From Bacteroidota bacterium (GTDB taxonomy: Bacteria; Bacteroidota; Bacteroidia; Chitinophagales; Chitinophagaceae), in contig JAUZOD010000002.1 of assembly GCA_030706635.1 (NCBI GenBank), positions 62,001-126,000 on the forward strand: a DNA stretch of 64,000 bases, read 5' to 3'. Below are positions 1 to 64,000 of the stretch, one piece after another; position 1 is the first letter of the stretch, and the number at the start of each line of letters is the position of its first letter. The notes under the pieces are model-generated. The model did not search any database, was not told the DNA's origin, and saw only the letters and a program-made list of their open reading frames with translations. A program made the translations under genes and the position numbers.

Positions 1-135
1 GCCCTGAAGGGGTCCGCTAAGCATCTGCTTTTCGGGATGGCTTTGGCTATCCTGTTCAATCTGATTCAGGAGCGGATCTCGCTGTGGGGAGAAATGCTCC
101 GCATAAGCCTGAGCTTTTGGATTGATGAGTTCCAT
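1..135 (-). CDS. Class I SAM-dependent O-methyltransferase, N-terminal part (cut by window edge)
   Basis: Reading from the ATG at 133-135 toward the window edge gives 45 codons, starting MELINPKAQAYAEHFSP and ending MLSGPLQG at base 1. This opening (MELINP..AQ.YAE..., DPLL, then a M-L-S-G segment) is what I recall for the caffeoyl-CoA-type O-methyltransferase family, which methylates small hydroxylated substrates in the cytoplasm. Only the N-terminal helix region is visible; the SAM-binding Rossmann motifs lie outside the window. It lies 29 bases downstream of the symporter stop codon on the same strand, with a hairpin-forming repeat between them, so the two genes are probably separate transcripts. 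The substrate cannot be inferred. Confidence 0.6.
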   Translation of the reverse strand, partial: MELINPKAQAYAEHFSPQRDPLLNQIEQDSQSHPEKQMLSGPLQG

Positions 136-151
136 GGTGTAAAGGTAGTAA

Positions 152-192
152 CAATGGACAATTGTCAACTGTCCGTTGCCAACTGTCCATTG
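152..192. repeat. Heptad-unit inverted repeat overlapping the symporter stop codon (copy 1)
   Basis: CAATGGACA (152-160) is the exact reverse complement of TGTCCATTG (184-192). Inside it, 162-169 pairs with 175-182 apart from one mismatch, so the element can form a long hairpin with a 5-base loop. Read left to right it splits into 7-base units such as CAATGGA, CAATTGT, CAACTGT, CAACTGT. The stop codon of the symporter (165-167, minus strand) lies inside the left arm, so the last residues of the transporter (about DNGQLATDS) are encoded by the repeat. It probably acts as a terminator; no T-run follows. It belongs with the elements at 18459-18580, 29320-29409 and 55950-56047. Confidence 0.75.
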
Positions 193-1637
193 TCAGCCCT
201 GTACGAGGCCAAAAAAAGCCCAACAAAAGTAATCAGTCCGTTAATTACCAGAAGCTCGAGGCCGATATGAAATTTTCCGCCAAACAGGGTATCCTGGTAT
301 CTGTCCAGCAGAAAGCAAAGCAGGGGTGATAATATACAAATCAAAGGGACCCAGCGGCCATGCAGCTGTCTTTTGGTAAGAATGGAAAAAGAAAACAAAC
401 CCAGCAGGGGGCCGTAGGTGTAAGCCGCCACTTTCAGGATGATGCCGATCATGCTGTCGCTCGAAATCCATTTGTATACAAGAACGAACAAAAGGAACAC
501 GAACACAAATACGAGATGGACCCTTTGGCGGATCTTCTTTTTTTGCGCTTCCGGAAGGCTTTTATTCCGCTGAATGCCGAGAATGTCTATACAGAACGAT
601 GAGGTAAGGGCGGTAATTGCACCATCCGAGCTCGGGAACAGGGCCGAGATGAGCGCAATGATAAAGATGATGGAAATGTACCTGGGCATATGGTGCAGTG
701 CCAGTTCGGGAAAAAGATTGTCGCCTGTCAGGTTCAGATTTTCCGCGGCGGCGAAAAGGTGCAGTAATCCACCAAGAAAAAGAAAAAGAAAGATCACAAA
801 CAACATAATGAACCCCAGCACGACCATATTTTTTTGCGAATCTTTTAGTGTTCTGACAGAAATACTTTTCTGCATCATCTCCTGATCCATACCCGTCATG
901 GTAACGGTGATGAACATGCCGGCGAGGATCTGTTTCAGGAAAAATAATTTACTGTTGGGATCCGTGAAAAAGATTTTCGAATAGCCTTTGGTATGCAGGG
1001 CTTCCATGGCGCCACCCAGGTTCAGATTCAAATGATGCAGAATATAGACCACACAAATCACCATCCCGCCCAGCATACAAGTCGTTTGCAGGGTGTCAGT
1101 CCACACGATGGTTTTCACGCCCCCCTCATAGGTGTACAAAAGGATCATCAGGAGAATGATCAGGGTAGTAAGCCAGAACGGCACATGAAAATCCGAAAGG
1201 ATGGCGACCTGCAGAATATTCACCACAAGATATAAACGGGCGGTTGCACCCAGTACCCTGGACAGGATGAAAAAAGAAGCACCGGTTTTATAAGCACTGA
1301 CACCGAGGCGCTCCTGAAGATAATTATAGATGGAGGTGAGTTGAATCCGGTAATAGAGCGGAAGCAGCACGAAAGCAATCAGGATATATCCGATAAAATA
1401 ACCCAGGGTGATCTGGAAATAGGCAAATGATTCTCTGGATACGGCGCCCGGCACACTCACAAACGTAACGCCCGACAAAGAAGTGCCGATCATTCCAAAT
1501 GCCACGAGCATCCAGTTGGAATTCCGGTTGCCAATAAAAAAGGATTCATTGTCTGAACCCTTTGACGTGCGCCAGGCAACCGCCAGCAGCAGGATAAAAT
1601 ATGCAACTACAAATGTGAATAATAATGCTGGAGACAT
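165..1637 (-). CDS. Sodium:solute symporter (SSS family)
   Basis: A 490-residue polytopic membrane protein. It has about 13 hydrophobic helices, beginning MSPALLFTFVVAYFILLLAV, and SSS-type loops such as GMIGTSLSGVTFVSVPG near residue 50 and FPSSDGAITALTSSFCID near 330, where the family binds Na+ and substrate. Length fits the family (450-550). SSS transporters couple Na+ entry to uptake of sugars, amino acids, carboxylates or sialic acid; the substrate here is not readable from sequence. The start is the ATG at 1635-1637. It is transcribed divergently from the LOG gene across 84 bases. The last nine or so residues are encoded by the heptad repeat at 152-192, suggesting that the repeat arrived in or grew into the 3' end and supplied a new stop codon. 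Confidence 0.9.
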   Translation of the reverse strand: MSPALLFTFVVAYFILLLAVAWRTSKGSDNESFFIGNRNSNWMLVAFGMIGTSLSGVTFVSVPGAVSRESFAYFQITLGYFIGYILIAFVLLPLYYRIQLTSIYNYLQERLGVSAYKTGASFFILSRVLGATARLYLVVNILQVAILSDFHVPFWLTTLIILLMILLYTYEGGVKTIVWTDTLQTTCMLGGMVICVVYILHHLNLNLGGAMEALHTKGYSKIFFTDPNSKLFFLKQILAGMFITVTMTGMDQEMMQKSISVRTLKDSQKNMVVLGFIMLFVIFLFLFLGGLLHLFAAAENLNLTGDNLFPELALHHMPRYISIIFIIALISALFPSSDGAITALTSSFCIDILGIQRNKSLPEAQKKKIRQRVHLVFVFVFLLFVLVYKWISSDSMIGIILKVAAYTYGPLLGLFSFSILTKRQLHGRWVPLICILSPLLCFLLDRYQDTLFGGKFHIGLELLVINGLITFVGLFLASYRADNGQLATDS

Positions 1638-1721
1638 GTGAGGAGGCTAAATTAGTGATTGAAAATTAGGAAATACAATATTAAAAATTCAATTTTAGTT
1701 TTCTGAAAGGAACAACATCTT

Positions 1722-2261
1722 ATGGATATCGAATCGGTAGCGGTCTTTTGCGGGTCCCACGAAGGGAATAATCCGGTCTATGCAGAACAGGTTAAAGAAT
1801 TGGGCAAGCTATTGTGCATGCTCAGGATTAAATTAATCTATGGGGGCGGTCACAAAGGCCTGATGGGCATTCTGGCAGATTCGGTACTCCGGCATGAAGG
1901 CCATATCATGGGCATCATTCCCCAACTACTCATTGAATCCGAACAACAACATAAGGGGCTTACGGAAATGGCCGTTGTCCCGGATATGCATACCCGGAAA
2001 AAAATGATTTATGAACGCTGCGATGCGGTAATTGTGTTGCCTGGTGGTTTTGGTACGATGGACGAGTTGTTTGAAATTCTGACCTGGAACCAGTTAAAGA
2101 TCCACGACAAAAAAATTTATATACTCAACTCCGAAGGATTCTACAATCATCTGCAAAAGCACATCAACCTCGCAAAAAAGGAGGGATTCCTGCCCGCAGA
2201 ATCGGTCGATAAAATCTTTTTCTGCAACACCCCGGTGGAGCTTTTCAACAAGATCAGCTAA
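1722..2261 (+). CDS. LOG-family protein (TIGR00730-type Rossmann fold, nucleoside 5'-monophosphate phosphoribohydrolase)
   Basis: A 179-residue cytoplasmic protein with the LOG-family signatures: VFCGSHEGNNP near the N-terminus, YGGGHKGLMG (about 40-50), the Arg/Lys pair in HTRKKMIYE, and the catalytic PGGFGTMDELFE motif (about 106-117, PGGxGTxxE). Characterised members cleave the N-glycosidic bond of nucleoside 5'-monophosphates (cytokinin riboside monophosphates in plants and some bacteria; AMP or pyrimidine nucleotides in others). Length is typical. The ATG at 1722 follows GAAAGGA by about 10 bases. The stop codon overlaps that of the converging barrel gene by 4 bases, leaving no room for an intergenic terminator. 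Confidence 0.9.
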   Translation: MDIESVAVFCGSHEGNNPVYAEQVKELGKLLCMLRIKLIYGGGHKGLMGILADSVLRHEGHIMGIIPQLLIESEQQHKGLTEMAVVPDMHTRKKMIYERCDAVIVLPGGFGTMDELFEILTWNQLKIHDKKIYILNSEGFYNHLQKHINLAKKEGFLPAESVDKIFFCNTPVELFNKIS

Positions 2262-2815
2262 AACCCGATATTATATCCCAAACCGTAAACAGCCTGGTGG
2301 TAATAAGGCGACCACATGTTTTGAATTACATCATATAGAATGCTGATCGTTATGGCTCCGCGTCCTGCAGGTATGGCTGCGCCTCCACCCAGTAAAAGAG
2401 AAGGGACAAACTGTGTGGGTATCTTGGTGGAAGTCTGTTCGGCGCCATAGTATCTGATATTTCCCCATAGATAATTTAATTCAGGTTGGGCCTGAATAAA
2501 AAACTGTCTTATGGGATAGAACCGGCCAAACACATTCATCCCCGCATAACTCTGGGAATATTTCAACTGGTCATACGTGTCGTTATATCCGTAATGGACA
2601 TAATTCACGCCTACCCCCGCGGCAACCTGGTCTGTGAAATGATAACCGATCTGGGGAGAAACATTAATGATGGTATAGGTTCCAAAGTTCAACCCGAAAT
2701 TTCCGCCGCCGAATAATCTGGACTTATCAAACCCCTGAGGCGAATCAGTTTGTTGTGCTGCAATAAACTGGGTAAAACCCAAAGCGAATACAAATACACA
2801 TCCAATTCTTTTCAT
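2258..2815 (-). CDS. Small outer-membrane beta-barrel protein
   Basis: A 185-residue protein. It starts MKRIGCVFVFALGFTQFIAAQ, a clear Sec signal peptide with cleavage expected after about residue 20. The remainder alternates short amphipathic strands rich in Gly and aromatic residues (FGGGNFGLNFGTY, AAGVGVNYVHYGY, VFGRFYPIRQFFIQAQPELNYLWG) and ends in GYNIGF, a terminal aromatic residue as expected for BamA-dependent barrels. This is the pattern of the 8-stranded PorT/OmpX-like barrels common in Bacteroidota. No enzymatic motif is visible and no specific function can be assigned. It converges on the LOG gene with a 4-base stop-codon overlap. Confidence 0.75.
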   Translation of the reverse strand: MKRIGCVFVFALGFTQFIAAQQTDSPQGFDKSRLFGGGNFGLNFGTYTIINVSPQIGYHFTDQVAAGVGVNYVHYGYNDTYDQLKYSQSYAGMNVFGRFYPIRQFFIQAQPELNYLWGNIRYYGAEQTSTKIPTQFVPSLLLGGGAAIPAGRGAITISILYDVIQNMWSPYYHQAVYGLGYNIGF

Positions 2816-2909
2816 ATTTTGAATATTATCGTGAAGTTCAAATTTTTATACTGCTGATCTTTAAGCGGTGGGTTAAAAAGCTGTTATTTATGACCGGGAC
2901 AACAAAAAA

Positions 2910-3989
2910 CTAATTCTTGAATGTGGGACATAGAGACTGGTGACGGTCTCCATTGTATTCAGAATAATCTCCCGGCCGGATAACGGCAAATTCCCAGGCG
3001 CCGTTTCCATTGTTGTATTGTTTAAGGGAAGAAGTGGTCACATCATAAGTAAACATCAGGCGGATGTTTTTATAAACAAAACCGACCATGGGAATAACCG
3101 ATTCGTTTACCCGGTAGTACAAACCACCGATCAGTTGCTGATCTCCATCTCCAGATAAATTATACTGAATATTTAAACCGGCTACTGCTTCTGATGCTCC
3201 GGCCTGATTGGTATAATAACCCATGGGATTGATGATCACCTGGTCACTGGTCTTAAAACTGGAATTGATGAATCCTATAAATCTCGGCTGAATCCGGTCA
3301 TCAAAACCCACTTCCTTGGAACTGAAAAATGATTCCCTGGGTTGATTGAAGTGCTGAACGGAAAAGCCGACGTTAATGTATTTATTTTTATCGGGGAAGT
3401 AAGCATAATTCATTCCCACCTGCATATCAAAATAGTTTATGTTGGGCTGGTCGATAAAAACGTTGGAGGTTATTTTAGACGAAAAAAACTGGCCATCAAA
3501 CTGATCCGGGTATCTTAGATTGGCATCGTTGATTCGCTTGTTTACCCAACCGGTATTAAACCCAATGGACAGCAAACTGGAATATCCGAGCATCTGATGG
3601 TAGGCAATAGACCCATAAACCTGGGTGGTGGTAAGGCTGCCCGATCCGGCGACATCTTCTAAAATAGCACCGCCCAAACCGAGCCAGCCCGACTGGATAC
3701 GGTTGCGGAATACCTGTGCGTCTCCCCAAACGCTCATGGTCTTGTAGGGTTCAGCCATAATAGAGGACCACTGGTTGCGATAATTCGCACCGAGACGGTA
3801 GTCGGCATCCGGAATAAATCCTGTATTGGCCGGGTTGGTGGTAAGGGGAGAATTAAACCATTGGGAAAAATGAAGATCCTGAGCTTCCAGTGCAAAGCCC
3901 AGAAACACCTGAAATGTCAAAAGCAGCAATAATTTCCTGATCTGTATCATCGGGACAGAGTTTCTCAAAAGGCTTCGATAAAGATACAT
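2910..3989 (-). CDS. PorP/SprF-family T9SS outer-membrane protein
   Basis: A 359-residue protein. The family hallmark is directly after the signal peptide: AQDLHFSQWFNSPLTTNPANTG, where PorP/SprF proteins read QDPHFSQFY..PL..NPA. The rest is beta-strand rich with repeated aromatic/Gly strands (YFDMQVGMNYAYFPDK, YINVGFSVQHFNQP). PorP/SprF proteins are outer-membrane barrels that help secrete or anchor a partner substrate of the type IX secretion system; in Flavobacterium, SprF partners the adhesin SprB. The ATG at 3987-3989 lies one base after the TAA of the upstream giant adhesin gene, suggesting translational coupling. An ATG at 3948-3950 (MIQIRKLLLLLTF) would give a cleaner signal peptide and is the alternative start. 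Confidence 0.88.
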   Translation of the reverse strand: MYLYRSLLRNSVPMIQIRKLLLLLTFQVFLGFALEAQDLHFSQWFNSPLTTNPANTGFIPDADYRLGANYRNQWSSIMAEPYKTMSVWGDAQVFRNRIQSGWLGLGGAILEDVAGSGSLTTTQVYGSIAYHQMLGYSSLLSIGFNTGWVNKRINDANLRYPDQFDGQFFSSKITSNVFIDQPNINYFDMQVGMNYAYFPDKNKYINVGFSVQHFNQPRESFFSSKEVGFDDRIQPRFIGFINSSFKTSDQVIINPMGYYTNQAGASEAVAGLNIQYNLSGDGDQQLIGGLYYRVNESVIPMVGFVYKNIRLMFTYDVTTSSLKQYNNGNGAWEFAVIRPGDYSEYNGDRHQSLCPTFKN

Positions 3990-3990
3990 C

Positions 3991-6900
3991 TTACCTGATT
4001 AACGTAATATCTCCCCTTCGGGTTGTTTTTCTTCCGTCACTAAAGGTAGCTTCCAGGGTATAGGTATACACATCCATGGGCTGCGGAACACCTTTCCAGG
4101 TGCCGTCCCAGCCATAATAAGGCGTATTCGACTGAAAAACCACTTGTCCCCACCGGTTATAGATCTTCCAGTCCATGCTTTCGATGCCAAATCCCCTCAC
4201 CATAATGATACTGTTTTGCCCAAAACGACCCGGTGTAAAGGCATTTGGCACGTCCAGCAGGGAGTTGATGAGCACGTCTACATTGTGGCAAACCGTATCG
4301 GTGCAGCCAAACGGATTATATGCAAACAGACAGGCATTATAAGACCCGGTTTCAGGGTACTGATGCTTAACCGTATCTGCAGAAAACTTATCCGTCGAAT
4401 CCCCATCTCCAAAGTAATAGGTGTAATGGGTAGCCCCTATGGAACTATTCACGAAAACGGTCGGAACATTGTACTCCGGTGGAATCGGCTGGGTGCTGAA
4501 AGAGGCTATAGGCTTTGAATGCACCTGAACGGTTCGCGTGGTGGAATCACGGATATTGCAGGTTCCCGGATCAATGACCAGCAATGAAACGGTGTAGGAG
4601 CCTGTGTCCGCATAGAGGTGGGTGGGATTTACGTCGGTAGAAGTGGTTCCGTCGCCAAAGTTCCAGAAGAATTGCTGACCGGCCAGACTGGTATTATTGA
4701 AAAACGCATTATAAGGAGCGCATCCGTCGGGGATCTCAAATTGGGCTTTGACCAGTGGTGAAACCCGCAGATCCTTGGTCAGGCTGTCGGGGTAATTGCA
4801 ATAGCTGGTATCCAGCAGGATAAGTCGCACAGGATAGGTTCCCGCAGCCGCGTAGGCGTGGGTAACGCTGTTGGCGCCGGAAATCCGGGTCCCGTCTCCA
4901 AAATCCCAGGTGAAGCCGTCCGGCATAAAGGGTTTACCCGGAGGGGCAGTGGATGTATTATCGAATTGAAAGTTGAGTGACTCGCAGGGTGGTAATTTGG
5001 TAATATTAAAATCCAAGATGGCCTTATCGGTGCGCACCCGAATATTCAGATAGGCCGTATCGCTTACATTGCAGGAATTGGAATCAATGGCAATGAGCCG
5101 CACACGGAAAGTGCCTGTTGCGTTATACGTATGGTTGAGCTGGTAAGCAGTAGTGCTGGAATCGGGCGTGCCATCACCGAAATTCCAGATATATTGTTTG
5201 GCGTTATGCAGGGTATCTACAAATAACACGTCGAGGGGTACACAACCTGAACTATCGTAATGCCCATTGATGAGGGAACGCGGATCGGCGGACACGCCGG
5301 CGAAACTAAAAGCGATCTTGACGGCTGCCATATTACAACCCTCGCCCCCGGTTCCGTTTCGCGGCGACCATACGCCCGGCGTGGTTGGGAAAGGCGTCAG
5401 GCTGCGCGCGCCACAATTCGCACAAATTGCCTGGTAAATGATCCCGTTCTGGTCGTAACGGCTCGTGCCGCCATCTACGTGTTCACTGACACTTTGGGGA
5501 CCATCATTCTGACCGAAATACGTGGCATACAAGAGAGCTGAGGCGTTCTTCTGAATAACGATAAAATAAAAGTCTCTTCCGTCGGTTGTTTTTTTTATTG
5601 CGGAAGGCGACACCGGCATGCCTGATGTTCCACTGAGACCATAGGGATCTTTGCTTGCGAAAAGCCACCCACCCCAACCGGAAACATAGACGTTCTCACA
5701 ACGGTCCACTAAAAAAGCAACGGGAGAAATATTCGGATTGGGTGAGGCTTTCCCGAAAGTGGTGGAATAAACGTACTGAGAAAGGTCCGGCATCAGTTTG
5801 GCGACAAATTGTTTTGCCCCGACATTGATAAAACCTACATTGGCCGTGGTGGCCCAGGCTCCCGTAGTGGACCCCATCACATAAGGAAATCCATGTTTAT
5901 CGAATTCAAGTCCGTAAATAGCATCAAATCCATTGGTGCCCAGATAAGTTGTCTTTCGAAGGGTGGATCCATCGCTGCTGATGATGGATATATAAGCGTC
6001 ACAAATCCCCCCGGAATAGGTTGGTTGAATTGAACCTGTTTTTGTGCCGGGAAAATCTGCGTTGCTGGAAGTAGCTCCCGCCACATACAGGTCACCGTTG
6101 GCGGGATTGATTTTTAAAACAAAGCATGCATCAGTTTGCGAACCGCCCAGATAACTCGCAAAAATCAGGTTTTTGCAGTCAGGAGACAATTTTACAATAA
6201 CGCCATCCTGATCCCCGCCACCAAAGGTTGGCTGAAACACGCCTGGCGTAATGGGAAAGTCTTTATCGGAACGGGTGCTGGCGGCGATATAAATATTGTT
6301 GGACGCATCAAGAATCACTTCACTCCGGGAGTCATCTCCGTAATTTCTAATCAGCGACATGGCTTCTTCCGGGGCTTCTCCGTTTAGCTGATCCTTTACG
6401 TTTACGCAATCATATTTGCTGCCGCCAATCCTGGCTGATCCGATGATGTTATTTCCGGAGGCGTTGAGTTTAACCACAAACATCTCGCAGCCACCAGGTG
6501 TGCCGAAAGTATTCTGAAAAGGGAAATCCGTGGAATAGGTCCTGCCCATAACCACCAGGTTTCCCTGCGCATCAGAAATCATACTATGGGGGCATTCTTC
6601 CTGGTTTCCCCCGATATATGTGGCATATAACCGGTTTCTCCCGTTACTGCTGAGCTTAATGATGCCTACATCGTATTTCCCGCCCTGAAAACTTCCCTCA
6701 AATGCACCTGGCGATACCGGGAAGCCATCCCCGAAAACGATCCCCCCGGCAAAAAAGGTTCCGTCTGGTCCGGGAGTTGCCGTAAAACCCCAGTTCGTTT
6801 CCCTGCTTCCCGAAAACGTGGAGAATATCAGCGTCGGGTCTATCACCAGTATGCGGCTGTTGTTGTAATGTTTTATGTCGAAACGGACGGTTCTGTCATT

Positions 6901-7614
6901 GGAAACCCGGTATTTGACGGATATTTCTTCCCTTCCCCGATCTCCTGACTGATAGGAGTATGGCTCCATCTCCTTCACATCCCCCACGGAGGTCTTCACC
7001 GTCAGGCGATTGTTCTTCAACGTTAATCCGTCAACTCCTTCGTACTGAAGCGCAATGCGCCGCGGGTCTGCACCCGGATGAACGATGATATCGTATTTAA
7101 GCATGCCATTGGAAGTATAATAACGCAGATCAATGCCCGGATATATATTCTTGTAGGTAACGCCCTGGTATATACGGCAATTCCTCGCCCATTTGCTGGA
7201 GTCATTTCCAATGAAATAGTTGTTATAGGAATCCAGGGGTTTGTCCGCAATGATCTCGGCCGCATCGTTCATCTGCAGAAAGTTCACGGCATAGGCATGA
7301 GACCGGAGGGTTCTTGGTCGTCCGGAAAGATTTCTTTGAGCTGCCGTTTCTTTCACGCCGGAAGAATCGAAGGAGAGCGGGTAGGTATGAGATCCACTGA
7401 AACGGGCAAGGTCTTCCGGATTATGGAGAACCACCTTTAGCCCCTTTTTATCCAGGAAAAGGCTGCCGTTACCGATCTCTGCCTTTAATATAACCCTGGA
7501 ATCCCATTGACCTTTATTTTCAATGAATTCCAGGTTGGGGGATTCAGATTGTGCCGAGGCCTTCCCAAGGAAAATCAGTAACAGCAGAGCAACAAAAATC
7601 CGGTATTTAAACAA
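3991..7614 (-). CDS. Giant T9SS-secreted protein: ENKGQW domain, SBBP propeller, four PKD domains, gliding C-terminal domain (paralog A)
   Basis: A 1,207-residue protein. Order of parts: signal peptide (1-22, ending KASAQ); an N-terminal domain with LEFIENKGQWDSRV and YNNYFIGNDSSKWA (about 28-265); a propeller of SBBP-like repeats (about 265-770; ATYIGG, ASYLGG, TTYLGTNG); four PKD domains (about 790-1110), each with a WNFGDG/WDFGDG/YFGDGDS core; and a gliding-motility C-terminal domain (about 1120-1207; PNAFTPG, WKIYNRWGQVVF, GWDGTWKG, ending ITLIR). The last domain is the secretion signal for T9SS via the gliding/SprB-type route, so the protein is probably displayed on the cell surface. The only usable start is TTG at 7612-7614. 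The downstream PorP/SprF gene begins one base after the stop. A paralog with the same architecture lies directly upstream. Confidence 0.88.
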   Translation of the reverse strand: MFKYRIFVALLLLIFLGKASAQSESPNLEFIENKGQWDSRVILKAEIGNGSLFLDKKGLKVVLHNPEDLARFSGSHTYPLSFDSSGVKETAAQRNLSGRPRTLRSHAYAVNFLQMNDAAEIIADKPLDSYNNYFIGNDSSKWARNCRIYQGVTYKNIYPGIDLRYYTSNGMLKYDIIVHPGADPRRIALQYEGVDGLTLKNNRLTVKTSVGDVKEMEPYSYQSGDRGREEISVKYRVSNDRTVRFDIKHYNNSRILVIDPTLIFSTFSGSRETNWGFTATPGPDGTFFAGGIVFGDGFPVSPGAFEGSFQGGKYDVGIIKLSSNGRNRLYATYIGGNQEECPHSMISDAQGNLVVMGRTYSTDFPFQNTFGTPGGCEMFVVKLNASGNNIIGSARIGGSKYDCVNVKDQLNGEAPEEAMSLIRNYGDDSRSEVILDASNNIYIAASTRSDKDFPITPGVFQPTFGGGDQDGVIVKLSPDCKNLIFASYLGGSQTDACFVLKINPANGDLYVAGATSSNADFPGTKTGSIQPTYSGGICDAYISIISSDGSTLRKTTYLGTNGFDAIYGLEFDKHGFPYVMGSTTGAWATTANVGFINVGAKQFVAKLMPDLSQYVYSTTFGKASPNPNISPVAFLVDRCENVYVSGWGGWLFASKDPYGLSGTSGMPVSPSAIKKTTDGRDFYFIVIQKNASALLYATYFGQNDGPQSVSEHVDGGTSRYDQNGIIYQAICANCGARSLTPFPTTPGVWSPRNGTGGEGCNMAAVKIAFSFAGVSADPRSLINGHYDSSGCVPLDVLFVDTLHNAKQYIWNFGDGTPDSSTTAYQLNHTYNATGTFRVRLIAIDSNSCNVSDTAYLNIRVRTDKAILDFNITKLPPCESLNFQFDNTSTAPPGKPFMPDGFTWDFGDGTRISGANSVTHAYAAAGTYPVRLILLDTSYCNYPDSLTKDLRVSPLVKAQFEIPDGCAPYNAFFNNTSLAGQQFFWNFGDGTTSTDVNPTHLYADTGSYTVSLLVIDPGTCNIRDSTTRTVQVHSKPIASFSTQPIPPEYNVPTVFVNSSIGATHYTYYFGDGDSTDKFSADTVKHQYPETGSYNACLFAYNPFGCTDTVCHNVDVLINSLLDVPNAFTPGRFGQNSIIMVRGFGIESMDWKIYNRWGQVVFQSNTPYYGWDGTWKGVPQPMDVYTYTLEATFSDGRKTTRRGDITLIR

Positions 7615-7710
7615 AATTTTATTTTATAATAACGTAAAACAAATCAGGTTAGATCAAATGAGTTTGTTAAAAAAAGGCAATCCTTTTCCGCCCATCAGTA
7701 CAGCACTTTT

Positions 7711-10700
7711 TTATCGGATCAGGGTGATGTCGCCTTTCTTTGCGGTTTTTTTACCGTCAAAAAATGTGGCATCCAATGTATATGCATAAACATCCATGGG
7801 TTGTGGCACACCCTTAAAGGTACCGTCCCATCCATAATCCGGGTTGTTGGACTGGAACACTACCTGCCCCCACCTGTTGTAAATTTTCCAGTTCATATGG
7901 GTAATACCAAATCCCCTCACCCGCACGATGCTGTTCTCCCCAAATCTTCCCGGCGTAAAGGCGTTCGGTACATCCAGCAGGGGATTGATCAGGGCATCCA
8001 CCGGATGACAAACGGTATCAGAACACCCAAATTGGTTCATGGCGATGAGACACGCATTGAATGAGCCGGTTTCCTGATATTGATGCTGTGTGGTATCTGC
8101 AGAATTTTTTAAAGTGGAATCGCCATCACCGAACAACCAGATATATTGGCTGCCACCTGCGGAATTGTTCGTAAATATAGTTGGGGTATTATATACTGGT
8201 GGAACAGGCTGAGTAGTGAAAGCAGCGTTTGGTTTGGAACGTACTACAATGGTTCGCGTAGCGGAATCTTTTATATTGCAGGTATTGGAGTCTATCACCA
8301 ATAGCGAAATTGTATAAGTGCCGGTATCCGCATAAGTATGAATGGGATCCATGTCTGTTGAAACGCCACCGTCTCCGAAATTCCAGAAAAACTGCTGGCC
8401 GGCAAGGCTGGTATTGTTAAATACAGCTGTATAAGGGGTACATCCGTCGGGTACGTCAAACTGGGCTTTGACTACGGGAGAAACTCTTAAGGTCTTCGTC
8501 ACACTGTCAGGAGAATTGCAGAAATTGGTATCCAGCAAGATCAGTTTCACCTGGTAAGCCCCGGCTGCCGCGTATGAATGGGTTACCCTGTTGGTTCCTG
8601 GGGCCCGACTGCCATCTCCGAAATCCCAGGTGAAATCCCCGGGGAGGAAAGGTTTCCCGAATGGCGGCGTGGATACGTTATCGAACTGATAGTTCAGGGA
8701 TTGACAGGGTGGCAATTTGGTGATATCGAAGTCCAGTTTGGCCTTGTCTGAACGCACCCGTATATCCACATAAGCGGTATCGCTGATATTACAGGTGGTC
8801 GAATCAATGGCGATGAGCCGCACACGGTAAGTTCCAACAGTCAGAAAAGTATGAACCACCTGAAATGCTGAGGTGGTCGTGTCTGGCGATCCGTCTCCGA
8901 AATTCCAGATATATGTTTTTGCATTGTGTATGGTGTCAGTGAATAACACGTCCAGGGGAACGCAGCCTGAACTATCGTAACGGCCATTGATTATGGAGCG
9001 GGCATCTGCAACAACACCGGCGAAATTAAAAGCAATCTTCACGGCAGCCAGATTGCATCCGTTGGCACCTGTTCCATTCCTGGGCGACCAGGTGCCGGGG
9101 GTAGTTGGAAAGCTCCCCAATCCGTAGCAATTGGCACAGATGGCTTCATAGATAATCCCCTGTTTGTCGAACCGGCTCGTACCTCCGTCCACATGATCGC
9201 CCAGACCACCGTCCTGTCCAAAAAAACTTCCGTACAGCTGACTGGCCGCATCGCGTTTCATGACGAAAAAATAAAAGTCGTCTCCATCGGTTGTCGCTTT
9301 AATGGCATCTTTGGTAACAGTAAGCCCGGTCGTTTTTGAATTGTGATAAACGGCGGGATCAGGACCCCCTCCTTCCGTTTCAATACCTCCGCCCCATCCG
9401 GCTACATACACATTCTGGCAACGGTCCACCAGAAAAGCGGTTGGGGAAATATCGGGATATGGCGCGCCTTTCCCGAATACCGTAGAATAAACGTAGGCGG
9501 AGATATCGGGTTTAAGCTTTGCGATAAATTGTTTTCCCTTGGCCTGGCTGAATGCCGCGTTGATTATGGGCCAGTCGCCGGTTGTGGTACCCATAATGTA
9601 AGGAAAGCCCAGGTTGTCGAACTGAACACCATAAAGCACTTCTGTACCCGTTGTGCCCAGATAAGATGTCTTCCGCAACGTGCTTCCATCATTGCTCACA
9701 ATAGACAAGAATCCATCGATGGCTCCGTTATACGTTGCAGAAATCACGGTTCCGTTAGCCGTTCCAGGAAAATTATTACTGGATGTACCCCCGGCTATGT
9801 ATACGTCATTGTTTGTTGGATTCAGCGCCAGCGCAAAAGCGGCGTCGTTGCTGTTTCCGCCGAGATAAGTGCTTGCGAGTATGGTGCTTAGATCCGCATT
9901 GGTTTTGATGAAGACCCCATCCTGCATACCTGCATTCGTTTTTTGAAAGGCGTTCGGTGTTAAAAAGAAATCAGTAGACTGCGTACAGGATGCCAGGTAC
10001 ACATTGTCTGCATTATCCAGAATCACTTCGCTTCGTCCGTCATCTCCGTAATTTAAGCGCAGGGAACTCTGTCCCATCGGGACGATATTGTTGGAGTACT
10101 TTGGCGCGATGTTTACACCATCATTTGAACTGCCCCCAATGAGCCTGGATCCAATGAGGTTGGTGCCCGCTGCATTTAGTTTAACCAGCAAAATATCATA
10201 TCCCCCTTGTAGAACATCTTTGCCTGTAGCCGTGCTTACCGTCGGAAAATCGGGAGAACTGGTTCTGCCGGCAATAACCAGATTACCGGCTTCATCCGCA
10301 ACCAGGCTGTGCGGCTGTTCATTCCCGCTGCCACCGAGGTACGTGCCATACAACCGGCGGACGCCATTGCTGCTGAATTTCATTATGCTGATGTCATATT
10401 CATAAATACCATCTGTATTATCCCCGCCATGAAACTGGGTCTGAAATGCTCCCGGGCTGGCGAGAAATCCATTTCCTGCATCATTGGGGATGGAATTCAA
10501 GACAATACTTCCGGAATAAAAATTTCCATCCGCGTCGTATGTTGCTGTATATCCCCAGTTGTCCGAATGACTGCCGGTAAAGGTGGAAAAGACCAGCGTG
10601 GGGTCTATAATAATTGTTGCCGATTTCGAATATCCTGACAAACGGAACCTGATGGTATTACCCGGACCGGCTTCATATTTACAGTCCAGGTCCTTATTAC

Positions 10701-11460
10701 CTCCTTCGGAAAATTGGTAGGTATGCGGAATGCTTTCTTTAACGTCTCCTGCGGATGTATGCACCGTCAGCTGGCGGCTTTTGATCGTGAGTTTGTCCAC
10801 CCCGGAATATTTCATCAGAATATCGTCCGGATTGCCCCCTGGATGAATGACCAGGTCATACTTCAGACTTCCATTTTCTGTATAATACCGTAAATCAATA
10901 TTCGGATATATGTTTTTATAGACAACGGCCTGGTAAATTTTACAATGGGAAGTCCATTTGGACGCGTCATTGCCAATGAAATAATTATTATAGGTATCCA
11001 GTGGTTTATCCCCCGAAATCTCTACACGGTCGAGGCTGTTTACAAATTCAACCTGGTATAACTGGGAGTGCATGATCAGGTTGCCCGCGGAAGGCGGCGG
11101 TTGTTGCACATTGCCTCCGCCATTTTTCCCACCGTATACAGGTGCCGCGTATCTGAAGGAATTTGTCTCTGTCGCCGGTGCTTTGGTTGCTGCGCCACCT
11201 GTACTGCTTCCCGCTGGGGAAGCATCTCCGTGCATGGAAACGCGAAGGGCATTCATGTCGGCTGGTCGCTGAAGCAGTACGGAAAAGCCATGCTTCCTTA
11301 AGAAAAAATTACCATTGGGAATATCCGATCTGAAGTTCATGGCGGTATCCCACTGACCCTTGTTTTCAACAAATTCCAGGTTGCCCAGATCCATTTGAGC
11401 CCAGGCCTGCGGCGCAGATGCGGAAAACAGAATCAATAAAATGAGTAATTGCTTTTGCAA
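7711..11460 (-). CDS. Giant T9SS-secreted protein, tandem paralog B of the same architecture
   Basis: A 1,249-residue protein with the same plan as its neighbour: signal peptide (1-21, ending PQAWAQ), ENKGQWD domain, SBBP-type propeller, four PKD domains (WNFGDGSPDT, WDFGDGSRAPG, WNFGDGGVSTD, WLFGDGDST) and gliding C-terminal domain (LLDVPNAFTPGRFGENSI..., ending ITLIR). Long blocks match paralog A nearly word for word (YDSSGCVPLDVLF, TSLAGQQFFWNFGDG, ICAN), so this is a tandem duplication. A roughly 40-residue Gly/Pro/Ala-rich insertion (about 78-125, GGKNGGGNVQQPPP) in the N-terminal domain is absent from paralog A. The start is TTG at 11458-11460; no in-frame ATG lies upstream or within the signal peptide. 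It lies 23 bases downstream of recG. Confidence 0.88.
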   Translation of the reverse strand: MQKQLLILLILFSASAPQAWAQMDLGNLEFVENKGQWDTAMNFRSDIPNGNFFLRKHGFSVLLQRPADMNALRVSMHGDASPAGSSTGGAATKAPATETNSFRYAAPVYGGKNGGGNVQQPPPSAGNLIMHSQLYQVEFVNSLDRVEISGDKPLDTYNNYFIGNDASKWTSHCKIYQAVVYKNIYPNIDLRYYTENGSLKYDLVIHPGGNPDDILMKYSGVDKLTIKSRQLTVHTSAGDVKESIPHTYQFSEGGNKDLDCKYEAGPGNTIRFRLSGYSKSATIIIDPTLVFSTFTGSHSDNWGYTATYDADGNFYSGSIVLNSIPNDAGNGFLASPGAFQTQFHGGDNTDGIYEYDISIMKFSSNGVRRLYGTYLGGSGNEQPHSLVADEAGNLVIAGRTSSPDFPTVSTATGKDVLQGGYDILLVKLNAAGTNLIGSRLIGGSSNDGVNIAPKYSNNIVPMGQSSLRLNYGDDGRSEVILDNADNVYLASCTQSTDFFLTPNAFQKTNAGMQDGVFIKTNADLSTILASTYLGGNSNDAAFALALNPTNNDVYIAGGTSSNNFPGTANGTVISATYNGAIDGFLSIVSNDGSTLRKTSYLGTTGTEVLYGVQFDNLGFPYIMGTTTGDWPIINAAFSQAKGKQFIAKLKPDISAYVYSTVFGKGAPYPDISPTAFLVDRCQNVYVAGWGGGIETEGGGPDPAVYHNSKTTGLTVTKDAIKATTDGDDFYFFVMKRDAASQLYGSFFGQDGGLGDHVDGGTSRFDKQGIIYEAICANCYGLGSFPTTPGTWSPRNGTGANGCNLAAVKIAFNFAGVVADARSIINGRYDSSGCVPLDVLFTDTIHNAKTYIWNFGDGSPDTTTSAFQVVHTFLTVGTYRVRLIAIDSTTCNISDTAYVDIRVRSDKAKLDFDITKLPPCQSLNYQFDNVSTPPFGKPFLPGDFTWDFGDGSRAPGTNRVTHSYAAAGAYQVKLILLDTNFCNSPDSVTKTLRVSPVVKAQFDVPDGCTPYTAVFNNTSLAGQQFFWNFGDGGVSTDMDPIHTYADTGTYTISLLVIDSNTCNIKDSATRTIVVRSKPNAAFTTQPVPPVYNTPTIFTNNSAGGSQYIWLFGDGDSTLKNSADTTQHQYQETGSFNACLIAMNQFGCSDTVCHPVDALINPLLDVPNAFTPGRFGENSIVRVRGFGITHMNWKIYNRWGQVVFQSNNPDYGWDGTFKGVPQPMDVYAYTLDATFFDGKKTAKKGDITLIR

Positions 11461-11483
11461 TCTTATTGTTTTGACGGAATGAT

Positions 11484-13598
11484 TTAAGAAATCCTACTCC
11501 AGACTGTTTTACCCCTTTCCTGCATCAGTTGACCTCGCAGAAGGGCGTGATCAGCCAGTTGAAGCTCAGGGTCCTCAGCCAGTACCCGATCCGCGGAACG
11601 AATCGCCTGCTGAAGGATATTCTTGTCTCTGACAATATCCGCCAGTTTGAAATCCAGTATTCCGCTTTGTCTCGTACCTGCAATATCGCCTGGTCCACGA
11701 AGCTCCATATCTTTTTCCGCAATCCGGAATCCATCTGTAGTTTCGCACATAATGTTTAAACGTTCCCTCGCATCCTTACCTAGCTTATTGCCCGATAACA
11801 GGATGCAAAAGCTTTGTTCATTTCCACGGCCAACCCGTCCGCGCAGCTGATGCAATTGAGAAAGGCCGAATTTTTCGGCGCTTTCAATCAACATCACACT
11901 CGCATTGGGGATATTCACACCTACTTCAACTACTGTTGTGGCCACCATGATCTGGGTTTCCCCGGATATAAAACGTTTCATGTTGGTTTCTCTCACTATT
12001 GGTTTCTGGCGCCCGTGTACCATACTAATGTAATACGGTGGTTCAGGAAAGTAGGCCTTCACATTTTCGTATCCTTTCAGGAGGTTTTCGTAATCGAGTT
12101 TCTCGGATTCTTCAATAAGGGGAAAAATAATGTAGGCCTGCCTGCCTTTTTTAATTTCGTCCTTAATGAAATCCATCACTTTTGGCCTGTTATATTCATA
12201 ACGCTGCACGGTTCTCACGGGTTGCCTTCCGGGTGGAAGCTCGTCGATTATGCTATAGTCCAGGTCATTATAAGCAGTCATGGCCAGGGTCCGGGGGATT
12301 GGTGTTGCCGTCATCACCAGCACGTGCGGCGGAATGCCTGCTTTTTTCCACAATTTGGCCCTCTGCGCCACCCCAAACCGATGCTGTTCGTCAATGATGG
12401 CCAATCCCAGATTCCGGAATTGAACGGCATCTTCGATGATGGCATGGGTTCCGATTAGGATGTTCAGGGAACCCGACGCCAGTTCGTGCAGTATTTTTTT
12501 TCTGGCAGCGCTTTTAACCGTTCCGGTTAAAAGCGCAACGGATATCGGCAGATCCTTCAATAATTCCCGGAAGTGGTCTGCGTGTTGCCTGCTGAGAATT
12601 TCGGTAGGCGCCAGCAGACAGCTTTGAAATCCGTTATCGGCTGCCAGCAGCATGGTCAGGAGGGCAACCATGGTCTTTCCGCTGCCCACATCCCCCTGCA
12701 GGAGCCTGTTCATCTGTTTCCCGGTGGCTGTGTCTCTCCGGATCTCTTTCAATACCCTTTTCTGGGCGCCGGTAAGTTCAAACGGAAGTACCTTCGAATA
12801 GAATTCATTGAACAGCGGACCGACCTGCTCAAAAACAACCCCCCTGGAATTTTTTTGCCGCTGGGATTTGATCATGCCAGTTCTTATCTGGTTCAGGAAC
12901 ATTTCGTCAAATTTCAGCCGGTTCAGGCTGTCCAGATAAGCAGCCGGACTGGCCGGGAAATGAATATCCTTAAAAGCTTGAAAACGTGGTGTCAGACTCA
13001 GGGATTCCAGGATTTGGCCAGGCAAAAATTCCGGAATATCATTTTCCCTGAGCTGGGAAAACAGCTGGTGGGTGAACTTTGATAACTGACGGCCTCCCAA
13101 TCCGCGGGCCTTAAGCTTCTCCGTGCTTGGGTAAACAGGTTGCAAAGGGAAAGCTTCAGGGCCTTTCTCCTGGGTAAAGGATTCCATTTCCGGGTGCGTG
13201 AGCTGCGGCTCGCCATTAAAGAAACTCAATTTTCCATAAACCAGGTAACGGAAACCCGGGTTAAGCGTTCTTTGCATCCAGCTAATACTCTGAAACCAGA
13301 CAAGCTGGAGAGATCCGGTGGCATCTTTAATTTCGGATACAAGCCGCCTGGTCCGACCCTCTCCCAGGATATTTAATGCGCCCAGGATTCCGGCTATCTG
13401 AATGAATTCTGTGCCGGCAGAAATTTCATTGATGGTATTAATCCGGGATTTGTCAACATGGCGGTAGGGATAGAATTCCAGCAGATCCCGGAAGCTGGAA
13501 ATTTGCAATTCTTTCCGGAGCATGTCGGCCCGGTGGGGCCCTACTCCTTTAAGGTACTCAATTGGGCTTGCTAATATCTTTGGGAAGATCCTGCTCAT
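11484..13598 (-). CDS. recG: ATP-dependent DNA helicase RecG
   Basis: A 704-residue protein of standard RecG length. It has the N-terminal wedge region (YLKGVGPHRADMLRKEL, FYPYRH, then an OB-fold segment), helicase motif I LLQGDVGSGKT (about 300), motif II DEQHRFG (about 400), motif III TATPIPRTLAM, and motif VI QLRGRVGRG near 600, followed by the RecG C-terminal segment (IAEKDMELRGPGDIAGTRQSG). RecG remodels stalled replication forks and branched intermediates in the cytoplasm. The start is the ATG at 13596-13598 (MSRIFPKILASPIEYL). A perfect -7 element TAAATTTG (13610-13617, minus strand) lies 11 bases upstream of the ATG. Confidence 0.97.
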   Translation of the reverse strand: MSRIFPKILASPIEYLKGVGPHRADMLRKELQISSFRDLLEFYPYRHVDKSRINTINEISAGTEFIQIAGILGALNILGEGRTRRLVSEIKDATGSLQLVWFQSISWMQRTLNPGFRYLVYGKLSFFNGEPQLTHPEMESFTQEKGPEAFPLQPVYPSTEKLKARGLGGRQLSKFTHQLFSQLRENDIPEFLPGQILESLSLTPRFQAFKDIHFPASPAAYLDSLNRLKFDEMFLNQIRTGMIKSQRQKNSRGVVFEQVGPLFNEFYSKVLPFELTGAQKRVLKEIRRDTATGKQMNRLLQGDVGSGKTMVALLTMLLAADNGFQSCLLAPTEILSRQHADHFRELLKDLPISVALLTGTVKSAARKKILHELASGSLNILIGTHAIIEDAVQFRNLGLAIIDEQHRFGVAQRAKLWKKAGIPPHVLVMTATPIPRTLAMTAYNDLDYSIIDELPPGRQPVRTVQRYEYNRPKVMDFIKDEIKKGRQAYIIFPLIEESEKLDYENLLKGYENVKAYFPEPPYYISMVHGRQKPIVRETNMKRFISGETQIMVATTVVEVGVNIPNASVMLIESAEKFGLSQLHQLRGRVGRGNEQSFCILLSGNKLGKDARERLNIMCETTDGFRIAEKDMELRGPGDIAGTRQSGILDFKLADIVRDKNILQQAIRSADRVLAEDPELQLADHALLRGQLMQERGKTVWSRIS

Positions 13599-13609
13599 GC
13601 GGGTAGTTG

Positions 13610-13617
13610 CAAATTTA
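13610..13617 (-). promoter_or_regulatory. Candidate -7 promoter element for recG
   Basis: On the minus strand this reads TAAATTTG, matching the Bacteroidota -7 consensus TAnnTTTG, 11 bases before the recG ATG. No TTG lies at the usual 17-23 base distance upstream, so support is partial. If used, the mRNA leader would be only a few bases long. Confidence 0.35.
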
Positions 13618-13696
13618 GTTCAATTCCGCTGAGATGGGGTTTCCTGCCTTGCAATAAAGGGATTATGATTGTATCTTGTCTGAAGATTTTCCTTTG

Positions 13697-14593
13697 ATGA
13701 AATATTATTTTAAGCTCCTGCGGCCCAGAGACTGGGTAAAGAATCTTTTTTTAATCATCCCCTCGTTTTTTGCCGGTCAGATTTACCCTCTCCTTCGCTC
13801 TGAGCATATGCTTTTCGGATTTATATCTTTTTGCTGTTTTGCCAGCTGTATCTATATTATCAACGATTACCGCGATATCGAAGAAGACCGCAGGCATCCG
13901 GTAAAGTCAAAAAGACCTCTGGCTTCCGGCAAGGTGAAAAAGCCGGTGGCGGTTATTATTGGTGTTTTTATTTTGGTATTGGGAACCGGTTTGGCTCTTT
14001 TGGCTGATCATAGTTTCAAATTTCTCTTTATCCTGGGCGTGTATTTTTTTATAAACCTGGCCTATTCGTTCGGGCTGAAAAATATTGCCATCATTGATAT
14101 CCTAATCCTGGCAACGGGGTTTGTGCTGCGAGTAAAAGGAGGAGCGATCATAGCCCAGGTAGACACTTCTGCCTGGCTGATCATCATGACCTTCCTGTTA
14201 TCCTTATTTATGGCGATTGCCAAAAGACGGGATGATCTTTTATTGACAGGGGCTACGGGCACGGAGATGCGGAAATCCATAAGCGGGTATAATCTCGATT
14301 TTCTGGACACCATGACGGGACTATTCAGCGCCATTATTATCGTTGCTTATATTAACTATACCGTTTCGGAGGCCACCATTACCCGGCTGGGTACTTACCG
14401 CCTGTATTATACAAGTCTTTTTGTGATTGCCGGCGTGATGCGTTACCTGCAGATCACTTTTGTTCAGAAAAAATCGGGCTCTCCCACTGATATTTTATAT
14501 AAGGACGTCTTTATACAGATTACGATTGCTCTTTGGATCCTCAGCTTTTTCGTGATTTTATATTTAAAGGATATTACAATATTTAAAAGATGA
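13697..14593 (+). CDS. UbiA-family prenyltransferase, probable polyprenyl-phosphate phosphoribosyltransferase (DPPR synthase-like)
   Basis: A 298-residue membrane protein with about eight or nine hydrophobic helices. It opens MKYYFKLLRPRDWVKNLF and has the first aspartate-rich motif NDYRDIEEDRRHPVKSKRP and the second region YSFGLKNIAIIDI..ATGFVLR. This N-D-x-x-D-x-x-x-D-x-x-H-P-x-K-x-x-R-P pattern is typical of the branch that transfers 5-phosphoribose from PRPP to polyprenyl phosphate (Rv3806c in mycobacteria), rather than quinone- or heme-synthesis UbiA enzymes. I chose the ATG at 13697; an in-frame TTG at 13676 would add seven residues. The stop overlaps the next ATG by 4 bases (ATGA), so it is the first gene of a coupled operon with DprE1-like and DprE2-like enzymes. 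Lipid donor and pentose product are inferred from context. Confidence 0.85.
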   Translation: MKYYFKLLRPRDWVKNLFLIIPSFFAGQIYPLLRSEHMLFGFISFCCFASCIYIINDYRDIEEDRRHPVKSKRPLASGKVKKPVAVIIGVFILVLGTGLALLADHSFKFLFILGVYFFINLAYSFGLKNIAIIDILILATGFVLRVKGGAIIAQVDTSAWLIIMTFLLSLFMAIAKRRDDLLLTGATGTEMRKSISGYNLDFLDTMTGLFSAIIIVAYINYTVSEATITRLGTYRLYYTSLFVIAGVMRYLQITFVQKKSGSPTDILYKDVFIQITIALWILSFFVILYLKDITIFKR

Positions 14594-15924
14594 AGAAGCG
14601 GATTGCAAACTGGGGCAATTATCCGGTGGTGGAAAGTAATGAAGAAACTTTTTCCTTCCCGGACCAGCTGAATCAGTTGCTGGACGAGCAGACTGCTTTT
14701 ATTCCCCGGGGGAATGGCCGCTGTTATGGGGATGCATCTCTTGCCCCGCGAACCATCTCCACCTTAAAATACAACAAAATCCTGTCTTTCGATATCAGCA
14801 CCGGAATTTTTGAATGTCAGAGCGGTCTTACCCTGGATCAGATTCTGGAAGTGATCGTTCCGAAAGGATGGTTTCTGCCCGTCACTCCCGGAACAAAATT
14901 TATTACCGTGGGCGGTGCCGTGGCCAGTGACGTACATGGGAAGAATCACCATATTGATGGTTCCTTTTCCAACCACATCCTGGAAATGGACATTGTGCTG
15001 GATTCCAAAGCCAGTATCACCTGCTCCCCGCAAAGTAATCAGGATCTTTTCGAGGCAACCTGTGGTGGTATGGGATTAACAGGCGTGATTACGAAAGTAA
15101 AATTTAAACTAAAGAAGATCGAAACTTCTTTCATCCGGCAAAAGCAAACCAAGGCGGCCAATCTGGAACAATTGATTCAACTTTTTGACGCCCATCAGCA
15201 TTTTACCTATTCTGTTGCCTGGATTGATTGTCTTAAGAAAGGTGCGCACTTCGGCCGCAGTATTCTGATGCTGGGTGAGCATGCTCATTTAACGGATCTG
15301 AATGAAAGGCAACGGCGGAACCCGCTTCAATTGCCAAGAAGAAAACAGATCAATTTCCCGTTCAACCTGCCTTCCTGGGTATTGAATGAAACGACCGTGA
15401 AAGCATTCAATTATCTTTTCTACGCTAAAAATTTCAAAAAGGAAATCAACACGGTTGTCTCCTATGAACCTTTTTTCTATCCGCTTGATGCCATTTTGCA
15501 TTGGAACCGGGGATATGGCAAGAAAGGATTTGTTCAGTATCAGTTCGTACTACCGCTGGAAGCGAAACAGGGACTGATTGAAATCCTGAGCAGAATCAGT
15601 GATAAAGGTTTGGGGTCTTTTTTGGCTGTGCTGAAAGTTTTTGGCAAACAGGAAAGCATCATTTCCTTTCCTAAAGAAGGATATACCCTGGCCCTCGATT
15701 TTCCAGTAAAACCAGGTCTGCTGGAGTTTCTGGATGAACTGGACCAGATTGTACTTCACTGTGGAGGCCGGTTGTACATGTCCAAAGATGCCCGAATGAA
15801 ACCCGAAGTGCTTCAAAGCGGTTATCCCGATCTCGGAAAATTTAAGGATATTGTCAGGAAATATAACCCGGAAGGACGGATTCATTCTCTTCAGTCCGAC
15901 AGGTTATTTTTAACATCTAACTGA
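14590..15924 (+). CDS. dprE1: FAD-dependent oxidase, DprE1-like (decaprenylphosphoryl-ribose 2-oxidase homolog)
   Basis: A 444-residue protein. The FAD-binding PCMH-type domain is clear: RGNGRCYGDAS (about 40-50), PVTPGTKFITVGGAVASDVHGKNHH (97-121, with the His-Gly-Lys-Asn-His loop) and TCGGMGLTG (157-165). The C-terminal substrate domain has YPLDAILHWNRGYG, FVQYQFVLPLEA, FPKEGYTLALDFPV (360-373) and GGRLYMSKDAR, with Lys399 matching the catalytic Lys of mycobacterial DprE1. The match to recalled M. tuberculosis DprE1 runs almost the whole length, so a simple gulonolactone-oxidase label would be too weak. The expected reaction is oxidation of the ribose 2'-OH of polyprenylphosphoryl-ribose. 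The reactive Cys of mycobacterial DprE1 (drug target residue 387) aligns with Ala368. It overlaps the gene before and is 5 bases from the gene after. Confidence 0.85.
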   Translation: MKKRIANWGNYPVVESNEETFSFPDQLNQLLDEQTAFIPRGNGRCYGDASLAPRTISTLKYNKILSFDISTGIFECQSGLTLDQILEVIVPKGWFLPVTPGTKFITVGGAVASDVHGKNHHIDGSFSNHILEMDIVLDSKASITCSPQSNQDLFEATCGGMGLTGVITKVKFKLKKIETSFIRQKQTKAANLEQLIQLFDAHQHFTYSVAWIDCLKKGAHFGRSILMLGEHAHLTDLNERQRRNPLQLPRRKQINFPFNLPSWVLNETTVKAFNYLFYAKNFKKEINTVVSYEPFFYPLDAILHWNRGYGKKGFVQYQFVLPLEAKQGLIEILSRISDKGLGSFLAVLKVFGKQESIISFPKEGYTLALDFPVKPGLLEFLDELDQIVLHCGGRLYMSKDARMKPEVLQSGYPDLGKFKDIVRKYNPEGRIHSLQSDRLFLTSN

Positions 15925-15929
15925 TATTC

Positions 15930-16661
15930 ATGTCAACTGTTCTCATACTGGGCGCCACTTCCGATATCGGAATGGCCCTGGCTAAAAAGTTTGCTTCTCA
16001 AAAATTCGACGTGCAGCTGGCGGCCCGCAGGCCGGAACTATTGGAGCCGTTGCAGTCCGATATCTCCATCCGCTACGGCATAACCAGTACGCTTCATGCC
16101 TTTGATGCGTTGAAATACGGAGAGCATGCTTCTTTCTTTAATTCCCTGTCCCCGTGTCCAGATGTTACCGTGAGCGTTTTTGGTATTCTTGATGAGGAAG
16201 ACCTGGCTTTCGATGATTGGTTTGTTGCAGAAAGGATGATCAATACCAATTATTCGGGTGCCGTTTCCATACTCAACCAGGTAGCGCGGAGTTATATCTC
16301 CAGGCAAAGGGGAACAATTATTGGAATCAGTTCTGTTGCCGGCGATCGTGGCCGAGCGAGTAAGCTCATTTACGCGAGTTCTAAAGCTGGCTTCACTGCT
16401 TATCTTGCGGGGCTCAGGAATAAGTGTTTTAAGGAAAATGTGCACGTCATGACGGTGCAGCCGGGATTTGTTTATACTAAGATGACAGAGAATCTATCAT
16501 TACCAAGGCCGATAACCTCCACTCCGGAAGAAGTGGCCGGGATCATTTACAAAGCATATCAGAAAAAAAAGAATGTGGTATACGTAAAATGGTTCTGGAG
16601 ATACATCATGCTCATCATTAAGAATATTCCGGAATTCCAGTTTAAAAAGATGAAGTTGTGA
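15930..16661 (+). CDS. dprE2: Short-chain dehydrogenase, DprE2-like (keto-pentose reductase of DPA pathway)
   Basis: A 243-residue SDR protein. It has the cofactor loop LILGATSDIG (about 5-14), VFGILDEED in place of the NNAG region (as in DprE2), catalytic Ser in GISSVAGDRG (about 130), the YxxxK pair in YASSKAG (about 148-154), and PGFVYTKM. Its C-terminus (FWRYIMLIIKNIPEFQFKK) strongly resembles the recalled end of mycobacterial DprE2 (FRYVMMVLRHIPRSIFRK), which is membrane-associated and works with DprE1 as an epimerase pair. Expected role: NADH-dependent reduction of the 2'-keto intermediate to the arabino configuration. The last codons overlap the GTG start of the HAD gene. Confidence 0.85.
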   Translation: MSTVLILGATSDIGMALAKKFASQKFDVQLAARRPELLEPLQSDISIRYGITSTLHAFDALKYGEHASFFNSLSPCPDVTVSVFGILDEEDLAFDDWFVAERMINTNYSGAVSILNQVARSYISRQRGTIIGISSVAGDRGRASKLIYASSKAGFTAYLAGLRNKCFKENVHVMTVQPGFVYTKMTENLSLPRPITSTPEEVAGIIYKAYQKKKNVVYVKWFWRYIMLIIKNIPEFQFKKMKL

Positions 16662-17263
16662 GTGATTGCAAAAAAATCGCTTTTTTTGATTTTGATGGAA
16701 CCATTACCAGGAAGGATACCCTCTTGGAGGTCATCCGGTTTCAAAAGGGGAGATATTCCTTTTATAAGGGGTTTTTATGGACCGGACCAACACTGATTGC
16801 CTACAAACTGAAATTAATTTCAAACGAGGTTGCCAAACAGAAAATACTGAAGTATTTTTTTGCCGGAATGGAAGAATCCGTTTTTCAGAATGCTTGTGAT
16901 GGCTTTGCCGAAACCCGGCTTCCAGCTTTGATCCGCACGGGCGCTTTGAATGAAATCAGCAAGTTGAAAGCTGCCGGTGTGGAGGTCGTGATCGTTTCGG
17001 CATCTGCGGGCAACTGGATTAGGCGGTGGAGCGACAGCCTTTCACTGGAACTGATTTCTACTTCACTCGAAATAATAAATGACCGGATCACCGGCCGCCT
17101 GAAAGGCAGGAATTGCTATGGTGCTGAAAAAGTCCGTCGTATCCGGGAAAGATGGAACCTGGATGAATTCGGAGAAATATATGCCTATGGTGATACGGAG
17201 GGAGACCAGCCGATGCTTGCCCTTGCAACAAAGTCATATTACAAGCCTTTCAGAAACGAATGA
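16658..17263 (+). CDS. HAD-superfamily phosphatase (subfamily IB), probable lipid-linked pentose-phosphate phosphatase
   Basis: A 201-residue cytoplasmic protein with all four HAD motifs: FFDFDGTIT (nucleophile and acid/base Asp near 10 and 12), VSASAGNW (motif II), the Lys in GAEKVRR (motif III) and YGDTEGDQPML (motif IV). The start is GTG at 16658, overlapping the stop of the SDR gene by 4 bases (GTGA), and its own stop overlaps the next ATG (ATGA). In this pathway the 5-phosphate of polyprenylphosphoryl-5-phosphoribose must be removed before DprE1 acts; mycobacteria are thought to use an unrelated PAP2-type enzyme. Position suggests that this HAD enzyme does that job here. This is inference; a SerB-like or other phosphatase role remains possible. 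Confidence 0.82.
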   Translation: MSDCKKIAFFDFDGTITRKDTLLEVIRFQKGRYSFYKGFLWTGPTLIAYKLKLISNEVAKQKILKYFFAGMEESVFQNACDGFAETRLPALIRTGALNEISKLKAAGVEVVIVSASAGNWIRRWSDSLSLELISTSLEIINDRITGRLKGRNCYGAEKVRRIRERWNLDEFGEIYAYGDTEGDQPMLALATKSYYKPFRNE

Positions 17264-18465
17264 ACATACTCAGTCACATATCTTATTTCATCAGCGGCTT
17301 CCTCTTTATTTACCTGGCGGCGAATACGGCTTATCTTTTTGTAATTGCTATTTGCGGACGACTGATTTCCGGAAAGAAATTTGCCACTCATCCGGATAAG
17401 AAGAAGATCGCGGTTCTGATTCCCTGTTATAAGGAGGATCTGATTATTACGGATACCGCTCTGCGTGCTGCGGGCCATGACTATCCGAAAGACCGGTTTA
17501 CGGTAATCGTTATAGCAGATAAGCTTAAGCCGGCTACGTTAACCAGGCTAAGGCAGATACCGGTGCAGGTGCTCGAAGTGGATCTGAATATGAAATCACG
17601 CTCCCTGCACGCCGGCCTCGAGGCCCTTAGGGGAACGGATACTGAGATTGTGATGATTCTGGACGCGGATAATATCATGGGCCCGGAATGTCTTGAAAAA
17701 GTGAATTCCGCTTTCCATAGCCATTGTCTGGCTGTTCAATGTCACCGTACGGCAAAAAACAAAAACACGTCAATTGCGTGGCTTGATGCGATGAGCGAAG
17801 AGATCAATATCAATCTTTTTCGCAGAGGACCAGCCGCGCTGGGATTATCGGCCGCTCCGATCGGTTCCGGAATGGCCTTTGATTTCACTTTGATCAGGGA
17901 TATATTTTCCACAGCGGAAATACTTCAGAATCCGGGAGAAGACCGTGAAATTGACATGCAACTCATGTTTCGTAAGATTAAAATGGAATTTATTGATGAG
18001 GCCATGGTTTACGATGAAAAAGTAGCCAGTGAAATGGTTTTTGAAAAACAGCGGGTTCGTTGGCTGGAGGCGCAGGTGAATCACCTGCGAAGGTTTTTTC
18101 ATGGAGATATGAAAGCAGCCCCGAAGACCATTCTCTATTATAATAAGTTCTTTCAGAATCTGCTGTTGCCGCGTATACTCACGCTGACAGTTTTTTGTCT
18201 TATTATTATTTTGCTGCTGATTCAGGCCCTGTTGCCGGTCCATATTCTTTTTCCCGGAAGGCCGGTCTGGATCGGACTGATGAGCGTTTATTTTTTTGCT
18301 CTCTTTATCTCCATACCCGGCGTCTTTTACAGCATGAACACCCTCAGTGCCCTGGGTCAACTGCCGGTATTGATGCTTGCGATGATCAGGGCATTAATGC
18401 AAATCAAAAAAAAGCGCACAGAATTTATTCATACGCCGAAGACATTTAAGGAGGGAGAGAATTGA
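17260..18465 (+). CDS. Membrane glycosyltransferase, family 2 (BcsA/chitin-synthase-like fold)
   Basis: A 401-residue protein. Residues 5-35 form an N-terminal membrane helix, then a GT-A domain with IAVLIPCYKED, ILDADN (metal-binding D-x-D, about 135), GEDREIDMQL (acceptor-side acidic residues) and QRVRW (the QxxRW motif of processive enzymes). Three hydrophobic stretches follow (about 305-380). This is the layout of family-2 enzymes that link synthesis to membrane translocation. It is the last gene of the five-gene overlapping operon beginning at 13697, so it may use or modify the pentose lipid made by that operon. Classical DPA-dependent transferases are GT-C enzymes, however, so the donor is uncertain. 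The stop codon TGA lies inside the left arm of the inverted repeat at 18459-18580. Confidence 0.82.
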   Translation: MNILSHISYFISGFLFIYLAANTAYLFVIAICGRLISGKKFATHPDKKKIAVLIPCYKEDLIITDTALRAAGHDYPKDRFTVIVIADKLKPATLTRLRQIPVQVLEVDLNMKSRSLHAGLEALRGTDTEIVMILDADNIMGPECLEKVNSAFHSHCLAVQCHRTAKNKNTSIAWLDAMSEEININLFRRGPAALGLSAAPIGSGMAFDFTLIRDIFSTAEILQNPGEDREIDMQLMFRKIKMEFIDEAMVYDEKVASEMVFEKQRVRWLEAQVNHLRRFFHGDMKAAPKTILYYNKFFQNLLLPRILTLTVFCLIIILLLIQALLPVHILFPGRPVWIGLMSVYFFALFISIPGVFYSMNTLSALGQLPVLMLAMIRALMQIKKKRTEFIHTPKTFKEGEN

Positions 18466-18580
18466 CGATGGACAGTTGACAGTGGATAATGAAAGGCAGT
18501 TTGAAAATGGATTTTTGCAAATTATTATTTCTCTACTTAGGCAGACCCTTTCTGAATTGTCAACGGTCCATCGTCAATTC
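18459..18580. repeat. Stop-codon-anchored inverted repeat between convergent genes (copy 2)
   Basis: The 24 bases at 18459-18482 match the reverse complement of 18557-18580 at 22 of 24 positions, with 74 bases between. The left arm is built from 7-base units (TTGACGA, TGGACAG, TTGACAG, TGGATAA). The stop codon of the upstream plus-strand glycosyltransferase (18463-18465) and that of the minus-strand one (18574-18576) are the same TGA at positions 5-7 of each arm. The transcript from either side can form a long stem, so a bidirectional terminator or mRNA 3'-end stabiliser is likely. Confidence 0.8.
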
Positions 18581-19494
18581 TCAACGGACGCACTGGAATG
18601 TACCAAATTGTACCCAACGCCTTTCAGGAACCATTTGATCTGTAGAAACTGTCCGTTTAGCAGAAACGAGATGATTGCTTTCGGCATGGAGAAGAACGTG
18701 AAGAACAGAAAAAATACAAGTAATTGAAGGGGATTGCTGTTTCGCCGCATAAACAATATCCTGTTCCGGGCATGGTAGTAAACTTTCACCGGATTATCTT
18801 TTCCGACGCTCAACGATACTTTGTGATAGATGGTCGCTGCGGCCTGGTACCATATAATATAGCCTGCTTTTTGGATGCGTGCGGACCAGTCCCATTCTTC
18901 ATAATAAAGGAAGAATTTCTCGGGAAACAGGCCTGTCTTTTCAATGACTTCTTTTTTGACCATCATGGCGCAACCATGTGCCGCGTAGGTGGGGCCGGAA
19001 ACAGGATATTGACCAACATCCTGTTCCATATCTCCGACGGTTGCCGTTCTGCCGGTAAATCGATTCATGGGCCGGAATCCCGCATACTGGATGACGTCGG
19101 GATGTTCGAAGTATTTAATTTTTGGACAGACTACTCCGATTGCGGGACTCTCATAAAAAGGTTGCAGCATCAAGCGGATCAGATCCGGGGTCAGTTCGGT
19201 GTCATTGTTCACGATGAAAATAAAATCGCCCTTCGCCTGGCGAATTCCCCAATTATTACCCCCGGAAAATCCCAGGTTTTTGTCGCTGAGCAGCAACCGG
19301 GTATTCGGGTAGTCGGACGCACGGAAAGCCGTTTCCGGTGAAATGGAAGAAGCCATGTCGCAGACCAGGATCTCGTAGTTCCGGTAATTAAGGCTTTTGC
19401 TGGATTCCAGGAATTCGCGGGTAACCTGAGCCTGATTGTAGTTCAGTGTGATAATCGAAACCAGGGGTTCCTTTTCCGGGAAGCTCGCATTCAT
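18574..19494 (-). CDS. Glycosyltransferase family 2 (rhamnosyltransferase-like)
   Basis: A 306-residue protein. GT-A features: PLVSIITLNYNQ (about 9-20), LLLSDKNLGFSGGNNWGI (about 70-90), FIVNNDTEL (D-x-D variant NND, about 100), ARIQKAGYIIWYQ and IYHKVSLSVG. It resembles the WbbL/rhamnosyltransferase group that extends lipid-linked polysaccharide repeats at the inner face of the membrane. A C-terminal hydrophobic segment (LQLLVFFLFFTFFSMPKAIISFLL) suggests membrane attachment. The ATG at 19492-19494 has no alternative nearby. It is separated from the sugar transferase gene by 40 bases on the same strand. The final codons and stop lie in the right arm of the inverted repeat at 18459-18580. 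Confidence 0.85.
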   Translation of the reverse strand: MNASFPEKEPLVSIITLNYNQAQVTREFLESSKSLNYRNYEILVCDMASSISPETAFRASDYPNTRLLLSDKNLGFSGGNNWGIRQAKGDFIFIVNNDTELTPDLIRLMLQPFYESPAIGVVCPKIKYFEHPDVIQYAGFRPMNRFTGRTATVGDMEQDVGQYPVSGPTYAAHGCAMMVKKEVIEKTGLFPEKFFLYYEEWDWSARIQKAGYIIWYQAAATIYHKVSLSVGKDNPVKVYYHARNRILFMRRNSNPLQLLVFFLFFTFFSMPKAIISFLLNGQFLQIKWFLKGVGYNLVHSSASVEN

Positions 19495-19534
19495 ATCCCG
19501 AAAGATACTATGTTAAGATGAACCCGGGAAGCAC

Positions 19535-20710
19535 TTATACGTTGGACTTCTGAATCAGCGCAGACGGTGTATTGGCCATGATCCAAAGGTCGTACATGAA
19601 ATTATACCTGTCGGCGTAGTCGATGTCCAGATTAATTCTTTCCTCAACCGACATTTCTTCATTTCCTCTTTTCTTGATCTGCCAAAGTCCGGTGATGCCA
19701 GCTGGCGCAAGAAAACGCTTCGCGCACTGGTCTGTAGTTAATGTAGCCGCTTCATATAAAGGCAGCGGACGGTTACCGACAAGGGACATATCGCCCAGCA
19801 GAACGTTCAGTAACTGCGGCAATTCATCCAGGCTGCTGTTGCGTAAAAAAGCGCCAACCCGGGTAACGCGCGGATCCTTGCTAAGCTTAAAAAACCAGGG
19901 ACCCTGACCCTGGGCAGGGCTTGAAGCATACTGATTCAAATGAAGAAACTCATCGAGGTGTTGCTCGGCACCGGCGAACATGGTCCTGAATTTATAAAAC
20001 TTAAAAATCCGGTAACCCCTTCCTGCTCTTTCTGAAATATAAAATATGGGGCCTTTCGACTCCAGTCGAATGGCGAGGGCAATCAACAGGAATACCGGGC
20101 TTAATATCAGTATGGCTGTTAGTGAAACGAGGATATCAAAGCTCCTTTTCAAAATGGAATGAATATTGGCCGGCGGAATGAGTGATTCCTCCTCATGCAG
20201 TTTGTTCTTCATTTCCACTGATTTAGCCTTCACCTTATTCAGGAAACGCACCTTGCTGATCAGCATATTCTCCTGGGTTGAATCAATCTGCATGATTTCA
20301 TCGGCCAGCATGTGTCTTTTATAAACCTCTAATTCCATATCGCACAAGCTGGATGAATCCAGAATGAAAGGAATGGCGCAGAGTGCTTTGCTGTTGTCAA
20401 GAAAATGAACGAAGTTCTTTACTGCGGCAAAATCAAAGCTGGTTTCGCAGAAAATAACTTCCGGAATGATATTCCTTTCCTGGGCGATGGATCGGTTTAG
20501 TTCAGCTTTGGCATTCTCAATGTTGTCGGACGCATATCCCCGCTTGTACAATTTAACCAGGCGTTCGATATTGGTCGAGTTCTTACCAATATAATAAAAT
20601 CCACTGCTGATGTATCCAGGCGCAACTACTGCCTCTCTCGTCCGGATGCTGTATCGGACAAAGGCGTTTTTCTGATATGTGGAAGCTTTGGGTAAAAATG
20701 TAAAATCCAT
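19535..20710 (-). CDS. Polyprenyl-phosphate sugar-1-phosphate transferase with receiver-like N-terminal domain
   Basis: A 391-residue protein. The C-terminal half (about 185-391) is the bacterial sugar transferase domain: [27 protein letters not shown] (membrane hairpin), [51 protein letters not shown] and [12 protein letters not shown]. Such enzymes start exopolysaccharide units by moving sugar-1-phosphate to undecaprenyl phosphate. The usual VGPRP reads VGNRP here. The N-terminal 180 residues lack the four-helix/CoA-binding region of WcaJ/WbaP; an alpha/beta pattern ([33 protein letters not shown]) resembles a degenerate receiver domain without the phosphorylation site. It shares strand with the receiver gene (43 bases upstream) and the glycosyltransferase downstream. 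Confidence 0.87.
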
Positions 20711-20753
20711 AAATAGGCTTAGGTTATAAGTTTTCAGGTGTACGCAGCAATGA

Positions 20754-21158
20754 CTAAACGGCTTTCATCGGATAGTAGGTGTCGAACGATTTATTCTCTA
20801 TCAATTGTTGAACCGTATTCACCAGATCAACAGGATTGAATGGCTTGAGGAAATAATTCTGCACATTATAGGCGGCACAATTCATCTCCGTTTCTTCTTT
20901 GCTCAATCCGGAAAGTACCAGCACCGGAATGTTCTTATAAATTCCACTGGATGCCAGTTGCTGAATCAACTCCCAGTTTTCCAGATCAGGCAATTGCGGA
21001 TCAGCAATAATCAGATGCGGAAAATTCCTTCTGGATAACCAGTGCATCGCGGAACAGCCATCAGGAACCGTAATCACCTGATATGATTTCCCGAGCACTG
21101 TCTGAAACAAAAACCGTATTGCCTTACTGTCGTCTACTGCTAAAATTTGCTTTTTCAT
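20754..21158 (-). CDS. Single-domain response regulator (receiver only)
   Basis: A 134-residue CheY-like protein. It has the acidic pair in LAVDDSK (Asp9, Asp10), the phospho-acceptor Asp53 in LIIADPQLPD, the switch Ser in LVLSG, and the conserved Lys in FLKPFNP. All catalytic receiver residues are present, so it should be phosphorylatable. There is no output domain, so it must act through protein contacts. It sits immediately upstream of the sugar transferase, whose N-terminus itself looks receiver-like, suggesting control of polysaccharide initiation. No histidine kinase gene lies in the window. The ATG at 21156-21158 is preceded by 345 bases without a gene. Confidence 0.85.
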   Translation of the reverse strand: MKKQILAVDDSKAIRFLFQTVLGKSYQVITVPDGCSAMHWLSRRNFPHLIIADPQLPDLENWELIQQLASSGIYKNIPVLVLSGLSKEETEMNCAAYNVQNYFLKPFNPVDLVNTVQQLIENKSFDTYYPMKAV

Positions 21159-21503
21159 GGGCAGAGGTCATTTGTTATTTTAGACTCTGTTCCTCAGTAG
21201 GTTGGAATTTTTAGGCAATGGCTAAACACGAGGTATTGGCATTAACCAGGAATGAACCTGAGATATGGCTCAGCAAATCGTAAAAATATTAATTCTTAAT
21301 AGGGGATTTCAAGAATAGGGCTTCAAAGCCTTATTTGTTTTGGAATTGGAAACTTTAGAGTTTCAGAGGAATTGAACCGAACCTTTTCGGAATTCTACGA
21401 TAAAAGTAAGTATTTTTTCCTAAGATCCAAATATTGGATAACCTTTTTTATTGTCACCAAAATGAAGGATTTGTTAAGGCAAAAACGGGGCTTTTTATCT
21501 GTT
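21159..21503. other. 345-base gap between two minus-strand genes; one weak hairpin
   Basis: I find no credible gene here. A hairpin with stem 21314-21321 / 21328-21335 (AATAGGGC and GCCTTATT, one G-T pair) and a 6-base loop could end transcription from the glycosyltransferase upstream, although no T-run follows on the minus strand. The rest is AT-rich and probably holds the promoter of the receiver gene, but no perfect TAnnTTTG is visible. Confidence 0.4.
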
Positions 21504-22688
21504 TCAATTTTCGTGCCGCCGGGCGGATTTCTCCCAAGCCACCGTCTGACGCTTTCTTAGAAACCGGTAGAATCCGATAAAAACGGATAGATTCATGAAC
21601 ATGAAATAATAAGGTATATAAAATGCTTTTACGCGCATATCCCGGCTGGCAAAGATCCAACCGGTCCAGGCCATTGCGTAAAACACCAGCTGTGCTATAA
21701 GGAGGAGAGTAAAAATACGAGCCCCTTCCCGGTAAACGATCAAAGCATTACTGAGAAAGAAAAGGAACAGACTCACGGGGCAAAACGTCCACCTCAGAAC
21801 ACGATGGGAGATGAATTGGAAAGATAAAACAGGGTATTTAAACACGTTGAAGAGATCTTTCAGTTTGATCATCGCCTGAAATGCCCCCGCTGAGATCCGG
21901 ATCTTGCGTTTTTGTTCCTCCTTCATAGAGGTCGAAGCCGATTCTATGGCGTAGGCATTTGGTTCATAGCGCATTACATAACCGTCTTTACAAATCTGCA
22001 TGGACTGAACAAAATCATCCAGGATCGTATCTTCAGCAGATTGATGAAACAAGTCAGTTTTTATCGAGAACAATTCTCCGGCGGCACCCACAACTGTATA
22101 GAATTCCGAATCCAGCTTTTTGAGAAAGGACTCATATTCCCAGTAAAGCCCTTCCCCCGCCCCTGCAGCCCGGTCCTTTTCCCTGGATATGATTCTTTTT
22201 TCCCCTGCTACGCCGCCTACAGCCGGATCAACGTAATGACTTACAATTTCCTTTATGCAGGCCTTATTGAGCAGGGTATTGGCATCACTGAATATCACGT
22301 AAGGGGTATGAACAAATGGCATGGCCCTGTTCATCGCCGCCACCTTGCCTCTTCGCCCGGGCTGATGTAATAATTGAATTCTGGGATATTGACGGATGAT
22401 TTCCGGCGTCTGATCATCTGAACCGTCCGAAATAAAAATGAAATTGAGTTTTTCGGCAGGGTATTCCAGATCCAGGCTGTTTTGAATCTTTCTATGCATG
22501 AAGCCGGCTTCATTATATGCGCAGATCACCAGCGTTATTCCAGGCTCAAAATTCGCGGGTATTTGTTGCTGCTTACTTTTGAAGAACCAGCGTTTAAGCC
22601 TGACCAGCAGGTAGATCAACAGACCATATCCCAAATAGCTGTAAAAAATAATAATAAAACTAAACCAGAATAGAAACTTTAATAGCAT
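21504..22688 (-). CDS. Membrane glycosyltransferase family 2
   Basis: A 394-residue protein from the ATG at 22686-22688; a TTG at 22725-22727 would add 13 residues but makes a worse membrane start. Parts: N-terminal helix (LLKFLFWFSFIIIFYSYLGYGLLIYLL), GT-A domain with GITLVICAYNEAGFM, FIFISDGSDDQT (about 95), VIFSDANTLL (DxN/D), ILDDFVQSMQI (acidic acceptor motif) and a KRKIRISAGAFQAM segment (the QxxRW region reads K-RISA), then three helices (about 290-375). This layout is typical of family-2 enzymes that add sugars for exopolysaccharide. It is transcribed away from the Wzc-like gene. Confidence 0.82.
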   Translation of the reverse strand: MLLKFLFWFSFIIIFYSYLGYGLLIYLLVRLKRWFFKSKQQQIPANFEPGITLVICAYNEAGFMHRKIQNSLDLEYPAEKLNFIFISDGSDDQTPEIIRQYPRIQLLHQPGRRGKVAAMNRAMPFVHTPYVIFSDANTLLNKACIKEIVSHYVDPAVGGVAGEKRIISREKDRAAGAGEGLYWEYESFLKKLDSEFYTVVGAAGELFSIKTDLFHQSAEDTILDDFVQSMQICKDGYVMRYEPNAYAIESASTSMKEEQKRKIRISAGAFQAMIKLKDLFNVFKYPVLSFQFISHRVLRWTFCPVSLFLFFLSNALIVYREGARIFTLLLIAQLVFYAMAWTGWIFASRDMRVKAFYIPYYFMFMNLSVFIGFYRFLRKRQTVAWEKSARRHEN

Positions 22689-23031
22689 ACAGCCCTTGGG
22701 TAAGATGCTAATATATAGAAGATTCAATTCCGGAGACCCATTAAGTCCGGAATTTATAAATCAGCCCAGGACGATCATCTTGCCGATAAGGCTTCTAATA
22801 AATTTTACTTTATGAAATTTATTATTATTTTTGAGCCGTTTGGGTGATCCTAATTGACTGATTATCCGATTTTAATCGTCTGGAAATCAGCACATATTTT
22901 TCTTCATTTACGGGTTGCCTGCTATTTTCCCGGATTCCCAATAATCCTTTTCTTCTCTGTTAAAATGAATATCCTCCGAAGGACCGCGGTGTTGGTTGTC
23001 CCATTTAAAATAAAAGTAAAAAATCTTACCC
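22689..23031. promoter_or_regulatory. Divergent intergenic region with a perfect 10-bp A/T inverted repeat
   Basis: This 343-base divergent region separates the glycosyltransferase (minus) from the Wzc-like gene (plus). TAATAAATTT at 22796-22805 is the exact reverse complement of AAATTTATTA at 22815-22824, with a 9-base spacer. The position and symmetry suit an operator for a dimeric regulator, or a regulatory hairpin. No perfect TAnnTTTG element is seen, so promoter positions are not assigned. A small open frame at 22854-23054 has no coding character. Confidence 0.4.
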
Positions 23032-25338
23032 ATGGATGTTATTTACCTTTTTAAGGTATTGATCAGGAGGAAACGGATCATTTTGTTCTGTCTCGCACTT
23101 GGTTTAACCGGAGGTTTGATCTTCAGACTTTTCATACCCAGGCAGTATGCGTCCATGGCGCAGTATTCCACCGGGTTTTCCCAGACACAAAAGGTAAGTC
23201 TTCGCTTAACGGAGATCGTCGATATTGGTCAGATTGATTTCCGGATCAACAACGTGATGGAAACCTTTAAATCTCCGGTCGTGCTGGCCATGGTTTCCTA
23301 TGATCTGCTTTTACATGATCTGGATTCAGATCATCCTTTTCGCTATTTGAAAGAAAAACAAAAGCGTGATACCGCATATTTTAAAGCAGATATTTCCAAA
23401 GCAAGACTTATTTTAAGGGAGAAGCTCAATAATCTCAAACTGCTTTCTACTTATGATCCCCAGGAAAAAATGGTTTGGAATCTCCTGAATTTATACAAAT
23501 ACGATGAAGCCAGCATACTAAAGAAACTAACCGTTGAACGGGTTCCTAAAACAGACTATATTAATGTATCCTTCAGTTCCGAAAATCCGGAACTGTCTGC
23601 CTATGTTTCCAATGAAATCGGTGTAAAGTTTAAAGAATTCTTTATCTCTCTCACATCCACCAGCACCAAAGAATCCTTATTCAAGCTCGATAGTTTAAGG
23701 GAAAGCAAGCGCAAGGAAGTAGATACCTTGCGTAACCGCCTCGAAATGTTCCGGGATAAGATTGGAACACCCAATCCGGGAGATGCCGCCACGGCAGCGA
23801 TGAGTGGCCTCCAGGAGCTGACCTCCTCACTCACCGCCCAGCAGGCCAGTTTGAATGATTATAAACAAAAACTGCTGACTGTTTTGGATCAGCTGCGACA
23901 AATGGAGAATACGGGACCTGCTACGGGATCGTCGGCTGAGGGTAATCATGCGGAGGAAATTATGGCCCTCCGCAAAACCAATGATGATCTGGCGGCCAGA
24001 TTAGCCCAGAAGGGTGGCGCTGATCCGGCTATTCAGCATCAGATAGACGACAATATTAATAGGATCAACCAGTTCACCCGTTCCAGTCTTCCGGGTATAA
24101 ATCAGGCGCTGAGGGCCGCTGAGTTGAAGCAGGAACTGATCAGGGAGAAGTTGGACCTGCAGTCGTCTATTGCAGCCACCAGCGATAATATCGAAATGTA
24201 TAAGGGCCGGGTAGAACAGTTCCGGAAGATTGCCTTTTCAGGAGGAGGACAGGAAGTGATCGCCAATGCCTATCAGAACGATTTGTCGATCGCGCAACGC
24301 GATCTGGATAAATACAATAACAGCATCTTTGCTTCGCAGGATATAGAAGTGTCTCCGGATTTTAATTTTAAGCAAATTATGCTCGGTCAGCCGCCCATAA
24401 AGGCGGAACCTGTTAAAGGACTGCTGATCATTGCCATTTCGGGCCTGTCCATGTTCTTTCTGTCGGCCCTCGTTATCATCATCCTCGAATTGCTGGATGC
24501 TTCTCTCCGAACGCCAGCCATTTTTCAGAATGAAACCGGGATGACGGTCTTGTCTGCTGTAGGGAAGATTGATCTGGATAAAATGCCCCTCCGTGATTAT
24601 TTTGTTGTTGATAAGAAGCGCGACCGCCAACAGGGGCCTATTCCGGTTGATAAAAAACCTCTTCTTGATTATTTTGTATTTAAACTCCGTGATTATATTG
24701 TTCTTAATAAGGAGAGCGGCCACCAACAGGGATTTGTTCCGTTTATTGAAAACTTCCGGAAATTGCGGTATGAAATCGAAAAAAGCGGGAAACGGGTGAT
24801 TCTTTTTACCAGCACCAAAACAAAGGAAGGGAAAACAACCATCATCGAATCTCTGGCGCATACGTTCAGTATGAGCAGAAAAAAAGTTTTGCTAATCGAT
24901 GCCAATTTTTCCAATAACGCCCTCACGCGTGATTTTTCAGCGAATGCTGCCCTGGAAAGTTTTGTCGTGGGAGGTCAGGGGGAGATGGATAAAATAGGCG
25001 ACATCATCATCCATACCTCCATTCCCGGGGTAGATATTATTGGCTGCGAAGAAGGAAACTATACTCCTTCTGAAATCCTTCCAGAAAATAACTTATTCAG
25101 AGACCTCGATAAACTTATCCGGCAATATGATTATATTCTAATGGAAGGATCGGCTTTGAACTATCACGCAGACAGTAAGGAACTTACTGAATATGCGGAT
25201 GGGATCGTTGTGGTTTTCTCCGCGTTGAATTCTCTTGGGGAGATTGACCGGGAGTCCCTGGAATTCCTCCGGGAGAACGGCAGTAAATTTATCGGGGCTG
25301 TATTGAATCATGTTGACGAACAGAACCTGGATCTCTGA
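23032..25338 (+). CDS. Wzc-like polysaccharide co-polymerase/ATPase (chain-length determinant fused to P-loop domain)
   Basis: A 768-residue inner-membrane protein. Parts: first membrane helix (about 13-33), Wzz-type periplasmic domain, long coiled-coil region (about 215-420), second membrane helix (about 463-487), a linker, and a C-terminal BY-kinase-like ATPase domain (about 575-768). The Walker A is FTSTKTKEGKTT (594-603 core) and Walker A' is VLLIDANFSN, where kinases usually read DADLR. The C-terminus is ENGSKF...DEQNLDL with no tyrosine cluster, so the typical autophosphorylation tail is missing. The linker holds an internal duplication (24589-24635 and 24685-24731, 39 of 47 bases alike) giving two LRDYxVxxK...QQG units. 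It should control chain length during export of the polymer built by neighbouring genes. Confidence 0.88.
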   Translation: MDVIYLFKVLIRRKRIILFCLALGLTGGLIFRLFIPRQYASMAQYSTGFSQTQKVSLRLTEIVDIGQIDFRINNVMETFKSPVVLAMVSYDLLLHDLDSDHPFRYLKEKQKRDTAYFKADISKARLILREKLNNLKLLSTYDPQEKMVWNLLNLYKYDEASILKKLTVERVPKTDYINVSFSSENPELSAYVSNEIGVKFKEFFISLTSTSTKESLFKLDSLRESKRKEVDTLRNRLEMFRDKIGTPNPGDAATAAMSGLQELTSSLTAQQASLNDYKQKLLTVLDQLRQMENTGPATGSSAEGNHAEEIMALRKTNDDLAARLAQKGGADPAIQHQIDDNINRINQFTRSSLPGINQALRAAELKQELIREKLDLQSSIAATSDNIEMYKGRVEQFRKIAFSGGGQEVIANAYQNDLSIAQRDLDKYNNSIFASQDIEVSPDFNFKQIMLGQPPIKAEPVKGLLIIAISGLSMFFLSALVIIILELLDASLRTPAIFQNETGMTVLSAVGKIDLDKMPLRDYFVVDKKRDRQQGPIPVDKKPLLDYFVFKLRDYIVLNKESGHQQGFVPFIENFRKLRYEIEKSGKRVILFTSTKTKEGKTTIIESLAHTFSMSRKKVLLIDANFSNNALTRDFSANAALESFVVGGQGEMDKIGDIIIHTSIPGVDIIGCEEGNYTPSEILPENNLFRDLDKLIRQYDYILMEGSALNYHADSKELTEYADGIVVVFSALNSLGEIDRESLEFLRENGSKFIGAVLNHVDEQNLDL
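24589..24731. repeat. Imperfect 47-bp direct repeat inside the Wzc-like gene
   Basis: Bases 24589-24635 and 24685-24731 align without gaps at 39 of 47 positions; a shorter related piece (CTTCTTGATTATTTTGTAT) lies between them at 24661-24679. In protein this gives LRDYFVVDKK...QQG, LLDYFVFK and LRDYIVLNKE...QQG between the second membrane helix and the ATPase domain. The spacing keeps the frame. It looks like a tandem duplication with later divergence that lengthened the cytoplasmic linker. Confidence 0.75.
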
Positions 25339-25347
25339 TCCTGATTA

Positions 25348-26577
25348 ATGCCTATGCAGTACCGCTTTATAAAAAACAGGGATATCATCATGTTTGGTTT
25401 CCAGCCATGGAACACGGAAATCGCTTTTAATTTTAAGGATATGGCGTATGAACTTGCCCGCTATAACCGGGTGTTGTTTATAGACAGGGCTCTGGACAGA
25501 AAGACGGCATTGAAAAACAGGATAACCCAGAACCTAAAAGCGGCCGAAGCGGGAAAGAATAATTATATCGAGCAGATCCAGGATAATTTCTGGGTGCTTC
25601 ATCCAAAATCGTTGCTCGAATCAAGCGCCTGGTCTCCGAATTATAAACTGTTTGATTTTTTCAATCGCGTGAACAACAGACGGATTGCGGCTGAAATCAA
25701 AAAAGCCATTCATTCGCTGGGTTTTAAGAACAGTTTGCTGATCAATGATAATGATTTCTACCGTGGATTGTATCTGAAGGGATTGTTGCCGGTCAGGGAA
25801 TATATTTTTTACCTCCGGGATTTTTTAACTGCGCAACCATTTTTTGAGCGTTATGGACCCCGTTGCGAAAAAGAAATGATTGAAAAGTCTGACCTCGTAG
25901 TTGCCAATTCCGCGTACCTCGCCGCCCATGCGGGCCAGTGGAATCCAAATAGCGTAGACATCGGACAAGGCTGTAACCCGGATGATTTTATTACTGCTGA
26001 CCAGCCGGTACCGGCGGATATGAAGGACATTCCGGGACCCATTTTGGGTTATTGCGGCGTTGTGTCCAGTTACCGGCTGGATGAAGATATTTTAATTCAT
26101 CTGTCCGAATCATTTCCGAACTACAGCATCGTGCTGGTGGGACCCTCTGACAGTGTTTTTGATAAGAGTCGGTTGAGGAGCCTGAGGAACGTTTTTTTTC
26201 TTGGACGGAAAATGCCGGGGGAAACAATCGCTTACATTCAGCATTTTACCATTTGCCTGAACCCGCAGGTGCTAAACCCACTTACGATCGGGAACTATCC
26301 AAGGAAAATTGACGAATACCTGGCAGCCGGTAAGCCCGTGGTTGCTACGGCCACAGAAGCTATGAAGATGTTCGGGGAATATACTTTTCTGTGTGCATCC
26401 AAAGAGGATTATGTAACCAGCATCGTCAGGATCTTGGAAGATCCGGAATGGACCTCATCCACGGAAAAGGAAAAACGAAGGAATTTCGCGCTTACTCATA
26501 CCTGGGAGAACTCCGTAGGGGCTTTGGGAAATGCATTTTATCATTTTAAAAAGCAATATCCGGCGGTTGGCTTATGA
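25348..26577 (+). CDS. Glycosyltransferase, GT-B fold (family 4/TuaH-like)
   Basis: A 409-residue cytoplasmic protein. The start gives MPMQYRFIKNRDIIMFGFQPWNTEIAFNFK, with W-x-x-E-x-x-x-R-N-like features of TuaH-type transferases (DMAYELARYNRVLFIDR). The C-terminal domain has GPILGYCGVVSSYRLDEDIL, YSIVLVGPSDSVF, VFFLGRKMPGETIAYIQHF, and the donor-binding region NPLTIGNYPRKIDEYLAAGKPVVAT, where YLAAGKPVVAT is the classical family-4 sugar-nucleotide motif. It lies 10 bases after the Wzc-like gene. Its stop overlaps the ATG of a 33-codon microprotein (ATGA), and the ligase gene follows, so these genes form one coupled operon. Confidence 0.85.
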   Translation: MPMQYRFIKNRDIIMFGFQPWNTEIAFNFKDMAYELARYNRVLFIDRALDRKTALKNRITQNLKAAEAGKNNYIEQIQDNFWVLHPKSLLESSAWSPNYKLFDFFNRVNNRRIAAEIKKAIHSLGFKNSLLINDNDFYRGLYLKGLLPVREYIFYLRDFLTAQPFFERYGPRCEKEMIEKSDLVVANSAYLAAHAGQWNPNSVDIGQGCNPDDFITADQPVPADMKDIPGPILGYCGVVSSYRLDEDILIHLSESFPNYSIVLVGPSDSVFDKSRLRSLRNVFFLGRKMPGETIAYIQHFTICLNPQVLNPLTIGNYPRKIDEYLAAGKPVVATATEAMKMFGEYTFLCASKEDYVTSIVRILEDPEWTSSTEKEKRRNFALTHTWENSVGALGNAFYHFKKQYPAVGL

Positions 26578-26675
26578 TCAAAAAAGAAAACAATAGACGC
26601 ATTTTTGAAATGATCACTCTGCTGATGCTGATCATATTTTTTGTTTTTATTTTTATCAAATTTCTGTATTTCTGA
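26574..26675 (+). CDS. 33-residue membrane microprotein in the exopolysaccharide operon
   Basis: An ATG at 26574 overlaps the stop of the glycosyltransferase gene (ATGA). The frame runs 33 codons to TGA at 26673-26675, and the ligase ATG follows 4 bases later at 26680. The peptide begins MIKKENNRRIFEM and continues with a single hydrophobic stretch (ITLLMLIIFFVFIFIKFLYF). The basic N-terminus and one helix predict a single-pass inner-membrane peptide with the N-terminus inside. I recognise no family. The exact fit between two genes and the 4-base overlap support real translation. A role as a small partner of the neighbouring ligase or Wzc-like protein is inference. Confidence 0.6.
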   Translation: MIKKENNRRIFEMITLLMLIIFFVFIFIKFLYF

Positions 26676-26679
26676 TGAT

Positions 26680-28182
26680 ATGTCGAATGGAATGATCTAT
26701 AAATTTTCCTCCCTGGGGAATTGGTTGAAACACCATTTTCTGGAGAAAAAATTGAATACCCGCTTTGGTTGGATATTGCTGACCCTGCTTGGCTTAATCA
26801 TGACCTACGGTATCGTACTGGTAGATTCCGCGATCGGCCCCTTTGTGGTTGTTTCCATCCTTGTCGTATTACTGCTGATTCTGGTCATGAGGTTTCCTTA
26901 TTTCGGGTTTTACTTTCTCATCGGCTATTCTTCTATCACCACAACGATTGACCGGCTTATTACATCCTCTGTATCGGCAGGAGTCTTAGATGAAGTACTT
27001 ATTTACCTGGTACTTTTTAGCGTCCTTTTAAAAAACACCCGGAAAAAAATTACGGACCACCGTTTTTGGTCTAACCCGATCACCCTGGGTATTTTAATTT
27101 TATTTGGCTATTATCTGATCGAACTCTTCAACCCGGCGATGCTGGGTACGCTTGGCTGGCTCAGCTTTTTCAATAGACAATTGAGTTATTTTGTTTTTTA
27201 TTTTATAACGTACTGTCTCCTGGATTCCCGGGAACGCATCTTGTACTTCGTGCGGTTCATGATAGTGCTCACCACGCTGCTGGCGCTTTATGCCTGCAAA
27301 CAACAGTGGTTTGGGTATGCCGGATTCGAATTGCGGTGGATCGGGACCGGCGGCGGACTCACGCTCTTATTACAAGCAGGTATGCTCCGCAAATTTTCTG
27401 TATTTTCTGATCCGGCTACGTCCGGGATTCTTTTCGCCAGCATTTCGGTATTGTGCATCGTGCTGTTTGTACGAACGGATAAGAAAAAAGAAAGGATCTG
27501 GCTGGGCATTGCCACTGTGTTTAACCTACTGGCGTATAGTTATTCCGGCACCCGTACAGCTACCCTGATGATTGTGGTCGGTATCGCCCTGTATTGTCTT
27601 TCCACCCTGTATGAAAAAAGGACCGCCATTTTTCTGCTTTTTTCTGTTTCATCGCTCGTTGTGCTTCTGGTTATGCCTCACCAGAATTCTATTACGAACA
27701 GGATCCGGTCGGCTTTCCTGGGAACCAAAGATGAATCGGCTGCCGTCCGGGATTTTAACCGGCACCAGGTTCAGCCGTATATCCAGGATCACCCGATCGG
27801 CGGCGGAATATATACCTGTGGATTTGAAGGGCCTAAATACAATCACGGACATTACCTGGAATATCTGCAGCCCGACAGTGGTTATATGAAAACGGTTGCC
27901 GAACAGGGGGCGGTGGGTCTGGCCCTGTTGCTGTTATTTTATTTTATCGTCATGTGGTATGGATACCGTCGTTTTTTCAGCGCGAAAGATCCGGAAATCC
28001 AAAACTATTATATAGCCTTGCTGATCATGATGTTTACCTTGATGGCTGCACAATACAGTCAGATGGCCATTACCCAATGCCCTGTAATCCTGTACTTTCA
28101 CACCGCAATGATCATTTTTATCAAACTGGCTGATTCTGACAAACCAGCTCAAACCATACCCATAATAACAAACCAAAATTAA
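26680..28182 (+). CDS. O-antigen ligase / polymerase family membrane protein (Wzy/WaaL-like)
   Basis: A 500-residue protein from the ATG at 26680 (MSNGMIYKFSSLGNWLKHHF); a longer frame from TTG at 26641 would overlap the microprotein and is rejected. It has about ten to twelve hydrophobic helices. The Wzy_C-type central region includes FSDPATSGILFASISVLCIVLF and YSYSGTRTATLMIVVGIALY, followed by a large periplasmic loop (about 360-430; HQVQPYIQDHPIGGGIYTCG..., with His and Arg residues as in WaaL/Wzy). Such proteins polymerise repeat units or attach polymer to a lipid at the outer face of the inner membrane. It is 4 bases from the following TolC-like gene. Confidence 0.85.
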   Translation: MSNGMIYKFSSLGNWLKHHFLEKKLNTRFGWILLTLLGLIMTYGIVLVDSAIGPFVVVSILVVLLLILVMRFPYFGFYFLIGYSSITTTIDRLITSSVSAGVLDEVLIYLVLFSVLLKNTRKKITDHRFWSNPITLGILILFGYYLIELFNPAMLGTLGWLSFFNRQLSYFVFYFITYCLLDSRERILYFVRFMIVLTTLLALYACKQQWFGYAGFELRWIGTGGGLTLLLQAGMLRKFSVFSDPATSGILFASISVLCIVLFVRTDKKKERIWLGIATVFNLLAYSYSGTRTATLMIVVGIALYCLSTLYEKRTAIFLLFSVSSLVVLLVMPHQNSITNRIRSAFLGTKDESAAVRDFNRHQVQPYIQDHPIGGGIYTCGFEGPKYNHGHYLEYLQPDSGYMKTVAEQGAVGLALLLLFYFIVMWYGYRRFFSAKDPEIQNYYIALLIMMFTLMAAQYSQMAITQCPVILYFHTAMIIFIKLADSDKPAQTIPIITNQN

Positions 28183-28186
28183 TCAT

Positions 28187-28894
28187 ATGCGATATATTGT
28201 AATTTTTTTACTGCTGCTTTCGGAATCTATATTCGCCCAGCCTGCGGGCCTTTACCGGGTCGATAGCACGCGTTTGACAGATATCCGCGAACGTCTGGTA
28301 CAACTTGCCATCCAGGGCCCCACTTATGAAATGGCGGATCACGCAACTCAGGCTGCTGCTTCACAAATCACCATTGCGAAAGCTGCCTATCTGGGTTTGT
28401 TCAGTGCGCAGGGAAATCTCAATGAGTTCACGGTGAGGAATGCATTCAGCAGCGGAAACAACAATCAGTATGCTCAGATTTATTATCCGAGGTATAATTT
28501 TGGCTTGAATGTTCCGTTTGATATTTTTACCCGTACCAGGAATACGGTCAAAATAGCCAAAGACAATTATTCCATAACGCTGGCGGAGAAAAATGAAAAG
28601 TTCCGCGAGATCAAGGCCGATGTACTCACCAAGTATGAGAACTATCTTCTCGCAAAACAACTTGTGGAATTCCAGAGTAAACTAACACAGAACGAATATT
28701 CTCAGTTTAAACGGGCGGAGAGCGATTTTGCAGATAACCTTATTAAACTGGATGATTTGGAAAAGGCTCAGAAGAGCTATATCACAGAACAGGTAAAAAG
28801 CCTTTCCATGCAGAGGGATCTGAACCTGTCCAAAATTGAGATTGAAAAGGTGATTGGCGTAAAAATTGAAGACGTGGAAAAAGGATTAAAATAA
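28187..28894 (+). CDS. Half-length TolC-family outer-membrane protein
   Basis: A 235-residue protein with signal peptide MRYIVIFLLLLSESIFAQ. The mature part has long amphipathic helices typical of TolC/OEP repeats (ADHATQAAASQITIAKAAYLGLFS, KFREIKADVLTKYENYLLAKQLVEFQSK, DLEKAQKSYITEQVKSLSMQRDLNLSKIEIEKVIGV) and a strand segment (YAQIYYPRYNFGLNVPFDIF). Usual TolC proteins are about 420-480 residues with two such repeats; this has one. A trimer or hexamer of half-units could form a channel. No Wza-type polysaccharide export gene is present in this cluster, so this protein may be the outer-membrane exit. The start is 4 bases after the ligase stop. Confidence 0.75.
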   Translation: MRYIVIFLLLLSESIFAQPAGLYRVDSTRLTDIRERLVQLAIQGPTYEMADHATQAAASQITIAKAAYLGLFSAQGNLNEFTVRNAFSSGNNNQYAQIYYPRYNFGLNVPFDIFTRTRNTVKIAKDNYSITLAEKNEKFREIKADVLTKYENYLLAKQLVEFQSKLTQNEYSQFKRAESDFADNLIKLDDLEKAQKSYITEQVKSLSMQRDLNLSKIEIEKVIGVKIEDVEKGLK

Positions 28895-28922
28895 GCCATT
28901 TTCTGAAATGCCGGCGGTTTTG

Positions 28923-28930
28923 TAATTTTG
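28923..28930 (+). promoter_or_regulatory. Candidate -7 promoter element for the small T9SS-domain gene
   Basis: TAATTTTG fits TAnnTTTG and lies 46 bases before the ATG at 28977. No clear TTG is found at 17-23 bases upstream. It would allow separate transcription from the exopolysaccharide operon. Confidence 0.35.
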
Positions 28931-28976
28931 GAAAAAAAGCGTTATATTGTAAAACAGCTAACTTTATCCATTGACT

Positions 28977-29321
28977 ATGAGGCTTTTTTACCTTGTTATA
29001 TTTATGGTGTTTTGTTCGGTAACCCAGGTTAAAAGCCAAAACCGGACGCCCGGGTTTCCTGACCCAGAAACGGTGGCTACGGTTCGTTTTTACCCCAACC
29101 CCGCCTCTTCTTATATTACTTTCGACCTGCTCAAGAATTACGGTAAAAACTACAGCATCCAGGTATTCAATTTCCTGGGAAAAAAAGTGTATGAATTTTC
29201 TGCGGAAGACCAGAAGACTGTCGTTAACCTGACCGATTTCTTCCGTGGCATTTATATTTTCCAGCTCAAAGATCCCAATGGAAAAATTGTGGAGTCGAAT
29301 AAGTTTCAGGTAAACAAATAA
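28977..29321 (+). CDS. Minimal T9SS type A sorting-domain protein
   Basis: A 114-residue protein from the ATG at 28977 (MRLFYLVIFMVFCSVTQVKSQ; a TTG six bases earlier is less likely). After the signal peptide there are only about 14 residues, then a complete type A sorting domain: VRFYPNPASSYITFDL, YSIQVFNFLGKKVYEF, GIYIFQLKDPNGKIVESNKFQVNK. This domain normally sits at the end of large T9SS cargo; here it is almost the whole protein, so the exported product would have no separate cargo. Such small proteins occur in Bacteroidota, but I know of no function. The gene ends at the inverted repeat 29320-29409. Confidence 0.8.
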   Translation: MRLFYLVIFMVFCSVTQVKSQNRTPGFPDPETVATVRFYPNPASSYITFDLLKNYGKNYSIQVFNFLGKKVYEFSAEDQKTVVNLTDFFRGIYIFQLKDPNGKIVESNKFQVNK

Positions 29322-29409
29322 ATGTGAAAATGTGGAAATGTGCTGATGTGTAAATGAGATGCACTATGTTCCCGTTCTCCCATTAGCACATTTCCACATT
29401 TTCACATTT
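29320..29409. repeat. Stop-codon-anchored inverted repeat between convergent genes (copy 3, octad units)
   Basis: The 29 bases at 29320-29348 match the reverse complement of 29381-29409 at 28 of 29 positions, with 32 bases between. Each arm is built of 8-base units (AAATGTGA, AAATGTGG, AAATGTGC, TGATGTGT). The left gene's TAA (29319-29321) overlaps the first two bases of the element. The right gene's TGA (29402-29404, minus strand) is inside the arm. It very likely forms a long hairpin ending transcription from both sides. Confidence 0.82.
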
Positions 29410-30586
29410 GATCAGTCACTTCAACAATCAAGAACTTCAGATAATGCGTATTCTCCATACCCCAGACTACCGGGTGGTCCGGAGACTGCGTAGAGAATAT
29501 AACCTGTCTCAATTTTTTTCCTGCATCCTGCGCGGCGGATTGGATCACTTCCAGGAAATTGTCCGGTGAAACCAGGTTCGTGCAGGAAGAGGTAACCAGG
29601 AATCCCCCGTTGCGCAATAATTTCATTCCCCTCAAATTGATTTCCTTGTAACCGGTAAGGGCCTTTTGAATATGCTCCCGGTTTTTCGTGAACGCCGGCG
29701 GATCAAGCATCACGACGTCATATTTCTTCGGCTCCCGGCTCCATTTTTTCAGCACGTCAAAGGCGTTTACTGCCTGAAACTCCACTTTATCCTCAAATCC
29801 GTTCAGGGAGGCGTTATGCCTGGCCCCGGCAATCGCTTTCTCTGAAATATCCAGTCCGAGTACTGATTTAGCTCCATAATGCGCAGCATGAATCTCAAAA
29901 GTTCCTGTATAACAAAAGGCCCCAAGCACGTCCGCATCTTTTACAATGTGCTGAATGGCCCGGCGATTATCCTGTTGATCCAGGAAATAGCCGGTCTTTT
30001 GCCCATTCTCGAGATCCACCTGGAATTTCAACCCATTTTCCTGTATAATAATCTGGGTGTCAAATGGTTCGGACAGAAATCCTTTTTGCTGGACAAGCCC
30101 TTCCAGTTCCCTCACGGGCACATCATTTCTTTCATAGATTTTCTGTGTTTTGAAGATGCCGTTCAGGGCTTTCACAATGGCCGGTTTCCACAAATCAATG
30201 CCCAGGGAAAGCGTCTGCACAACAAAATGATCGTTGAATTTATCTATGATCAGGGCGGGAAGCCCGTCGGCTTCACCAAAGACCAGGCGGCAATTTTCCG
30301 TATAACCCGTCCTTTTACGATAAGCCCAGGCGGATTCAATGCGGTTGAAGAAAAACTGATCATTGATTTCTTCTTTTTCTCTGCGGGTAAGGAGCCTAAC
30401 CGTAATCTGAGATCTTGGATTGAAATATCCCTTTCCCACGAATTTCTTATCCCAGGTAAAAACGGCCACAATCTCTCCGGGACTCAGCTGTTCTTCTGTT
30501 TCGGCAATTTCATTGGCAAAAATCCATGGATGGCCATTTTCTACACGGCGGCTGATCTTTCTCTTTAAAATAACGGCTGGTATCAT
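29402..30586 (-). CDS. rlmI: Class I SAM-dependent rRNA methyltransferase, RlmI/RlmK-like (PUA domain)
   Basis: A 394-residue protein. The N-terminal PUA-like domain (about 1-75) has RKISRRVENGHPWIFANEI and GEIVAVFTWDKKFVGKGYFNP. A central RlmI segment has NCRLVFGEADGLPALIIDKF. The methyltransferase domain has GYFLDQQDNRRAI, DVLGAFCYTGTFEIHAA (motif I), VLGLDISEKAI, the catalytic-pocket motif YDVVMLDPPAFTKN, and SSCTNLVSP with Cys in the expected motif VI position for m5C chemistry. RlmI makes m5C1962 in E. coli 23S rRNA. The ATG at 30584-30586 is divergent from grpE (116 bases). The last two codons and the stop lie in the inverted repeat. Confidence 0.9.
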   Translation of the reverse strand: MIPAVILKRKISRRVENGHPWIFANEIAETEEQLSPGEIVAVFTWDKKFVGKGYFNPRSQITVRLLTRREKEEINDQFFFNRIESAWAYRKRTGYTENCRLVFGEADGLPALIIDKFNDHFVVQTLSLGIDLWKPAIVKALNGIFKTQKIYERNDVPVRELEGLVQQKGFLSEPFDTQIIIQENGLKFQVDLENGQKTGYFLDQQDNRRAIQHIVKDADVLGAFCYTGTFEIHAAHYGAKSVLGLDISEKAIAGARHNASLNGFEDKVEFQAVNAFDVLKKWSREPKKYDVVMLDPPAFTKNREHIQKALTGYKEINLRGMKLLRNGGFLVTSSCTNLVSPDNFLEVIQSAAQDAGKKLRQVIFSTQSPDHPVVWGMENTHYLKFLIVEVTDQM

Positions 30587-30656
30587 GTGGCAAATGTAAC
30601 TGAATGCATGGCCGTTAAATGAGGCCGGATATGGACAATTTGTCTCAAATCATCTC

Positions 30657-30686
30657 TTGGCAGAGAAATTGACAACCTTACCTTTG
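30657..30686 (+). promoter_or_regulatory. grpE promoter (TTG-N19-TACCTTTG)
   Basis: TTG at 30657-30659 and TACCTTTG at 30679-30686 are separated by 19 bases, matching the Flavobacterium/Bacteroides promoter pattern TTG-N17-23-TAnnTTTG. The grpE ATG is 16 bases further on, giving a leader of roughly ten bases. Confidence 0.65.
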
Positions 30687-30702
30687 CCACAATTTCAATA
30701 AG

Positions 30703-31290
30703 ATGCAAAAGAACCCTGAAAATTTTACAGATTCCGCAGATCCTGAGTCTGCAAGTGAAAGAGAATCAACGGTCGATATTAATACGGATGAAAACGTAGC
30801 GGGAACGAATCACATGCATGGCGAAACCCTGGAACCCGATGATGTGCAGGAGAGGTTTTCCGCCGAATTGCAGGAACAGAAGGATAAATACCTCCGGTTA
30901 TTTGCAGAATTTGACAATTTTAAACGCAGAACGGCGCGCGAAAGGCTGGAATTGAGTCAGACTGCTGGGAAGGAGATAATCAGCTCCCTGCTGGACGTGC
31001 TTGATGACTGCGACAGGGCCGAAAAGCAGCTTCAGCAAAGCCCGGATACTGATGGAATACGGGAAGGTGTTCTGCTGGTATTCAATAAATTACGATCGAT
31101 TCTTCAAAGCAAAGGGCTCAGGCCGATGGTCAGTATCAATACCGAATTTGATGTTGAAAAACACGAGGCGATCTCGGAGATCCCAGCCCCTACCCCAAAA
31201 CAGGTAGGTAAGGTGATCGACGAAGTAACCCGGGGTTATTATTTAAATGATAAACTAATCCGATTCGCGAAAGTGGTCGTGGGAAAATGA
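30703..31290 (+). CDS. grpE: Nucleotide exchange factor GrpE
   Basis: A 195-residue protein. An acidic, low-complexity N-terminus (about 1-50) is followed by the GrpE coiled coil ([30 protein letters not shown]), [16 protein letters not shown], and the beta-domain with [42 protein letters not shown], including the near-universal GKVxxExxxGYxxxxKxxRxxxVxV signature. GrpE releases ADP from DnaK in the cytoplasm. It is followed 10 bases later by dnaJ; dnaK is not in the window. Confidence 0.97.
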
Positions 31291-31300
31291 ACCGAACCTA

Positions 31301-32452
31301 ATGAAAAGGGATTATTACGAAATACTGGAAATAGCAAAGACGGCCTCAGCAGATGAAATTAAAAAGTCCTATCGTAAAGTGGCTATGAAGTTTCACCCGG
31401 ACCGCAATCCGGGGGATAAGTCTGCGGAAGAGAAGTTCAAGGAAGCTGCAGAAGCTTATGAAGTGCTGAGCGACAGTGAGAAGCGGTCAAAGTACGACCG
31501 GTACGGCCACTCGGGGCTTAATAACGGACGAGGCAGTTTCGGCGGCGGCGGTATGAATATGGAAGACATCTTCAGCCAGTTCGGCGACGTATTCGGAGAT
31601 GATATTTTCGGCAGTTTCTTTGGCGGCAGGCGGGGAGGTGGTCAGTCCAGAACCCAGGGTATTCGTGGCAGCAACCTGCGGATCAAAATAAAACTGACCT
31701 ATGAGGAAATTGCAAAAGGGGTAAATAAGAATATCAAGGTTAAAAAACATATCCCTTGTAATACCTGTCATGGCAGCGGAGCTAAGGATAAAGGGAGCGT
31801 GCAGACCTGTACCACCTGCGGAGGCAGCGGACAGGTTCGGAGGGTGAGTAATACCTTTCTCGGGCAAATGCAAACCGTTACCACCTGTCCTGCCTGTAAC
31901 GGGGAGGGAAGTACGATTACGGCAAAATGTACTGCCTGTAAAGGGGAAGGCAGGGTATATGGGGAAGAAGTGGTGAATATCGATATTCCGGCCGGTGTGC
32001 AGGAGGGCATGCAATTGAGTGTGTCAGGAAAGGGGAATGCAGGAGAACGGGGAGGCACGCCAGGAGATCTGATCATACTGGTTGAAGAAGAGGCGCATCC
32101 GGATTTGCATCGGGACGGGCTGAATGTTGCCTTTGAATTATACCTTTCATTCCCCGATGCTGTTTTTGGTTTGCAGGTGGAAGTGCCCACCATCGACGGT
32201 AAAGCCAAGATCCGCATTCCGCCGGGCACACAAAGCGGGAAGATTTTCCGGCTCAAGGGCAAGGGCTTTCCTTCGGTAAATTCTTACGAAAAAGGGGATC
32301 AGCTCATTCATGTGAATGTATGGACACCTCAACAGGTATCTCCTGAAGAGAAAACAGTTTTGGACAAGCTTAGCAGCTCACCCAACTTTGAGCCGAAACC
32401 AGATAAGAATGAAAAAAGCTTTTTTGATAAGGTGAAGGAGATGTTCAGTTAA
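31301..32452 (+). CDS. dnaJ: Chaperone protein DnaJ
   Basis: A 383-residue type I J-protein. It has the J domain with [27 protein letters not shown] (HPD at about 32-34), a Gly/Phe-rich region (about 75-125), four zinc motifs ([32 protein letters not shown]) and the C-terminal substrate domains ([57 protein letters not shown]). It delivers unfolded clients to DnaK and stimulates its ATPase. It forms an operon with grpE. The stop overlaps the stop of the converging PorP/SprF gene by 4 bases through a shared TTAA. Confidence 0.97.
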
Positions 32453-33492
32453 AAGCGTGGACAAAGCATTTTATTTTTAGCTGAGTTTTCACGATCCAGG
32501 AATCCGATATAGGATATGGATAGTTCAAACCCTCCATAACCCTGACTCACCGTGTTCAGAGCAGAAATATTCACATCATAACTGATGGCAATCGATAAAG
32601 GAAGCATCTCCAGTTTGACAACCGGGATGAATGCATCTTTCCATCGCAGAAACGCCCCAATGCCGAGCAGGTATTTTGGATTGTCAACAAAGTCGCCCAG
32701 TTTATAGCCATAAATAACGCCCGCAACCGTTTCTTGCGCGCCTCCCTGCGTGCTGTAGTCGGCCTGCAGCGTGAACTCCGACCGCTCATCAATGTAAAGT
32801 TTTGCACCTCCTGACACCACATATTTGGGATCAAGTTCTACGGTTGCATTCTGATAGAAATTATTCTTTGGCCTGTTGAGATGATGGTAGGCTACCCCGA
32901 AAAACATGCTGTGTTGCTGGTTCTCTCCGAAGCTGCTGTTGAAGCTCATGCCTACACTGCCATCCCAGTATTGTACATCAGGTTGCGTAAAAGTTTCGCC
33001 ATCCGGAAGGGCCGGATTAAAAACACCACCGGAAAACTGGCTGTTTGTGGTGATTTTGGATCGGTCAATTCTTTTCTCTGCATAACCGCCCATGAATCCG
33101 AGCGACAAATACATGGTCCTGGTATCAGAAAGGGATTTGTGATAGTTGAGGGCGGGAAACACTTCGTTGGACACCAGCCCTGCACTGCCCGCTTTATCAT
33201 ACAAAACCTCGAGACCAACGGTCAGAAAATCATTGCTATGCCCGACCGGCATTTTATATTCTCCGTTGAATGATCCGGTTTTATACGCATTGGTAAAACT
33301 ATTCCATTGATCCCGGTAAACGCCCTGAATCCGGTAGTCTCCGGTGAAGATCCCGGCAAGGGATGGATTCCGGAGCAGCGGCGCCTCAAAAAACTGGGAA
33401 AAATGAAGGTCCTGCGAAAAGGCAGTCGCCATACTGCCGCAGCAGATCGCCAGGATGAAGAGTGCTTTTTTAACGGGGTTCGGGTTTCTCAT
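32449..33492 (-). CDS. PorP/SprF-family T9SS outer-membrane protein (second copy)
   Basis: A 347-residue protein. It has signal peptide [27 protein letters not shown], then [36 protein letters not shown], the PorP/SprF hallmark, which aligns with the copy at 2910-3989 (DLHFSQWFNSPLTTNPA...YRLGANYRNQW). Beta-strand-rich remainder; ends NKMLCPRF. It probably forms an outer-membrane barrel for secreting or holding the giant PKD protein encoded directly upstream (15-base gap). The ATG at 33490-33492 is unambiguous. Confidence 0.88.
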
Positions 33493-33507
33493 TTTTCAAT
33501 AGGATTT

Positions 33508-36500
33508 CTATCTGATCAGGGTAACATTTCCATGATAAGGGATCAGGGTTGCATTATCGCAAAATATCTGGATTGTATATATATACACATCGGAAGGCGC
33601 TGGTTTGCCGTTGTAGGTTCCGTCCCATCCGCTCGCTTCATCATTCGGAGCAAAGTTTTTCTTTTCAAATACCACCTGACCCCAGCGGTTGAAGATGGTA
33701 ATGGAAGGGATCACATTTAATCCTCTTCCCCTGACCACAAACCGGTCATTGGAACCATCCCCGTTAGGAGAAAACGTATTCGGTATGAAAAAGTTGCTGC
33801 CATCGCAAATCACGGTGATCCTAATGCTGTCTGAGGCCGTACATCCGCCGTTATTGACTGCGTGGAGCACATAATCCACGGTTTTGATTGGTGAAGCCAG
33901 TGGTGTAAGACAATCCGGGCAGCTCAGATTTGTTATCGGCAGCCAGTTGAGACTAACGATATCCGGGGAACCGGTTCCATTGATCTGGTAGGAAGTACCC
34001 ACAGGTATGGTTACATCAGGACCCAGGTCCAGGGTTGGGTAATTAAAGGTGGTGATTTGAACGGTTTTGGTATCGGAGAAACATTTTATATCATCCGTTC
34101 CGGTAACCTGATAGCTCGTAATGCCGATCTGTGTGCTGCCTGGCGTAGCTATAGGATTTGGAATAGAGGGGTTGCTGAGACCCGCAGCCGGCGTCCAGGT
34201 GTACAGGTCGGCACCGCTGGCCGTCAGTTGTGTGCTTTGTCCAAGACATACGGAATCAGCTCCACTAACGGTCACGGTTACCGGTGTATTGACTTTTATT
34301 TTTACCGTATCATTGGCCGAACAACCGAAAGGACTCTGACCATTGACCACGAAATAAGTGGAGATAGGCGAGTTGGCCATGGGATTTGCGCAAGGGTAAC
34401 AGCTTAGCGTTCCGTTCGCAGGCGTTTGCCAGGTATATGAATTTCCAGGATCGCCGGTGGCGTTCAGCTGAAAGTCAGGGCCTCCCAAACATACCGTCAT
34501 ATCAGGTCCCGCATCCACTTTGGGAATCGGATAAATAATCAGTGGTTGCGGAGGGGCAGGAACAGTGGATGTGCATCCGGCTGTATTTGTTGCCGCCAGC
34601 GTCACCGTATAGGTTCCTGCTTTCGGATAAGAGACCGCTGGTGGATTCTGGACATTTGAGGTCTGTCCGTTGCCGAAATCCCAGGCCCAGGTGAGCGGCC
34701 CGTTCGGGTCCGAAATGGTTTCAACACCGGTGAAGGTCAGCGTTGCGGGTTCACACTGCGGTGTGAGTCCGCCAATGCTGATCTGCGGAGCGGCAACCAC
34801 TTGCACAGGCAGGGTTTTGCTGTCGCCGCAGCCGTTCACCGTTGTGATGGTCAGGGTGACATTATAGGTTTGAACACCTGTAAAAATATGAGTAACAGTG
34901 GGTAGCATGCCGGATTGCGTGCTGCCGTCGCCAAAATCCCAAAAATAATTATTGATCACTGTTCCCCGGGCCAGCGAAGAATTATCTGTGAAGGTGATCT
35001 TGCCATCACTGTTATCGCAAATCAGGGGTTTATCTATCGTAAATGAAGTGCCGATGATGGCGTCGATAAAAATGGTTTGATTACCCGTAGTCGCCACTTT
35101 ACATCCGCTCGCATCTTCCATGGTCACCACTGGAATATACTGTCCGGGTTGGTTATAATGATGCGTAATGGTGGGAACTGTATCCGTTACCGGCAGGGAA
35201 TTGTCTCCAAAAATCCAGGTAAATTGAACCGCGTTTCCGGTTTTCACTTCGAAATTTACATCCAGACTGTCGCAGGCCGAAGTGGGTGAATAGAGAAATA
35301 CACCTACGGGACCATCTATATGAATATGTTGTGAAGCTGATTTGGCAAGGCAACCACCCGGACTGGTCACGATTAACGAAACATCCCAGTCTCCGGGAAC
35401 AGGATACGTAAACGAAGGGTTCTGTAGAACGCTGAACACACCATTCCCGAGATCCCAGCGATAAGATTGTGCATAATGCCCGGTGAACGTAAAATGATCA
35501 GTAAGCGGGGGGCAGGAAGAATAGTTTGCGCTCATCGTAAATGAGGCATTCGGAGTATCAATATTAATCGGCACCGCCATAACAAAAGGAGCGGCGGAGC
35601 AGCCTAATGCATCCGTAATGCTCAGGGTCACCGGATACTGACCTACAGCCGGGAAATTATGTAAGGGTGGGTCTTTACCAATAAATGTGCTGCCGTCTTT
35701 AAAGTCCCAGGTGTACACCGGGTTAAATAAACCCTGAGACGTGTTGGTGAATTTAATATTGGAACAGGTGCCGAAGTCGGTGCCGGTAGTGGTAAACGAT
35801 GCCTTCGGCGCAGAGAACGTGATATAGCTGGGGTAGACAACACTATCGGTGCAGCCATTTGCATCCGTTACTTTTAGCTTAACAGAAAAAATGCCTTCCG
35901 TTGTATAATTGTGCGTTGGGCTTTGCTGATTCGACACACCGCCGTCTCCAAAATCCCAGGCCCATGTTGTGATGGGTATGCCGGCCGTAAAGCTGGACAA
36001 ATCCGTGAATGTTGGTGAAAAATTATTGCATCCCTGTTGCACCGGCGTCGAAAATTTTGCTGTAGGGCCGGTGATATGCATCGTATAAGGCGCCGACGTG
36101 GCCGAACATCCGGTGTTATCTGTGGTCTTTACGGTAACCTGATAATCCTTTGCGATAGTGTAGGTATGGGACGTAGCTCCGCTTGACGAATTAGCGGTCG
36201 TGCCATCTCCGAAATCAAATAAGTAGCTTACAATATTGTTCGGGTGCGTGGTATTTATTAATACGGTATTGTTTTTACAGATCGGGTTAGCTGAAACACT
36301 GATCGCTGTCACCTGGTTGGCTGTAACCGATTTGGTGATGGAACTCTGGCAGGCTCCGTTCGTTACAGTTAGGCTAACGTTGAAGGTCGTGGGAGCTCCG
36401 GGAGTAAATGAATGCGTAGGATTCTGGGCGGCAGATGTGCCACCGTCTCCAAAGTCCCATGCCCAGGTGAGGGGCCCTGTTGAACCGTCTTTGAACGAGA

Positions 36501-38385
36501 AGTTATTTGAGTTTGTGCAATCAAATGAATAGCTGAAATCCGCCAGCGGATTGTTGATCGTTATATTGACTGTTTTGGGTGTTGGTTGATAACATCCGTC
36601 GTTATACGCTGTCAGCTTAACGATAAAAGTGCCTGGCTTCTGAAAGGAATTAGCAGGATTTTGGAGTGTAGATGAATTGCCATCCCCAAAATCCCAGAAC
36701 CATTGATTGGCGCCTCCGGTCGATTTGTCTGTAAACTGTATGGGTGTGTTCACACAGGCCGTCAACGGGGATGCGGTGAAATCCGAAACAGGTTGAATAC
36801 TTCCCACTTTTACCGTGCCCGATGTGGAAGCTGTACAACCGCCGTTGGTGGTGATGGTAAGCGTCACCGGAAACGATCCGGTTCCATATACCTGCGGGGG
36901 TGGTGTGGCGCCATCAAAGGTAGTTCCGTTGCCAAAATCCCAATGATAACTGGCGATCCCTTCAGCCTGCGTAACAGAAATGCTTGGATTAAAAGTGTAG
37001 GGGGCACAACCATAAGCCGGGAGACTCGGTATGGAGACAATCGGCTTAATAATGTTCACAAAGGCATTTTTTGTTATGGAGTTGGAACAACCTCCGGCGC
37101 TGGAAGCCGTCAGGGTCACATTATAACTGCCATACGCATTGTAAGTATGTGTTGGATTCTGCAGAGTGGACTTCGCGCTTCCGTCGCCGAAATCCCATAG
37201 CCAGGATGTTGCACCGGTGGACTGATCGGTAAAGGATGCAGTCAACGGTGGCTTGCAGCCGGCAACACTGGTGCCAATAAATGCAGCGGTTGGCGGGCCG
37301 ACCACCTGAATGGTCTGCGAAACGGAACCATTACAATTTGAAAAATCATTGTTCAGGGTAACCGTATAGGGACCGGCTGTGTTGTAGGTATGTAAACCGT
37401 CCCGTACATTATCTATGGGCGAACCATCACCATAATTCCAGGATGAGCTATTCGGAAAAGGCGTCGATGTGTTAGTAAACGTAGCCGGAGCGTTGATACA
37501 AACGCTGGCTGCCGTAGTAAAGCTGGAAACGTTGGCGCTGGAAGCGATTTTTACCACCGTGGTAACCGTGTCCGAACAGCCCTGATCACTGGTGGCCGTA
37601 AGCTTCACATTATAATTTCCGGCAGCACTAAACGGATGAATGGGCGAAGTCTGGGTGGAGGTGCCACCGTCTCCAAAGTCCCAATTGTAAGTGACCGTTC
37701 CGGGTCCGGTAGTTGAATTCGTAAAAGTGGCGTCCACAGGCACCTGACAACTGTTGGCCAGAGTTGTGTTATAATTCGGAATCACTCCGGTGGATAAAAC
37801 GATGGCCCCGGTCTTTACATTTGCTTTTCCCACGCAACCATAGTTGTTGGTTACATATAAGGTTACCGGGAAACTTCCGCCTTGAGTATAGGTATGGCTG
37901 GGATTTTGCGTATTCGGATCCACGTTTCCGTCACCATAGGACCAGCTCCAGCTGACCATAGTGGCGCCGCCAATTCCCGGGCTGGACTTGTCAGTAAAAT
38001 GAACGGTTGTCGGAAAACAGCCAGTTAATTTGTCCGCATCAAAATCTGCTGTCGGTGATGGAAAAACGGTGATCTTGAACGGAGCTGATGTATTGGTGCC
38101 GCTGGCATTAGAAACGGTGAGGGTAACAAAATAGGTGCCTGGCACTGTGTATATCACGCCTGCATTGGGATTGGTGCTTGTGCCGGGGTTTACAGTCGGC
38201 GGAGCTCCGCCAAAGTTCCAGCTCCAGGAAGTAGGGTTGCCGGAAGATACATCATTGAAACCGACAGCCAGCGGTGCGCATCCCGCAACCGGAGAGGCCT
38301 TTATCATCGCCACTGGCGCCTGTGCCAATGCGCCACAGAGGAAAAAGAATGATAAAAAAGGGGTTAGCAGTAGTCTTCTGTTCAA
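33508..38385 (-). CDS. 1,625-residue T9SS-secreted PKD-repeat protein (SprB/adhesin-like)
   Basis: The signal peptide runs to about residue 21 (NRRLLLTPFLSFFFLCGALAQ). I count about 15 PKD domains, each with a W-x-W/F-D-F-G-D-G-type core and a Y-x-x-x-G-x-[YF]-x-V-x-L-T strand (first at about 50, last near 1270). Three Ig-like segments follow (VDAGPDMTVCLGG, VSGADSVCLGQ, LDLGPDVTIPVG), then the gliding C-terminal domain (about 1535-1625; IPNTFSPNGDGSNDRFVVRG, IFNRWGQVVFE, GWDGTYNGKPAPSDVYIY, ending NVTLIR). The repeats predict a long rod at the cell surface; a gliding or adhesion role is inferred from the SprB paradigm. The start is TTG at 38383-38385, with no in-frame ATG near. Confidence 0.88.
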   Translation of the reverse strand: MNRRLLLTPFLSFFFLCGALAQAPVAMIKASPVAGCAPLAVGFNDVSSGNPTSWSWNFGGAPPTVNPGTSTNPNAGVIYTVPGTYFVTLTVSNASGTNTSAPFKITVFPSPTADFDADKLTGCFPTTVHFTDKSSPGIGGATMVSWSWSYGDGNVDPNTQNPSHTYTQGGSFPVTLYVTNNYGCVGKANVKTGAIVLSTGVIPNYNTTLANSCQVPVDATFTNSTTGPGTVTYNWDFGDGGTSTQTSPIHPFSAAGNYNVKLTATSDQGCSDTVTTVVKIASSANVSSFTTAASVCINAPATFTNTSTPFPNSSSWNYGDGSPIDNVRDGLHTYNTAGPYTVTLNNDFSNCNGSVSQTIQVVGPPTAAFIGTSVAGCKPPLTASFTDQSTGATSWLWDFGDGSAKSTLQNPTHTYNAYGSYNVTLTASSAGGCSNSITKNAFVNIIKPIVSIPSLPAYGCAPYTFNPSISVTQAEGIASYHWDFGNGTTFDGATPPPQVYGTGSFPVTLTITTNGGCTASTSGTVKVGSIQPVSDFTASPLTACVNTPIQFTDKSTGGANQWFWDFGDGNSSTLQNPANSFQKPGTFIVKLTAYNDGCYQPTPKTVNITINNPLADFSYSFDCTNSNNFSFKDGSTGPLTWAWDFGDGGTSAAQNPTHSFTPGAPTTFNVSLTVTNGACQSSITKSVTANQVTAISVSANPICKNNTVLINTTHPNNIVSYLFDFGDGTTANSSSGATSHTYTIAKDYQVTVKTTDNTGCSATSAPYTMHITGPTAKFSTPVQQGCNNFSPTFTDLSSFTAGIPITTWAWDFGDGGVSNQQSPTHNYTTEGIFSVKLKVTDANGCTDSVVYPSYITFSAPKASFTTTGTDFGTCSNIKFTNTSQGLFNPVYTWDFKDGSTFIGKDPPLHNFPAVGQYPVTLSITDALGCSAAPFVMAVPINIDTPNASFTMSANYSSCPPLTDHFTFTGHYAQSYRWDLGNGVFSVLQNPSFTYPVPGDWDVSLIVTSPGGCLAKSASQHIHIDGPVGVFLYSPTSACDSLDVNFEVKTGNAVQFTWIFGDNSLPVTDTVPTITHHYNQPGQYIPVVTMEDASGCKVATTGNQTIFIDAIIGTSFTIDKPLICDNSDGKITFTDNSSLARGTVINNYFWDFGDGSTQSGMLPTVTHIFTGVQTYNVTLTITTVNGCGDSKTLPVQVVAAPQISIGGLTPQCEPATLTFTGVETISDPNGPLTWAWDFGNGQTSNVQNPPAVSYPKAGTYTVTLAATNTAGCTSTVPAPPQPLIIYPIPKVDAGPDMTVCLGGPDFQLNATGDPGNSYTWQTPANGTLSCYPCANPMANSPISTYFVVNGQSPFGCSANDTVKIKVNTPVTVTVSGADSVCLGQSTQLTASGADLYTWTPAAGLSNPSIPNPIATPGSTQIGITSYQVTGTDDIKCFSDTKTVQITTFNYPTLDLGPDVTIPVGTSYQINGTGSPDIVSLNWLPITNLSCPDCLTPLASPIKTVDYVLHAVNNGGCTASDSIRITVICDGSNFFIPNTFSPNGDGSNDRFVVRGRGLNVIPSITIFNRWGQVVFEKKNFAPNDEASGWDGTYNGKPAPSDVYIYTIQIFCDNATLIPYHGNVTLIR

Positions 38386-38574
38386 CGGATAGCGATTTAA
38401 GGATGAATTACTTCATTAGTATTCAAAGGGGTTATGCGATCTTTCAGACATCGGTCTGAAGAAATACAAGGTGTCCGGATTTGCAGAAGATATATAGAAG
38501 CGGAAATATCTTTTCTACGTGAAACCATAACGTGGAAGCAGCTTCAAAATTGTTTTTTCTAAACTTTCAGGGCC

Positions 38575-38598
38575 GAAAATACCCTCTTTTAGGGGTAT
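38575..38598 (-). terminator. Probable Rho-independent terminator after the lipoprotein gene
   Basis: On the minus strand, ATACCC and GGGTAT (38579-38584 and 38593-38598) pair around an 8-base loop and are followed by a T-run (AAAAT on the plus strand at 38576-38580). It lies about 50 bases after the lipoprotein stop and upstream of the giant PKD gene, separating the two. Confidence 0.5.
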
Positions 38599-38647
38599 AC
38601 CCTGCCCGATCCTTAGGGTCGCGGGGTTAAATGGGAACGTAGCCTGA

Positions 38648-39067
38648 TCAGTTCTTGTGCAGTTCCAGAAAATTGTAAACGCTGTCAACAAGAGTCCTGG
38701 CAGATACGGAGTCCGAATAACTGTCTGTGACTTTCCAGGTATAGTTCAGCTTTTTCAAAGGATCATCTGCATTCGGGAAATCGGATTGGATGGTTCTGGC
38801 ATTTACGTCGGCAGACCATGTGCCGGCAGTTGTTTGTGCCCCGATCACCCCATCCACCGTCCCGTTCGATCTGAACTGGAATACATACCCGGTAAAACTT
38901 GCGGTAATATCGGTCTGGTGATCCTGGTAACGGGAAACACGCCAGGTTCCACTGGTAACCAGGTTAATCAATGCATTTTCTTCCTGGTGCTGGATATATT
39001 TTTTACAGGAGGATGGATAAGTGAAGAGGGAGCAAAACAAAAGGTTAAGAAGCAGGCGTTTTTTCAT
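38648..39067 (-). CDS. Small lipoprotein, lipocalin-like
   Basis: A 139-residue protein. Signal peptide MKKRLLLNLLFCSLFTYPSSC ends in a lipobox-like segment with Cys21, so it is probably lipid-anchored. The mature part has GTWRVSRYQDHQTDITASFTGYVFQF, GTVDGVIGAQTTAGTWSADVNART and LNYTWKVTDSYS. GTW-x-V...F-x-F-x-x-(D/N)-G-x-x repeats resemble the lipocalin-like proteins common in Bacteroidota. No catalytic motif is seen. It is followed on the same strand by a likely terminator, and preceded at 20 bases by the M32 carboxypeptidase gene, with which it may be cotranscribed. Confidence 0.65.
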   Translation of the reverse strand: MKKRLLLNLLFCSLFTYPSSCKKYIQHQEENALINLVTSGTWRVSRYQDHQTDITASFTGYVFQFRSNGTVDGVIGAQTTAGTWSADVNARTIQSDFPNADDPLKKLNYTWKVTDSYSDSVSARTLVDSVYNFLELHKN

Positions 39068-39087
39068 AAGACGGTTTGGATGGGCCT

Positions 39088-40599
39088 TTAAAATTGATAA
39101 ATTTTTCTGTATTTGTCAAGGATATAATCCAGGAAATACTGTACGTTCAGGGTTTCCCCAGTCGCTTTTTCACACAACTCCTCACTGGTATAAGTACGAC
39201 CATGGGCATGAACGCGTTGCCTCAACCATTGCAATAGTCCGGAAGTTTGGCCACTCTCTATTTCCCGCTCCATTTCCGGAAGATCTTTCTGTGCTTTACA
39301 GTATAATTGGGCAGCATAGAAGCTGCCCAGACTGTAGGTAGGAAAATAGCCGAAACTTCCATGACTCCAGTGCACGTCCTGCAGACAGCCCTGTTGATCC
39401 CCGGGTACGGCAATGCCCAGGTATTTCTGATATTGTTCGTTCCAGCAGACCGGGATATCGGCGGTTTTCAGTTCTCCGGCGATCAGCATTTTTTCGATTT
39501 CATAACGGATCATGACGTGAAAATGATAAGTTACCTCATCCGCTTCGGTACGGATCAGGGAGGGTTTAACCATATTGATTCCGGCATAAAATGCTTCCCG
39601 TGAAATCTGATGTAGTACTTCCGGAAACTGTACAACCAGCGCCGGGTAATGAAATTTCCAGAACCCGGCGCTTCGGCCTACGTGATTTTCCCATAGGCGG
39701 GATTGTGACTCGTGCACTCCAAGGGAGGCAAATTCTCCCGACGGCAATCCGTACTCGCTCTCCGGCAGGCCCTGTTCATACAGCGCGTGCCCTGTTTCAT
39801 GAATGCAGCTCCAGGTCATGTTGTTAAAATCATTTTCCTGAATGCGCGTGGTAATGCGTACGTCGTTTTTATTAAAGCTGGTAGTAAACGGATGCGCCGA
39901 GAGATCCTGGCGTCCGGCTTCAAAATCAAATCCGAGATCGCGGATGATCTTCATGCCGAAATCCCATTGCTTTTGCTTGTCGTATTTCTTTAGCAGAAAT
40001 GAATTATCCACCTGTTTTGTTTGCCCGATCAGTTCGATCAATTCCTGTAGCCGGGGCTTCAGGTCGTGAAAAATCTTGTCCAGCAGTTTCACTGTGCATC
40101 CCTTCTCGAATTCATCCAGCAGGGCATCATAGGGATGATCTGTAAACCCGACGATTGCGGTTTCTTCTTTTTTAAGCAAAATGAGTTCGTCCAGATCTTT
40201 TTCAAAAAGAGAAAACCGGTTTTCTCTTTTTGCCGCGATCCAGGCATTAAAACTTCTGGATATGGTTTCACTCATTTTCCGCACAAAAGCCGCGCTGTAT
40301 TTTTTTTGCTTTTCAAAATCTGCTGCGTTAAGGGTTATGTTTTTTCGTTCGGTTTCCGAAAGCCCCGGCGCGTCTTTTAATGATTTCAGAAGGCCTTCCA
40401 GTTTTTCTGAGGTAGCCATGCTGTGTGCCAGCTCAGAAAGTGTGGCGATCTGTTGTGCGCGGAAACCGGCCCCTTTGGCGGGCATATAGGTTTCCTGATC
40501 CCATTGCATCAGGGCCAGGGCATTGCGGATATCGGCGAGTCTGGTCATATGCTCCCGGTACGCGGCATATTGTTCTTTATCTGAATGGATTTTCAGCAT
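39088..40599 (-). CDS. Metallocarboxypeptidase, family M32 (Taq carboxypeptidase type)
   Basis: A 503-residue cytoplasmic protein of full M32 length. It has the zinc motif IHETGHALYEQGLPESEYGLP (HExxH), the third ligand segment GVHESQSRLWENHVGRS, YHFHVMIRYEIEKMLI, and DVHWSHGSFGYFPTYSLGSFYAAQL, all family signatures. M32 enzymes remove C-terminal residues from peptides, with broad specificity. The start is the ATG at 40597-40599. It is divergent from the MG2/plug gene across 81 bases. Confidence 0.95.
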   Translation of the reverse strand: MLKIHSDKEQYAAYREHMTRLADIRNALALMQWDQETYMPAKGAGFRAQQIATLSELAHSMATSEKLEGLLKSLKDAPGLSETERKNITLNAADFEKQKKYSAAFVRKMSETISRSFNAWIAAKRENRFSLFEKDLDELILLKKEETAIVGFTDHPYDALLDEFEKGCTVKLLDKIFHDLKPRLQELIELIGQTKQVDNSFLLKKYDKQKQWDFGMKIIRDLGFDFEAGRQDLSAHPFTTSFNKNDVRITTRIQENDFNNMTWSCIHETGHALYEQGLPESEYGLPSGEFASLGVHESQSRLWENHVGRSAGFWKFHYPALVVQFPEVLHQISREAFYAGINMVKPSLIRTEADEVTYHFHVMIRYEIEKMLIAGELKTADIPVCWNEQYQKYLGIAVPGDQQGCLQDVHWSHGSFGYFPTYSLGSFYAAQLYCKAQKDLPEMEREIESGQTSGLLQWLRQRVHAHGRTYTSEELCEKATGETLNVQYFLDYILDKYRKIYQF

Positions 40600-40680
40600 C
40601 GGGGGTTTATTATCGTTAAAATTAAAATTCGTTTTTATTTCTTAGGCAAGATAACAGAGATTTGCCCTAATTTTTACCAT

Positions 40681-43086
40681 ATGAACCGGAAACAATTATC
40701 GCTCTGGCTTTTTATTGTTTTGTTTATACCCCTTCTGGTTTCTGCTCAGAAGATTGATTCCATGATGATGATCTATGCGGATAAATTTCCGCAGGAAAAA
40801 GTATATCTCCAGTTTGATAAGCGCGTGTATAATCCGGGAGAGACCATCTGGTATAAAGCGTATTTGTTCACCGGATTTGATCCGTCTCCCTTCAGCAGAA
40901 ATTTCTATGCAGAAATGTACGATGCTTCCGGCAATCTGCTTCAGCGTAAAACTTCACCTTTATCTGAATCTACTTCAGCGGGAAGTTTTGAGATCCCGGA
41001 GAATTTTAAAGGATCCCGGGTTCACATCCGGGCATACAGCACCTGGATGCTCAATTTCGATAGCAGTTTTGTTTTTGAAAAGGACCTCCGGATTGCCGGC
41101 ATTCCGAAGGATTCCGCAGGCAGCAGTGTGTCGGAAGCCAGCATTCATTTTTTCCCCGAAGGCGGAGATTTGGTTGCGGGAATAGAAAACGATATTGCCT
41201 TTAAGGCCAATGACGCTTATGGTGCACCCGTGCGGATCACAGGCAGCTTGCATGATGCCTCCGGTAAGGATCTGCTGGAATTCTATTCTACGCACGATGG
41301 TATGGGAAAATTCATCATCACGCCGGATAAATCAGATGTATTTTATGCTACCTGGAAAGATGAAAAGGGGATTGAACACCGCACCGGGTTGCCCCCCGTG
41401 AAAGCTTCCGGGGTGGTTCTGCGGGCATTGAACTATAGCAGGAAACTGGTCTTTTCTGTTGCCCGTCAGCCGGATAATGCGACTTATGAAAAGTTAACCG
41501 TTATCGCCCACATGAATCAGCAACTGGTTTATAAAGCCATCGTGAATCTGAAAGACAATTTTATGAGCGGCGGGAGTATTCCCGTTGAGCAGCTTCCCAC
41601 AGGCATTCTTCAGATAACGGTATTTGATATGAACGATAACCCGCTGGCAGAGCGGGTGGTATTTGTAAACAATCACAATTATGGATTTGATCCGAAAATC
41701 AGGATGCAGGCAAAAAGTGTTCAGCGGAGAGGACGGAATGTGCTGGAAATCGAAGTTCCCGATACGCTGAAATGCAATATGTCCCTTGCCGTGACCGATG
41801 CTGAAGTGGACGGTGTCCGAGACAACGACGATAACATCGTCTCCCGGCTTTTACTCACGGGCGACATTCACGGATATGTAAAAGATCCTTACTACTATTT
41901 CAAAAATAATTCCGACACGCTGGCCCAGCAATTAGATCTGGTGATGCTTACACACGGGTGGCGGCGTTTCCGTTGGGACCTGGTCAGGGAGGGCAAAACG
42001 CCGCTGATCAAATACCCGATCCAGAATTATCTCTCGATCAACGCAGATGTGCTTGGGGTTGACTTCAACAGGATCGCGCAGGATGAAAACCTTAACCTGA
42101 TTCTCCGGAGCAAAGATTCCAGTACGAGAATGCTGGATCTGCCTCGCATAACAAAAGGAAGATTCGGGGTAACGGGTTTGATTTTCTTTGACACCGCCAG
42201 GGCTTTTTATCAATTCAATGTGAATCGTAAACTGTCTAATGAAGCTGCCGTTATTTTTAATACCGGCTTGAATAACAGCCCCAGAAAACTGAGGTCAATA
42301 AGCATGACGCTGCCTTCCTGGTCTCCGGAAGATTCTTTGCTGATCCGGAAGAATCAAATGGTTTTTGTGCAGGCAGCGCGGCTTCGGGATGAGGAAAAGA
42401 AAAGAGTGAAAACCCTGGAAACTGTAACGGTGACCGGCAGGGTCAAATCCGATGCCGAGAAACTGGACGAGACCTATACCAGCGGTATGTTCAGTGGCGG
42501 GGATGCCAATACCTTCAGTCTGTTGAATGACCCGACCGCCAATGCCTATCTCGATATCTTCAACTATCTTCAGGGAAAGGTAGCCGGGCTGCAGATTTCT
42601 ACTGTCGGGCCTACTCCATCTTTGTCGTGGAGGGGCGGAACACCCTCCCTTTACCTGAACGAAATGCAGGTAGATGCGGAACAGCTTAAAAGCACACCCG
42701 TTTCGGATGTCGCCATGGTTAAGGTATTCAGGCCGGGTTCTGGTGTTGGTTTTGGCGGCGGAGCCGGCGGTGTAATTGCCGTTTATACGAAAAAAGGAAG
42801 TGAAAACAAACCCGACCCTTCGATCAAAGGACTTGATCAGGCCCGGTTGATCGGATATTCTCCGGTCCGTCAGTTCTATTCGCCCGACTATCTCCGCCAG
42901 CCGGAACTGGAAGGGCAGGATGTGAGAACCACGTTATACTGGAATCCCTATATATTAACGGAAAACGGAAATACAAAACGTGAGTTCACCTTTTACAACA
43001 ATGACGTAACCCATAAACTGCGGGTTGTACTGGAAGGATTTAACGAAGAAGGAAAACTTACCCATATAGAACAGATCGTTGAATGA
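40681..43086 (+). CDS. MG2-domain protein with TonB-receptor plug-like domain, no barrel
   Basis: An 801-residue protein. The start is the ATG at 40681, giving signal peptide MNRKQLSLWLFIVLFIPLLVSAQ; a longer frame upstream is spurious. Parts: MG2 domain with FPQEKVYLQFDKRVYNPGETIWYKAYLF (about 28-55), further Ig-like/macroglobulin segments, VTVTGRVKSD (about 610), and a TonB-plug-like domain (about 640-730; YLQGKVAGLQI, PSLSWRGGTPSLYLNEMQV, VAMVKVFRPGSGVGFGGGAGGVIAVYTKKG). There is no 22-strand barrel, so it cannot be a transport channel by itself. Similar proteins are widespread in Bacteroidota without known function. It is followed 19 bases later by the Nif3-like gene. Confidence 0.82.
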   Translation: MNRKQLSLWLFIVLFIPLLVSAQKIDSMMMIYADKFPQEKVYLQFDKRVYNPGETIWYKAYLFTGFDPSPFSRNFYAEMYDASGNLLQRKTSPLSESTSAGSFEIPENFKGSRVHIRAYSTWMLNFDSSFVFEKDLRIAGIPKDSAGSSVSEASIHFFPEGGDLVAGIENDIAFKANDAYGAPVRITGSLHDASGKDLLEFYSTHDGMGKFIITPDKSDVFYATWKDEKGIEHRTGLPPVKASGVVLRALNYSRKLVFSVARQPDNATYEKLTVIAHMNQQLVYKAIVNLKDNFMSGGSIPVEQLPTGILQITVFDMNDNPLAERVVFVNNHNYGFDPKIRMQAKSVQRRGRNVLEIEVPDTLKCNMSLAVTDAEVDGVRDNDDNIVSRLLLTGDIHGYVKDPYYYFKNNSDTLAQQLDLVMLTHGWRRFRWDLVREGKTPLIKYPIQNYLSINADVLGVDFNRIAQDENLNLILRSKDSSTRMLDLPRITKGRFGVTGLIFFDTARAFYQFNVNRKLSNEAAVIFNTGLNNSPRKLRSISMTLPSWSPEDSLLIRKNQMVFVQAARLRDEEKKRVKTLETVTVTGRVKSDAEKLDETYTSGMFSGGDANTFSLLNDPTANAYLDIFNYLQGKVAGLQISTVGPTPSLSWRGGTPSLYLNEMQVDAEQLKSTPVSDVAMVKVFRPGSGVGFGGGAGGVIAVYTKKGSENKPDPSIKGLDQARLIGYSPVRQFYSPDYLRQPELEGQDVRTTLYWNPYILTENGNTKREFTFYNNDVTHKLRVVLEGFNEEGKLTHIEQIVE

Positions 43087-43105
43087 GAATGCCCAATTTC
43101 AGGAT

Positions 43106-43903
43106 ATGAAAATAGCGGATATCAGTAGCTTTCTTGAAACCCTGGCGCCACTGGCTTTTCAGGAGGACTATGACAACTGCGGGCTTCTCCTGGGAAATGC
43201 CGAAGATGATTGTCGGGGCATCCTGATAAGTCTGGATACGACCGAAGCCATCATCAGCGAAGCAGTACAAAAAAGCTGTAATCTGGTGATCTCCCACCAT
43301 CCCCTTATTTTTCGTGGTCTCAGACAGGTCAATCCCCGAACAGCAACTGGGCGGACGGTAATGGCCGCCATTCAAAAGCAGGTGGCTGTATGTGCCATTC
43401 ACACGAATCTGGATAATGTATTAACGGGTGTTAACGGAGCAATAGCGGATAAGCTGGGACTGATGAACCGGCGCCTCCTGCTGCCGAAGCCTGCTCAAAT
43501 CAGGGCGGGCATAGTGCCGGGTTCAGGACTTTTCGGTGAACTTCCGGAATCCCTCAGCGAAAAACAGTTCCTCGAACTGCTTCAGGCGCAATTCCGGATA
43601 CCTGTGATCCGGCATAGTATGCTTACCGGCAAGCCGGTTCGGCGGGTAGCCTTGTGTGGAGGCGCAGGTAGTTTTATGATTACCAATGCGTTACATGAAG
43701 GTGCAGATTTTTTTGTTACATCAGATATCCGGTATCATGAATTTTTTGAAGCGGAGGGTCGGCTGGTGATAACGGACATCGGACATTATGAAAGCGAACA
43801 GTTTACCCAGGATCTGCTCCATGATGCAATCCTCAAAAAATTTCCTAACTTTGCCGTCCTTAAAGCGGGAGCAGCAACTAATCCCGTCCATTATTATTTA
43901 TAA
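43106..43903 (+). CDS. Nif3-like dinuclear metal centre protein
   Basis: A 265-residue protein from the ATG at 43106, preceded by AGGAT; a TTG at 43079 would add nine residues. Metal-binding motifs of the NIF3/YbgI/DUF34 family: SHHPLIFRG, IHTNLDN and DIGHYESEQ, giving the expected His/Asp/Glu ligand set. LCGGAGSFM is also conserved. Length matches the short form (E. coli YbgI about 247 residues) rather than the roughly 365-residue form with an inserted PII-like domain I recall from many Gram-positives and Bacteroidota. The reaction is not settled for the family. It is 3 bases upstream of the zinc-ribbon gene, a pairing known in many genomes. Confidence 0.9.
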   Translation: MKIADISSFLETLAPLAFQEDYDNCGLLLGNAEDDCRGILISLDTTEAIISEAVQKSCNLVISHHPLIFRGLRQVNPRTATGRTVMAAIQKQVAVCAIHTNLDNVLTGVNGAIADKLGLMNRRLLLPKPAQIRAGIVPGSGLFGELPESLSEKQFLELLQAQFRIPVIRHSMLTGKPVRRVALCGGAGSFMITNALHEGADFFVTSDIRYHEFFEAEGRLVITDIGHYESEQFTQDLLHDAILKKFPNFAVLKAGAATNPVHYYL

Positions 43904-43906
43904 ACT

Positions 43907-44662
43907 ATGCCCAACGTCAAAGAATTTTCTGTCGAAGAAAAATTAGCCTCACTTATTTCCCTTCAAAAGATAGAATCCAAATTAGACGAGTACAAAGTAT
44001 TAAAAGGGGAACTTCCTATGGAAGTAAGCGATCTGGAAGATGAGATCCAGGGATTGAATGCCAGACAAACCCGTGTTGAGGAAGAGATCAACGGGATACA
44101 GGAGTTCATCAGCCAGAAAAAGCAGCTGATGAAGGATGCCGATGAGCTGATCAAGAAGTATGACAAGCAAAGCCAGAACGTTAAGAACAGCCGTGAGTTT
44201 GAAGCCATCAATAAAGAAATAGAAATGCAGCAGCTGGAAGTAAAGCTGTCTGAAAAGCACATCAAGGACGCAAACGAGGAAGTGGCGGAAAAAGTGATTC
44301 TCCTGGATAAAGCCAAGAAAGCGATTACTACGAAGGAAACGGTTTTGAAAAATAAGAAGGAGGAACTCGATAAAATCATCGCGGCAACAGAAAAAGAAGA
44401 ACGCCACTTTGCGAAATTGTCTGCTGATGCCAGAGAAAAAATCGAACCCCGGTTATTGCATTCCTACGACCGCATCCGGACCAACTACCGGAACGGCCTG
44501 GCCGTGGTTCCCGTTGTCCGGGATGCCTGTGGCGGTTGTTTCAACGCTATTCCCCCCCAGCGCCAAAGTGAGATCCGCCAGCGTAAAAAAATCATTGTTT
44601 GTGAAAACTGCGGCCGTATTCTGGTTGACAATGATCTCAACGATGTAGTGGAAGTGAAATAA
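43907..44662 (+). CDS. Coiled-coil protein with C4-type zinc ribbon (CdsZ/CT398-like)
   Basis: A 251-residue protein. Residues about 10-180 are charged coiled coil (EEKLASLISLQKIESKLDEY, VSDLEDEIQGLNARQTRVEEE). The C-terminus holds a four-Cys ribbon: CGGC at about 212-215 and CENC near 238-241. This is the zf-RING_7 / C4-type zinc-ribbon family, which typically lies next to nif3. Family members have been proposed to bind nucleic acid or protein partners; no reaction is known. It shares an operon with the Nif3-like gene (3-base gap). Confidence 0.88.
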   Translation: MPNVKEFSVEEKLASLISLQKIESKLDEYKVLKGELPMEVSDLEDEIQGLNARQTRVEEEINGIQEFISQKKQLMKDADELIKKYDKQSQNVKNSREFEAINKEIEMQQLEVKLSEKHIKDANEEVAEKVILLDKAKKAITTKETVLKNKKEELDKIIAATEKEERHFAKLSADAREKIEPRLLHSYDRIRTNYRNGLAVVPVVRDACGGCFNAIPPQRQSEIRQRKKIIVCENCGRILVDNDLNDVVEVK

Positions 44663-44699
44663 GCTTTTGCCGGATGGATGGCTCGCTTAACTTGCGGTC

Positions 44700-46211
44700 A
44701 TGTTTTCGGGGTATCATTTTTCATTTCCCGTGTTTTGCGCCTTCCTGTTCATGGCGCTGATGCCTGTACGTTATGCCCGTGGGCAATACCATTACGATTT
44801 TAACCCGGCATGCCAGAAGGCCTATGAAGAGATCATCCACCTGAAGCTGGCCTCTGGAAAAGAACTCACCGCCTTCGAAAAAAAAATACACCCGCATAAT
44901 CTCATTCCCTATTTCCTCGATAACTACATCGACTTTTTTACTCTTTTTTTTAACGAGGATCCGGCGGAGTATTTAAGCAGAAGACCTTCCCGGGACAGCC
45001 GTTTGGATCTTATGAAAAAAGGTGATCCACGATCTCCTTTCGCGTTGTTTACGCGATCCGTCATCTATTTCCAGTGGGCAGCCATCGATATTAAGTTTGG
45101 GAATCACTGGGATGCCGCCTGGGCTTTCCGGAAATCTTTTCTTTTGGGAAAGGACAATCTGCAGCGGTTTGATGGGTTTCTGCCCTCCCTGATGCTTCAG
45201 GGTGCAATGCAGGTGGCTGCAGGAACCATTCCCCCCGGTTATCAGTGGCTCGCCGGCTTACTGGGCATCCGGGGAACCATTGCCGGAGGTATGCACGACC
45301 TGGAAACCGCACTGAACAGCGCCGATCCCATTGCAAAGATTTTTCATGAGGAAGCTATTTTTTATTATCTGTATCTGAAATTCTATATTCAGAACCAGCG
45401 GGATGCCGTATTTCAATACATCGCAAAACAGCAACTGGATACGCGCAATAACCATTTATATACTTATCTCGCGGCCAATCTCGCCCTTAACGATCAGCAA
45501 GCCGCTTCCGTCGAACAGATCATAGGCGACAGGAATCAGGGGCCGGGATACCTGGACATGCCTTTGTGGGATCTGGAAATGGGCTATGCAAAAGCAGACC
45601 ATCTTGATCCGGACGCTTCTGTTTACCTGGAACGTTTTCTAACCCGCTTCAAGGGAAAGTTTTATGTGAAAGACGTATTGCAAAAGTTGAGCTGGATCTA
45701 TTATCTGCAGAAACAACCGGACAAAGCCGCCCACGCAAGAGCCCGTCTTCTGCACATGGGCAATACGGAAACGGAGGCCGACAAACAGGCCATGAAAGAT
45801 GCCCGGTCCGGTCGCTGGCCGAATGAGCTTCTGCTGAGAACGCGCCTGCTGGATGATGGCGGTTATTTTCATGAAGCCCTGCAACTGCTCGCGGGAAAAA
45901 CATCCTCTTCATTTAGCAACGCTGCTGACCGGCTGGAGTTTGCCTATCGGCTCGGCCGGCTCTATGATGCGCTTGACCGGAAGGATGAGGCCATTGAGGC
46001 GTATCTCACAACCATCAGGCTGGGAGAGCACAGGACAGAATATTATGCAGCGCGCGCTGCTTTGCAAACGGGGTATATCTATGAGAACAGGGGCGACAGG
46101 GAAACAGCCATTCCTTTTTTTCAGAAAGTGCTTGATCTGAAAGACCACGATTACAAAAATGCATTGGATCAGAAGGCAAAAGCGGCCATGGAGCGATGCA
46201 GGAATGGTTGA
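44700..46211 (+). CDS. Secreted TPR-like repeat protein of unknown function
   Basis: A 503-residue protein. Signal peptide: FSFPVFCAFLFMALMPVRYARGQ (cleavage near 28). The mature part is helical, with paired-helix repeats of TPR type, clearest near the C-terminus (AADRLEFAYRLGRLYDALDRKDEAIEAYL, YYAARAALQTGYIYENRGDRETAIPFFQKVLDL). An N-terminal block (AYEEIIHLKLASGKELTAFEKK, IDFFTLFFNEDPAEYL) looks conserved but I cannot name it. It is probably a periplasmic scaffold. It lies between the zinc-ribbon gene (37 bases) and recN (41 bases) on the same strand. Confidence 0.7.
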   Translation: MFSGYHFSFPVFCAFLFMALMPVRYARGQYHYDFNPACQKAYEEIIHLKLASGKELTAFEKKIHPHNLIPYFLDNYIDFFTLFFNEDPAEYLSRRPSRDSRLDLMKKGDPRSPFALFTRSVIYFQWAAIDIKFGNHWDAAWAFRKSFLLGKDNLQRFDGFLPSLMLQGAMQVAAGTIPPGYQWLAGLLGIRGTIAGGMHDLETALNSADPIAKIFHEEAIFYYLYLKFYIQNQRDAVFQYIAKQQLDTRNNHLYTYLAANLALNDQQAASVEQIIGDRNQGPGYLDMPLWDLEMGYAKADHLDPDASVYLERFLTRFKGKFYVKDVLQKLSWIYYLQKQPDKAAHARARLLHMGNTETEADKQAMKDARSGRWPNELLLRTRLLDDGGYFHEALQLLAGKTSSSFSNAADRLEFAYRLGRLYDALDRKDEAIEAYLTTIRLGEHRTEYYAARAALQTGYIYENRGDRETAIPFFQKVLDLKDHDYKNALDQKAKAAMERCRNG

Positions 46212-46252
46212 AAATATTTCTTATATTTAATTGAATACTGAAAAAATTATCT

Positions 46253-47905
46253 ATGCTGCGGCATCTTCAAATACAGAATTACGCCATCATGGAAGATATC
46301 TCCATGGATCTTTCCTCCGGCCTCCAGGTGGTCACCGGTGAAACGGGCGCCGGAAAATCCATTATGGCCGGTGCGCTTTCCCTGGTTCTTGGAGAGCGCG
46401 CCGATACCACGGCGCTGATGGACAGGGATAAGAAATGTATTGTGGAAGCTGCCTTTGCCGTGGATGGTAAAAAAGACGTTGAGCAATTTCTTGCAGACAA
46501 CGGGCTCGACGCAGAGCGGGAACTTATCCTGCGCAGGGAAATCAGCGCCAACGGCAAATCCAGGGCGTTTGTAAATGACACGCCGGTAAACCTGGATCAG
46601 CTTCGTAAACTGGGTTTACTGCTGGTGGACCTGCATCAGCAGTTTGATATGATGTTGCTGGGTGAATCGGGTTTCCAGATGTCGGTGCTGGACGCCCTGG
46701 CCGGCCATGCCGATCTGCTCAGGGAATACCGGCAGGCTTTTCGTCAATTGCTGGAGCTTCAAAAAGAACTGGCGTCTTTAAAAATAAAACAAGCGCAGGC
46801 GGATAAAGAAAGTGATTATCAGAAATTTTTATACACTGAGCTGCAGGAAGCGGGGTTGCAGGAAAATGAATTTGAAAAAGCCGAATCAACCCTAAAATTA
46901 TTGAGTCATTCAGAAGCCATAAAAGGGGTATTAACCAGTATCTATCATGGAATGCAGTTGTCAGAACAGCCCGTGGTGCAACAAGTTCGTGTAATCCGCC
47001 AGCAGCTGGAACCCTATTCCGCATATCACGCCCGGTTTCCGGAACTCCTGAAACGACTCTCGTCCGTGCACATCGAATTGCAGGACATTGCGGAAGAGAT
47101 CGGCTCCGTCAACGACCGGTTGCAATATGATCCGGGACAGATCGAAAAACTCAATGAACGCATAAACACCGGCTACAAACTTTTTAAAAAGCACAACGTT
47201 CATAGTACCACGGAGCTGATGCAGCTACAGCAGGAACTGGAAAATAAACTGCTGGATGTATCGAACATGACAGACGCCATTCACGCCCTGGAAAAACAAG
47301 TGGAGACGCAGGTGAAAATAGCGACTGAACATGCTCATCGTTTGTCTCAGGGAAGGAAGGCGCAGGTAGCGGGTCTGGAAGAAAAAGTAAATGCCCTTTT
47401 GAAAAAAGTGGGTATGCCGAATGCGCGCATCCAGGTAAAATTGTCGGCAACATTATTAAATCCCTTCGGAGAGGATGAAGTGGAATTTCTTTTCGATGCC
47501 AATAAGAGCAACCGGTTCGAATCCCTGAAAAAAGTGGCTTCAGGAGGTGAACTGAGCAGGCTCATGTTATGCATCAAGTCCCTGGTTGCTCAATCCATGG
47601 ACATGCCCACTTTATTATTTGATGAAATTGATTCCGGCATTTCAGGAGAAGCGGCGCGTCAGGTGGGTCTGATACTTAGGGATCTTTCCAGGAAACGGCA
47701 GGTTATCTGTATTACGCACCAGCCACAGATAGCCGGAAAGGGAGATGTTCATTTCTATGTGTATAAGGAAATTCTTAAAGGCAAAATGCATACCCGCATT
47801 CAGCTTCTGGATAATGAAGCGCGCATTGTGGTGATTGCTAAAATGCTTTCGGGCGAAAAACCTACGGCGGCAGCCCTGGAAAATGCCAGGGAGCTGGTGA
47901 ATTAG
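46253..47905 (+). CDS. recN: DNA repair protein RecN
   Basis: A 550-residue SMC-like ATPase of typical length. MLRHLQIQNYAIMEDISMDL opens the head domain. Walker A is GETGAGKSIMAGAL (about 30), and FVNDTPVNLDQLRKLGLLLVDLHQQF follows. A central coiled coil runs about 160-370. The signature ASGGELSRLMLCIKSLV (about 430) and Walker B LLFDEIDSGISGEAA, then ITHQPQIA, complete the ATP site. RecN acts early in double-strand break repair. It is followed 7 bases later by the pbpC remnant. Confidence 0.96.
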   Translation: MLRHLQIQNYAIMEDISMDLSSGLQVVTGETGAGKSIMAGALSLVLGERADTTALMDRDKKCIVEAAFAVDGKKDVEQFLADNGLDAERELILRREISANGKSRAFVNDTPVNLDQLRKLGLLLVDLHQQFDMMLLGESGFQMSVLDALAGHADLLREYRQAFRQLLELQKELASLKIKQAQADKESDYQKFLYTELQEAGLQENEFEKAESTLKLLSHSEAIKGVLTSIYHGMQLSEQPVVQQVRVIRQQLEPYSAYHARFPELLKRLSSVHIELQDIAEEIGSVNDRLQYDPGQIEKLNERINTGYKLFKKHNVHSTTELMQLQQELENKLLDVSNMTDAIHALEKQVETQVKIATEHAHRLSQGRKAQVAGLEEKVNALLKKVGMPNARIQVKLSATLLNPFGEDEVEFLFDANKSNRFESLKKVASGGELSRLMLCIKSLVAQSMDMPTLLFDEIDSGISGEAARQVGLILRDLSRKRQVICITHQPQIAGKGDVHFYVYKEILKGKMHTRIQLLDNEARIVVIAKMLSGEKPTAAALENARELVN

Positions 47906-47912
47906 AATTTGT

Positions 47913-48316
47913 ATGCGTCGTTTATTTATACGCCTATTGACCGGGATTATGATGACGGGAATTGCTTTTATTCTCCTGTTTACTTTGCTGACCCTGATTT
48001 TCCCCTTGCGCGACCGGGTCGAATATTCCACCGTGGTACTCGATGATCAGGGTGTGGTGATTCACGCTTTTTTGACCAGGGACCAGCAATGGAGAATGAA
48101 GATTGTACCCGGGGAGATCAGCCCGTTGTCAGAGAAAACCATCCTGGCCAAAGAGGATAAATATGCTGGTCTATTAATAACCGGTTTCATAAATCCGCTG
48201 ATGCGGGGTCCCGCCAGTTTTTTATTCCGGATGAGGACCAGGTAAAAATTTCCCGTACGGACGATAAAAGACGGAACAGGGATGTGTGGATTAAAGTGAG
48301 ATATGTTGACCTGTGA
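47913..48316 (+). pseudogene. pbpC: Collapsed pbpC (penicillin-binding protein 1C): N-terminus joined out of frame to C-terminus
   Basis: From the ATG at 47913, 84 codons read as the start of PBP1C: membrane anchor (RLLTGIMMTGIAFILLFTLLTLIFP), VEYSTVVLDDQGVVIHAFLT, QQWRMKI and TILAKEDKY, where intact proteins continue into the transglycosylase domain (EDxxFxxHxG). At about 48164-48167 the reading changes: a second frame from TGG at 48167 gives 49 residues (WSINNRFHKSADAGSRQFF, VKISRTDDKRRNRDVWIKV) to TGA at 48314-48316, resembling the end of PBP1C (W-x-(V/I)-(D/N)-x...DDxGR). So about 650 internal residues, with both catalytic domains, are missing and the ends are out of frame. A 110-residue open frame exists but cannot make an active enzyme. 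It lies 7 bases after recN. Confidence 0.75.
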
Positions 48317-49039
48317 TCATTCGGCCTTGCCGACGCTTCCGGCGCCGGAAACCCGCTGGCTCACATTGGATGCATTTCCTTTATAACGGACATTGCCTAC
48401 CCCGCTTACATCGGCGTCTAGTTTCATGCTCGCATATACTTCCGCGCTGCCCGCGCCGGAAATATCCACCTTGGCATTTTCTGACAAAAGATCGTAGCAA
48501 TAAGCGTGTCCTGCGCCGCTCAGGTTGATGTCCAGGTCCTTGGTCTGGCCTTTCAGCCGGATGGAACCGCTGCCTGAAATGGCAGCAGACAATTTTGGGG
48601 CGTCCACATCCATTTCGATGTCGCCGGCGCCGCTGGCCTCAAGTTCCAGATTTTCAGAATTAGTGATTTTATTCTGACCCTTTATATCACTTGCTCCGGA
48701 TACCGAGATACTGCTGTAAACGGGCGCCGTTACATAGACAATCAGGTCGTTGGAGGGACTGATATTATATCCGGGCCTGGTTCTGATCTCAATGCTCTCG
48801 CCGGACTGATTAACCTCAACATAAGGCAGGATATTTTCATCGCCCTCCAGTTTAACGGGTTGAAACTCACCCTGGGAAACCATCAGTTTTATAGCGCCGC
48901 TGGCTTCCACCTGCTTAAACGGAGAAACGTTCCTTTCTTCCGTTTTAATTACGCCGTTCCCCCTGATCCGCTTACCCATAAAACGGCCACAGGAGATCAG
49001 CATGATCAGGGCAGTTGTAAAAAGAAATATCTTTTTCAT
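48317..49039 (-). CDS. DUF2807 (head GIN domain) lipoprotein
   Basis: A 240-residue protein from the ATG at 49037-49039. The signal peptide MKKIFLFTTALIMLISCGRF has a lipobox LISC, so it is probably a lipoprotein. The mature part shows the DUF2807 pattern: RGNGVIKTEERNVSPFKQVEASGAIKLMVSQG, then short right-handed beta-helix turns built on SGAG/SGSG/SGVG (ELEASGAGDIEMDV, AAISGSGSIRLKG, INLSGAGHAYCY, VDISGAGSAEVY, ADVSGVGNVRYKG). Function is unknown; adhesin-like or cell-surface roles have been suggested. An upstream ATG at 49091-49093 would hide the lipobox and is rejected. It ends one base from the pbpC remnant on the other strand. Confidence 0.88.
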   Translation of the reverse strand: MKKIFLFTTALIMLISCGRFMGKRIRGNGVIKTEERNVSPFKQVEASGAIKLMVSQGEFQPVKLEGDENILPYVEVNQSGESIEIRTRPGYNISPSNDLIVYVTAPVYSSISVSGASDIKGQNKITNSENLELEASGAGDIEMDVDAPKLSAAISGSGSIRLKGQTKDLDINLSGAGHAYCYDLLSENAKVDISGAGSAEVYASMKLDADVSGVGNVRYKGNASNVSQRVSGAGSVGKAE

Positions 49040-49189
49040 GGATGTTTTTTGAGACACAAAAGATCGCATTTTATCCTGATTGGAAAAAATCATTCGCAGG
49101 ATGGGACGCCGGCTTACAGGGAAAGGTTACACCCGGTCCGGGGCAATGAAAACCCGTGATCGGGTTGAACAAACCCCAAATCCTTTCTT

Positions 49190-49197
49190 TATCTTTG
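49190..49197 (+). promoter_or_regulatory. guaA -7 promoter element, 7 bases before ATG
   Basis: TATCTTTG fits TAnnTTTG and is followed by CC as in other promoters here. TTG at 49165-49167 is 22 bases upstream, within the accepted 17-23 range. The ATG begins at 49205, so transcription should start a few bases before it or at it, implying a leaderless or nearly leaderless mRNA. Confidence 0.6.
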
Positions 49198-49204
49198 CCA
49201 CTCC

Positions 49205-50737
49205 ATGACTGAAAAGATTCTAATCCTCGATTTCGGTTCCCAGTATACCCAGTTAATAGCCCGTTCCGTTCGCGAAGCCAATGTGTACTGCGAGATCATT
49301 CCCTATCATCAAAAGATCAACCCGGACCCTTCCGTCAAAGGGATTATTCTTTCCGGTTCGCCGTCTTCGGTGAATGACAAGACCGCGCCCCTGGTGGACG
49401 TTAAGGCCATACATCATTCCCTGCCCATCCTGGGTATTTGTTACGGGGCACAGCTCACCGCCCGTGAATTCGGTGGAAAAGTGGCTAGCAGCAGCAAGCG
49501 GGAATATGGAAGAGCCCTGCTGAGCAAAGTAAAAGAAGATGTGCTGCTTCAGGATGTGAGCAACCTGAGCCAGGTGTGGATGAGTCACGCGGATACTATT
49601 CTTGAGTTGCCTGCGGGTTTTGATGTGCTGGCCACAACGGAATCAATTCCCTATGCGGCATTTAAAAATAATGGGGAAGGATTCCCTTTATATTGTCTGC
49701 AATTCCATCCGGAAGTCTATCATACCATCGAGGGGAAAAAGATCATCCGCAATTTTCTGGTGGAAGTATGTAAATGTTCGCAGGACTGGACGCCGGCTCA
49801 TTTCATTAACGACACGGTGGAGCAACTGAAAAATAAGATCGGGAAAAAGAAAGTGATCATGGCGTTGAGCGGGGGAGTGGATTCCACCGTTGCAGCTACG
49901 CTGATACACAAGGCCATCGGTAAAAGATTGTCCGGGATTTTTGTTGATAACGGAGTACTGCGCAAAAATGAATTCCAGGAAGTGCTCGATGCTTACAAAC
50001 GCATTGGCCTCAATGTGCTCGGCATTGATGCAAAGAAAATATTCTACAAAAAATTAAAGGGCAAAACGGATCCTGAGGAGAAACGCAGGACGATAGGAAA
50101 ATTGTTCATTAAAATTTTCCTGAGGGAAGCAGAAAAGCTCGATGGTATTGATTTGCTGGGTCAGGGTACCATCTACCCGGATGTTATTGAAAGTGTTTCC
50201 GTACACGGCCCTTCCATGACCATCAAATCCCATCACAATGTAGGTGGCCTTCCCAAAAAGATGAAACTCGGTCTGGTGGAACCGCTCCGCTTTTTATTTA
50301 AAGATGAAGTAAGAAGGGTTGGTAAAGAGCTCGGTATTCCCGAAGATCTGTTACAGCGTCATCCGTTTCCAGGTCCGGGCCTCGCCATCCGCATCCTTGG
50401 CGAAGTGAACCCGGAAAAAGTAAAATTATTGCAGCAGGCTGATCATCTTTATACCCAGGCGCTGAAAGATCATAAACTGTATGGCAGCGTCTGGCAGGCG
50501 GGTGCTATTTTATTGCCTGTTAAAAGCGTTGGCGTCATGGGCGATGAACGCACCTATGAATATACCCTGGCCCTGCGTGCAGTTACCTCGGTAGACGGGA
50601 TGACGGCTGACTGGGCTCACCTTCCGTATGATTTCCTGGCGCAGATTTCAAGTGATATCATCAACCAGGTAAAGGGAATTAACCGGGTGGTGTATGATAT
50701 CAGCAGCAAACCGCCGGCCACCATCGAATGGGAATAA
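49205..50737 (+). CDS. guaA: GMP synthase (glutamine-hydrolysing)
   Basis: A 510-residue protein of normal length. The amidotransferase domain (1-195) has [18 protein letters not shown], the nucleophile Cys79 in GICYGAQL, and FHPEVYHT. The ATP-pyrophosphatase domain has [14 protein letters not shown] (PP-loop, about 222), [33 protein letters not shown] and [12 protein letters not shown], then the dimerisation domain ending KPPATIEWE. It converts XMP to GMP in the cytoplasm. The -7 element at 49190 is almost at the start codon. Confidence 0.97.
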
Positions 50738-50787
50738 ATTCCGGATGTTTAATACGATCCAGCGCATAATAAAATAAAAATAATCGG

Positions 50788-51966
50788 ATGAAATATACCG
50801 GTGCTTTATTATTTAGTTTAGTATTCCTGGCCTGCGGGTATTCAACATCTTTTGCACAAACGATGTCTGCCCGGTATCATGTGGCTGTTTTTCTCCCGCT
50901 CTATCTCGATTCTGCTTTCGATGCTTCGGGTAATTACCGTTTTGATCAGAATTTTCCTAAATACATCAGCCCGGGATTGGAATTTTACGAGGGATTGGAG
51001 CTGGCCATGGATTCCCTTGAAAAAGCCGGAAGCCAGCTGGATGTAACGATTTATGATACACGCTCTGCAGCCAAAAGCCTTCAACAGGTGCTGGATGAAC
51101 CCGTTTTTGATTCCACGGCATTGATCATCGGAATGGTTAATCTCACCGAACTGCGGTTGCTTTCCCGCGAAGCGAGGGCAAAAGGCATCCCCTTTATTAA
51201 TGTGAATTTTCCGAATGATGGGGGCATTACCAATAATCCGCAGTTTGTTATTCTGAATTCAACTTTAAAATCACATTTTGAGGCTTTGTACAAATTCATC
51301 CAGCGAAACTGGGCCACGTCCAATATTATTTATCTGAGAAGAAAGGGCGCTCAGGAAGACCAGATCCAAAATGATTTTGCAGAAATTGAAAGAAATACCC
51401 TTTCGGTACCACTTCATATGAAGTACGTCAACATTGAGAATCCCGCGGATCCGGGGCAATTTTTGCCTTATCTGGACAGCAACACAAAAACCATTGTGCT
51501 GGTGGGAAGCCTGGACGAGAACTTTGGCCGGCAGGTTTGCACACAACTGGCCTCGTTGTACAAAACCTATAAAACAAAGGTATTTGGCATGCCTACCTGG
51601 GACGGCATTGATTTTTCCGGCACCGAATATACGGATGAGGAAATATACTATACAACACCCTTTTACAGTAATCCGAATGACAGCCTGGTTTCCTCGATTC
51701 AGCAATATTTTAAGACACGCTTCTATTCCCGGCCATCGGATATGGTTTACAGGGGATATGAATCCATGCTCCATTTCGGTCAGTTGCTGGCGGATCACCA
51801 GGGCAGGCTTAACGGAAGCATTGGGGAAAGAAAATTCAAGGTTTTCAATGACTTTGATATACAACCTGTTTTCCTGAATAAACAGAATCCAACCCTGGAT
51901 TATCTGGAGAACAAGAAGCTTTACTACATCAAGAAGGTCAATGGCAACGTTGTTGCAGTATATTAA
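50788..51966 (+). CDS. Type 1 periplasmic-binding-fold protein (LivK-like)
   Basis: A 392-residue protein with signal peptide MKYTGALLFSLVFLACGYSTSFAQ. The mature part follows a Rossmann-like two-lobe pattern of type 1 binding proteins: YHVAVFLPLYLDS, FYEGLELAMDSLEKAGSQLDVTIYDTRS, ALIIGMVNLTELRLLSREARAKGIPFINVNF, KTIVLVGSLDENFGRQVC and VFGMPTWDGIDFSG...EIYYTTPFYS. In Bacteroidota this fold is often fused to LysM domains; no LysM is present here, and no ABC transporter gene is adjacent. The ligand is unknown. It could be a cell-envelope sensor or binding protein. It follows guaA by 50 bases on the same strand. Confidence 0.72.
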   Translation: MKYTGALLFSLVFLACGYSTSFAQTMSARYHVAVFLPLYLDSAFDASGNYRFDQNFPKYISPGLEFYEGLELAMDSLEKAGSQLDVTIYDTRSAAKSLQQVLDEPVFDSTALIIGMVNLTELRLLSREARAKGIPFINVNFPNDGGITNNPQFVILNSTLKSHFEALYKFIQRNWATSNIIYLRRKGAQEDQIQNDFAEIERNTLSVPLHMKYVNIENPADPGQFLPYLDSNTKTIVLVGSLDENFGRQVCTQLASLYKTYKTKVFGMPTWDGIDFSGTEYTDEEIYYTTPFYSNPNDSLVSSIQQYFKTRFYSRPSDMVYRGYESMLHFGQLLADHQGRLNGSIGERKFKVFNDFDIQPVFLNKQNPTLDYLENKKLYYIKKVNGNVVAVY

Positions 51967-52019
51967 ACAACAACTTTTCTTAATTTTAATGTTCGGGTTA
52001 TTTCGCCTGGAAATGATTT

Positions 52020-53402
52020 ATGAAAAAACTCCTGGTGATTTTCGGATTTGCCGTTCTGGGTCTGGCGTTTACTTCAACGATATTCCCATCAGCGGGCGAG
52101 CAGCCGGTCCCCATTCCCCCGAGCAAACAAAGAACGGGTGATGCAGAAACGGGGTTTACTTATCTGACTACGGGAGATTATCTGAAAAGCGGGATTCCGC
52201 TGTCCTATTTCAGGATGATGTTTAGGAAAAACTCAGCGAACTATCTGAAGCGCGAAGGAGAAAACAAAGAAATTCCTTACGATTATACGGCAGTCAGGGC
52301 GACCAACGGTGAAATGGTTGTGGCTCCGAATTGCCTTCAATGCCATGCGCAGGTTTTTGATGGAAAGCTCATCATCGGTTTAGGAAACAGTACGGTTGAT
52401 TTCACGCAAAGCCAGAAGCTGGACCCGAAAAATGCAGCTGCAGCGGAAAAACTATTGAAAAATGTGGATCCGAAAAAATATGAAGCGGCAGAACCATTTC
52501 TGAGGGTGGTGAAAGCCGTAGGCGCGAAATTAACTACACAGGTCAGGGGAGTAAATATTGCTGATCGTTTGGCAGCCCTGCTGGTCAGTCACCGTGATCC
52601 CAATACCTTTCGCTGGAGCGATTCGGCTTTGTTACAGGTTCCTGACGAGGTTATTCCGACGGATGTACCGCCCTGGTGGCTTTTATGGAAGAAAAATGCG
52701 ATGTTCTACAACGGATTCGGGCGTGGAGATTTCGGCAGGTTTCTGATGGCATCCAATCTGTTTACGGTTAACGATACATCTGAGTCACGGGAAGTGGACA
52801 GCCATTTTAACGATGTCCTGGCCTATATTCAATCGCTCCGCCCACCGCCTTACCCAAAGCAACTGAACAAATCCCTCGTTAAAGAAGGGGGCGTTTTATT
52901 TGTGCGGAACTGTTCAAAATGTCATGGCAGTTATGGCAACGGTGAAAAATATCCCAACCTGCTGATCCCCGAAACGGTGATCCGGACCGATTCCCTTTTA
53001 TTCAAAAGCAATTACCAGAGTCCCCAGTTTGTTGCCTGGTTCAACAGTTCCTGGTTTTCTCAGGGAGATCATCCGGCCAGGCTGGAGCCTTTTGACGGAT
53101 ACATCGCTCCGCCTTTGGATGGGATCTGGATCACGGCGCCTTATCTGCACAATGGGTCTGTTCCTGATCTGGAGACCCTGCTGAACAGCAAGGAAAGACC
53201 CAAATACTGGTCCCGCGATTTTGACGATCCTCAGTACAATTACGAAGATCCGGGATGGAAATACCAGGTTCGCACTGCTCCGGAGGGAACTTCCGTGTAC
53301 AATACCACGCTACCGGGATATGGAAATTACGGGCATACCTTTGGAGACAAACTCAGCAAGCGGGAAAGAAAAGCCATCATCGAATATCTGAAAACATTGT
53401 AG
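52020..53402 (+). CDS. Di-heme c-type cytochrome (RoxA/MauG-like superfamily possible)
   Basis: A 460-residue protein. An N-terminal signal/anchor (KKLLVIFGFAVLGLAFTSTIF) is followed by two heme-attachment motifs: CLQCH (105-109) and CSKCH (298-302). Two Met-poor linkers and a late segment GYIAPPLDGIWITAPYLHNGSVPDLETLL, typical of cytochrome c peroxidase/MauG/RoxA superfamily members (YLHNGSVP), are visible. It is therefore a periplasmic redox protein; an oxygenase or peroxidase role is possible, but the catalytic residues cannot be confirmed by eye. It lies 53 bases after the binding protein gene and 39 bases before the helicase on the same strand. Confidence 0.85.
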   Translation: MKKLLVIFGFAVLGLAFTSTIFPSAGEQPVPIPPSKQRTGDAETGFTYLTTGDYLKSGIPLSYFRMMFRKNSANYLKREGENKEIPYDYTAVRATNGEMVVAPNCLQCHAQVFDGKLIIGLGNSTVDFTQSQKLDPKNAAAAEKLLKNVDPKKYEAAEPFLRVVKAVGAKLTTQVRGVNIADRLAALLVSHRDPNTFRWSDSALLQVPDEVIPTDVPPWWLLWKKNAMFYNGFGRGDFGRFLMASNLFTVNDTSESREVDSHFNDVLAYIQSLRPPPYPKQLNKSLVKEGGVLFVRNCSKCHGSYGNGEKYPNLLIPETVIRTDSLLFKSNYQSPQFVAWFNSSWFSQGDHPARLEPFDGYIAPPLDGIWITAPYLHNGSVPDLETLLNSKERPKYWSRDFDDPQYNYEDPGWKYQVRTAPEGTSVYNTTLPGYGNYGHTFGDKLSKRERKAIIEYLKTL

Positions 53403-53441
53403 GCCGCGGGCAATTTAAATTCGCCGGAAAGATTTCATTTC

Positions 53442-55955
53442 ATGTCATTACAGCATTCCAGGGGATATCAGGTGGTTCTTGCATGGTTCGAATCAAAAGG
53501 ACTAACGCCGTTTGTATTCCAGGAAGAAACCTGGCAGCATATCGTACAGGGTCATTCGGGCCTGGTGAATGCGCCAACCGGATGCGGTAAAACATTTGCT
53601 GTTTTCCTGGGATCGGTGATCAACTTCATCAATGAAAATCCGCAGGAATATAAAACCAGGTCCGGAAATCGATTACAGCTCTTGTGGATAACCCCGCTCC
53701 GCGCGCTGGCAAAAGACATCGGCAGGGCCATGACGGAAGTGGTGGAGGAACTGGGTCTGAAATGGAAAATCGGCATACGCAACGGAGATACGGAAATCAC
53801 CGAACGGGAAAAACAGAAGAGGCAAATGCCGGAGGTGCTGATCATTACTCCGGAGAGCCTTCATCTGTTACTCGCCCAAAAAAATTATCCGGAAATTTTT
53901 AAAAAGCTCAGGACGCTGGCCGTTGATGAATGGCATGAATTGCTGGGATCCAAAAGAGGCGTGCAGGTGGAGTTGGCGGTGTCCCGGATTGCGCATCTCA
54001 TGGAAACTTACCATCCGGCGTCAGAAAAAACATTCCCACTTTCTGTTTGGGGTATTTCTGCAACCATCGGAAACCTGGATCAGGCACAGGAAGTTTTGTT
54101 ATCTCCCCTGTTATCTAAAATACATCACCCGCCGGTAATTGTGAAAGCGTTGATTGATAAGCGCATTGACATTGAGTCAGTGCTTCCGGAAGAAATAGAA
54201 AAATATCCCTGGGCGGGTCACCTCGGAATTAAATTGGTTCATAAAGTAATTCCCATTATTGAAAAAAGCCGTACCACACTGATCTTCATTAATACGCGGG
54301 GAATGAGTGAACGCTGGTATCAGGAAATCCTGAATGTAGCGCCCCACCTGGCCGGCGCCGTGGCGCTACACCACGGCTCGATCGACCGTGAGCTGCGTTT
54401 GTGGGTGGAAGAAGCCCTGCACAGCGGGAAGCTGAAAGCCGTTGTTTGTACAGCAAGCCTGGATCTGGGGGTTGACTTCCGGCCGGTGGAAACGGTGATA
54501 CAGGTCGGATCACCCAAAGGAGTTGCCCGCTTTTTGCAAAGAGCAGGGCGAAGCGGCCATCAGCCCGGCGAACAGAGTAAAATTTATTTTCTGCCTACTC
54601 ATTCACTGGAACTGGTGGAAGCTGCTGCGCTGAAAACGGCCATGGGATTGAATTTTATCGAAAGCCGCGATCCGATGATGCTTTGTTTTGACGTATTGAT
54701 CCAGTACCTCGGCACCCTGGCCATCGGAGAAGGTTTTTATCCTGACCCGCTCTTTGAAGAAATTGCTTCCACTTATTGTTTCAGGGATATCACCGAAAAT
54801 GAATGGAATCAAATCCTGCATTTCATCACCGAAGGAGGAGAAGCGCTGCAGCAGTACGACGAATTCCGCAAAGTGGAAGTGATCAGCGGGTTATATAAAA
54901 TAAATGGGAGACGGGTGGCTATGCGGCACCGGCTTCACATCGGAACCATCGTGAGCGATGCCATGATGAAGGTTAAATTTATGAGCGGCGGGTTTATCGG
55001 TGTGATTGAAGAATATTTTATTTCACGATTAAAACCCGGCGATGTCTTTACCCTTGCCGGACGCAACCTGGAATTCGTGATGATAAAAGAAATGACGGCC
55101 ATTGTAAAAAAATCCACTGCCCGCAAAGCGATCGTGCCCAGTTGGAACGGAGGGCGTATGCCCCTGTCCGCCAATCTGGGCCTCATGCTGCGTAAAAAGT
55201 TTAACGAGGCCTGGCTGGTCGCGGAAGGGAAAATGGTGCCGGATGTTGAATTGCGCGCTTTAAAACCCCTGTTTGAACTGCAACAGCAACTCTCTCACAT
55301 TCCGAAAGAAGATGAGTTGCTGATTGAACAGATCGAAACGGCCGATGGATTTCACCTGTTCGTATATCCTTTCGAAGGGCGTTTGGTTCATGAGGCGATG
55401 GCAGCCTTGCTGGCTTTCCGGATCAGTCGCATTACACCGATTACTTTTTCTTTTGCGATGAATGACTATGGATTCGAACTTTTGAGTGATCAGCCCATCC
55501 CGGTAGACGACAGTAATGTGTACGAACTTTTTTCTGTGAATGAGCTGAGCCTGGACATTCAGCGCAGCGTAAACGGTGCAGAAATGGCCCGCCGGAAATT
55601 CCGGGATATTGCCGTGATCGGCGGACTTATTTTCCAGGGTTACCCGGGAGAACATAAAAAAACAAGGCACCTGCAGTCATCCGCCGGGCTGCTCTTCAAT
55701 GTATTCAGTGAATACGATCCGCATAATTTATTGCTGAGACAGGCCCATCACGAGGTGATGGAACAGCAGATGGAAGAGGGCCGCCTGCGGAATATGCTCG
55801 AGCGCGTCGGGAAGAGCCGGATCGTTATTGTATTTCCGCAGAGACTTACACCTTTTTGTTTTCCTTTGAAAGTGGACAGCATGCGGGAAGATCTTTCTTC
55901 TGAAAAGCTCGAGGACCGGGTAAAAAAAATGCAGCAGCAGTTAAGTAAGGGTTGA
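53442..55955 (+). CDS. Ligase-associated DNA damage response DEXH-box helicase (Lhr-like)
   Basis: An 837-residue protein. Helicase motifs: Q-motif region FVFQEETWQHIVQGHSG, Walker A NAPTGCGKTFAVF (about 42-54), LWITPLRALAKDI, ITPESLHLLL, the DEWH box LAVDEWHELLG (about 160), GISATIGN, FINTRGMSERWYQEIL, VCTASLDLGVDF and QRAGRSGHQPGE. The C-terminal Lhr-type region follows (GGFIGVIEEYFISRLKPGDVFTLAGR, FPQRLTPFCFPLKVD). This is the helicase of the four-gene ligase/exonuclease/helicase/PdeM set found in many bacteria. Only the helicase and PdeM are here. Its stop codon lies in the heptad repeat at 55950-56047. Confidence 0.92.
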   Translation: MSLQHSRGYQVVLAWFESKGLTPFVFQEETWQHIVQGHSGLVNAPTGCGKTFAVFLGSVINFINENPQEYKTRSGNRLQLLWITPLRALAKDIGRAMTEVVEELGLKWKIGIRNGDTEITEREKQKRQMPEVLIITPESLHLLLAQKNYPEIFKKLRTLAVDEWHELLGSKRGVQVELAVSRIAHLMETYHPASEKTFPLSVWGISATIGNLDQAQEVLLSPLLSKIHHPPVIVKALIDKRIDIESVLPEEIEKYPWAGHLGIKLVHKVIPIIEKSRTTLIFINTRGMSERWYQEILNVAPHLAGAVALHHGSIDRELRLWVEEALHSGKLKAVVCTASLDLGVDFRPVETVIQVGSPKGVARFLQRAGRSGHQPGEQSKIYFLPTHSLELVEAAALKTAMGLNFIESRDPMMLCFDVLIQYLGTLAIGEGFYPDPLFEEIASTYCFRDITENEWNQILHFITEGGEALQQYDEFRKVEVISGLYKINGRRVAMRHRLHIGTIVSDAMMKVKFMSGGFIGVIEEYFISRLKPGDVFTLAGRNLEFVMIKEMTAIVKKSTARKAIVPSWNGGRMPLSANLGLMLRKKFNEAWLVAEGKMVPDVELRALKPLFELQQQLSHIPKEDELLIEQIETADGFHLFVYPFEGRLVHEAMAALLAFRISRITPITFSFAMNDYGFELLSDQPIPVDDSNVYELFSVNELSLDIQRSVNGAEMARRKFRDIAVIGGLIFQGYPGEHKKTRHLQSSAGLLFNVFSEYDPHNLLLRQAHHEVMEQQMEEGRLRNMLERVGKSRIVIVFPQRLTPFCFPLKVDSMREDLSSEKLEDRVKKMQQQLSKG

Positions 55956-56047
55956 CGGTTGACGGATGACGGTTGACTGAGTTTGTGTGGATCATCACGA
56001 TAAAAAATTATCATGGTGCTGCATTGGAAGACGGTCAACCGTCAACC
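55950..56047. repeat. Heptad-unit inverted repeat at the helicase stop codon (copy 4)
   Basis: GGTTGACGGTTGAC (55950-55963) is the exact reverse complement of GTCAACCGTCAACC (56034-56047), with 70 bases between. The left side continues as a tandem array of 7-base units GGTTGAC, GGTTGAC, GGATGAC, GGTTGAC. The helicase stop (55953-55955) is the first TGA of the array. An A/T-rich inner stretch (about 55997-56010) may add a small hairpin. It lies between two same-strand genes just before the PdeM promoter. Confidence 0.8.
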
Positions 56048-56057
56048 ATGATCTACC

Positions 56058-56088
56058 ATTGCCAGCCGGCAACAAACCAATATATTTG
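56058..56088 (+). promoter_or_regulatory. PdeM promoter (ATTG-N19-TATATTTG)
   Basis: ATTG at 56058-56061 and TATATTTG at 56081-56088, with 19 bases between, fit TTG-N17-23-TAnnTTTG. The ATG at 56098 is 9 bases beyond, so the leader should be very short. This gives PdeM its own promoter downstream of the repeat. Confidence 0.6.
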
Positions 56089-56097
56089 CCTCCGGCC

Positions 56098-56784
56098 ATG
56101 CATTCTCCTTTTCCCCATAAAATATTAAATCAGCAATTCTGGCTTACGGCTGACAGAACATTGTTCTGGGAGCAGGAAAAGGCGCTGGTTGTTTCCGATC
56201 TCCATTTCGGGAAAACGGGTCACTTCCGGAAATCGGGCATTGCCGTTCCGCAGTCTGTTTATAAAGAGGATCTTCAGCGCCTGGTGGCGCAGATCCAGCA
56301 TTTTCAGCCGGAACAACTGATCATCGTCGGCGATATGTTTCACAGTGATGCCAACAAAGAGCTGGAACTCTTTCTGAAATGGAGAAGCGATTTTCCGAAC
56401 CTGCAAATTCAGCTGATCCGCGGCAACCACGATATTCTGAATGAGGAGTGGTATGAAAAGGCGGGAATTTATCTGAGCCTGCCGACCTTCACCATGAACC
56501 GGTTTCATTTTGTTCATGACATCACGGACCTGCCCGGTGCAGGCCTGTCGCCTGCGGCTTCCACGAAAACAGGGGTTTCCTATTTTTTCTCGGGACATAT
56601 TCATCCGGGCATCCGGATTCAGGGCGCAGGCAGGCAGTCCCTGTGCTTTCCCTGTTTTTATTTCGGAAAGCAGTATGCGGTGTTGCCGGCATTCAGTCGT
56701 TTCACGGGCGTCGCACTTATTGATCCTGATGATGAAGATCAGGTCTTTGCCATCGTGAAGAATGCCGTGATGCGGCTGCAATAG
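56098..56784 (+). CDS. pdeM: Ligase-associated DNA damage response endonuclease PdeM (metallophosphoesterase)
   Basis: A 228-residue protein from the ATG at 56098; an upstream frame runs through the repeat and is not real. Calcineurin-like phosphoesterase motifs: VVSDLHFGKTGHFRK (D-x-H), IIVGDMFHSDAN (GDxxH), IRGNHDIL (GNHD) and YFFSGHIHPGI (GHxH), giving the binuclear metal site. This is the PdeM branch that accompanies Lhr-type helicase in DNA repair sets. The last residues (FAIVKNAVMRLQ) end at 56784. Confidence 0.9.
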   Translation: MHSPFPHKILNQQFWLTADRTLFWEQEKALVVSDLHFGKTGHFRKSGIAVPQSVYKEDLQRLVAQIQHFQPEQLIIVGDMFHSDANKELELFLKWRSDFPNLQIQLIRGNHDILNEEWYEKAGIYLSLPTFTMNRFHFVHDITDLPGAGLSPAASTKTGVSYFFSGHIHPGIRIQGAGRQSLCFPCFYFGKQYAVLPAFSRFTGVALIDPDDEDQVFAIVKNAVMRLQ

Positions 56785-56838
56785 ACCTATCGAATAAAAT
56801 TAATTCCATGGATAGAACCGTAATAAAAAAAAGCAGGG

Positions 56839-57060
56839 ATGTTTTTGTCCTCCATAAGATGGCTTTTTATTTTTCTCCTGAATGTGGCTGTGGTCAAACC
56901 CTTGTTTTCACAGTCCCATAAATCCCATCCCAACTTTATTATTATTTTATGTGACGATTCTTGGTTACGGCGATATTGACGTGAACGGCGGCCTGATACC
57001 AACATGGACTCAGCGATTGAAAGAACTGCAGAAGCAGGATTAATTCCTCATATTTCCGGA
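56839..57060 (+). pseudogene. Sulfatase remnant (5' end with frameshift and deletion)
   Basis: The ATG at 56839, preceded by AGCAGGG, opens a convincing signal peptide (FLSSIRWLFIFLLNVAVVKPLFSQ), then HPNFIIILCDD (to 56958), the sulfatase N-terminal metal-binding Asp pair. One extra base (T at 56959) shifts the frame; continuing from 56960 gives LGYGDIDVNGGLIP, the expected next motif (LGYGDLGxYG). A second break before ATG at about 57004 fits loss of a few bases where P-T-P-N-(I/M)-D is expected; after it MDSAIERTAEAGLIP resembles the family. The formylglycine motif (C-x-P-S-R) and all the rest are gone, cut by the regulator gene on the other strand. It is a dead fragment. Confidence 0.7.
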
Positions 57061-57068
57061 AATCGACC

Positions 57069-57824
57069 TCAATTCATTTTTCGCTTCAGCGTACTCACCT
57101 GGTCCTGCAGATTGCTGACCAGGCTGGCCAGTTGGTTCACATCCCAGCGCTGCTGAACATTCGCCTTGCTGAGCACCATCTCGGCTTTCCAGATCTCGAT
57201 CACATCTTCCACATTCACCGAATACGGCTGGAACACGGTATTGTCGCTGATGAGCGTCAGCTTGTTTTTCAGTTTATTGTTTTTCATCACGCGTTTGTAC
57301 ACGATGCCTTCATTCCGGGATACGACGATATAGGTAAAATTGCTTTTTACATTTTCAACATCGTCCAGCTTTTCTGCAACGATCACCGATCCGCTGGGCG
57401 TGGGCAGCATGGAATCGCCCACGATCTCAAAAGCCCGGTAATTACCCGGCGCAAGCATGGGCAGTGTAAATGTGTTCAGCTCATCCAGGAACTCCGGATC
57501 TCCGTAACCAGCCAGGTAACCGGCAGCAGCTTTGACGGGCACCAGCTGAATCTGGTTTGAGGCTGCGGCCAGCTTCTGGGCCCTCCGTTTCGCCAGATAT
57601 CCATTGCCTTTGGCGCCATCCTGCAGACGTTTTCGCAGCAGTTCGTCCAGGGATAACCTGAACATATCCCCCACTATTTCCAGCACTTCCAGACGGGGCT
57701 CGGCACGCTCTTCCTCGTAAGCCCCCAGTAAGGATCTTTTGATTTTGAGTTTGTTGGCAAATTCTTCCTGCGTCCAACCCCGGAGCTTACGCAGGTATTT
57801 CAGGTTTTGAGCAGCTACTGACAT
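57069..57824 (-). CDS. XRE-family regulator with S24/LexA-type C-terminal domain
   Basis: A 251-residue protein from the ATG at 57822-57824; an upstream frame adds 50 implausible residues. The HTH domain is NLKYLRKLRGWTQEEFANKLKIKRSLLGAYEEERAEPRLEVL (about 8-50). The C-terminal S24-like domain includes AAAGYLAGYGDPEFL (about 100-115; Ala-Gly cleavage-site-like segments), GDSMLPTPSGS with the catalytic Ser (about 138) and VYKRV with Lys (about 178). A short coiled coil ends it (LASLVSNLQDQVSTLKRKMN). It could repress its own gene or respond to stress by self-cleavage. It is divergent from secA over 251 bases. Confidence 0.88.
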   Translation of the reverse strand: MSVAAQNLKYLRKLRGWTQEEFANKLKIKRSLLGAYEEERAEPRLEVLEIVGDMFRLSLDELLRKRLQDGAKGNGYLAKRRAQKLAAASNQIQLVPVKAAAGYLAGYGDPEFLDELNTFTLPMLAPGNYRAFEIVGDSMLPTPSGSVIVAEKLDDVENVKSNFTYIVVSRNEGIVYKRVMKNNKLKNKLTLISDNTVFQPYSVNVEDVIEIWKAEMVLSKANVQQRWDVNQLASLVSNLQDQVSTLKRKMN

Positions 57825-57986
57825 AACTAATGCTTTTAGCGAAAATACTAAATAATTTGACAAAAAGAAGTTCTCCCAAAGAAATTTCCGCAGATTTACC
57901 GCAAAGTGGTATGTTTTCAGGTTGCAGCTTAACAAACGGGCCGCTTCTGCGGAGGCTGCAAATGCCATATACAATTTCCGATTCCG

Positions 57987-57994
57987 TACCTTTG
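57987..57994 (+). promoter_or_regulatory. secA -7 promoter element
   Basis: TACCTTTG, followed by C, matches TAnnTTTG. It lies 81 bases before the secA ATG. No TTG is found at 17-23 bases upstream, so the -33 box is weak. A second, weaker match is CATATTTG near 58031. Confidence 0.5.
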
Positions 57995-58075
57995 CAAACT
58001 GTCAATTTGACCCTGCAATCCGGATAGCACCATATTTGACAAGCTTAATCCAGTTAAAACTCAATTCTGTTTATT

Positions 58076-61000
58076 ATGGCAGGTTTTTTTTCGATGTTGT
58101 TTGGTGGAAATAAGTCAGAAAAAGATATAAAAAAGATCAATCCCCTCGTGGATCAGATCAATGAGTATGTGAAGGCCTACACAGCTTTGTCCAACGATGA
58201 TCTGCGGGCTAAAACCCAGGAGTTCAAACAGCGGGTCAGGGATCATCTGGCCGGAGTGGATAAATCCATCACCGATCTGAATCTTCAGGCCGAAAACCTG
58301 CCTTTCAGCGATATCGGTGGTAAGGATGCACTCTATACAGAGATTGACAGCCTGAAAAAGAAACGGGACGATCTGATTGAAGAAGTGCTGGATACCCTGT
58401 TGCCGGAAGCTTTTGCCGTGGTGAAAGAAACGGCCCGGCGATTTAAGGAAAATACGAAACTGGTTTCAACGGCTACCGACCATGATCGCGATCTGAGCAT
58501 ACAAAAAGACTATGTGCTGATAGAAGGGGATAAAGCCATTTTCAGCAATACCTGGACTGCCGCCGGCGGGGTCATCACCTGGAATATGATTCATTACGAC
58601 GTGCAGCTGATCGGCGGTGCGGTATTGCACCAGGGCAAAATTGCGGAAATGGCTACCGGTGAGGGAAAAACGCTGGTATCCACGCTGCCTTCCTATCTCA
58701 ACGCCCTCGTTGGTGAAGGGGTTCATCTGGTTACCGTGAACGATTACCTTGCCCGCCGTGACTCTGAATGGAACGGACCAATTTTTGAATGGCTGGGGAT
58801 TACGGTAGACTGCATAGATAAACATGAGCCCAACAGCGAGGCCCGGCGCAAAGCCTATATGGCCGACATCACCTATGGAACCAATAATGAGTTCGGTTTT
58901 GATTACCTCAGGGATAACATGGTGCACTCCCCCGACGAAATGGTGCAGCGCAAACACCATTTTGCGATGGTCGATGAGGTGGATAGTGTACTGATTGATG
59001 ATGCCCGTACGCCACTGATCATCTCCGGACCGGTGCCGCGGGGAGATGACCAGCAGTATCATCTTTTGAAAAGCCGGGTGGAACGACTGGTGGAAGCACA
59101 GAAGAGAGTCACCAACCATTTCCTCAGTGAAGCCAGGAAAAAATTTGCCGAAGGTAATGACGACGCCAAAGATGGTGGCCTGGCACTGATGCGCGCCCAC
59201 AGAGGTCTTCCCAAAACAAACGCCCTGATTAAATTTCTGAGTGAACCGGGCATCCGGGTGAAACTGCAGAAAACAGAAAACTACTATCTCGCCGACCAGA
59301 GCAAGGAAATGCCGAAAGTGGATCAGGAATTGTATTTCAGCATAGATGAAAAAAATAATTCCGTTGACCTCACCGATAAAGGGATTCAGACCATCACGGG
59401 CGAAGGAGAAGATCCTGATTTTTTCATACTGCCCGATATCGGTATTAAACTCGCGGAAATTGAAAAAAGCGATCTGAATGCAGAGGAAAAACTGCAACAG
59501 AAGGAATTGCTGCTGAATGATTATTCCATCAAGGCAGACCGTATCCATACCGTGCAGCAGTTGCTCAAAGCCTATACCTTATTCGATAAGGATGTGGAAT
59601 ACGTGGTGCTTGACGGTCAGGTGAAGATTGTCGATGAGCAGACGGGCCGTATCCTGGATGGCCGCCGTTACAGCGATGGACTGCATCAGGCCATTGAAGC
59701 GAAAGAAAATGTAAAGATCGAAGCCGCCACGCAAACCTACGCCACCGTTACGCTTCAGAATTACTTCAGGATGTATCATAAACTGGCTGGCATGACCGGT
59801 ACAGCGGAAACAGAGGCAGCGGAACTTTGGGATATTTATAAACTGGACGTGGTAACTATTCCGACCAATGTTCCCGTGATCCGTAAGGATTCACAGGACC
59901 TCGTGTACAAAACCAAACGCGAAAAATACAGGGCTGTCATTGATGATATTGACCGGCTTCGCCAGGAGGGACGTCCTTCCCTGGTCGGAACCACTTCAGT
60001 GGAAGTGAGTGAACTGCTGAGCAAAATGCTGCAGGTAAAAAAGATTCCGCATAATGTGTTGAATGCAAAACAACATGCAAGAGAAGCCCAGGTGGTGGCC
60101 GAAGCGGGACTAACCGGTGCCGTTACCATCGCCACCAATATGGCAGGCCGCGGTACAGATATTAAACTTGGCCCCGGAGTGAAAGAGGCGGGCGGACTCG
60201 CCATCATCGGCACAGAAAGGCATGAAAGCCGGCGTGTGGACAGGCAGTTACGCGGTCGTGCCGGTCGTCAGGGTGATCCGGGAACCACGCAGTTTTATTC
60301 TGCGCTGGAAGATGACCTGATGCGCATGTTTGGCAGCGAACGTATTGCCTCGCTGATGGACAAGATGGGTTACAAAGAGGGTGAGGTAATCCAGCACAGC
60401 ATGGTGACCAAAAGCATCGAGCGCGCTCAGAAAAAGGTGGAGGAAAACAACTTCGGTATTCGTAAGCGTTTGCTGGAATACGATGATGTGATGAACAAAC
60501 AACGGAACGTCATCTACAAGAAAAGAAGTCATGCACTGTTTGGCGACCGGCTTGCCCTGGATCTGGATAATGCCTTTTATGTTGTGGCGGAAGGGCTGGT
60601 CAATTCATTTAAGGAGGGGGATGACTACGAAGGCTTCAAACTGGCCGTGATTGTGAATTTCGGTGTGGATACATCGATTGAGGAAGAAGAATTTCAGAGA
60701 GGTGACGCCGTGGCCCTCACGGATAAGCTGTACAATGAGGGCACCCTGAATTATGAAAGAAAAATGGGAGATGTACAGCGGGATGCGGTGCCGGTTTTTA
60801 AAAATATTTTACTCACCCAGGGCCGTCATATCGAGAACGTGGTGGTTCCCTTCAGTGACGGAAAGAAGGTGATCAATGTAATGGCCAATCTCCAGAAAAC
60901 GCTAGACACCCAGGGCCGTGAACTGATGAATGCCGTAGAGAGGCAGATCACCCTGGCGATCATTGATGATGCCTGGAAAGAACATCTCCGGTCCATGGAT

Positions 61001-61402
61001 GACCTGAAACAAAGTGTGCAGACCGCCTACCTCGAGCAGAAGGATCCGCTGGTGATTTACAAGATGGAAGCCTTCGACCTGTTCCGGCAGATGGACAGCA
61101 CCATGAATAAAGACATCGTAAGTTTTCTTTGTCATTGCGCTATTCCGGTGGAACAGCACGCACCCATCAAAGAAGCCCGGGAGCAGAAAACGGATATGAG
61201 CCGGATGAAAATCAGAAAAGATGAACTCGTGGGCACTCCATCCGCTGCCGGTGTGATTACGGATGAAGGAAGGGACTATTATGATCCCTCAGAAAACCAA
61301 AAACAGGAGCCCATAAAAGTTGGCCCCAAAGTAGGGAGAAACGATCCATGCCCCTGCGGCAGCGGAAAGAAATACAAGCAATGTCACGGGAAGGAGGCGT
61401 GA
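58076..61402 (+). CDS. secA: Preprotein translocase ATPase SecA
   Basis: A 1,108-residue protein, the long Bacteroidota form (E. coli about 900). It has [25 protein letters not shown] (Walker A, about 195-205), [52 protein letters not shown] (Walker B/DEAD), [37 protein letters not shown] and [18 protein letters not shown]. The scaffold and helical wing follow. The C-terminus has the SEC-C zinc motif [17 protein letters not shown]. It drives Sec-dependent export and is therefore needed for the signal-peptide proteins here. An insertion of roughly 150-200 residues in the first nucleotide-binding part (about 60-100 and 340-440) accounts for the length. Confidence 0.97.
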
Positions 61403-61516
61403 GCTGTTTAATATCACGACCCGGTATATCCTGCAAGCAGTCCCGCCCTGTTGCCCTTTGATTTCGGTAAAGGTGAAAGACAGCCTGTCCAATCTGATTC
61501 TTAAAACAATTGCTTC

Positions 61517-62383
61517 ATGAAACAAACGCACTTATTGCGATCATCGCTGTTCTCCCTGGCGTGCATTATCATGGCGTCCACCGGATTGCCGGCCCAGGAC
61601 GGTACGGTCATCCCGTTATGGAAAAATGGGGCGCCGGGATTTGAAAATCTGAAAAACCAGCCAGAACAGGCTAAAGACTGGTGGGTAAGAAATATAAATA
61701 ACCCAACGCTGACGGTGTTTTTGCCACCAAAAGAAAAAGCAAACGGCGCAGCCGTGGTTATCTGTCCCGGGGGAGGCCATACCAATCTCGTATATAACGC
61801 GGAGGGAAAAGATGCCGCTGAATTTTTGAACAGTATCGGCGTCACTGCTTTCGTCCTGAAGTACCGTTTGTTCCGGGAACCGAATTCACCTTACAGAATG
61901 GAAAATGTAAAGCAGGATATATTCCGCGCCATGAGGCTGGCAAAAAGCCTTGCCGGAACATATGCTATTGATACCGCCCGGCTGGGCGTGATGGGATTTT
62001 CTGCCGGCGGCGAAGTGTCGGGCTGGGTGTCCTATCATTTCAATGAAAGCCATTCCACAAATGCCGACGGAATTGACAGGCTTTCGGCGCGTCCCGCTTT
62101 CCAGATCCTGATTTACCCGGGTCCGTTGGCAGTTCCCGATTCTGTACCCGCCAATGCGCCCCCCACATTTTTGCTGGCAGCCAACGGAGATCCCTGCTGC
62201 TCCGAATCCATCGTGCGATTGCTGTTGTTACACAGAACGGCAAAAGTGCCCGTAGAAATGCACTTGTACCAAAATGGCGCCCACGCTTTCAACATGGGCA
62301 AACGTTCGGAATATGTATCTCTGAAAAACTGGTCCGCCCGATTGGAAGACTGGCTCCGGGACGATGCATGGCTGAAAAACTGA
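61517..62383 (+). CDS. Secreted alpha/beta-hydrolase, carbohydrate esterase-like
   Basis: A 288-residue protein. Signal peptide RSSLFSLACIIMASTGLPAQ. GTVIPLWKNGAPG precedes an alpha/beta-hydrolase with oxyanion motif VVICPGGGHTNL (GGG), the nucleophile Ser in LGVMGFSAGGEVSG (G-F-S-A-G, about 155), acidic residue in NGDPCC (about 218) and His in YQNGAHAFNMG (about 255). This is the acetyl-xylan-esterase/BD-FAE type of enzyme that deacylates plant polysaccharide, though the substrate cannot be proven. It sits alone between secA and rpsT, and converges on rpsT. Confidence 0.85.
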   Translation: MKQTHLLRSSLFSLACIIMASTGLPAQDGTVIPLWKNGAPGFENLKNQPEQAKDWWVRNINNPTLTVFLPPKEKANGAAVVICPGGGHTNLVYNAEGKDAAEFLNSIGVTAFVLKYRLFREPNSPYRMENVKQDIFRAMRLAKSLAGTYAIDTARLGVMGFSAGGEVSGWVSYHFNESHSTNADGIDRLSARPAFQILIYPGPLAVPDSVPANAPPTFLLAANGDPCCSESIVRLLLLHRTAKVPVEMHLYQNGAHAFNMGKRSEYVSLKNWSARLEDWLRDDAWLKN

Positions 62384-62459
62384 TCTTTGCAAAAATCGTG
62401 GTCAGGATATAAAAATGAACCTTCCTGGTTTTGAGATGACCTGATGATATTTTAAACGA

Positions 62460-62484
62460 AAAAGCATCCGCCCCGGATGCTTTT
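62460..62484. terminator. Bidirectional Rho-independent terminator
   Basis: AAAAGCATCC at 62460-62469 pairs perfectly with GGATGCTTTT at 62475-62484 around the 5-base loop GCCCC. An A-run precedes and a T-run follows, so the stem ends in a U-tract whichever strand is transcribed. It lies between the esterase (plus) and rpsT (minus), serving both. It differs from the heptad repeats in structure. Confidence 0.85.
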
Positions 62485-62505
62485 CAGAAAGTGTAACTTA
62501 CAGAA

Positions 62506-62769
62506 TTATTTAGCAGCAGCCAACTGGTTCACTCTCCGTGCCAGTTTACTCTTCAGGTTGGCCGCTTTATTTTTGTGAATGACACCCTTCTTGGCTAAAC
62601 GGTCAACCAGGGAGGCAATCTCTGGCAATTTTTCACCAGCTTCTTTCTGTTCCTTGATCACTTTCAGATCCCGGATAGCATTTCGCGTGGTTTTGCCATA
62701 ATAACGGTTCCTTTCCCTGCGTTTGGTTGCTTTCCGGACATCTTTTTTTGTTGCCTGATGATTAGCCAT
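62506..62769 (-). CDS. rpsT: 30S ribosomal protein S20
   Basis: An 87-residue protein from the ATG at 62767-62769 (MANHQATKKDVRKATKRRER). The basic helix pattern (KTTRNAIRDLKVIKEQ, SLVDRLAKKGVIHKNKAANLKSKLARRVNQLAAAK) is S20, which binds 16S rRNA early in small-subunit assembly. A longer upstream frame of 34 residues is spurious because it crosses the promoter. The -7 element is at 62790-62797 on the minus strand. Confidence 0.96.
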   Translation of the reverse strand: MANHQATKKDVRKATKRRERNRYYGKTTRNAIRDLKVIKEQKEAGEKLPEIASLVDRLAKKGVIHKNKAANLKSKLARRVNQLAAAK

Positions 62770-62789
62770 GAATTCGAAAATTTGGACGG

Positions 62790-62797
62790 CAAAGGTA
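62790..62797 (-). promoter_or_regulatory. rpsT -7 promoter element
   Basis: On the minus strand this reads TACCTTTG followed by CC, identical to the grpE element. It is 20 bases upstream of the ATG. A weak TTTC lies 19 bases further upstream in place of TTG. Confidence 0.55.
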
Positions 62798-63016
62798 GGA
62801 AAACCAGGGAAATACCGAAAATTAATCCCGAACTTTCTTTTGCCGATATTTGCAAAGCGATTAAACGGCAAATTTTAATGAATCTTTCCGGATAAAATTT
62901 TAATAATCGCCTGCGGGTGATGAACTTGCAGAGCAGTTTCCATTGTCATCTGACCCGGGGGCAAAATAAACCCGAAGCCGGCGTCATTATCCTCTGAACT
63001 ACATACATTCTCCAAG

Positions 63017-64000
63017 ATGAAAGACGTACAATTTATTACCAATTCCTCTCCGGCCTTTATTGAAGGTCTATATCAGGATTTTATAAAGGACCCGCAAAGC
63101 GTTGATCCTGAGTTTAAAAAGTTCTTTGAGGGCTTTGATTTTGCCATTTCCCAGGGCAGGAACGGAGATTCACACACCGCTGCGGCAACGCCTGCCAAAG
63201 ACGCTGGTATGAAAACCGCAGACGGCGTTGACTGGAAAAAAGAGTTGGGCGCCTACCGGCTGATTCTCGGTTACCGGAATAAGGGTCACCTGGTGGCTAA
63301 GACCAATCCGATCCGGCCCCGGAAGGATCGTGGCGCGAATCTGGACATCGGTTTTTTCGGATTTACGGAAGAAGACCTGGATAAGCAGTTTTTTGCGGGA
63401 AACCTGATCGGCCTGGGTACGACCAGCCTGCGGAATATCCTCAGCCACCTGCAGAAATGTTATGCCTGGCATGTGGGCATTGAATTCAAATACATCAGTG
63501 ACCAGAAAAAGATTGACTGGCTGACCAATGAAATGGAGAAAAAATTCCTGGATCCGCTCCCGCTCCAGAAAAAGCAGCGCATCCTCGAAAAGCTGAATGA
63601 AGGGGTGATGTTTGAAAAATTCCTTCATACCAAATACATTGGCCAGAAAAGGTTTTCACTGGAAGGCGGGGAAACCACCATTCCGGCGATTGATGCCATC
63701 ATCAATACTGCCGCCGACCACGAAGTACAGGAAGTGGTTATGGGCATGGCCCACCGCGGAAGGCTGAATATTCTGGCGAATATTCTCGGCAAGACCTATG
63801 AACAGATTTTCAGTGAATTTGAAGGCACGGCAAAAGTGGATCAGACCATGGGTACCGGCGACGTGAAATACCACCTGGGTTTTGGCAGTGAGCTGATTAC
63901 ACCGAATAACAAGACTGTACACATAAAACTCATGCCCAACCCGTCCCACCTGGAAGCAGTGGATCCCGTGGTGGTGGGTTTTGCCCGGGCTAAAGCCGAT
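63017..64000 (+). CDS. sucA: 2-oxoglutarate dehydrogenase E1 component, N-terminal part (cut by window edge)
   Basis: The ATG at 63017 opens 328 codons that run off the window. FITNSSPAFIEGLYQDFIKDPQSVDPEFKKFFEGF is the E1 N-terminal domain that binds the E2 subunit. YRNKGHLVAKTNPI, FEKFLHTKYIGQKRFSLEGGETTIPAID and the thiamine-binding lead-in VVMGMAHRGRLNILANILGK follow, all matching SucA/OdhA. The enzyme works in the citric acid cycle. The start is preceded by CCAAG and a 247-base region divergent from rpsT; no perfect promoter is seen there. Confidence 0.95.
   Translation, partial: MKDVQFITNSSPAFIEGLYQDFIKDPQSVDPEFKKFFEGFDFAISQGRNGDSHTAAATPAKDAGMKTADGVDWKKELGAYRLILGYRNKGHLVAKTNPIRPRKDRGANLDIGFFGFTEEDLDKQFFAGNLIGLGTTSLRNILSHLQKCYAWHVGIEFKYISDQKKIDWLTNEMEKKFLDPLPLQKKQRILEKLNEGVMFEKFLHTKYIGQKRFSLEGGETTIPAIDAIINTAADHEVQEVVMGMAHRGRLNILANILGKTYEQIFSEFEGTAKVDQTMGTGDVKYHLGFGSELITPNNKTVHIKLMPNPSHLEAVDPVVVGFARAKAD

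Follow-up and report, generated by a model that had tools for sequence, protein, structure and literature searches.

What kind of element stands, as a palindrome built from tandem units of seven or eight bases, at the gene ends of a Chitinophagaceae bacterium, and does it serve there as a terminator or as a protector of 3' ends? The question is raised by the window, the whole stretch of 64,000 nucleotides analysed here (contig JAUZOD010000002.1, positions 62,001 to 126,000), in which an initial annotation had described four tandem-unit inverted repeats that share a design and not a sequence. All four were found again, at 151-193, 18457-18582, 29320-29409 and 55950-56047.

Four palindromes in the window

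The elements and their neighbouring genes are as follows.

151..193, element 1, a 43-bp palindrome of 7-bp units; on its left the apparent start of a minus-strand gene (read by eye), on its right the 3' end of the symporter gene
165..1637, minus strand, sodium:solute symporter gene (PF00474), adjoining element 1
165..167, minus strand, stop codon of the symporter gene, within element 1
18457..18582, element 2, a palindrome of 7-bp units (arms 18457-18481 and 18558-18582, loop 76 bp), flanked by convergent glycosyltransferase genes (Pfam)
18463..18465, plus strand, stop codon of the left glycosyltransferase gene, a TGA from the first TTGAC unit of element 2
18574..18576, minus strand, stop codon of the right glycosyltransferase gene, within the right arm of element 2
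29320..29409, element 3, a palindrome of 8-bp units (AATGTGNN; arms 29320-29348 and 29381-29409, loop 32 bp), flanked by the convergent genes of a Por_Secre_tail protein and an rlmI-like PUA/methyltransferase (Pfam)
29319..29321, plus strand, TAA of the gene on the Por_Secre_tail side, its last two bases being the first two of element 3
29402..29404, minus strand, stop codon of the rlmI-like gene, within the right arm of element 3
53442..55955, plus strand, gene of a ligase-associated DEXH box helicase (TIGR04121), with its TGA (55953-55955) from element 4
55950..56047, element 4, a palindrome of 7-bp units (GGTTGAC; arms 55950-55963 and 56034-56047, loop 70 bp)
56098..56784, plus strand, gene of the ligase-associated endonuclease PdeM (TIGR04123; start from our own gene caller), downstream of element 4

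The arms of elements 1 to 4 have periods of 7, 7, 8 and 7 bases, respectively. All six flanking 3' ends meet an element, as had been claimed: five stop codons lie inside (at 165 on the minus strand, 18465 on the plus strand, 18574 and 29402 on the minus strand and 55955 on the plus strand), and the TAA at 29321 on the plus strand overlaps. The helicase and PdeM genes that flank element 4, both on the plus strand, are also adjacent in the related genome G006, and the named records closest by the rlmI-like gene are mostly from Chitinophagaceae. The notion of a shared design without shared sequence holds for the 8-bp element against the others, but not for the three 7-bp elements, which are weakly related to the 7-bp family of the genome (best BLAST matches of 51-55 bits). 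Elements 1, 2 and 4 do not display, as read by eye, the core common to many loops.

Abundance in the genome

The genome to which the window belongs (G000; 4.58 Mb in 162 contigs, 99.93% complete) was sampled over 1,090,309 bases (the window and the stretches L009-L068), with genes called by our own hexamer caller and not by a standard program. Ninety inverted repeats in this sample scored at least 15, of which 50 had arms of period 7, 27 of period 8 and 3 of period 11, while 10 had no period, so that periods 7 and 8 make up 77 of the 90; at a score of at least 17 there were 80 (47, 23, 3 and 7, respectively). Periods from 5 to 12 were tested in the arms, and at a score of at least 15 only 7, 8 and 11 were present; hairpins of low dinucleotide entropy were placed among those without a period by a fixed rule, which was looser in the comparison with G006. 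An order-3 Markov control, with one copy per stretch, gave no inverted repeat of at least 15. The relative G006 (median protein identity of 80% to G000; 830,377 bases sampled) shows the same distribution of periods: among the repeats scoring at least 17, period 7 accounts for 35, period 8 for 16 and period 11 for 4, with 5 others. Palindromes of period 7 or 8 predominate among the strong hairpins of the sequence sampled from G000 and from this relative.

The element set analysed below numbers 81, a period-8 hairpin at L022:3412 being excluded as a non-tandem chance fit, and includes those of eleven stretches (L049-L059) picked for a TTGACAG pattern. Without these stretches there are 48 elements (16 at convergent, 28 at co-directional and 3 at divergent junctions and one without a called left gene), a high copy number that corresponds to a density of about 50 elements per Mb (48 in about 880 kb not picked for the pattern). 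Elements of period 7 or 8 span 43-268 bp and have loops of 3 to 156 bp, their ends vary with the number of units, and a third of the elements have 8-bp units. The search was for inverted repeats and is blind to arrays of direct units only; one such heptamer-type array, without an inverted partner, was seen at G000:C76.

Sequence families and cores

The units are of several types, namely GTTGACGG-like, GGTTGAT/GGTATAT/GGTGGAT, AATGGAC/AATTGAC and the 8-bp AATGTGNN. Single-linkage clustering of BLAST matches at a lenient threshold of at least 40 bits sorted the 81 elements into a group of 54 (7 bp), a group of 26 (8 bp) and one single element. At a threshold of at least 60 bits a group of 47 stays, the window's three 7-bp elements leave it and the 8-bp elements break into small groups; the common descent of the 8-bp family therefore rests on simple units and partial cores.

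Unlinked copies are related to each other, the best match between unlinked 7-bp elements being 92% over 74 bp, and the loops of many elements contain conserved palindromic cores that are specific to the class (by eye). Allowing at most one mismatch, the core of the 7-bp class, AGNTGCGNATTCGCA, had 29 forward and 23 reverse matches in the whole genome, some of which are one palindrome met on both strands, and its reversed-sequence control had none in either direction. Because of this relatedness across loci and the conserved cores, the elements look like dispersed related repeats and not like independent products of local slippage.

Position relative to genes and stop codons

None of the 81 elements lies inside a called gene. 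Convergent genes flank 25 of them, co-directional genes 49 and divergent genes 5, the remaining 2 lacking a called left gene. Their location is at 3' ends: among the 101 3' ends that face an element the median distance is 2 bp, with 43 overlapping it, 69 within 10 bp and 83 within 20 bp, and the 59 5' ends that face one lie at a median of 42 bp. At co-directional junctions the element is closer to the 3' end in 43 cases and closer to the 5' end in 6. These numbers bear out the claim of an element class located at gene ends. When elements are placed at random within the available free room, 50% of 3' ends already lie no more than 10 bp from one, compared with 70% observed, and the anchoring at gene ends is in part trivial.

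The initial annotation had gone further and proposed a class anchored on stop codons, in which the stop is a functional part that is kept. The overlap and proximity counts above (43 and 69 of 101) favour such a reading, as does the polarity of the arms. Left arms read inward carry 9.66 stops per 100 bp and 1.21 when read outward, 72 elements have more stops inward and 2 more outward, and the 21 elements of other Chitinophagaceae described below show the same tendency (15 inward-richer, 3 outward-richer). When the columns of the units were permuted with period and composition preserved, however, the mean number of stops was 227.9 against 231 observed; the corresponding values were 53.5 expected and 55 observed for the other species, and 115.6 expected and 108 observed with one arm per majority unit. 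Since permuted units give equally many stops, the polarity is a matter of composition (left arms contain 33% G and 8% C), and the claim that the stop codon itself is kept as a feature is not supported. Moreover, the common unit ATGGTGG has no stop codon. With random placement also bringing 50% of 3' ends within 10 bp, we consider the stop-anchored model rather improbable.

That the unit supplies the TGA was nevertheless confirmed, in that the helicase stop at 55955 has been taken over by the first unit of element 4, as seen against G006, where the helicase and PdeM genes are separated by an 18-bp gap and the helicase protein is several residues longer than in G000. The takeover is a point in favour of the stop-anchored model. 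A polarity of composition has this consequence as well: where an element arrives close to the end of a gene, the gene takes its stop codon from it. Unusual repetitive peptides at the ends of proteins, of the kind mentioned in the initial annotation, may stem from such elements.

Comparison with a related genome

At 106 junctions formed by the same two genes in G000 and G006, an element is called in both genomes at 8, is restricted to G000 at 5 and to G006 at 3, and is called in neither at 90. For the 87 junctions with a 3' end, the 8 shared elements compare with 1.49 expected (p 9e-7). The period class is identical at all 8 shared junctions, which under independent re-insertion has a chance of about 0.01. 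Elements are thus inherited at junctions, and with a change of unit: at several shared junctions the units differ (e.g. TTGACGG vs. TTGATGG, AATGTG vs. AATTTG) and the arms are still paired. The claim that the sequence drifts while period and symmetry are kept agrees with these eight junctions, and with the mostly different units at 16 loci of other Chitinophagaceae.

Relatives also differ in the presence or absence of elements. Two of the five sites with an element called in G000 only (29321 in the window and L051:14490) have weaker 8-bp remains in G006 (by eye). The other three are near-empty there, with a gap of 3 bp against 64 bp in G000, a gap of 18 bp against 142 bp, and overlapping genes against 121 bp. 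Presence or absence at orthologous sites, as at these three, is a trait of MITEs; no target-site duplication was seen by eye at the near-empty sites.

Terminators and a possible role at 3' ends

A stable stem-loop behind the stop codon, as the elements provide, is a trait of intrinsic (rho-independent) terminators, and a function as terminator or 3'-end protector had been suggested for the window's elements. Support for such a function comes from convergent genes. Hairpins with a T run (-6 kcal/mol or below) were found at 47 of 118 convergent ends without an element (shuffles 15%) and at 8 of 50 ends with one (shuffles 14%); in convergent gaps of 60-220 bp, strong U-tract terminators (-9 kcal/mol or below) were present in 19 of 33 without and in 2 of 23 with an element (p 2e-4). 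The gap minus the element is 2 bp at convergent pairs with an element, compared to a gap of 25 bp at pairs without one (p 0.001). The mutual exclusion of elements and terminators is only suggestive, because landing in tight, terminator-less junctions would give the pattern too.

Other observations do not support the function. No U tract follows the stem, with T at 0.23-0.35 per position over 14 positions and at 0.30 in the intergenic control, and the arm mismatches at co-directional junctions (36 G-U vs. 39 A-C) give no signal of G-U selection in the sense RNA. Exclusion is absent at co-directional ends, where strong U-tract terminators occur at 14% of 49 ends with and 15% of 319 ends without an element, and where the gap minus the element is 44 bp, compared with 47 bp at junctions without one (p 0.82). 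The rate per 3' end is equal at convergent junctions (0.084; 25 of 149, two ends each) and co-directional junctions (0.084; 49 of 584). Elements also occur inside operon-like clusters, such as the helicase-PdeM pair and an act-like cluster, in which the element is present in both G000 and G006; the latter cluster encodes a cytochrome c, an Fe-S protein with a weak molybdopterin match, NrfD and ActD, the gene order of act clusters being actA-F. The evidence on the suggested role as terminator or protector is thus mixed, with the exclusion at convergent gaps in its favour and the missing U-tract and G-U signatures, the location inside clusters and the lack of exclusion at co-directional ends against it.

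Much of this is what neutral or selfish DNA would show, i.e. arrays built by slippage and fold-back copying, left behind stop codons by purifying selection and without a function in RNA. The equal rate per 3' end, the lack of G-U bias and U tract, the co-directional ends with their equal terminators and equal gaps, and the elements within gene clusters all point in this direction, as does a half-decayed copy at L049:10333, which lies next to an ordinary terminator. It is harder to reconcile with the smaller remaining gap at convergent pairs, with the excess of junctions shared with G006 and with arms that stay paired despite changed units; the convergent exclusion also speaks against it, though landing in tight junctions could cause this. 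We regard neutrality as a distinct possibility.

The elements could instead be bidirectional intrinsic terminators of the ordinary kind that have an unusual sequence in their arms. Their long stable stems at convergent ends (computed stability of -19 to -50 kcal/mol for the four stems in the window) and the exclusion with U-tract terminators there would suit this explanation, whereas the lack of a T run behind the stem, loops of up to 156 bp (from 3 bp), the presence within gene clusters and the common unit families and cores argue against it, and we find it unlikely. Intrinsic terminators resemble the elements as stem-loops behind stop codons and differ from them in that the elements lie at a median of 2 bp from the stop, lack a U tract, often have long loops, form repeated families and also occur within clusters. 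In bacteria generally, perfect inverted repeats are reported to be most frequent 50-80 bp behind the stop codon (PMC13155455).

Occurrence in other species

In order to cover other species, 80 named loci around rlmI homologues (475,928 bases) were scanned for inverted repeats. Among those scoring at least 15, 13 had period 7, 8 had period 8 and 6 had other periods, while 14 had none. The 21 elements of period 7 or 8 lie in 16 Chitinophagaceae loci and have mostly other units (GATGTCTG, AGTTGAG, AGTTTAAA and more), with a few sharing AATGTG or AATTTG. Nine are between convergent and 11 between co-directional genes, one is inside a called gene and none is divergent; 29 3' ends face them, 27 of which are within 24 bp.

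The rlmI junction itself could be read at 76 of the 80 loci, 4 having no readable rlmI end, and is convergent at 68. Eleven of these 68 have a hairpin of period 7 or 8, 4 of which also score as U-tract terminators, 10 have other hairpins and 47 have no hairpin of at least 11. As 41 of the 47 also lack a U-tract terminator, a hairpin that is obligatory at this junction in all relatives is ruled out, 41 of the 68 convergent junctions being without a strong hairpin or U-tract terminator. This count, and the 4 hairpins that double as U-tract terminators, speak against a role at 3' ends.

Further samples from outside the genome were small (20 stretches in total). About 190 kb of class- and phylum-level Bacteroidota stretches had no period of 7 or 8 in any of 10 hairpins of at least 14 among the matches listed; in 61 kb of the same order outside the family one of 4 hairpins has period 7, and of the 7 hairpins in 73 kb from further genera of the family none has period 7 or 8, all 7 being in G055 (L244) and six having loops of 3-6 bp. 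Pattern searches gave a patchy distribution within the family. Three exact copies of AATGTGNN were found in 17 of 147 genomes, with its reversed control matching in 1 of 147, and three copies of GTTGAYN in 22 of 147. GTTGACN, again in three copies, was found in 5 of 118 genomes of a phylum sample that includes the window's own genome. The reversed control for the GTTGAC/GTTGAY patterns is not clean, because GTTGACA reversed is its own rotation. One element searched against E. coli genomes had no match.

Relation to known repeat elements

Several known repeats resemble the elements in part. ERIC/IRU, BOX and Correia elements are dispersed intergenic palindromes or mosaics, alike in this respect, but have a fixed sequence and are not known to have tandem arms of 7-8 bp. 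Cyanobacterial STRRs are heptamer tandem repeats. The TAACTGA repeats of Beggiatoaceae are likewise intergenic direct repeats of 7 bp; heptamer repeats also occur in five Bacteroidetes, and some of the repeats overlap the stop codon of the gene upstream. In the genome examined in that study most of them immediately precede a start codon, and among 170 sets one was inverted (PMC4679880). Such heptamer repeats, including the long simple sequence repeats cited in the same source, share tandem 7-bp units and an intergenic location with the present elements. The latter differ in forming inverted pairs located at 3' ends, and many of them contain a core. BrickBuilt of Porphyromonas gingivalis is a MITE in which the direct units of a 23-bp minisatellite are enclosed by short inverted termini; it lies at a distance of 49-591 bp from genes and has promoter activity (PMC4596501); it too has tandem units in a small dispersed intergenic Bacteroidota element, unlike the present elements, which are long hairpins at stop codons.

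A parallel in habitat is offered by REPs. They are reported to be mostly downstream of genes, between co-directional or convergent ORFs, and their termini often give the stop codon of the flanking ORF (PMC3733652). The GTAG-/CGTC-tagged palindromes of the REP/BIME/REPIN type are high-copy extragenic palindromes downstream of genes that supply stops, as are our elements. Habitat and stop takeover are already known for REPs, and it is the design of the arms that differs. The arms of the present elements consist of tandem 7- or 8-bp units that vary between species, the length of the elements is 43-268 bp against 20-40 bp for a REP unit, and no RAYT was found in the genome. In the flanks, inspected by eye, no shared unpaired tag of the GTAG/CGTC type was seen. 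Mobilisation as REPs by a RAYT (Y1 tyrosine transposase) would fit the similar habitat. The PF01797 profile of this transposase, however, has no match in the 99.93% complete genome, whereas the control matches in 5 of 14 genomes; a current REP-RAYT system is therefore not supported. Given also the tandem arms and the greater length of the elements, this origin is highly improbable, though a past or distant helper is conceivable.

In the window, L043, L049, L054 and L056 no Rfam covariance model reached its gathering score. The present design is not described in the parts consulted of PMC4060949, PMC7366714, PMC2267715 and PMC4666352, and the literature matches listed (titles and beginnings of abstracts, few subscription papers covered) contain no description of gene-end palindromes whose arms are made of 7-8 bp tandem units. 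In general kind, the element looks like a known one, a spreading non-coding repeat, with an unusual build, that may help to end or protect gene messages.

A model of the elements

The elements probably represent two dispersed non-coding palindromic repeat families, one of 7-bp and one of 8-bp units, which resemble REPs without being REPs, are kept at gene ends and perhaps act there as 3'-end hairpins. New copies would come from the copying of other copies, arms would lengthen by slippage in steps of 7-8 bp, and DNA-level copying between the two arms would maintain their likeness. Copies would persist chiefly just behind stop codons, because insertions in coding or promoter DNA would be removed and because the inward strand would bring stop codons in most elements. 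As this C-poor strand bears stops in most elements, an insertion into the final codons of a gene would do no more than shorten the protein.

A less certain part of the model concerns convergent pairs, where the long stem-loop would be transcribed from either side and might replace a U-tract terminator. Its work at the 3' end could be to slow or end transcription or to block 3' exonucleases, and inside operons it might be a partial terminator at most.

A stronger version is that Chitinophagaceae possess a class of 3'-end element in which only the pairing and the 7-8 bp period are conserved. This would be a self-homogenising palindromic satellite that rewrites both arms together and spreads between gene ends. 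At convergent genes it would stand in for ordinary terminators, working without a U tract and independently of its sequence to terminate transcripts or to cap mRNA ends; we put this forward tentatively, as somewhat doubtful.

We know of little mapping of transcript ends in Chitinophagaceae. The two repeat families provide a natural test of two questions, namely whether mRNAs can be ended or capped by a hairpin that lacks a U tract, and by what means the arms of a palindrome stay alike during the turnover of its sequence.

Variation of the elements in G000 and its relative G006

One junction of G006 (L209:16149-16509), a relative of the genome under study (G000), carries several arm copies in tandem, with a TTGACGG arm longer than 12 units; an element is present at this junction in G000 too, and the G006 form is an apparent expansion of the TTGACGG arm. 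G006 also has a 7-bp unit type, AAAAAGT, that is absent among the elements listed for the sampled stretches of G000, and one case of which sits between the NrfD and ActD genes:

L183:2062-2171, AAAAAGT element
L183:17111-17195, AAAAAGT element
L180:2069-2139, AAAAAGT element
L214:7297-7397, AAAAAGT element

An element that is whole in G006 (L219:11649-11868) is half-lost in G000 (L049:10333-10440), and a conserved ordinary terminator (GCCCTC...GAGGGC) adjoins it. In L054 of G000 (G000:C76:40001-59526), a TTGACAG array of about 13 units (~8680-8770) consists of direct repeats only, with no adjoining inverted partner; it lies between divergent genes, immediately 5' of the minus-strand one.

Other hairpins

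The hairpin listing of sampled G000 includes a few strong hairpins outside both the 7-bp and the 8-bp element families, two of them with small loops, which may be ordinary bidirectional terminators:

L067:5579-5632, hairpin of 11-bp period
L023:3655-3701, hairpin of 11-bp period
L056:19392-19475, hairpin of 11-bp period

In G055, from another genus of the same family, a 20-kb stretch (L244) holds seven perfect inverted repeats with arms of 14-27 bp, none of them periodic and six with loops of 3-6 bp: a different hairpin style, met in a sister genus.
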